DNA of 22,256 bases, taken from contig MU646311.1 in NCBI GenBank assembly GCA_026770585.1, positions 1,407,968-1,430,223 on the forward strand. The letters are read 5' to 3'. A model generated the notes under the pieces. That model saw nothing but the letters and a program-made list of their open reading frames with translations, had not been told where the DNA came from and searched no databases. The translations under genes were made by a program, and so were the position numbers. Of the stretch, positions 1 through 22,256 are shown one piece after another; within the stretch, counting starts at the first letter, position 1; each line of letters opens with the position of its first letter. This DNA comes from Baffinella frigidus (lineage: Eukaryota; Cryptophyceae; Cryptomonadales; Baffinellaceae).

Positions 1-335
1 AGTGCAGGGTGTAGGGTGTAGGGTGTAGGGTGTAGGGTGCAGGGTGTAGGGTGCAGGGTGTAGGGTCACGGGGTCTCCACGCGCGATCTGTAAGCCAGCG
101 GAGGTTGGGGGTTTAAGGTTTGGGGTGCAAGGGGGGCAGTGCAGGGGTTGGGGTGCACGGGGGGTTGGCGAAGCATTGTTGTAAAGTGCAGAGCCGGAAC
201 CGAGCGTCACTCCGCACCTTCAACCCTACACCCTACACCCTACACCCCAAACCCTACACCCTACACCCTACACCCCAAACCCTACAACCTCAACCCTACA
301 CCCTACACCCTACACCCTACGCCCTACACCGTAGG
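1..335. repeat. Opposed TAGGGTG / CCCTACA arrays with an unassigned core
   Basis: Positions 1-66 are TAGGGTG heptamers on the plus strand, and 216-335 are CCCTACA/CCCTAAA-like units in the opposite orientation, so the two arrays are inverted relative to each other. The core 67-215 is G-rich and may hold a further minus-strand exon (an acceptor CTTACAG ends near 90), but I found no coding segment I can defend. Confidence 0.6.
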
Positions 336-396
336 GGCCTAGGGGCGCTCCTACGGGAAACTAGAACACGGAGAGGATGAAGATGAGTACCCGGAG

Positions 397-675
397 CGTA
401 TCACAATAATTGACTTATCACACTAATTGACTTATCAAAATAATTGACTTAATGGGTACCCTGCTGGTATCGATGCCCCGCAGTCGTGATACACGGAATA
501 AGCGTCGTTTCAAACAGGTTGTGATCCGTACCCTGCTGGTTGACTTATCACAAAAATTGTCTTAAGGGGGTACCTAGCTGGCATCGACGCCCGCCGCCAT
601 CGAGCGTATCACAACAATTGACTTATCACACTAATTGACTTATCACACTAATTGACTTATCACACTAATTGACTT
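397..675. repeat. 17-bp minisatellite and exon-7 edge copies
   Basis: The unit ATTGACTTATCACACTA is repeated, cleanly at 617-675 and less cleanly at 397-455 and 537-565. Between the blocks lie copies of the exon-7 3' edge (minus strand): about 460-485 (GCATCGATACCAGCAG then GTACCC), 525-540, and 574-600 (GCGGGCGTCGATGCCAGC, TAG, GTACCC). They show that the exon border and adjoining minisatellite were duplicated together. Confidence 0.7.
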
Positions 676-682
676 AGAGTAC

Positions 683-741
683 CTTGCTGGTGTCAACGCC
701 CGCCGCACGCGCCGCCGCCGCCCGGAACTTGTCCCGCACCC
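683..741 (-). CDS. Exon 7: helix of the second domain copy
   Basis: Acceptor ACCCCTAG, 59 nt, phase 1 in and phase 0 out, donor AAG|GTACTC. It reads VRDKFRAAAARAAGVDTSK, parallel to the AFLEKADSIIEVVKTSSGSD helix of exon 4. The following exons should lie left of the window or in the unresolved stretch 67-215. Partial 3'-edge copies at 574-600 and about 460-485 support its border. Confidence 0.6.
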
Positions 742-3700
742 CTAGGGGTTATGGGTTAGGGGGTCAAGGTTTCGGGTTTCGGGTTTCGTGTTCAGGGTTA
801 AGGGGGTTAGGGGGTCAGGGTTCCGGGGTTTAGGGTTCAGGGTTTAGGGGTTAGGGGGTTAGGGGTTAGGGCTCAGGGGTTAGGGGTTAGGGGTTAGGGG
901 TTAGGGGTTAGGGTTCAGGATTTAGGGGTTTCGGGGTGAGGTTTTAGGGCTCAGATTTTAGGGGTTTCGGGGTTAGGGTTTAGGGTTTGGGGCTCAGGGT
1001 TTAGGGTTTAGGGTTTAGGGTTTAGGGGTTCGGGGGTAAGGGTTTCGGGTTTCGGGTTTCGGGTTTCGGGTTTAGGGTTTCGGGGTGAGGGGTTAGGGGG
1101 CTAGGGTTTCGGGTTTCGGGTTTAGTGTTGAGGGTTTGGGGTTTCAGGTACACCCCCCAGAGCAAACGCCGCCAGCTTGGTCTCGGACGATACAGCCATC
1201 TTCACGAAATACACCGCGACCGCCGCGACACTAACCCCGCTCGCTGACGTGATCCTCGCCGCTGAAACCACCTACTCCGGGAAAAGAACGTTTCGTTTAG
1301 AATAGGGAAAAGAACGTTTCGTTTAGAATATGAGGGCACCAAAAATTACAAGACATTTGTTTCGTAATACTACTATGGCCCAATTGTGTACTAGTAGTAA
1401 AACCGCCGCGCCACTGTCACCGATCCTCGCCGCTGAAACCACCTAATGGGGGCCAGGGCATAAACCCGAATTTCAAACGCAACGTTTCGCGCTCAACTCG
1501 TTTTCGGAAAAAAATTACCGCACACGCTCTGTTACTAGTACGCCCCGGTTGTGTAGTAAAACCGCCGCGCCACTGTCACCGCTCGCTGACGTGATGCGCG
1601 CCGCTGAAACCATCTAATGGGGGGGGCGCGGGGGGGGTGAGGGGGGTTGTTATTGGGGGGGGGCAGATGTGCGTGGGGGGGGGGGCGGGGTAGTGTTGTA
1701 GTGTTGAAAACACTAGTGTTGAATGCTCGCGTCGCTCGCTGAAGTGATCGAAGCAGCTGAAACCACCTAATCCGGGGAGAGGTGTATATTTGTTTTAGAA
1801 TCTGGCAACGAATATTGCTACACAGTTGGGTCATTTCCTGCCAACGAAATTTAAAACACAAATGCTTTACTATTACTGGTAAATTCTACTATTACCAGTG
1901 AGGGGGTTTGAACCGAGCTTTCGGTCGGTTTGAGGAGTGGGGGACTCGACTGTGGAGAAAACTACTCCACAAATGCTTTACTATCACTAGTATGACCCAA
2001 TTGTGAAGTAATTTTCGGTGTGCCAGATTCTCAAAGAAAAAATGTGTTCCCGGATGACACCGTCTAGCTCTCCACCAACTCTCACGAAAAGACCAAATCG
2101 TCGATTTTCAGATCTCAAATTCACCTTGCAGAGACCCCAGATCTGGGTTCTCTGTGTCAACTTGAGTCCCAATCTTGGTACAAAATTAACTTTTGGGAAC
2201 AGGTCGAGATCAATCGATTTGGTCCTGCCGTGAGGGCTGGTGGCTGCCTGAGTTAATCTGGTCTCTTCATAATGCGGAGACCGCAAGTGGATTCCGCTGC
2301 TGTCTTGTACAAATTAACTTTTGGTGTGTCAACTTTTGGTGTGAAACGGATCGGTCAACCCGACTGAGGCAGCGCCGGATGACCAGCTCTGCCTGAGTAA
2401 AACTTTGCTCACCATACAACACATTTAGCGCAGAAACTCCAGTACAAACGTAGAAGTGAAAACACTTGTATGGCGAGCCCAGTTTTCCTCAGGCAGAGCT
2501 ATCATCAGATCTTACGCTTTACTATTACTTGTAATAGTAAAGCGTTTGTGTAGCAAAGTTCGTTGGCGATAAATTCTTTTTAGAAAGGCTTTTTTGAGAT
2601 TGTATCATGGTACCGTGGCTGCGGGGAGACCCGCTTATTATCATTAGTATGATAAAATCGTGTAGTAAATTTCGTTGGCAGAAACGCTTTCTGGAAAGCT
2701 TTACTTGAGATTCTTTCATAAGACCGTGGCTGATCAAATCGTGTAGTAAATTTCGGTGATAGAAACTCTTTTGAGAAAGGCGTTTCTGAGACTATATCAC
2801 GGTACCGTGGCTGCGGGGAGCCCTGCGTCGGCGAGGGCCGAGTTGAGGCTGTTGGCTGATAGCCCACCCGCGGCTGCTTGCGCAGCTTCTTCAGAGTCCA
2901 CACCAATCTAGGTTTTAGGGTTTAGGATTTGAGACTCAGGGGTTAGGGTCTTGGGTCTTGGGTTTTGGGTTTGGGGGTTATGGTTTATGGTTTGAGGGTT
3001 GAGGTTTGAGGGTTCCAGGGTATAGTGCTGAGGATTGCCTCTTCGGAGTCGACGCCGATCTGGGTTTGGGGGTTGGGGTTTAGAGAGAGAAACGTTATCT
3101 TATTACTGATCGATTTGGGGTTTGGTGTCTAGGGTTGGAGGTTTAGGGCTTGGGGTTTAAAGTTTGGGGTTTGGGGATAGGGTTAAGGGTAAAGGGCTCA
3201 GGGTTTAGGGTTTAGGGTTTAGGGTTTAGGATTTAGGGTTTAGGGTTTAGGGTTAAGGGTTTAGGATGTAGGGTCTAGTTTTTATGTTTGAGGGTTGAAA
3301 CGCACCGCGAACTCAGATTCGACGCTGGTGGCGAGGAGACGGCGCGAGGAAGAGCTTAGGGTTTAGTTTCGGGTGCAGGGTTCAGGGTTTAGGGGTTAGT
3401 GTGCAGGTTTTAGGTTTTTGGTTTGAAGTTTTAGGTGTTAGGTGTTAGGTGTTAGGTGTTAGGTGTTACGTGTTAGGTGTGAGGTGTTAGGTGTTAGGTG
3501 TCAGGTGTTAGGGCCAAACCGCGAACTCGGACTCGACGAGGAGGCGGCGTGAGGAGGATCTTGGGGTTTAGTCTCGGGTTCAGGGTTGAGGGCTCAGGGT
3601 GTAGGGTACAGGGGTCAAACCGCGAACTCGGATTCGACGCTCGTGGCGAGGAGGCGGCGGGAGGAACGGCGCGTGACCTTGAGCGTCGTCGATAGGATCT

Positions 3701-5607
3701 CGACTTTGTCAGATCCGGAGGACGTTTTGACTACTTCGATGATGCTGTCGGCCTTTTCGAGGAAGGCCTGTTTTTAGGGTTTGGGGTTGGGGTTTCGGGT
3801 TCAGGAGTTGGGGTTTAGGGGTTGGGGTTTGGGGTTTGGATTTTAGGGGGTGGGGTTTAAGGTTTGGGGTTTAGGGTTTGGGGTTTAGGGTTTAGGGTTT
3901 AGGGTTTACGGTTAAGGGTTTACGGTTAAGGGTTTAGGGTCTAGGGTTTACCGCGACGGTCGAGAACGGGAAGGCGAGTTTGGTCTTGACCACGAACTTC
4001 GAACTGAGGGTTGCGGAAGGGGCCGGGGTCGTCGATTCGGGGGTCGGCGTCGTGGTTGGGACGGCCGCTACAACGGTGGGCGGGGTGGTTGTCAACTCCT
4101 CAACCTGTTCGGGGTTGGAGGTTGGGGGTTCGGGGTTTGGGAGTTTGGTGTTGAACAATGGGGGGCGTAGTCGTGGTGACCTCCTCAACCTTTTTTGGGG
4201 TTTGGGGTTTGGGATTTTGGGGTTCGGGATACGGGTTGAGGGATTAGTATTGTTCAGGGTGTAGGGTTTCGGGTTTGGGGTTTGGGTTTTGGGTTTGGGA
4301 CTGTTTAGGGTTTGGGTTTAGTGTTTAGTGTTTAGTGTTTAGTGTTTAGTGTTTAGTGTTCAGGGTTTGGGGTTTAGTGTTTAGGGTTTGGGGTTTAGGG
4401 TTGTTCAGGGTGTAGGGTTTAGGGTTGTTTAGGGTTTAGGGTTTAGGGTGTAGGATGCAGGGTTAAGGGTATCGGGTTTAGGGTGTAGGTGTTAGGGTGT
4501 AGGGTGTGGGGTGCACCACAGACGTCTCCGGCGCGTCTCTCCCGGGCGACGGAGTGGTGGTATTCAACGCTTCCCCTTCCGCATCCGTCTCCCCAATGTC
4601 CTCGTCGGTGGTCTCGCTTTCGTCTCCGTTCTACAACAACGTGTAGTGTGTGAGAGAACTCCAGATCCTTGTAGTATCAAAACCCCCGCAGAGGGTCTTA
4701 GAATGTGGTAATGCTGGTCTTGTAATCAATAAATTCTCTTCCATCTCCGTGGGGGTTGTCGACACGCCGCCATCGGCAGTTTCATCCGGACGAGTATTGA
4801 TGATAAATACGCACCGGCAACGAAAATTGCTTCACAATTTTCTTAATAACTACTATTATGATCCATGTGGAGGGTGGTGAAGCAGATCAAAAGTTGACAT
4901 CGATCCCCTCGAAATGTTGCCAAAAGTTGATTATTTTCTTTTTTTCTCCACCGGACGGGCCCGCCTCAAGGTACCGAAAAATTTTATGGCCCGTTTTTGA
5001 GGGCCTGCCCCCCCCTAATCATAAAATCTGAGATCACATTTGTGAACCAACTTTCAATTCTGTTTCACAAATGTGGTCTCAGATTTTATGATTAGGGGGG
5101 GCAGATCATGTCCCTAGGCAAAAGCCCTGCTTCTCCACCCTCTCCATGTGCGTAGTAAATTTCGTTGCCGTGGCGTATTTATCATAAATACTCGCCGCGA
5201 TTAAGTTGTGTCAGCTGCGGATATCCACGTCAGAGGGCTCGAAACATCCAACGATGCATCGTTTTGTCAGTAGTTTGAGACGCCCCACAGAGGGCTGATG
5301 TTACCACGAGTAGTGGGACCCATGGCCACTCTCCCACTCCTCGAAGAGAGGATAGTCTAGGATCGTTAAGGAGGGAGAAGGTAAGGAGGGAGAAAGGTGG
5401 GTCGGGTCGGGTCGGGTGAGGGGGCACCGGGGTGGTGGTAGTGTTGTCGTCCTCTGAGGTGGTATCAGCCTCGGGGGTGGTTGTACTTGTGGCAGTAGCC
5501 TCAGGGGTGGTTGAGGCAGTGGCGACGGTCTCGGAAAGGGCACACCCAGCGAATGCGAAGAGCAGCGCCACGAGCAGCGCCGCCCGCACAGCGCGCCCTC
5601 TCCGCAT
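683..5607 (-). CDS. Secreted modular protein, Thr-rich stalk plus repeated RRLLA-type domain (gene span, 3' end outside window)
   Basis: Seven exons can be joined with matching phases: 5607-5428, 4630-4517, 4104-3952, 3767-3621, 2907-2806, 1271-1154 and 741-683, all reading right to left. The product starts with a signal peptide, continues with about 130 residues rich in Thr, Pro, Glu and Asp (likely O-glycosylated stalk), then a domain running KFVVKTKLAF, RRLLATSVESEFA, IGVDSEEAA, LADAGLPAAT, and then a second start of the same kind of domain (AVYFVKMAV, then KFRAAAARAAGVDTSK). I know this pattern, a Val-rich strand, a helix, an RRLLA element, an acidic strand and a GLPAAT-like helix end, from many algal and protist predicted surface proteins; I cannot give it a family name. 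Introns 1-5 are phase 0 and intron 6 is phase 1. The protein continues beyond position 1. Function unknown; a cell-surface or extracellular role is inferred only from the signal peptide and stalk. Confidence 0.78.
745..1147. repeat. Degenerate telomere-like array, GGGTTTA on plus strand
   Basis: About 400 bp of GGGTTTAGGG/GGGTTTCGGG/GGGGTTAG variants fill intron 6 of the minus-strand gene. In the sense of that gene the repeat reads CCCTAAA. Confidence 0.9.
1154..1271 (-). CDS. Exon 6: link and first strand of a second domain copy
   Basis: Acceptor GGAGTAG, 39 codons plus one base, donor GGGG|GTGTAC (phase 1). It reads VVSAARITSASGVSVAAVAV then YFVKMAVSSETKLAAFALG. The segment VYFVKMAVSSETKLAAF parallels FVVKTKLAFPFSTVAAF of exons 3-4, so a second domain begins here. 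The hydrophobic run SVAAVAVYFV is too short to be a confident membrane helix. Three partial copies of its 5' edge lie upstream. Confidence 0.72.
1402..1766 (-). repeat. Three partial copies of exon 6 5' edge with acceptor
   Basis: Copies begin right after TAG at 1766, 1613 and 1442 (minus strand) and repeat the first 7-16 codons of exon 6 (VVSAAsITSAS, MVSAARITSASG, VVSAARI) before diverging. Two of them run into the motif GGTTTTACTAC. Each keeps a potential acceptor. A G-rich tract with poly-G runs lies at 1619-1690. Confidence 0.8.
2296..2505. repeat. Inverted-repeat element (MITE-like)
   Basis: Arms at about 2379-2416 and 2467-2504 pair over roughly 38 bp, including CTCTGCCTGAGTAAAACTTT against GTTTTCCTCAGGCAGAG. 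The left flank (CAACTTTTGGTGTGAAACGG, then CCCGACTGAGGC) is the reverse complement of sequence at 11213-11270, so a related element sits in the FTO gene in opposite orientation. Confidence 0.7.
2514..2760. repeat. Palindrome, TACTACACAA-type core and exon-5 3' edge copies
   Basis: 2514-2545 is a perfect 15-bp palindrome (ACGCTTTACTATTAC, spacer TT). It is followed by tandem units that combine the exon-5 end plus donor (GCAGCCACG then GT, minus strand; 2614-2632 and 2725-2732, functional one at 2806) with the motif GTGTAGTAAATTTCG. The unit is about 80-110 bp, three copies. Confidence 0.75.
2806..2907 (-). CDS. Exon 5: C-terminal helix of the domain (GLPAAT)
   Basis: Acceptor AAAACCTAG, donor ACG|GTACCG, 34 codons, phase 0 both sides: IGVDSEEAAQAAAGGLSANS followed by LNSALADAGLPAAT. 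Reading through the donor would meet a stop at once, so splicing is needed. The join to exon 6 gives GLPAATVVSAA, as expected for this domain type. Its 5' edge is copied upstream (3036-3059) and its 3' edge twice downstream (2725-2732, 2614-2632). Confidence 0.78.
2910..3300. repeat. Telomere-like array with exon-5 5' edge copy
   Basis: GGGTTTAGGG-type repeats (plus strand) fill most of intron 4 of the minus gene. At 3036-3059 (minus strand) an acceptor CCCAG is followed by ATCGGCGTCGACTCCGAAGAG, which encodes IGVDSEE, a copy of the start of exon 5. Confidence 0.85.
3306..3620. repeat. Telomere-like repeats with two exon-4 3' edge copies
   Basis: On the minus strand, 3357-3306 repeats the end of exon 4 (SSSRRLLATSVESEFA) followed by donor GTGCGT, and 3559-3530 repeats a shorter form (RRLLVESEFA, 7 bases deleted) followed by GTTTGG. 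Between them is a GTGTTAG heptamer array (3428-3520). The G-rich strand is again antisense. Confidence 0.82.
3621..3767 (-). CDS. Exon 4: helix and RRLLA core of the domain
   Basis: Acceptor AAAAACAG; 49 codons with no stop: AFLEKADSIIEVVKTSSGSD then a strand VEILSTTLKVT and RRSSRRLLATSVESEFA. The donor is GCG|GTTTGA, phase 0, a weak site. A copy of the 3' edge further downstream (3306-3357) has the much better donor GTGCGT. The join EFA|IGVDSEE with exon 5 is smooth. Confidence 0.75.
3773..3950. repeat. Telomere-like array in intron 3 (minus gene)
   Basis: GGGTTTAGGG and GGGGTTTGG variants lie directly between exons 3 and 4; in the sense of the gene they are CCCTAAA and CCCCAAA. The exon-3 donor GTAAACCC is itself made from the repeat edge. 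Confidence 0.88.
3952..4104 (-). CDS. Exon 3: end of Thr/Pro stalk and first strand of the domain
   Basis: Acceptor CCGAACAG, donor GCG|GTAAAC, 51 codons, phase 0 at both ends. It begins VEELTTTPPTVVAAVPTTTP, ends the Thr/Pro stalk at about codon 30, then enters a structured segment (SSKFVVKTKLAFPFSTVA) that starts the repeated domain. A partial copy of its 5' edge lies upstream at 4160-4189. Confidence 0.75.
4160..4513. repeat. Telomere-like array with exon-3 5' edge copy
   Basis: 4193-4513 is GGGTTTAGGG, TTTAGTG and TAGGGTG repeat. At 4189-4160 (minus strand) GTTGAGGAGGTCACCACGAC follows AAAAAAG and repeats the start of exon 3 (VEEVTTTTPP against VEELTTTPPT). Confidence 0.82.
4517..4630 (-). 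CDS. Exon 2: acidic Thr/Glu-rich stalk
   Basis: Between acceptor TTGTTGTAG and donor GTGCAC there are 38 codons without a stop, phase 0 on both sides, reading NGDESETTDEDIGETDAEGE and then ALNTTTPSPGRDAPETSV. The exon has no internal Met, so no standard ORF reveals it. Composition matches the end of exon 1 and start of exon 3, which supports it as stalk. The low-complexity sequence makes homology untestable by eye. Confidence 0.65.
4791..5192. mobile_element. Nested hairpin element with CGAGTATT termini
   Basis: This is a ~400-bp element in intron 1 of the minus gene. Termini CGAGTATTGATGATAAATACG and its near-complement CGTATTTATCATAAATACTCG enclose a second pair (CATGTGGAGGGTGGTGAAGC / GCTTCTCCACCCTCTCCATG) and an inner pair around 5025-5099 (CCTAATCATAAAATCTGAGA / TCTCAGATTTTATGATTAGG). 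No coding capacity, so non-autonomous. The same terminal motif bounds the element at 7988-8132. Confidence 0.8.
5428..5607 (-). CDS. Exon 1: signal peptide and start of Thr-rich stalk
   Basis: The ATG at 5607-5605 gives MRRGRAVRAA followed by LLVALLFAFAGCALS, a textbook n-, h- and c-region with likely cleavage near GCALS. An in-frame ATG seven codons upstream (5628) is possible, but the shorter n-region is the better signal peptide. The mature part is STTPEATATSTTTPEADTTS, then acidic and Thr-rich residues. The exon ends CCG|GTGCCC, phase 0 (60 codons). The GT is clear but the rest of the donor is not consensus. Confidence 0.75.
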
Positions 5608-5970
5608 CACGCCGCAGGTATGTATCAACTGAGCGCGGATGGATGACCCAGGACCGGGAGCTCGAGGGGCCGTGGGACCGGGGACCCTGGCAAGGTGAAT
5701 TTTTGTAAAAATACCCCTTGACCCTGGTACCGTGACCAGTTTCCACGTCCTTTGAAACGACTTGTGTTGGGACGTGTGATAGACTCAGGGTTGGTTGGGC
5801 CTCTGGGAGGCGACACGCGAGAGCAGAAAGATGCTCTAGAGAGTCACCTACCCAGAGTCATATATCACCGAGTATACAACAGTATACGAAGAAAAACCAC
5901 GAAACAGTGACTGGCTTACGCGTGTAAACTGACCTGTAGACTGACCCGATTCACAGCCACTTTACAATCC
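5608..5970. promoter_or_regulatory. Divergent intergenic region between the two genes
   Basis: These 363 bp separate the two start codons and must hold both 5' UTRs and promoters. Visible signals are weak: a TATA-like CATATATCAC at 5859-5868, about 105 bp before the FTO ATG, and paired GTATAC sites at 5872-5877 and 5882-5887. No telomere-like repeat occurs here, unlike the flanking introns. Element assignment is inference. Confidence 0.5.
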
Positions 5971-6099
5971 ATGGGCAGAAAGCGAAAGCAGCGCGCTCCC
6001 CCTGCCGCCTCTGAGGATCCCGGCGCCGACGTGGACGAGGCAGGAGCGGGCGGCGGAGGTGGGGAGGGGCAGGTCCGGCTGTGGGAGCTGCGTGAGAAG
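5971..6099 (+). CDS. FTO: FTO exon 1: basic N-terminus
   Basis: The ATG starts MGRKRKQRAPPAAS, a basic cluster that could be a nuclear localisation signal, then an acidic/Gly linker and QVRLWELREK. 43 codons, donor AAG|GTGCGG (phase 0). An alternative donor, C|GTGAGA, lies 9 bases upstream but would give a phase that does not fit exon 2. Human FTO also starts with a disordered basic stretch. Confidence 0.7.
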
Positions 6100-9000
6100 G
6101 TGCGGGTTTCTCGGGGTGCCTCAATCTCGGGTTTGGTCGAGGGTTGGCGTGGTTGGGGGTTGAGGGGTGCGGGTGCAGGGTGCTCGTGCCCTCCACGAAA
6201 GTGGGTCTCGTCCGCGTGGAGGGTTGAGGGTGGAGCGCGGTGGCGCTGATTCTGATCCTGTTGAAGGAGAAATGCACTCTCAAAAATCCCGTGCGCCTCA
6301 TGCGAAGGTACGGGCGGGAGGGCTGGATTGGGTGGACGGGAGCGTCGATGAACGGTCCGGCGCTGCGCCCCCCCCCCCGAGTCCGAACCTTGGCCCCGCC
6401 GGCACCGCAGATCCTGAATGCCGGCTCGAACCGTGCATCGATCTGCAAACAATTTGCGAATTGAGGAACAGCTTGCCTCGTCCTGGTTCTGGTGTAGGGA
6501 TGAGAATCCCCGAGCAAACACACCGAACCCTCCCTTCCCCCGGCCGTGCCACGCGACGAAGAAACACAGCCGTCCCTCGCGAATGGTGGCATAGATTCCG
6601 CTCTGGGATTTCGCGATTTTATGGGTACCAATCAAGTTCGTTCGCAGATTCGCGGGAGTGCTGGTGGAGAGCTACCCGCGCTTCCGGGTGCTCAGCAAAG
6701 ACTGTTTCCCAGGTGCCGGTCTCCTACCGCTGTCTCTGTTGAACCGGGCTCCTCATTTTCTCAGTCTCCACGCCAAAAGTTGACGGATTTGTACCGCAAA
6801 ACAGGGAAAATCAACTTCCGGGCTCCTCAAATGAGGAGCCGGATTTATGAATTTCATTCCGGGTGCTCCTCAAAGGGTGCTTCCCAGGAGCCCGTCTCCA
6901 CCAGCCCTCAGGGTTGGAGCAAATCGACGATTTTCTAATTCCGATTATTTTGGGAATCGGAGCCGTTGAAGTCGGATCGGAACTTCGCTTCTCTCCACCA
7001 GACATAATCCCCTGATCGCCAATTTCGTAATCAGTTCAATAAACCGCCGTAAATTTTCATGTTAACCATCACTTTTTTAAAAAGTCATTTTTTCTTTTGT
7101 TTCAAGTCATTTTTTGTGCGCAGAGGGGCAGGAGGGGCGGGCGGGTGCGGCACTGGAGGCGCTGCGTTCTGCCCCGGGCGTGTTCCGCACGGATCATGTG
7201 TGGGTCCGCGGCGGGCTCACCCAGGTGCGTTCCCACACCATATGTTCTCATCACATCCACAGCATGATCATAGAGCGGGTTTCTCATCTTAATCTCCGTT
7301 TTGAATGCTCTCCGGCCATATGGAACTGGAGCCGTTGGCCTAATTTATGGAGGAAAAGCTCCGATTCCCAACGGGGGCGCCGCGCCCGGATTCGGAAGGA
7401 TCTTAAGGTTTTTGCGTCCATCTAACATTTTATGCTATGTTAGGCATCGGTTCATGATGAGATGCACCCCCCTACCCGTAAGATGACGCAGTATTTTCGA
7501 ACCGTTGCGATACCATACGTACCTAAACCACTGATTCTCGGGTTTGAGAATGTCGGTTGGAAGATAGAATCCCTCCGCCATCGGGCGCGGAGTATTTAAA
7601 TTAAGTAGAGCTATTCCGATAGGACTTGTCGCGTTTTCGACTTCGAGATTTCAAAATTTCAGACTTCAAAAAGGTTTTAAAGGGCGTAAAACGTTTTAAA
7701 ACACACCGTTTCAAATCTCATGGTACAAATGAAGTTTTGAAGTCTCGAAGTCGCGAAATCGAAAACGCGACAAGTCCTACCGGAATAGCTCTACTCGTCT
7801 GGATGAGATCTCTTCAATGGGAGGCCCCGTTTGTTTTGTTTGGCTTCGTTTGGTTTTGATGTGACTTGATTTGAAATTGCGCTTGTTGACTTGTGAGATC
7901 GTTCCCTGGTAGCAAGCATGTACGGTGCACGTGCCGCCCTGGTACAAAAAACGCCGCTTTCAGTCAACCGGATCCTCGATCTAATCCCGTCGAGTATTCA
8001 TGATAAATACGATTTCGGGGATCTCCGATCCGATTTTGGTGTATCTTACCGCTCTAAATCAAGTTTAGATAGACGACTGTCTTATTTTTGCCCCTTAAGA
8101 TACACCCAAATCGTATTCATGATGAATACTCGTCCGGATCCTCGATCGCAGACGCGGGTGCCGCGCGTCCTCCTGGGCGACCCGGGCGTTACACACCAAA
8201 AACAATCAGTCAACCAGATCCTCACGCCGTTGTTTTAGTTAACCGGGGGCCCTCGATCGCAGACGCGGGTGCTGCGGGTGCTGCTTGGCGATCCGGGCGT
8301 TACGTACCGTTACAAAGACCTCCGGCTCTTCGCGGTCCCATGGAGTTCCCCGCCTGGCGAACCGGTGGGCACCCTAAACCCCTAACCCATAAACCCTAAA
8401 CCCTAAACCCTAAACCCTAAACCCTAAACCCGAGCCCTCGCACCACGCCCGGAACCGGTGGAATTCCCCACACCATTTCCTTTCTCACCACAAGTTTATT
8501 TTGGAATATCACTGAATCAGTAACACTTTCTATGATTTTTTTTATTTGTGGCATGTTAGGGCGGTTGGTGCTATCTTGGGGATGCAACCCATGGCTAACA
8601 TAGCATAACCCAAGCCCAGCATAGCATATGTCACGAACCGTTACACATACCGTTACATAGACCTCCGGCTCTTCGCGGTCCCGTGGAGTTCCCCGCCTGG
8701 CGAACCGGTGCGATCCCCCACCCCTACTCGAGGCTGTCCGTGGTCCTTTATGAAATCTACAAGTGGCTTCGTATCCCTTGCGTGGCTAGTAGGCTCATAC
8801 GCCGTAAGGTAGGGCCCTAGGACCTGCTTAGGACCTGGCGTGGGATCGAAACATGTACTTTTGACATCTTTCAAGGGAAAGGCCTTGAATTCTTAAGACA
8901 ACGCCGACAGATCTGTCGTGGATAAGGCGTCGGTTTCCCTCGATCATTCTGGCGTGGGAGGTCTCTCTCGAGCAAACCGCACCCGGATACCGAAAGGTCT

Positions 9001-12000
9001 TGCGGTTTCACGAAGGTTTTTGTAAAAAGTTGCCTTTTTTTACATACAGGAACAAAATTTGAGGGTTTTGGTCGAAAGTATCAGAAAACCTCGAAATGTT
9101 ACTTCTTTATCTCGAAAAAGGGGCCCGTGTAGTCGTGAAACGTTGCCAAAGTGTGTGTATGATAAGACCGATTTTGCGTCTTAAATTATGAAGCCCTTTT
9201 CGTCTCCGGGTGCGGAGGGCGGGGAAGCGGAGGTTTTGGAATTCATAAAGTTCTCTCTCGTCTCTCGGGCAGGAGGGGTGGGAAGAGGATGCGCTGAACG
9301 GGGCGTGCGCGGAGATACGCGTGCTCAATGGTTCTCTGCAGGCTTCCGCCCTCGCATCCCTAGGTCCAATCCCGTCACAGCATGCATTCTTATCTCAGAT
9401 TCTCATTTCGCACTTTTAGCGTTGAACATACCGGGAATTATCACACGGGTTTAAAATACCGGGAATTTTACCGACAGTCCTTCAAAGTACCGCGATTGGT
9501 AAAATACCGCAGTATTTGACAATGTGCTAGATGGACGGGGCGTGCGCGGAGATACGCGTGCTGAATCGCGCGCTGCAGGCCGCCGCACTCGCATCCCTCG
9601 GTCTACTCCCGTTATCTAATATAGATCACATCTCAGAATGTTCTTGGCATTGGATTTTTTTTTAAATTTTAGAGGTGGCAATACCGGGGTGTGTACCGGA
9701 ATTTTATCCCATCGCATAAAATGAGCGGTTGGCTAATTTTATTAGATGGGGCGTGCGCGGAGGCATGTGTGCTTAACGGCGCCCTGCAGGCCGCCGCCCT
9801 CGCATCCCTCGGTCTCTTGCTCCCACCATCTTCTTTAGAGAGAGACCTTTATTTCTACCAACATGGCCGCCATGTATGCAACCCCGCAGAGGCTCTCTGA
9901 TTTGTTGCCCTCGAGCCTAGCGAAGAGTGATGCGAAAGGCCGCCCTCGCATCCCTCGGTCTCTTGCCCCCATCACCTAGCAGATGCTATCTCAGATGTGG
10001 CTTAGCATTGGACGTTTGGGGGTTAAATTACCGGGATTTGCACCGGCAATGCATTAGTTGGACGTGTTGCGAAATAGATTCTATCAAGGCGACTGCTCCC
10101 CCCATCTTCTTCTTCTTGAGAGCGAGAGAGAGAGCGAGAGAGAGAGAGACCTTTATTACTACCAGCACGGCCATTGGGTGTGCGGGCCGTCGCCCTCGCA
10201 CCCCTAGGTCTAGTCCCGTCACCTAGTAGATGCTATCTCACCACACGTCAGAATGTGTATCTCAGATTTGGCTTGACGTTGGAGCCGTTTCGCACTTGTA
10301 GGGGTTGTAATGCCGGGATCTGTACCGGAAATCCAGTAGATGGACTCGTTACGATATGAATATTATATTACGACGGGGAAGGCCCTCCTCCGGACCGGGC
10401 CCACGGGCCTCGGCCTCGTCCCACCCTCTTATCCTAACCGCAGGGGTGTAATTCTCCTTATCCTCACCGCTAATCATTCTTATCCCAACCGCTAATCCGC
10501 CATATCCTAACCGCTAATCCACCTTATCTCAACCGCAGGGGAAGGCCCGCCTGCGGACGGGGCGTATTTTCAACGTGGCGCTCATCCCGGCCCGTCATCC
10601 CAACCACTAATCCTCCTTATCCCAACCTCTTATCCACCTTATTCTAACTGCTAATCCGCCTTATCCTAATCGATGATCATCATCATCCTTATCCTAACCG
10701 CAGGGGAGGGCCCGCCTGCGGACGTGGCGTACACTTTCAATATGGCGCCCATCCCAACCCCTTATCCCAACCGCTAATCCTCCTTATCCCAACCGCCAAT
10801 CATCCTTATCCCAACCGCTAATCCTGTTCATCCTAACCGATGATCATCATTATCCTTATCCTAACCGCAGGGGAGGGTCCGCCTGCGGTCGGGGCGTACA
10901 TGTTCAACGTGGCGCTGATCCCGGCCCCTTATCCCAACCGCTAATCATCCTTATCCTAACCGCTAATCCACCTTATCCGAACCGCAGGGGAGGGCCCGCC
11001 TGCGGACGGGGCGTACACTTTTAATGTGGCGCTGATCAACCTTCTGGACGAGACCGATTCCCGCGCGGACATGACCACGGTACGTTTGGGAATAGAAAGC
11101 CGTTATTGTGGATCACGTTACACGAGCTGCAAACAGTGGGGGGGCGAAAAGCCGTTACGAAAAGCAAAGCCGTTACGGAGGCGCCGTAACGGCTTGTGGA
11201 CGACCTAGCTCTGCTTCAGTCGGGTTGACTGATCGTTTTCACGCCAAAAGTTGACGGGTTTGTACCACGAAACATGGGGAATCACCTTCCGACCGCCTCA
11301 TTTTGAGGAAACGAGATTGACTCAGGCAGAGCTACCCACTCGAGGCTGGAAGTGGGACCATTTTAAATGTGGGGGTGTTACATTTAGTACCAGTCACGGG
11401 CAGGCTTGGTCACGTATCTCGGGTCATAACCCGAGATACGTGACCCAAACGACCCTATTTGTGTCAAAATTACTACACAGCGGTCCACTTGTAAAGGACT
11501 TGTAAAGTTAAAACCTTTTAAAAAGTCACACTGCTAGCCTCGAGTGGACGGTGCCGCCCCGCGGTTGACTAACCCCTGCAGGTTTTGAAGAGCGCTTTTC
11601 GCATCTACTTTCACGGTGTGTTGACTTCCGAAAAGTCAAATCCTGACTTTCGAGAATTCAACTCGTCAACTTTTGAGAAGTCATCTTATCAACTTATGGC
11701 AGTCGAGCCCTACTCAAGGATGGGACGTTTACACTGTGTGTTGACGTTTCGAAAAGTCAACTTGTCAACTTGTGCGGGCAGGTCGAGCCCTACTACGGGA
11801 TGGGACGCATGGCCGTCTCGTGGCACGCCGACGATGGGGTCAGCTCACTCCCCTAAAGTTGACAAATACCCCCTAATGTTGACAAATATCCTCTTAATGT
11901 TGACAAATACCCCCCTAATGTTGACAAATATCGGACGCATGGCCGTCTCGTGGCACGCCGACGATGGGGTCAGCTTACCCACCTAAAGTTGACAAATGTG

Positions 12001-15000
12001 CCCATGACGGTGAGTCCCGATTGTCATGAAAAAGGTTGTGAACTATGCTGATTCGAAACGATCCCGCTTTTCGATGAAATAGCTCCGAATCTCCTTGGAA
12101 ACATCCCCCGATCTTCATGAGAAACTGATCTTCATAGGAACGATGATGGTGAAAACGTTTGTTAACTGTTCTGATTCTCATAGGAAACATCCCCCGATCT
12201 TCATAGACTGTTCCGGTTCTGATAGGAAAACTTTATCCACGTGGGCAGGTTGTGCCTGGATCCTCAATCGCGGTCTACCGTTGACGATTACCATTAAGAA
12301 AATGTGGATTGTCCTGATTGATGATTCTAATAGGAAAAATATCATTGGCATGGACAACTGTTCTGATTCTGATAGGAACAATGTCTTTGGCAAGGACAAC
12401 TGTTCTGATTCTGATAGGAACAATGTCTTTGGCATGGACAACCGTTCTGATCTAATAGGAAAAATGCCATTGTCATGGACGTTGGCCACGTGGGCAGGTT
12501 CTGCCTGGATCCTCAATCGCCGTCTACAACTTCATGCCACCCTTCGACGGGGACCCGTTCCTGCATCCGCTCACCTATCGCCCTGCCGAGCCTGCCACGC
12601 CAGCAGGCATAGGGGCGGGGGGCGGGACAGAAACGCTCATGGATTTCGCTGCAAGTGCAAGTGGGGGGCATGCCGAGACAATGTTAGATATCGATTCCGC
12701 CGATCTCGCAACACCCCTACATCTCGCAGACACGCCCGTGGTTCTCTCTGCTGCAAGTGGGGGGCACGGCGAGACAATGATGGATCTCGCTGCAAGTGTG
12801 GGGCACATCGAGACAGTGTTGGACAAGGGCGCAGCATCCAGTATCAAGACAAAGTCCTTTCGGGACACGCCGCTCGCAGAAACGCCTGTGGATTTTGCTG
12901 CAAGTGGGGGGCACGGCGAGGCAGGGCCCATAAGTGAGAGGCGCGACGAGACCGGGCAGCTGCTGCTGGACAAGCAATCGATAGCAGTACATCTCGCTGG
13001 TGGGGGGCACGACGAGACGGTGTTAGTGGCCCGCACGACAGGGCAGGTCGACAAGGGCGCAGACATCGATTCCGCCTGCATGACTCCTGAGACCACTCAT
13101 TTCGCCGCCGCAGCTACAGACGCACCAAATGCTGCGGGAGATGATATAGACGTGCCCCCCCCCCACCCCCCCCCGGCGACCATTCTTGTAGAACTTGGGT
13201 TCTGGAATCCTCCAAAAATCTCTGGAGGAAAATGCGGACCCCCCTGTCCCTCCCCGCTTGGTAGCGGTCGGAAGGGGACAGTAGGCAATGGAAGCTTTCA
13301 GGGTTCTGGATTTCGCCCCGTAAAGTTCCTCCCCGCTCGGTTGCGCCCAGGAAGGGACAATAGGCAACTGACAGTCCACACGAGGCTATCCATGCGAACA
13401 GAATAAATCTCAATTTTAAATTTTGTGGGGAGAATTAGTCACGTGCTATACGCAAAACGTGTGGCTTGTCTTTCTATTCGACCAAACACATAAAAATTAC
13501 TACACAAACGCTTACAATCGACATTTATTCTGTTCGCATGAATCGCCTCGTGTGGGTAGGTGGTTGCTCCCAGAACCCAGAACCCTGAAGGTTTCAGGGT
13601 TCTGGAGTTCTCCCCGTAAAGTTCCTCCCCGCTCGGCGTAGGGTTTGAGGGTCGGGGTTTAGGGTTTACCTCAGGCCAGAAAGGGACAGTAGGCAATTGC
13701 CCGCACAACCCTGAACTCTGAAGGTTTTCAGGGTTCTGAGATTCGCCCTGTGAAATCGCTCCCCTCTCGGTTGCGGCAAGGAAGGCACAGTTGGCGGTCG
13801 AAGGTTTCAGTTTTCTGGGGGCCCGCCTCGTAAAGTTGCTCTCCGCTCAGCAGGGGGTTGGAGGGGAAAGTGCTGCATGGAAGGTCGGGCTGAAAGTCGC
13901 GTGGGACATCAAAACTCCCGCGGTAAGGCCCTACTGTATTACAGTGGACCTACCCTAACACATACCCGTCGGGGCCGGACTGATTGAGTATGTGTGGAGG
14001 GTAGGTATGCGTTATGGTGTCCACCCTTCAGGCATACTTCCTCGCAGGGGGAAATCGGGGGCCGGCCGAAGGAGTATGTATGGAGGGTAAGTATGTGTTA
14101 CGGTAGCCTGTGTTAGGGTAGGTGGACTGTACCTACGGGAGCACCTTACGGATTGCCGGAATTAGGTTGCCGCTGGGATTAGGAAAGGTGGGACTTCGAG
14201 ACCTCTGCGGTAATTGACAATGCCACACAGCGGGCTACAAAGGGATTTCGTGAATAACCCGTGAGTGGATCATCCGTAGGACCCTACGGTAGGTAATCCG
14301 TAGGGACATCGAAACCCCTGCAGTAAGGGTGGACGCCCCAATTTAATTTTGGAACATAACAAAATCAGTGCTTTACAAAGACTTGTAAGGCCGATTTATG
14401 CCATTTTAAGCCTTGATTTTATGCCTAAAACAGCATTTCTACCCTTATCTTCGGCGTTGGAAGCCCTAAGATACACAACAGATTCTTGTAAGTTCCGAAA
14501 CCCAATTCCGGCAATCCGTAGAGTGCTGCCGTAGGGAATACAGTAGGGTGCTGCGGAAGGTTGGACTAAAGGTCGGGTTGGACATCGAGACCCCCCCCCG
14601 GCTGTGCTCGAAACTTAATTTTCACTTAATTTTCACATTCTATTGACACCTCCTTGTCAACCCAATTGACATTTCTCACTTCGTCCACTTCATTGACAAT
14701 GAAGTGCCTATGGACTCTGATTCTGGACTCACGGATCATATCGTTTGGAAGTGTCTGGTGGTGAATTCAGTTCCAATTTCATCTCGAAAGATAACTGAAT
14801 CAGTTCCCTTATTGACGTTTTCATTTAATTAGGGTGTCTCATTAAATTTACTATGCCCCAACTAATTTCTCCTATTCAACCTCCTAGTGAAAAGGAACTG
14901 ATTCAGTCATCTTCCGAGATGAAATTGCGTGCGGCTCACTCCGAACGCTAACCCCTGCGACCCTTCCCCAAAATCGACCGTGACTCACTCCAAACTCCAA

Positions 15001-18000
15001 CCCCTGCGCCCAACACTTTCCCCCCAGTCGTTCGTAGCTCGCTCCGAACCCGAATCCCATTGCCCAACACTTTGGGCGCAGCCACCAAGAATCGGTTAGG
15101 ATATCCGTAGGAACCCCCCCCATGTCCCTACGGATTGCCTACCGTAGGCTCTCGCCACACGTTAACCTCTAACCCCGAAACGCCTTTCAACAGGTTGCGG
15201 TCCCGATGGTCAGCGGAGAGGGGTACCCACCCCACCACTTAGCAGTCACGGCCACTTAGCAGCCAACGGCCACTTAGCAGCCACCGGCCACTTAGCAGCC
15301 ACCGTAGGCTTCACGGATACAGTCCATCCAAACGATTTGTACTAGAATCTTATCCATTGCCCTAGAACCTAACCGGAATTTCACCTTGAATTCAAGGTGA
15401 AAAGGTCCTCGGTCGCTGCTAAGTGGACCCCTGCACCAGTTCAATAGGGGGGGGTTCCCAGGAATAGATTTGTAAAGAGGCTGTTTTCTGGTAGCGGAGA
15501 GGGGTAATCGCCTCCAGCCGGGCTGGTAGTCGCCTCCGTATTTTAGGGTTTGACGTACGGTATTTTAGGGTTTCCACTTGCACCCTAAAATTCAAGTGGT
15601 GCACCACTTGCCGCGTTTGCACCTGCCTGATCAATAATGAGGTTTTCAGATTCCCGGTAATCTTGCTACCCGGGAGGGCTAAACCTCAAATGGCTCCAAT
15701 AACGCACTCCTCCGGTGCAGCCATCTATTATCAAAGTCATTGTTTTCCTTCAGTTCTCTCCAAAAGTGGATGAGGTACAAATTTTAAAATGCGTTTGGGC
15801 GTTTAAAAACGAACAGTGCTCCCGCGTAGTGGCATTGTCGAGTTATGGCCCGCTAGAATTTTCGACAGGGGGATGCCTGATCAGTTACTTGACAAAAATG
15901 TAAAAGTAAATATAAATATTCAATAATTCCCGTGGAAGGGCTGGCGGGACTGACGATGGGGCACTACGGGGGAGGACTAGATGGGTTCTTGGAGCCAAAT
16001 CAAACATATCCTGCGGTCACTTTTCCGTCAAAGTCAATTATTTGTGGGGGCATTTCCGGCAACTTTGACCGATTTCAAGGGAAAATAATAGATGGACGCA
16101 GGGCGTAAAATGACATGTAGCTCTCCCGCGTAGCAGGTACGTAATGCTCGCGGGGAAATTTTTGAAATTTTCCCGGTAGTTTAAACCCTAGAATACGAAA
16201 TGGCTCCAATGCCAAGCCAAATCTGAGATGGAATGGACGCGTGGTGGTGGTGGTGCAGGTATGTAATGCTCGCGGGGTTCAACGAAGCACACCAACACTG
16301 CGTCATCTCCGGTGCGGTTTCTCTCTCCACACAGTGCGCTACGAAGAGGATTTCACCCGTAAATCTGGATGAAATATCGGTTGATAAGATTTCGTTCTAC
16401 CGAGCAATTCTTAGATACTACCACGCAATGAAGCACACCCGCACTGCGACATCTCCGTTGCGTTCCATCTCTTCTTCTCTATTACTCTCGAACCAGGTCC
16501 TAGATAGGCAGCGTTCCGCCTCGAGGTTGTGCACCAGCAATGCATCATCTCCGGTGCGTTGTCTCTCTCCACCGTGGGCTTCGAAACAGATTTCACCCGG
16601 AAATTCGGGTGAAATTCTGGCTATTCCTTAGTGATGGATAATATTTGTACCAGGAAAATTGATGGACCCGTCTGCGAAGCCCACTGTGTGGCTCTGGCAG
16701 GTTCAACGAGCCACAGCTGGTGCGCCTCGTTGAACCTGCAGGTTCAACGAGGCGCACCAGTACTGCGTCGTTTCTGGTGAGTGGGTTCAGGGTTTAAGGT
16801 TCAGGCGTTTTCTCTTTCTGGCCCGCAGGTCCCAGCGTCTTTTTAGGTGAGTGTTCCGGCGTGTAGGTCTTAGTCAAGCACGGCATCCTCGGCTGGAGAT
16901 GCCTGGCGGTCATGTCGGCAGCGATCCGTTAATTGTTGTAGCGATGCGAGTGAGCGCGTGTGATTTCTCTGTAAGGCCTCCTCGGGTGGAAATGCATGGT
17001 GGTTGCATGGAGAAATCAAGCGGTTTGTAGCCGCGTGATTTTGTTTGGCAGGGACATCGATCCGTTAATGCAATCGATCCGTTGACGGATCACAGATAAC
17101 GGACAGTTAGTTGTACTAGCAGTGAGAGTGAACGCGTGTGATTTCTCTGGGCAGGGGATGCGCGGAGGTTCTCGTCAACACACCGCGTCGCCGACCCTGA
17201 AAGGCACCCCCCTAAATCCCAAACCCTGAACCCTGAACCCTGAACCCGAACCTGACCCCAAACCCCAAAACCTAAACCCTAAACCCCAAACCCCCAAAGT
17301 AAAACCCTGAACCCTAAACCCTAAACCCCAAACCCTAAACCCTATAAACCCCAAACCCTAAACCCTAAAACTAAAACCCTCAACCCTCAACTCTAAACCC
17401 TAACCCTTTCTCTATCTCTCTGTTGGGATGCAGGTCGACACTAGGGTACATCGAGGAGCGGTGTTTGGAGGCACTAAAGCTGTCGCGTGAACCTCATCCC
17501 GACGCCCTCCGCGTTTTCATGGAGGTGCATACACCGTGCACCCTCACACCGTACACCCTAAACCCTAGCAGACTATTCTCAAGTTGACATCCTTCCTAGC
17601 AGACTATTCTCAAGTTGACGTCCTGGGTCCGTGGTACAAATCCGTCAACTTTGGGTTGAGAAAGAGCCTGGGGTACATCGAGGGGCGGTGTTTGGAGGGG
17701 TTAGGGATGCCTTCTCCTGAAACCATCCGGGTTTTCATGGAGGTGCATACACCCTAAACCCTAGACCCTGAACCCTAAATCCTAAACCCTAAACCCTCAA
17801 CCCTCAACCCTCAACCCTAAACCCTAAATCCTGACCCATAAACCTTTGACCCCAACCCATAAACCCTAAACCCCAACCCACAACCCCAACCCCCAAACCC
17901 TCTCTCCATTGCAGGTGCACACGGAACTAGAGGCAGAGTGGCTGCGCCAATTCTACTTCCAAGGGTTAGTCCACGCCTCCGTCAACGTGACCCCCCCATC

Positions 18001-19574
18001 CGAATTGCCCCCCCCTTCTTCTTCTTCTTCTTCTTCTTCTTCTTCTTCTTCTTTTTCTTCTTTTTCTTCTTCTTTTTCTTCTTCTTTATTACTCTGGACT
18101 TTTGATTGAGATAGAGCCACACAGAGCTAGAGGCAGAGTGGTTGCGCCAGTTCTACTTCCAAGGGTCGGTCCACGCGTCCGTCAACGTAAACCCCACCCT
18201 CCGATCTTTTCCTTCTTCTTCTTCTTCTTCTTCTTCTTCTTCTTCTTCTTCTTCTTCTTCTTCTTCTTCTTCTTCTTCTTTATTTATTTCATGTGTGTGT
18301 GGACACCACCGTGGGCTCTTTCTCAATCAAACGTCGAGAGTAGTAGAAGCAGAAGGTGCACACGGAACTGGAGGCAGAGTGGTTGCGCCAGTTCTACTTC
18401 CAAGGGTTAGTCCACGCCTCCGTCAACGTAACCCCCCCCCTCCGATTTTTTCTCGATCACCACATGTATAAGGCATAGACGGTTTGCTGCGAAATGAGCT
18501 CAAAGGGGGCTTGTCAACGTACCTCCCACCCTCCGATAGCCCGTTAGCCCCATCCCCGATTTTCTTCCAATTTGCTGCTGGGTGGAGGCAGAGTGGCTGC
18601 GCCAGTTCTACTTCCAGGGGCTGGTCCACGCGTCCGTCAACGTACCTCCCTTCCTCCGATCTTTTCCTTCTTCTTCTTCTTCTTCTTCTTCTTCTTCTTC
18701 TTCTTTGTTACTCTCGACGTTTGATTCAGAAGGAGCCACCACTCACAAAGACATGACATCGAGGTTTGCAGCGAGATGAGCGTCAACGCACCTCCCGCCC
18801 TCCGATCGCCCGTTAGCCCCATCCCCGATTTGCTTCTAATTCCCTACCGGAATTTTGCTCGCGATACTTGCTCAGAGGGTATGGTTTATTTGTTAAGAGG
18901 GGGGCTCTGGGGGCAGGTATGGTGGACAGGAAAAATTCGGGAGCCTTACAATCATATAAAGGACCTCCGGTACAGAACACTCATCTAAAACACATGTATG
19001 TGCTAATCTAAAACACATTTATAGGTGTGGGGGACAGGAAAGATGCGGGAGCTGCAGAAACACTTGCGCTCCTTCGCTAGACGTGTTGACCGACCCTCTT
19101 AGCAGCCATCGCTATCTCCACCTGCCGAAGGGGCTGCTTTAACTTCATCTCCACAAAAGTATTAATTAATTGCTTTTGGCGCAACGAAATTTACTACACA
19201 AATTCTTTACTACTACTTTGATGAGCAAATCGTGTAGTAATTTTCGTTACCCAAAAGCAATTAATTAATACTTCTATGGAGATTAAACTTGCGGGTGTGA
19301 ACCGGTCCTTCGCCACTTAGCAGCGAGCGAAGACCTTTTTAACTTGAATTCAAGGTGAAATTCCGGTTAGGTTCCAGGGCAATGGATAAGATTCTAGTAC
19401 AAATAGTTTAGATGGACTGTATCCGTGAAGTCACCGTTGGCTGCTAAGTGGATTCTCAAGTTGACATGCTGGGTTTGCGGTGCACATCCGCCAACAGCTA
19501 ATCTAAAACACATGTATGTCTTAGGAGTGGTGGACAGGAAAGATGCGGGAGCTGCCTTGTTGAACCCCGCCAGA

Positions 19575-19623
<49 letters not shown>

Positions 19624-21838
19624 CGAGAGAGAGAGAGAGAGAGCGAGAAAACGCACCAGAACTGACGCAGTGCTGCCTCGTCAGTTCTGGTGCCTCGTCA
19701 GTTAACCCTTAAGCGGTAAGACCTTATCGCTTGTGGGTTATTCAAATTCTCCCTCTTCGCAGGTGTGGTGGACAGGAAAGATGCGGGAGCTGCAGAAACA
19801 CTTCCGCGCCTTCGAACGCCGCACCGCAGGGTACACCACACCACACAGCGGACTTCGAAGGGATTTCGAATAACCCCTAAGCGATAAGACCTAGAACCCT
19901 ACAGTAGGCAACCCGTAGGGACATAGGGGGGTTCCTACGGATAAGGTGACGGATACTCGGGCATTTCCTGCCCGAAAATCCCTTCGTAGCCCGCTGTGTG
20001 GTTCCCGTCCGGGCGCGGGCTGTTGTCGAAGTGGCCTATTGATAGGAGTTCGATACAGGTATTGATAGGTGTTAGGTATTGATAGGTGTGGCCTAACCAC
20101 CAACCCCTAGCCCCGCATTCTCCGCGCCCCGAGGCAAAAAGGTCCAAACACAATCAAGACACAATTGGGGTCTTCGCCAGAGCGCTGAGGCCTCTGGCAG
20201 GCAGATGTGTTTACGGTTCTGGTACAAAAGCGGGAACGTCGACCCCCCCCCCATTATTTCGGAGGCCAACTTCTCTGCAGGCCTCAGCACATACGGGCGT
20301 GGCTGGGGAACGCTCGATCGTGGAACGCTGTCTCGGTACTGATCGTCTCCGGTTGAGTTACCGTCCACACCATATCTTCTCGGCCAATCCACAACGTGTC
20401 TCGGTACTGATCCACCGCTGCACGAACAGGGTGGTCGCGCTGGAGATTCGCCGCTCGATCGCGAACGAGATCCGCCGCTCCCTACACCTGCAGGCGGAGC
20501 AGACGGTAGAACCCTGAACCCTCAACCCTCAACCCCAAACACAACACAAAAATTCTCGATCGCGAACGAGATTCGCCGCTCCCTACACCTGCCGGGCGCC
20601 GTGGAGCAGCTGCCCGGGGGCGTCACGGAGGAGGAGGAGGCGCAGGTCACCGTCAGCCCTACCCCAACACCCTGAACCATCAATCCTGAACTGCTGAGAC
20701 ACAATCTCCAGCTGGAGATCCGGCGCTCGATCGCGAACGAGATCCGCCGCTTCTTACACCTTCAGGCGGAGCAGACGGTAGAACCCTGAACCCTAAACCC
20801 TAAAGCCTAGACCCAAACCCTGAACTCTAAAGTTCAAGGCTCCCTACGCCTGCCGGGCGCCGCGGAGCAGACTGCACTGCTAGCCAGAAGATTTTGTATT
20901 AGTCAACTTTGTAAAAAAGGGAGAGAGGTGTAGTAAAATGGGTGCCTCAAAAGCGCGACGTCGCGGATTTGAGGCACCTCGTTTTCAAAGTTGACAGATT
21001 TGTGGGGGGGTTGACTTTGGCGAAATCTCCTGGCTAGCAGTGGACTGGGGAGGAGGTGCAGGTCTAGCCAAGGGGTCCAGGACTGAACTCTTTTCCGCGG
21101 AGGATGCTCAGGTCTAGCTCCAGCCCGGAATACATTTATTTTATCCGTAGGAACCCCCCCTATGTCCCTACGGATTGCCTACCGTAGGGTCCTGCCGGGG
21201 GGCGGCGCCGCGGAGGAGGAGGCGGAGGTCACCGTCAACCCTGCTGTGGGGCGATGAGTCCACGGGATCGATACTTGACGTTTTGTTCACCGTGCGTGCT
21301 CCATTGCCCCTGCACCTGCGCCGCCAGGGTGCCAAACTCACCGGCGAACGCCATTTTCTGCGGCGGAATTTGAGCCATTACTGTCAACTTCAACAAGCGT
21401 CCAGCCCTGGATTGCATTTCGTAGAATCTAGGGTGGGTTGACGGTGACCTCCACCTCCTCCTCCGCGGCGCCGCCCTACCCCACAGCGCCCACAACCAAC
21501 CCTGAGCTCTAAACCCGAAACCGATCGCCAACGAGATTCACCGCCCCCTACACCTTAATAGGCTAATGGCCTGAAAATGGGGTAGTTAGGCCTACGACAT
21601 TGCCTAGGACCTCCTACCGTAGGCCGAGACTTTTTGGTCCTAGGATCCCTCGGCCTACGGTAGGAGGTCCTAGGCAATGCCGTATGCCTAACTACATCAT
21701 TTTCAGGCCGTTAGCCTATGAACCTGCACGGCGCCGCGGATCCGACGGCAGGGGTGGTCCCTCCGGACATGGTGCGGTGGTGCTTTGTATTACACTCACA
21801 TCGAAGACCACATCCGCCTCACTCTTGAGGGGACATAA
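5971..21838 (+). CDS. FTO: FTO-family 2-oxoglutarate/Fe(II) RNA demethylase (gene span, ~17 exons)
   Basis: Joined exons give a ~645-codon frame with every junction in phase. Segments that match FTO in order: LGDPGVTYRYKDLRLFAVPW (base-pocket lid), GAYTFNVALINLLD, YYGMGRMAVSWHADD, SSIAVYNF, WKVGLKVAWDIKTPA, YVMLAGFNEAHQHCVIS, RRFSSTHRV, LGYIEERCLEAL and EAEWLRQFYFQG. Iron ligands are H226, D228 and H494 (human H231, D233, H307); 2-oxoglutarate arginines are R503 and R509 (R316, R322). R121, Y131 and Y133 match human R96, Y106 and Y108, and D229 replaces E234. FTO removes methyl from N6-methyladenosine or m6Am in RNA in the nucleus; activity here is inferred from conserved residues. It is longer than human FTO (505 residues), chiefly from a loop insertion in exon 8. 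I see no frameshift or internal stop, so it looks intact, though the last exon is tentative. Confidence 0.92.
6100..6594 (+). other. FTO intron 1
   Basis: No convincing coding segment. A short frame ending GCGAAG|GTACGG at 6309 faintly resembles the exon-1 donor edge (GAGAAG|GTGCGG). C/G homopolymer at 6369-6378. Overlapping long frames on both strands here are GC-driven. Confidence 0.45.
6595..6712 (+). CDS. FTO: FTO exon 2: N-terminal helix
   Basis: The clear part is RRFAGVLVESYPRFRVLSKD followed by CFP, donor CCAG|GTGCCG (phase 1). The start is uncertain. The acceptor GGCATAG at 6594 keeps phase 0 with exon 1 and adds a WVP motif resembling the WLP of human FTO; the acceptor TTCGCAG at 6647 is a better site but would need a further unseen exon. 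A 3'-edge copy lies at 6856-6886. Confidence 0.68.
6713..7123 (+). repeat. FTO intron 2: exon-2 3' edge copy, palindrome, dispersed repeat
   Basis: 6856-6886 (TTCCGGGTGCTCCTCAAAGG and following) repeats the exon-2 end (FRVLLKGCFP) but its donor is mutated to GA. 6822-6842 is a short palindrome around CTCCTCAAATGAGGAG. 6770-6832 is a direct copy of about 60 bp (CACGCCAAAAGTTGACGG and following) also found at 11238-11300. Confidence 0.75.
7124..7224 (+). CDS. FTO: FTO exon 3
   Basis: Acceptor TTTTTGTGCGCAG after a T-rich tract, donor CAG|GTGCGT, phase 1 in and 0 out. It reads EGQEGRAGAALEALRSAPGV then FRTDHVWVRGGLTQ. This aligns with the human stretch in which a helix leads to the LVRIQGKDLLTP segment before the base pocket. 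No edge copy was seen for this exon. Confidence 0.82.
7225..7604 (+). other. FTO intron 3, left part
   Basis: Mixed sequence with no coding support. CCACACCATAT near 7232-7243 also occurs before exon 16 near 20370, hinting at another dispersed repeat. Confidence 0.4.
7605..7794. mobile_element. 190-bp terminal-inverted-repeat element
   Basis: Arms GTAGAGCTATTCCGATAGGA and following (7605-7640) and their complement (7759-7794) match over about 36 bp with one mismatch; inner parts also pair. Located in FTO intron 3. No coding capacity; non-autonomous MITE-like element. Confidence 0.8.
7988..8132. mobile_element. 145-bp CGAGTATT-type inverted-repeat element
   Basis: Ends CGAGTATTCATGATAAATACG and its near-complement, with an inner pair TTGGTGTATCTTA / TAAGATACACCCAA. 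The terminal motif is shared with the 4791-5192 element in the other gene. It sits between two GGATCCTCGATC direct repeats. Confidence 0.82.
8152..8193 (+). repeat. FTO exon-4 5' edge copy
   Basis: After the same acceptor GATCGCAG, 42 bases encode TRVPRVLLGDPGVT, almost identical to the first 14 codons of exon 4, then diverge. Confidence 0.88.
8263..8364 (+). CDS. FTO: FTO exon 4: base-pocket lid (TYRY)
   Basis: Acceptor GATCGCAG, donor CCG|GTGGGC, 34 codons, phase 0 both sides. It starts TRVLRV, contains LGDPGVTYRYKDLRLFAVPW and ends SSPPGEP. It matches human FTO IGNPGCTYKY and RLFTVPW nearly residue for residue; the Arg and two Tyr that contact the methylated base are kept. Confidence 0.92.
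8371..8432. repeat. Short CCCTAAA array in FTO intron 4
   Basis: Runs of CCCTAAA on the plus (sense) strand directly after the exon-4 donor. Confidence 0.9.
8639..8707 (+). repeat. FTO exon-4 3' edge copy
   Basis: Repeats TYRYIDLRLFAVPWSSPPGE plus Pro and a donor GTGCGA. One Lys codon is changed to Ile. It lies 275 bp after the true donor; telomere-like CCCTAAA repeats (8371-8432) lie between. Confidence 0.88.
8708..9272 (+). other. FTO intron 4, right part
   Basis: About 560 bp with no repeat or coding segment that I can support before the exon-5 acceptor. Confidence 0.4.
9273..9363 (+). CDS. FTO: FTO exon 5: helix before the jelly roll
   Basis: Acceptor TCTCGGGCAG, reading EGWEEDALNGACAEIRVLNG then SLQASALASL; donor CTAG|GTCCAA (phase 1). 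It aligns with the human helix after VPWP (AACETFLKLNDYL and following). Four 3'-edge copies follow downstream in the intron and read the same peptide with small changes. Confidence 0.85.
9364..10210 (+). repeat. Tandem array of exon-5 3' edge copies
   Basis: Four copies of the exon-5 end plus intron start: 9534-9600 (DGACAEIRVLNRALQAAALA and on), 9745-9811 (DGACAEACVLNGALQAAALA and on), 9938-9957 and 10176-10207, each followed by GGTCTxxTCCC. Intron parts are duplicated too (ACCGGGATTTGTACCGG, GAGAGACCTTTATT, ATCTCAGATTTGGCTT). Unit about 190-270 bp. Confidence 0.88.
10373..10987 (+). repeat. Tandem array of exon-6 5' edge copies with 19-bp minisatellite
   Basis: CCGCAG followed by GGGGAGGGCCCGCCTGCGGA and the start of FNVAL appears at 10539, 10704 and 10871 before the true exon at 10988 (spacing 165, 167, 117); a worn copy is near 10373. 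The gaps are filled with TTATCCCAACCGCTAATCC units. Confidence 0.88.
10988..11079 (+). CDS. FTO: FTO exon 6: jelly-roll strand FNVALINLLD
   Basis: Acceptor AACCGCAG, donor ACG|GTACGT, phase 1 in and 0 out. It reads EGPPADGAYTFNVALINLLD then ETDSRADMTT, matching human AAYNVTLLNFMDP. It is the last of several 5'-edge copies spaced about 165 bp apart and the only one continuing into the full exon. Confidence 0.88.
11206..11334. mobile_element. Inverted-repeat element in FTO intron 6
   Basis: Ends TAGCTCTGCTTCAGTC and GACTCAGGCAGAGCTA. It is the reverse-oriented relative of the element at 2296-2505. Flanked by a 27-bp palindrome (GCCGTTACGG / CCGTAACGGC, 11168-11194). Confidence 0.72.
11408..11445. 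repeat. Perfect hairpin, 17-bp arms
   Basis: GGTCACGTATCTCGGGT, spacer CATA, then ACCCGAGATACGTGACC. Confidence 0.85.
11571..11781 (+). repeat. Exon-7 5' edge copies
   Basis: Units starting CAG at 11579 and 11700 repeat the acceptor region. The second copies VEPYSRMGR-like sequence (11703-11735). Both are followed by TGTGTTGACTTTCCGAAAAG-like sequence that also precedes the true exon. Confidence 0.75.
11782..11838 (+). CDS. FTO: FTO exon 7: HxD iron-binding motif
   Basis: Nineteen codons, VEPYYGMGRMAVSWHADDG, phase 0 both sides, acceptor GTGCGGGCAG, donor GGG|GTCAGC. It matches human EEPYFGMGKMAVSWHHDEN; His and Asp of HAD are the first two iron ligands. Edge copies occur on both sides (5' at 11703-11735, 3' at 11933-11958). 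Confidence 0.93.
11839..11978 (+). repeat. 20-bp minisatellite and exon-7 3' edge copy
   Basis: Units CCCCTAATGTTGACAAATA (four) at 11852-11931 lead into 11933-11958, an exact copy of the last 26 bases of exon 7 (encoding MAVSWHADDG) and the start of the intron GTCAGCT. Confidence 0.9.
12025..12480 (+). repeat. Exon-8 5' edge copy and ~50-bp tandem repeat
   Basis: 12249-12280 after ACGTGGGCAG encodes VVPGSSIAVY, a copy of the exon-8 start. 12318-12480 holds three to four units of GACAACTGTTCTGATTCTGA plus AGGAACAATGTCTTTGGC. Fragments of this repeat start at 12025. Confidence 0.82.
12498..13151 (+). CDS. FTO: FTO exon 8: strand AVY plus long repetitive loop insertion
   Basis: Acceptor CACGTGGGCAG, starting VLPGSSIAVYNFMPPFDGDP, equivalent to human DRSAVAVYSYSCEGPEEE. 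The frame then stays open through about 200 residues containing five imperfect GGHGET-type repeats (SGGHAETMLD, SGGHGETMMD, VGHIETVLD, SGGHGEAG, GGGHDETVLV). I place the end at GAC|GTGCCC (13151), which keeps phase 0 with exon 9. The human loop here is short and disordered. Exon start is firm; the 3' end is my choice among possible sites. Confidence 0.65.
13190..13853 (+). repeat. Exon-9 acceptor-side tandem copies
   Basis: Repeated units of GGGTTCTGGA, CCCCGTAAAGTTCCTCCCCG, CTCGG and GGAAGGGACAGTAGGCAATG near 13250, 13330, 13625-13700 and 13770 mirror the sequence around the true exon-9 acceptor (CTCCGCTCAGCAG and GGAGGGGAAAGTGCTGCATG). Most copies are too diverged to code. Confidence 0.7.
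13376..13555. mobile_element. ~180-bp terminal-inverted-repeat element
   Basis: CACACGAGGCTATCCATGCG and following pair over about 32 bp with the complement ending CGCCTCGTGTG. Inside is the TTACTACACAAACGCTTAC core seen in several other introns. In FTO intron 8, splitting the exon-9 edge repeats. Confidence 0.85.
13854..13922 (+). CDS. FTO: FTO exon 9: WKVGLKVAWDIKTPA
   Basis: Acceptor CTCAGCAG (a tandem CAG, so one extra Gln is possible), donor GCG|GTAAGG, 23 codons, phase 0. The core matches human WHVGFKISWDIETPG. Partial 5' copies upstream and 3' copies downstream (14186-14210, 14302-14325, 14553-14600). Confidence 0.9.
13923..14610 (+). repeat. Exon-9 3' edge copies and CCTACGG repeats
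   Basis: GTGGGACTTCGAGACCTCTGCG plus GT (14186), AGGGACATCGAAACCCCTGCA plus GT (14302) and a longer copy at 14553-14600 repeat the end of exon 9 (WDIxTPA). Between them are many CCGTAGG/CCTACGG words. Confidence 0.8.
14774..14927. mobile_element. ~150-bp inverted-repeat element
   Basis: Arms CAATTTCATCTCGAAAGATA and following, and the complement ending CATCTTCCGAGATGAAATTG, match over about 35 bp with few mismatches. AT-rich interior; no coding capacity. Confidence 0.82.
15103..15148. repeat. CCTACGG dispersed palindromic repeat
   Basis: ATCCGTAGGAACCCCCC, then ATGTCCCTACGGATTGCC and TACCGTAGG. Near-identical copies at 21141-21187 (same orientation) and about 19892-19941 (inverted). Confidence 0.85.
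15194..15222 (+). CDS. FTO: FTO exon 10: 29-nt micro-exon VAVPMVSGE
   Basis: Between acceptor TTTCAACAG and donor GG|GTACCC there are nine codons plus two bases. The peptide VAVPMVSGEG joins exons 9 and 11 to give exactly the spacing of human LAIPLHQGDC. Phase 0 in, phase 2 out, as exon 11 needs. Found only through homology; a 3'-edge copy is at 15490-15503. Confidence 0.82.
15253..15426. mobile_element. CCACTTAGCAGC-ended element, copy A
   Basis: The element 15288-15426 starts CCACTTAGCAGC and ends GCTGCTAAGTGG, containing the palindrome TTCACCTTGAATTCAAGGTGAA. Two extra 17-bp CCACTTAGCAGCC units precede it. The same element in reverse orientation is at 19313-19451. Confidence 0.87.
16137..16155 (+). 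repeat. Exon-11 5' edge copy
   Basis: After TAGCAG, GTACGTAATGCTCGCGGGG copies the first codons of exon 11 (YVMLAG). Confidence 0.85.
16259..16311 (+). CDS. FTO: FTO exon 11: third iron ligand (HQH)
   Basis: Acceptor GGTGGTGCAG, donor CCG|GTGCGG, phase 2 in and 1 out. It reads YVMLAGFNEAHQHCVIS, matching human YFMLDDLNATHQHCVLA; the second His of HQH is the third iron ligand. Several partial copies lie in both flanking introns. Confidence 0.92.
16425..16776 (+). repeat. Exon-11 3' edge copies, one with a good splice context
   Basis: Copies at 16425-16457 (NEAHPHCDIS), 16526-16553 (VHQQCIIS) and 16743-16776 (FNEAHQYCVVS). The last has an acceptor CTGCAG and a consensus donor GTGAGT in phases compatible with exons 10 and 12, but carries Tyr in place of the iron-ligand His. 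It overlaps a perfect 44-bp palindrome (16717-16760). Confidence 0.85.
16777..17154 (+). other. FTO intron 11, right part
   Basis: Contains a tandem echo of the exon-12 acceptor region: GAGTGAGCGCGTGTGATTTC (16949-16968) against GAGTGAACGCGTGTGATTTC (17126-17145). No coding sequence seen. Confidence 0.55.
17155..17203 (+). CDS. FTO: FTO exon 12: 2-oxoglutarate arginines (RFSSTHR)
   Basis: Acceptor TCTCTGGGCAG, 49 nt reading DARRFSSTHRVADPE, matching human SQPRFSSTHRVAE with equal spacing. The two Arg that bind 2-oxoglutarate are present. The donor is GAAAG|GCACCC, a GC donor; it is the only site that keeps phase with exon 13. Confidence 0.88.
17205..17410. repeat. CCCTAAA array in FTO intron 12
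   Basis: Degenerate CCCTAAA/CCCTGAACCC repeat on the sense strand, followed by a TCTCTATCTCTC tract and the exon-13 acceptor. Confidence 0.92.
17434..17524 (+). CDS. FTO: FTO exon 13: start of C-terminal helical domain
   Basis: Acceptor GGGATGCAG, donor GAG|GTGCAT, phase 2 in and 0 out. It reads STLGYIEERCLEALKLSREP then HPDALRVFME; human equivalent is TGTLDYILQRCQLAL. A 25-codon diverged copy follows at 17668-17742. Confidence 0.87.
17668..17742 (+). repeat. Exon-13 3' copy
   Basis: 25 codons LGYIEGRCLEGLGMPSPETI and RVFME plus donor GTGCAT repeat most of exon 13 with several substitutions. The preceding junction (AAAGAG) has no pyrimidine tract. Confidence 0.85.
17745..17905. repeat. CCCTAAA array in FTO intron 13
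   Basis: CCCTAAA, CCCTCAA and CCCCAAC units on the sense strand just before the exon-14 acceptor. Confidence 0.9.
17915..17986 (+). CDS. FTO: FTO exon 14: EWLRQFYFQG
   Basis: Acceptor CTCCATTGCAG, donor AAC|GTGACC, 24 codons, phase 0. It reads VHTELEAEWLRQFYFQGLVH then ASVN, matching human NEVEFEWLRQFWFQG. A second full-length copy with its own splice sites lies at 18356-18427, so either could be used. Confidence 0.88.
17987..18800 (+). repeat. Exon-14 tandem copies with (TCT)n tracts
   Basis: Copies at 18118-18186, 18356-18427 (full, 24 codons, AAG acceptor and GTAACC donor) and 18585-18641, plus donor-only remnants near 18508 and 18780. After most copies come CCTCCGAT and a long TTC/TCT run (18018-18086, 18208-18280, 18666-18705). 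Unit about 200-240 bp. Confidence 0.9.
19146..19284. mobile_element. ~140-bp inverted-repeat element with TACTACACAA core
   Basis: Arms AGTATTAATTAATTGCTTTTGG and its complement (about 33 bp in all) enclose ACGAAATTTACTACACAA and TTGTGTAGTAATTTTCGT-like inner arms. The inner core is the one seen in the minus gene near 2530-2760. Confidence 0.85.
19313..19451. mobile_element. CCACTTAGCAGC-ended element, copy B (inverted)
   Basis: Reverse complement of 15288-15426 along nearly its whole length, with the same 12-bp ends. Same length (139 bp), different intron. Confidence 0.88.
19577..19648. repeat. (GA)n microsatellite
   Basis: GAGAGA run with few interruptions, in FTO intron 14. Confidence 0.95.
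19763..19830 (+). CDS. FTO: FTO exon 15: VWWTGKMRELQKH
   Basis: Acceptor CTCTTCGCAG, phase 0 in, donor GCAGG|GTACAC (phase 2). It reads VWWTGKMRELQKHFRAFERR then TA; human equivalent is DWWCQPMAQLEAL. It is the last and longest of four copies that share the acceptor edge. Confidence 0.82.
20430..20505 (+). CDS. FTO: FTO exon 16: C-terminal helix
   Basis: Acceptor CACGAACAG, 25 codons VVALEIRRSIANEIRRSLHL then QAEQT, donor ACG|GTAGAA, phase 2 in and 0 out. It aligns with the human helix starting GVTNAVLHEVKREGLP. Similar exon-like copies follow at 20555-20640, 20712-20778 and 20838-20872; one of these could be the functional donor. Confidence 0.65.
20555..20872 (+). repeat. Exon-16-like copies
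   Basis: 20555-20640 reads SIANEIRRSLHLPGAVEQLP then GGVTEEEEAQVTVSP; 20712-20778 reads LEIRRSIANEIRRFLHLQAE plus QT with donor GTAGAA; 20838-20872 repeats the SLRLPGAAEQT part. CCCTGAACCCT repeats lie between. Which version ends the real exon is unresolved. Confidence 0.75.
20875..21042. mobile_element. ~168-bp inverted-repeat element
   Basis: Ends CACTGCTAGCCA and TGGCTAGCAGTG; an inner palindrome GTGCCTCAAA / TTTGAGGCAC lies at 20942-20977. Confidence 0.82.
21201..21475. repeat. Inverted duplication of an exon-like segment
   Basis: 21201-21239 (GGCGGCGCCGCGGAGGAGGA and following) and 21437-21475 are inverted copies, 39 bp with one mismatch. The plus-strand arm resembles the GGVTEEEEAQVTV segment of 20598-20640. 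Confidence 0.85.
21559..21718. mobile_element. 160-bp long-arm hairpin
   Basis: Arms of about 70 bp (TAGGCTAATGGCCTGAAAAT and following against the complement ending CAGGCCGTTAGCCTA) with a ~20-bp loop. Located just before the tentative last exon. Confidence 0.87.
21752..21838 (+). CDS. FTO: Possible FTO terminal exon
   Basis: After acceptor CCGACGGCAG an open frame of 28 codons ends in TAA: it includes ALYYTHIEDHIRLTLEGT. Phase 0 fits exon 16. The end weakly resembles human PFDLTDIVSELRGQLLE. This would close the gene at ~645 codons. The segment equivalent to the human REWHARC region is then missing, so further exons or a different 3' end are possible. Confidence 0.35.
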   Translation, partial: GWSLRTWCGGALYYTHIEDHIRLTLEGT

Positions 21839-21881
21839 TCTACGGACATGAGCCTTCCGTCCGGAGAGAAGCGTCAACCTT

Positions 21882-22256
21882 ACCCCCTAAACCCTACACC
21901 CTAGACCCTGAACCCCAAATCCCAAACCCTAAACCCTGAACCCTAAACCCTAAACCCTAAAACCTAAACCCTGAACCCCAAACCCCAAACCCTAAACCCT
22001 GAACCCCAAACCCTAAAACCTAAGCCCAAAACCCTGAACCCTAAACCCTGAACCCTGAACTCGAAACCCGAAACCCTAAACCCTAAACCCTAAACCCTAA
22101 ACCCCAAACCCTAAACCCTAAAATCAAACCCTAAACCCTAAACCCTAAACCCTAGACGCCAGCAGAAGGATGGCTGGGGCGGGGGGGGGCAAGCCTAAAC
22201 CCTAAACCCTAAACCCTGAACCCTACACCCTAAACCCCAAACCCTAAACCCTAAAC
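21882..22256. repeat. Telomere-like CCCTAAA array at right edge
   Basis: Degenerate CCCTAAA, CCCTGAACCC and CCCCAAACCC units interrupted by 22155-22192 non-repeat sequence including a G run. It is mixed in unit type like the intronic arrays, so it is interstitial rather than a true chromosome end. Confidence 0.88.

What the first reader, a model, noticed from the sequence alone, without database searches (positions are those of the whole stretch)
683..21751. Edge duplications flank almost every exon of two unrelated genes
In both genes, introns hold partial copies of the neighbouring exon edges together with the splice site: acceptor edges copied upstream (minus exons 3, 5, 6; FTO exons 4, 6, 7, 8, 9, 11, 15) and donor edges copied downstream (minus exons 4, 5, 7; FTO exons 2, 4, 5, 7, 9, 10, 11, 13, 14, 16). 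Copies span about 20-75 exon bases plus intron sequence, in one to five copies with graded divergence. This fits recurrent tandem duplication across exon-intron junctions, and it leaves many decoy splice sites. I know of no named process giving this at nearly all junctions. It may be how introns grow here, or a route to intron gain or sliding.
Basis: partly seen in the sequence, partly recalled or inferred. Interest (0 to 1): 0.9.

Follow-up and report, generated by a model that had tools for sequence, protein, structure and literature searches.

The report
Junction-blind local duplications fill algal introns
In this alga, pieces of exon edges really are recopied into neighbouring introns, but apparently only because short local duplications litter the sampled DNA in general and seldom survive inside exons.

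Summary
The window lies in a 382-Mb genome, evidently Baffinella frigidus: the spliced FTO exons translate exactly into an NCBI Baffinella protein. In FTO, 15 of 32 internal splice edges have a significant copy in the adjacent intron, against 1 of 32 in reverse complement.
But 50-base pieces from intron interiors have copies as often (83 of 207, p = 0.56). In 20 other loci, chosen from kinase and chaperonin hits without regard to duplication, exon edges scored 24 of 92 and other DNA 311 of 1062 (within-locus odds ratio 0.90); exon interiors 0 of 51, though only 7 of those lie in loci that have edge copies. E. coli gave 9 of 186.
So local duplication is pervasive and blind to junctions; purifying selection plausibly shapes what is seen. 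Copies are mostly not head-to-tail: 22 of 229 nearest pairs, median spacer 135 bp. In two exon-edge cases the spacer is, or begins with, an interspersed element. Whether spacers are inserted or pre-existing is unresolved.

The parts
5971..20505 (+). FTO (alpha-ketoglutarate-dependent dioxygenase) gene, 17 coding exons: 5971-6099, 6308-6354, 6648-6712, 7124-7224, 8263-8364, 9273-9363, 10988-11079, 11782-11838, 12498-13151, 13854-13922, 15194-15222, 16259-16311, 17155-17203, 17434-17524, 17915-17986, 19763-19830, 20430-20505
   Evidence: exact spliced alignment to annotated protein P0001; Pfam FTO_NTD and FTO_CTD on the joined exons with most of the exon 9 insertion left out
6857..6941 (+). copy of exon 3 donor edge (31 exon bp); GT lost
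8140..8197 (+). copy of exon 5 acceptor edge (46 exon bp); AG kept
8639..8726 (+). copy of exon 5 donor edge (67 exon bp); GT kept
9532..10334 (+). four copies of exon 6 donor edge starting at 9532, 9748, 9940 and 10181; all four keep GT
10375..10985 (+). array upstream of exon 7 with three copies of its acceptor edge (AG at 10537, 10702, 10869)
11701..11728 (+). copy of exon 8 acceptor edge (26 exon bp after AG at 11701)
11930..12013 (+). copy of exon 8 donor edge (39 exon bp)
12125..12278 (+). copy of exon 9 acceptor edge with 119 aligned intron columns
14548..14595 (+). copy of exon 10 sequence ending 5 bp short of its donor
16133..16155 (+). copy of exon 12 acceptor edge (19 exon bp)
16426..16779 (+). 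three copies of exon 12 donor edge (16426, 16532, 16741); the first has lost GT
17668..17784 (+). copy of exon 14 donor edge (84 exon bp spanned)
18118..18700 (+). three copies of exon 15 (69, 72 and 57 of its 72 bp), all three keep GT, with (CTT)n runs nearby
18913..19555 (+). three copies of exon 16 acceptor edge (18913, 19023, 19523); the nearest is the most similar
20555..20816 (+). two copies of exon 17 sequence (20555, 20711)
3304..3666 (-). three copies (3304-3351, 3518-3571, 3619-3666) on the minus-gene side
   Evidence: gene model not confirmed
7604..7795 (.). foldback (inverted-repeat) element in intron; others include 7965-8160, 13376-13555, 14774-14927, 19144-19286, and after the last annotated exon 20875-21042, 21535-21742

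Best explanation
The exon-edge copies are the visible subset of a widespread process, blind to splice junctions, that recopies short stretches (mostly about 25-120 bp) in the same orientation a few hundred bases away. Purifying selection removes events that break an exon, so surviving copies that involve an exon mostly contain one junction and lie on the intron side: acceptor edges upstream, donor edges downstream. Inside the intron the copy decays while the exon is conserved, which leaves graded copies and potential decoy splice sites. Introns thus grow by repeated local duplication together with MITE-like elements and telomere-like arrays. Shown in the samples: junctions are not enriched, copies are directional, spaced rather than head-to-tail copies predominate, and the intron part of FTO copies is more diverged than the exon part. 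Inferred: the DNA step, most likely repair of staggered breaks or paired nicks, or fork template switching, giving X-filler-X; that selection explains the scarcity in exon interiors; that this enlarged the introns.
For:: FTO edges 15/32 against intron-interior 50-mers 83/207 (p = 0.56); 20 loci: edges 24/92, other DNA 311/1062 (p = 0.55), exon interiors 0/51; 17 of 46 anchor exons in 11 of 20 loci; within-locus odds ratio of edges against other DNA 0.90. Direction: of 11 acceptor hits 10 upstream and 1 downstream; of 13 donor hits 11 downstream and 3 upstream (one both). by BLAST: anchors covered on 1097/8655 bases, background on 28535/162494. E. coli 9/186; Baffinella background without interspersed repeats 238/818, so the rate is not just transposon families; 331 pairs of 85% identity or more, median copy 40 bp, median spacer 195 bp; of 229 nearest pairs 22 are head-to-tail, median spacer 135 bp, and of the 19 at 97% or more, 1; identity of FTO copies 1017/1142 in exon columns and 732/926 in intron columns, after I dropped two faulty rows that matched themselves (printed total 854/1048); in two exon-edge pairs the spacer is, or begins with, interspersed DNA abutting the repeat.
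Against: The exon-interior control is confounded: 44 of its 51 pieces lie in the nine loci that have no edge copy either; in the 11 loci with edge copies it is 0/7 against 190/531 for other DNA. Those nine loci show edges 0/38 while other DNA scores 121/531, so genes differ and edges there are below background. Spacers of young pairs are no richer in interspersed or simple repeats than random stretches (masked 9/61, interspersed 9/61; random 22% and 13%), which does not favour insertion as the general step. True tandem arrays exist (L041). Differences between exons and copies lean to third codon positions (copy-side 13, 14 and 36 for positions 1, 2 and 3), a little more than I would expect for dead copies, though serial copying from an evolving exon could cause it. 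The anchor loci are kinases and CCTs only, with edges set by profile matches rather than transcripts; 8 of 46 anchor matches contain a stop, so their ends run past the exon. Exon conservation makes exon copies easier to detect, so equal rates could hide a lower true rate at junctions.
Confidence: 0.68

Rival explanations
1. A process aimed at exon-intron junctions, for example one linked to splicing or R-loops, duplicates exon edges.
For: Edge copies in 15/32 FTO junctions, with the splice dinucleotide kept in 23 of 25 crossing copies. In the 11 loci with edge copies edges score 24/54 against 190/531 for other DNA, a selection made on the outcome.
Against: No excess over intron interior or other DNA in two samples. 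The kept dinucleotides are near neutral expectation once the invariant real site is allowed for (identity 199/245 at intron positions 3-15; the correction is my reasoning).
Confidence: 0.09
2. Ordinary head-to-tail tandem duplication (slippage or unequal exchange) made the copies; spacers arose later by decay and insertion.
For: Some arrays are tandem: L041 repeats a probable exon edge plus element piece; FTO 10375-10985 and the exon 15 array; L017 pairs with offsets of 108-109. Nearer copies tend to be more similar: 11 against 5 comparisons over five edges, A7 left out.
Against: Among nearest pairs of 97% identity or more, 1 of 19 has a spacer of 5 bp or less; decay cannot erase a spacer copy while its neighbour stays near-identical.
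Confidence: 0.16
3. Insertion of transposable-element pieces with long target duplications makes most exon-edge copies.
For: L022: spacer 4291-4409 is a 119-bp piece of a 155-bp element; 39 other high-scoring genome matches cover that stretch (32 start on its first base) and the flanking repeat is 57 bp at 98%. L024: 34 of 38 genome matches outside the locus start on the first spacer base. In the L022 family, incomplete copies have flush long direct repeats in 8 of 10, complete copies in 0 of 38; the 10 include the seed copy and two from one array.
Against: In ten other families the figures are 2/45 incomplete and 1/60 complete. Foldback elements as a class rarely show it: 6 of 139 (whose control column is invalid because masked N matched N). 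Spacers are not enriched for repeats.
Confidence: 0.15
4. The copies are functional alternative exons or regulatory decoy sites kept by selection.
For: Third-position lean of differences; exon 15 copies keep GT and 57-72 of 72 bp.
Against: Most copies are partial; 4 of 5 exon-part gaps shift frame; other DNA has as many copies.
Confidence: 0.04
5. Assembly error.
For: Draft genome rich in repeats (41.1% repeat space, passages of PMC9756366).
Against: Most copies in FTO differ from the exon by 3-20% in exon columns and lie apart from it; annotated splicing runs past them.
Confidence: 0.03

Closest known systems
Tandem genomic duplication crossing an intron-exon boundary (potato RdRp gene, PMC4974935, abstract read)
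   Same: A duplicated stretch spans exon and intron and carries splice signals with it.
   Different: There a tandem duplication created a new intron in one gene; here copies lie mostly apart, in many loci, and no FTO intron was seen whose two ends are copies of each other.
Intron gain by duplication of an AGGT-containing exon segment (review PMC3443670, passages read)
   Same: Local duplication that spreads splice-like sites.
   Different: Copies here include pre-existing intron sequence (10 or more aligned intron columns in 18 of 25 valid rows), so those introns predate them.
Direct repeats near splice sites (PMC11782384, abstract and first part of the discussion read)
   Same: Direct repeats around introns, ascribed there to break repair or insertion.
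   Different: Those are 4-30 bp and link the two ends of one intron; these are mostly longer and link one edge with a copy inside the intron.
[quoted passage not shown] 2016; paper not held; only its title in a reference list and a passage mentioning paired nicks seen in PMC8316200)
   Same: Would give short duplications of flanking DNA (from the title, otherwise recalled).
   Different: Not tested here; spacers here are long.
Introners, transposon-derived introns (PMC9860276, passages read)
   Same: Short inverted-repeat elements are abundant in these introns.
   Different: Some introner families show 3-9 bp target duplications and introners make up introns; the edge copies are copies of local exon edges. 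A term search of that main text found no cryptophyte, cryptomonad or Guillardia.

Membership tests
[quoted passage not shown]
   22 of 229 nearest pairs have a spacer of 5 bp or less; some arrays do meet it
[quoted passage not shown]
   no FTO pair in the BLAST list (E up to 0.01) joins the end of one exon with the start of the next
[quoted passage not shown]
   the genome tool states that no relatives are held
Insertion at a staggered break with target duplication | foreign DNA flush between direct repeats | tested here: inconclusive
   seen in L022 and, at one end, in L024; L021 not exactly flush; no general enrichment
Introners | element constitutes the intron and supplies or recruits splice sites, short TSD | not tested
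   a MITE-like family with what look like 2-3 bp TSDs (read by eye) was found, but not tested as whole introns
Retro-copies of mRNA | no intron sequence at the junction | tested here: not met
   10 or more aligned intron columns in 18 of 25 valid rows; 25 of 27 copies reach at least across the dinucleotide
Junction-specific duplication | more copies at junctions than at other positions outside exons | tested here: not met
   15/32 against 83/207, and 24/92 against 311/1062; within-locus odds ratio 0.90

The most novel reading that the evidence does not exclude
Short-range, orientation-kept copying of 25-120 bp pieces, sometimes bracketing captured DNA such as broken MITE pieces, is a dominant and continuing source of new non-coding DNA in this alga. 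It runs like a conveyor at exon edges, so that introns lengthen, splice sites are multiplied as decoys, and occasional switches to a copied site could move or create introns.
Probability: 0.25. Interest if true: 0.75.

Novelty: new variant of a known kind. Interest (0 to 1): 0.45.

Why it matters
About three in ten unmasked 50-mers outside the anchor exons have a local copy in the sampled loci. If that holds genome-wide, this genome offers a dense record of how introns grow between guarded exons. It would let one measure rates, breakpoints and splice-site competition directly, and test whether copied sites ever become new introns. It also warns gene annotators that copies of exon edges sit next to about a quarter (24 of 92) of the sampled exon edges here.

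Tried and rejected
Rejected: junction targeting, mRNA retro-copies, plain tandem duplication as the main form, and a general rule that broken elements bring long repeats (true in one family, not in ten others). The search for elements interrupted by a duplication and for elements spanning repeat boundaries was muddied by the palindromes and decided nothing. Third-position bias looked like constraint on copies, but serial copying from an evolving exon explains much of it. One search's control is invalid: masked N matched N. The same flaw touched, so I repeated them. One search has two self-matching rows (A7a, A8), removed from the quoted intron identity. The 331 pairs include pairs that are not nearest neighbours; one search recounts nearest pairs (229). 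One search found terminal inverted repeats in 19 of 254 spacers, 2 of them starting within 5 bp of both spacer ends. No homologue was found for the minus-strand gene model. Published work on introns of this alga was searched for, and duplicated exon edges; nothing matching was seen in those listings beyond the papers named. Searches were wider searches.

Full report
WHAT THE WINDOW IS. The window is G000:C9:1407968-1430223 of an unnamed 382-Mb genome in 1364 contigs. A protein assembled from FTO exons hits an NCBI protein of Baffinella frigidus first (P0001, 615 aa). An exact spliced alignment of P0001 gives 17 coding exons between 5971 and 20505 with identical translation. Pfam finds FTO_NTD and FTO_CTD. 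The published CCMP2293 assembly is reported as 534.5 Mbp in 10,880 scaffolds with 41.1% repeat space, 6.1 times the size of Guillardia theta (passages of PMC9756366), so G000 may be another version; the species name is my inference from P0001.

IS THE OBSERVATION THERE? Yes, largely. Up to 50 exon bases at each internal FTO edge were aligned to the adjacent intron, masked for telomere-like and short-period repeats. 14 of 32 edges beat all 200 approximate dinucleotide shuffles, and 15 of 32 beat all 100 in a second run. The reverse complement gave 1 of 32 in both. Of 27 copies that I aligned, 25 reach across the junction and 23 of those keep GT or AG; 18 of 25 valid rows have 10 or more aligned intron columns. 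Given identity of 199/245 at intron positions 3-15 and an invariant real site, I judge the kept dinucleotides near neutral expectation. The minus-strand copies at 3304-3666 are real sequence, but that gene was not confirmed.

IS IT SPECIAL TO JUNCTIONS? Not in these samples. The same test on 50-base pieces from intron interiors gave 83 of 207, not different from 15 of 32 (p = 0.56). Edges had local copies in 24 of 92, other unmasked DNA in 311 of 1062 (p = 0.55; within-locus odds ratio 0.90). 17 of 46 anchors and 11 of 20 loci had at least one. A BLAST measure agrees: anchors are covered on 1097 of 8655 bases, background on 28535 of 162494. Leaving out interspersed repeats changes little (238 of 818), and 20 kb of E. 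coli gave 9 of 186. No eukaryote was available as a comparison.

WHAT EXON INTERIORS SAY. Pieces 60 bases or more inside anchors gave 0 of 51. This is weaker than it looks: 44 of the 51 lie in the nine loci that have no edge copy either (edges 0/38, other DNA 121/531); in the 11 loci with edge copies interiors are 0/7, edges 24/54 and other DNA 190/531. So genes differ, and exons as a whole are spared in some. FTO exon 9 does hold an internal repeat (12617-12776 against 12759-12923).

WHY IT LOOKS LIKE AN EDGE RULE. Of 11 acceptor hits 10 lie upstream and 1 downstream; of 13 donor hits 11 lie downstream and 3 upstream, one of them both. Copies on the other side would have to lie beyond the exon or in it. 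In FTO copies identity is 1017/1142 in exon columns and 732/926 in intron columns (two self-matching rows dropped; printed total 854/1048). This fits a guarded exon and a decaying copy.

ANATOMY. Local direct repeats of 85% identity or more number 331 pairs in the window plus 20 loci; median copy length is 40 bp and median spacer 195 bp. Counting nearest pairs only, 22 of 229 have a spacer of 5 bp or less, the median spacer is 135 bp, and at 97% or more it is 1 of 19. So most are not head-to-tail, even when young. In L022, 57-bp repeats at a kinase exon's upstream edge (4234-4290, 4410-4466) bracket bases 4291-4409; 39 other high-scoring genome matches cover that stretch, all starting within query bases 109-117 and 32 of them exactly on its first base. 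It is a piece of a 155-bp inverted-repeat element. In L024, 34 of 38 genome matches outside the locus start exactly on the first spacer base, though they end before the spacer does. In the L022 element family incomplete copies have flush long direct repeats in 8 of 10 cases, complete copies in 0 of 38, counting the seed copy and two from one array. Ten other families do not show it (2/45 and 1/60), and spacers of young pairs are no richer in repeats than random stretches (low-copy families are invisible in this sample). L021's element is not exactly flush. L041 is a true tandem array of a probable donor edge with an element piece. The DNA step is therefore open. I favour break or nick repair, or template switching, that leaves X-filler-X, with plain tandem events as a minority.

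OTHER RESULTS AGAINST. Copy-side differences by codon position are 13, 14 and 36, single-copy differences 13, 11 and 28, leaning to third positions more than simple decay predicts; copying at successive times from an evolving exon can do this, but weak constraint on copies is not excluded. Nearer copies are more similar in 11 comparisons and less similar in 5 (five edges typed in, A7 left out). The anchor sample covers two protein families and uses profile ends, not transcripts; 8 of 46 anchor matches contain a stop.

COMPARISON WITH WHAT IS KNOWN. A duplication crossing an intron-exon boundary that made an intron is described in potato (PMC4974935, abstract). Seven proposed routes of intron gain are reviewed in PMC3443670 (passages). 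Short direct repeats around introns are reported in PMC11782384 (abstract and first part of the discussion). Introners are covered in PMC9860276 (passages, where a search for cryptophyte terms found none). The process here resembles the first in kind but differs in scale, spacing and lack of shown intron gain. The listings showed no report of this for Baffinella or as a genome-wide pattern; the library lacks most subscription papers.

VERDICT. Real, found in 11 of 20 further loci as well as FTO, and not specific to junctions: an unusual load of local duplication, with selection plausibly shaping what is seen. Interest 0.45.

Noticed in passing
window 223-330, 768-1144, 2909-3950, 4194-4512, 8371-8431, 17210-17407, 17751-17893, 21885-22256: Degenerate telomere-like heptamer arrays (CCCTAAA and variants) fill introns and flanks; about 11% of the window is telomere-like.
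   Followed up: partly
window 7604-7795, 13376-13555, 14774-14927, 19144-19286, 21535-21742 and others; L006, L012, L016: Many MITE-like foldback element families recur across loci, e.g. TIR CTAATCCGGGGACATG with what look like 2-3 bp target duplications, TAGGCTAACGGCC, CAGGGGTACCTCG. Some sit at or near what look like splice sites (L041, L022), so introner activity is worth testing.
   Followed up: partly
L041 (G000:C47:614664-615621): Tandem array of a probable donor edge with part of a MITE: four copies of the edge, the first two units near-identical.
   Followed up: partly
L006, L008-L013, L016, L018: Nine of the 20 sampled loci have no edge copy at all (0/38) although other DNA there scores 121/531; most of the long anchor exons are in these loci. 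Why some genes are spared is unexplained.
   Followed up: no
G000:C811:139513-139752 and C546:254053-254850: Kinase-profile hits in open frames of 46,653 and 13,283 codons; such giant stop-free stretches are odd and may be repeats.
   Followed up: no
window 17155-17203: FTO exon 13 uses a GC donor in the alignment to P0001.
   Followed up: no
window 12498-13151: FTO exon 9 carries a long low-complexity insertion with internal repeats.
   Followed up: no
L028 32-174 and 237-359: Two different MITE-like elements lie flush with the left ends of two copies of the same flanking stretch, suggesting repeated events at one site.
   Followed up: partly
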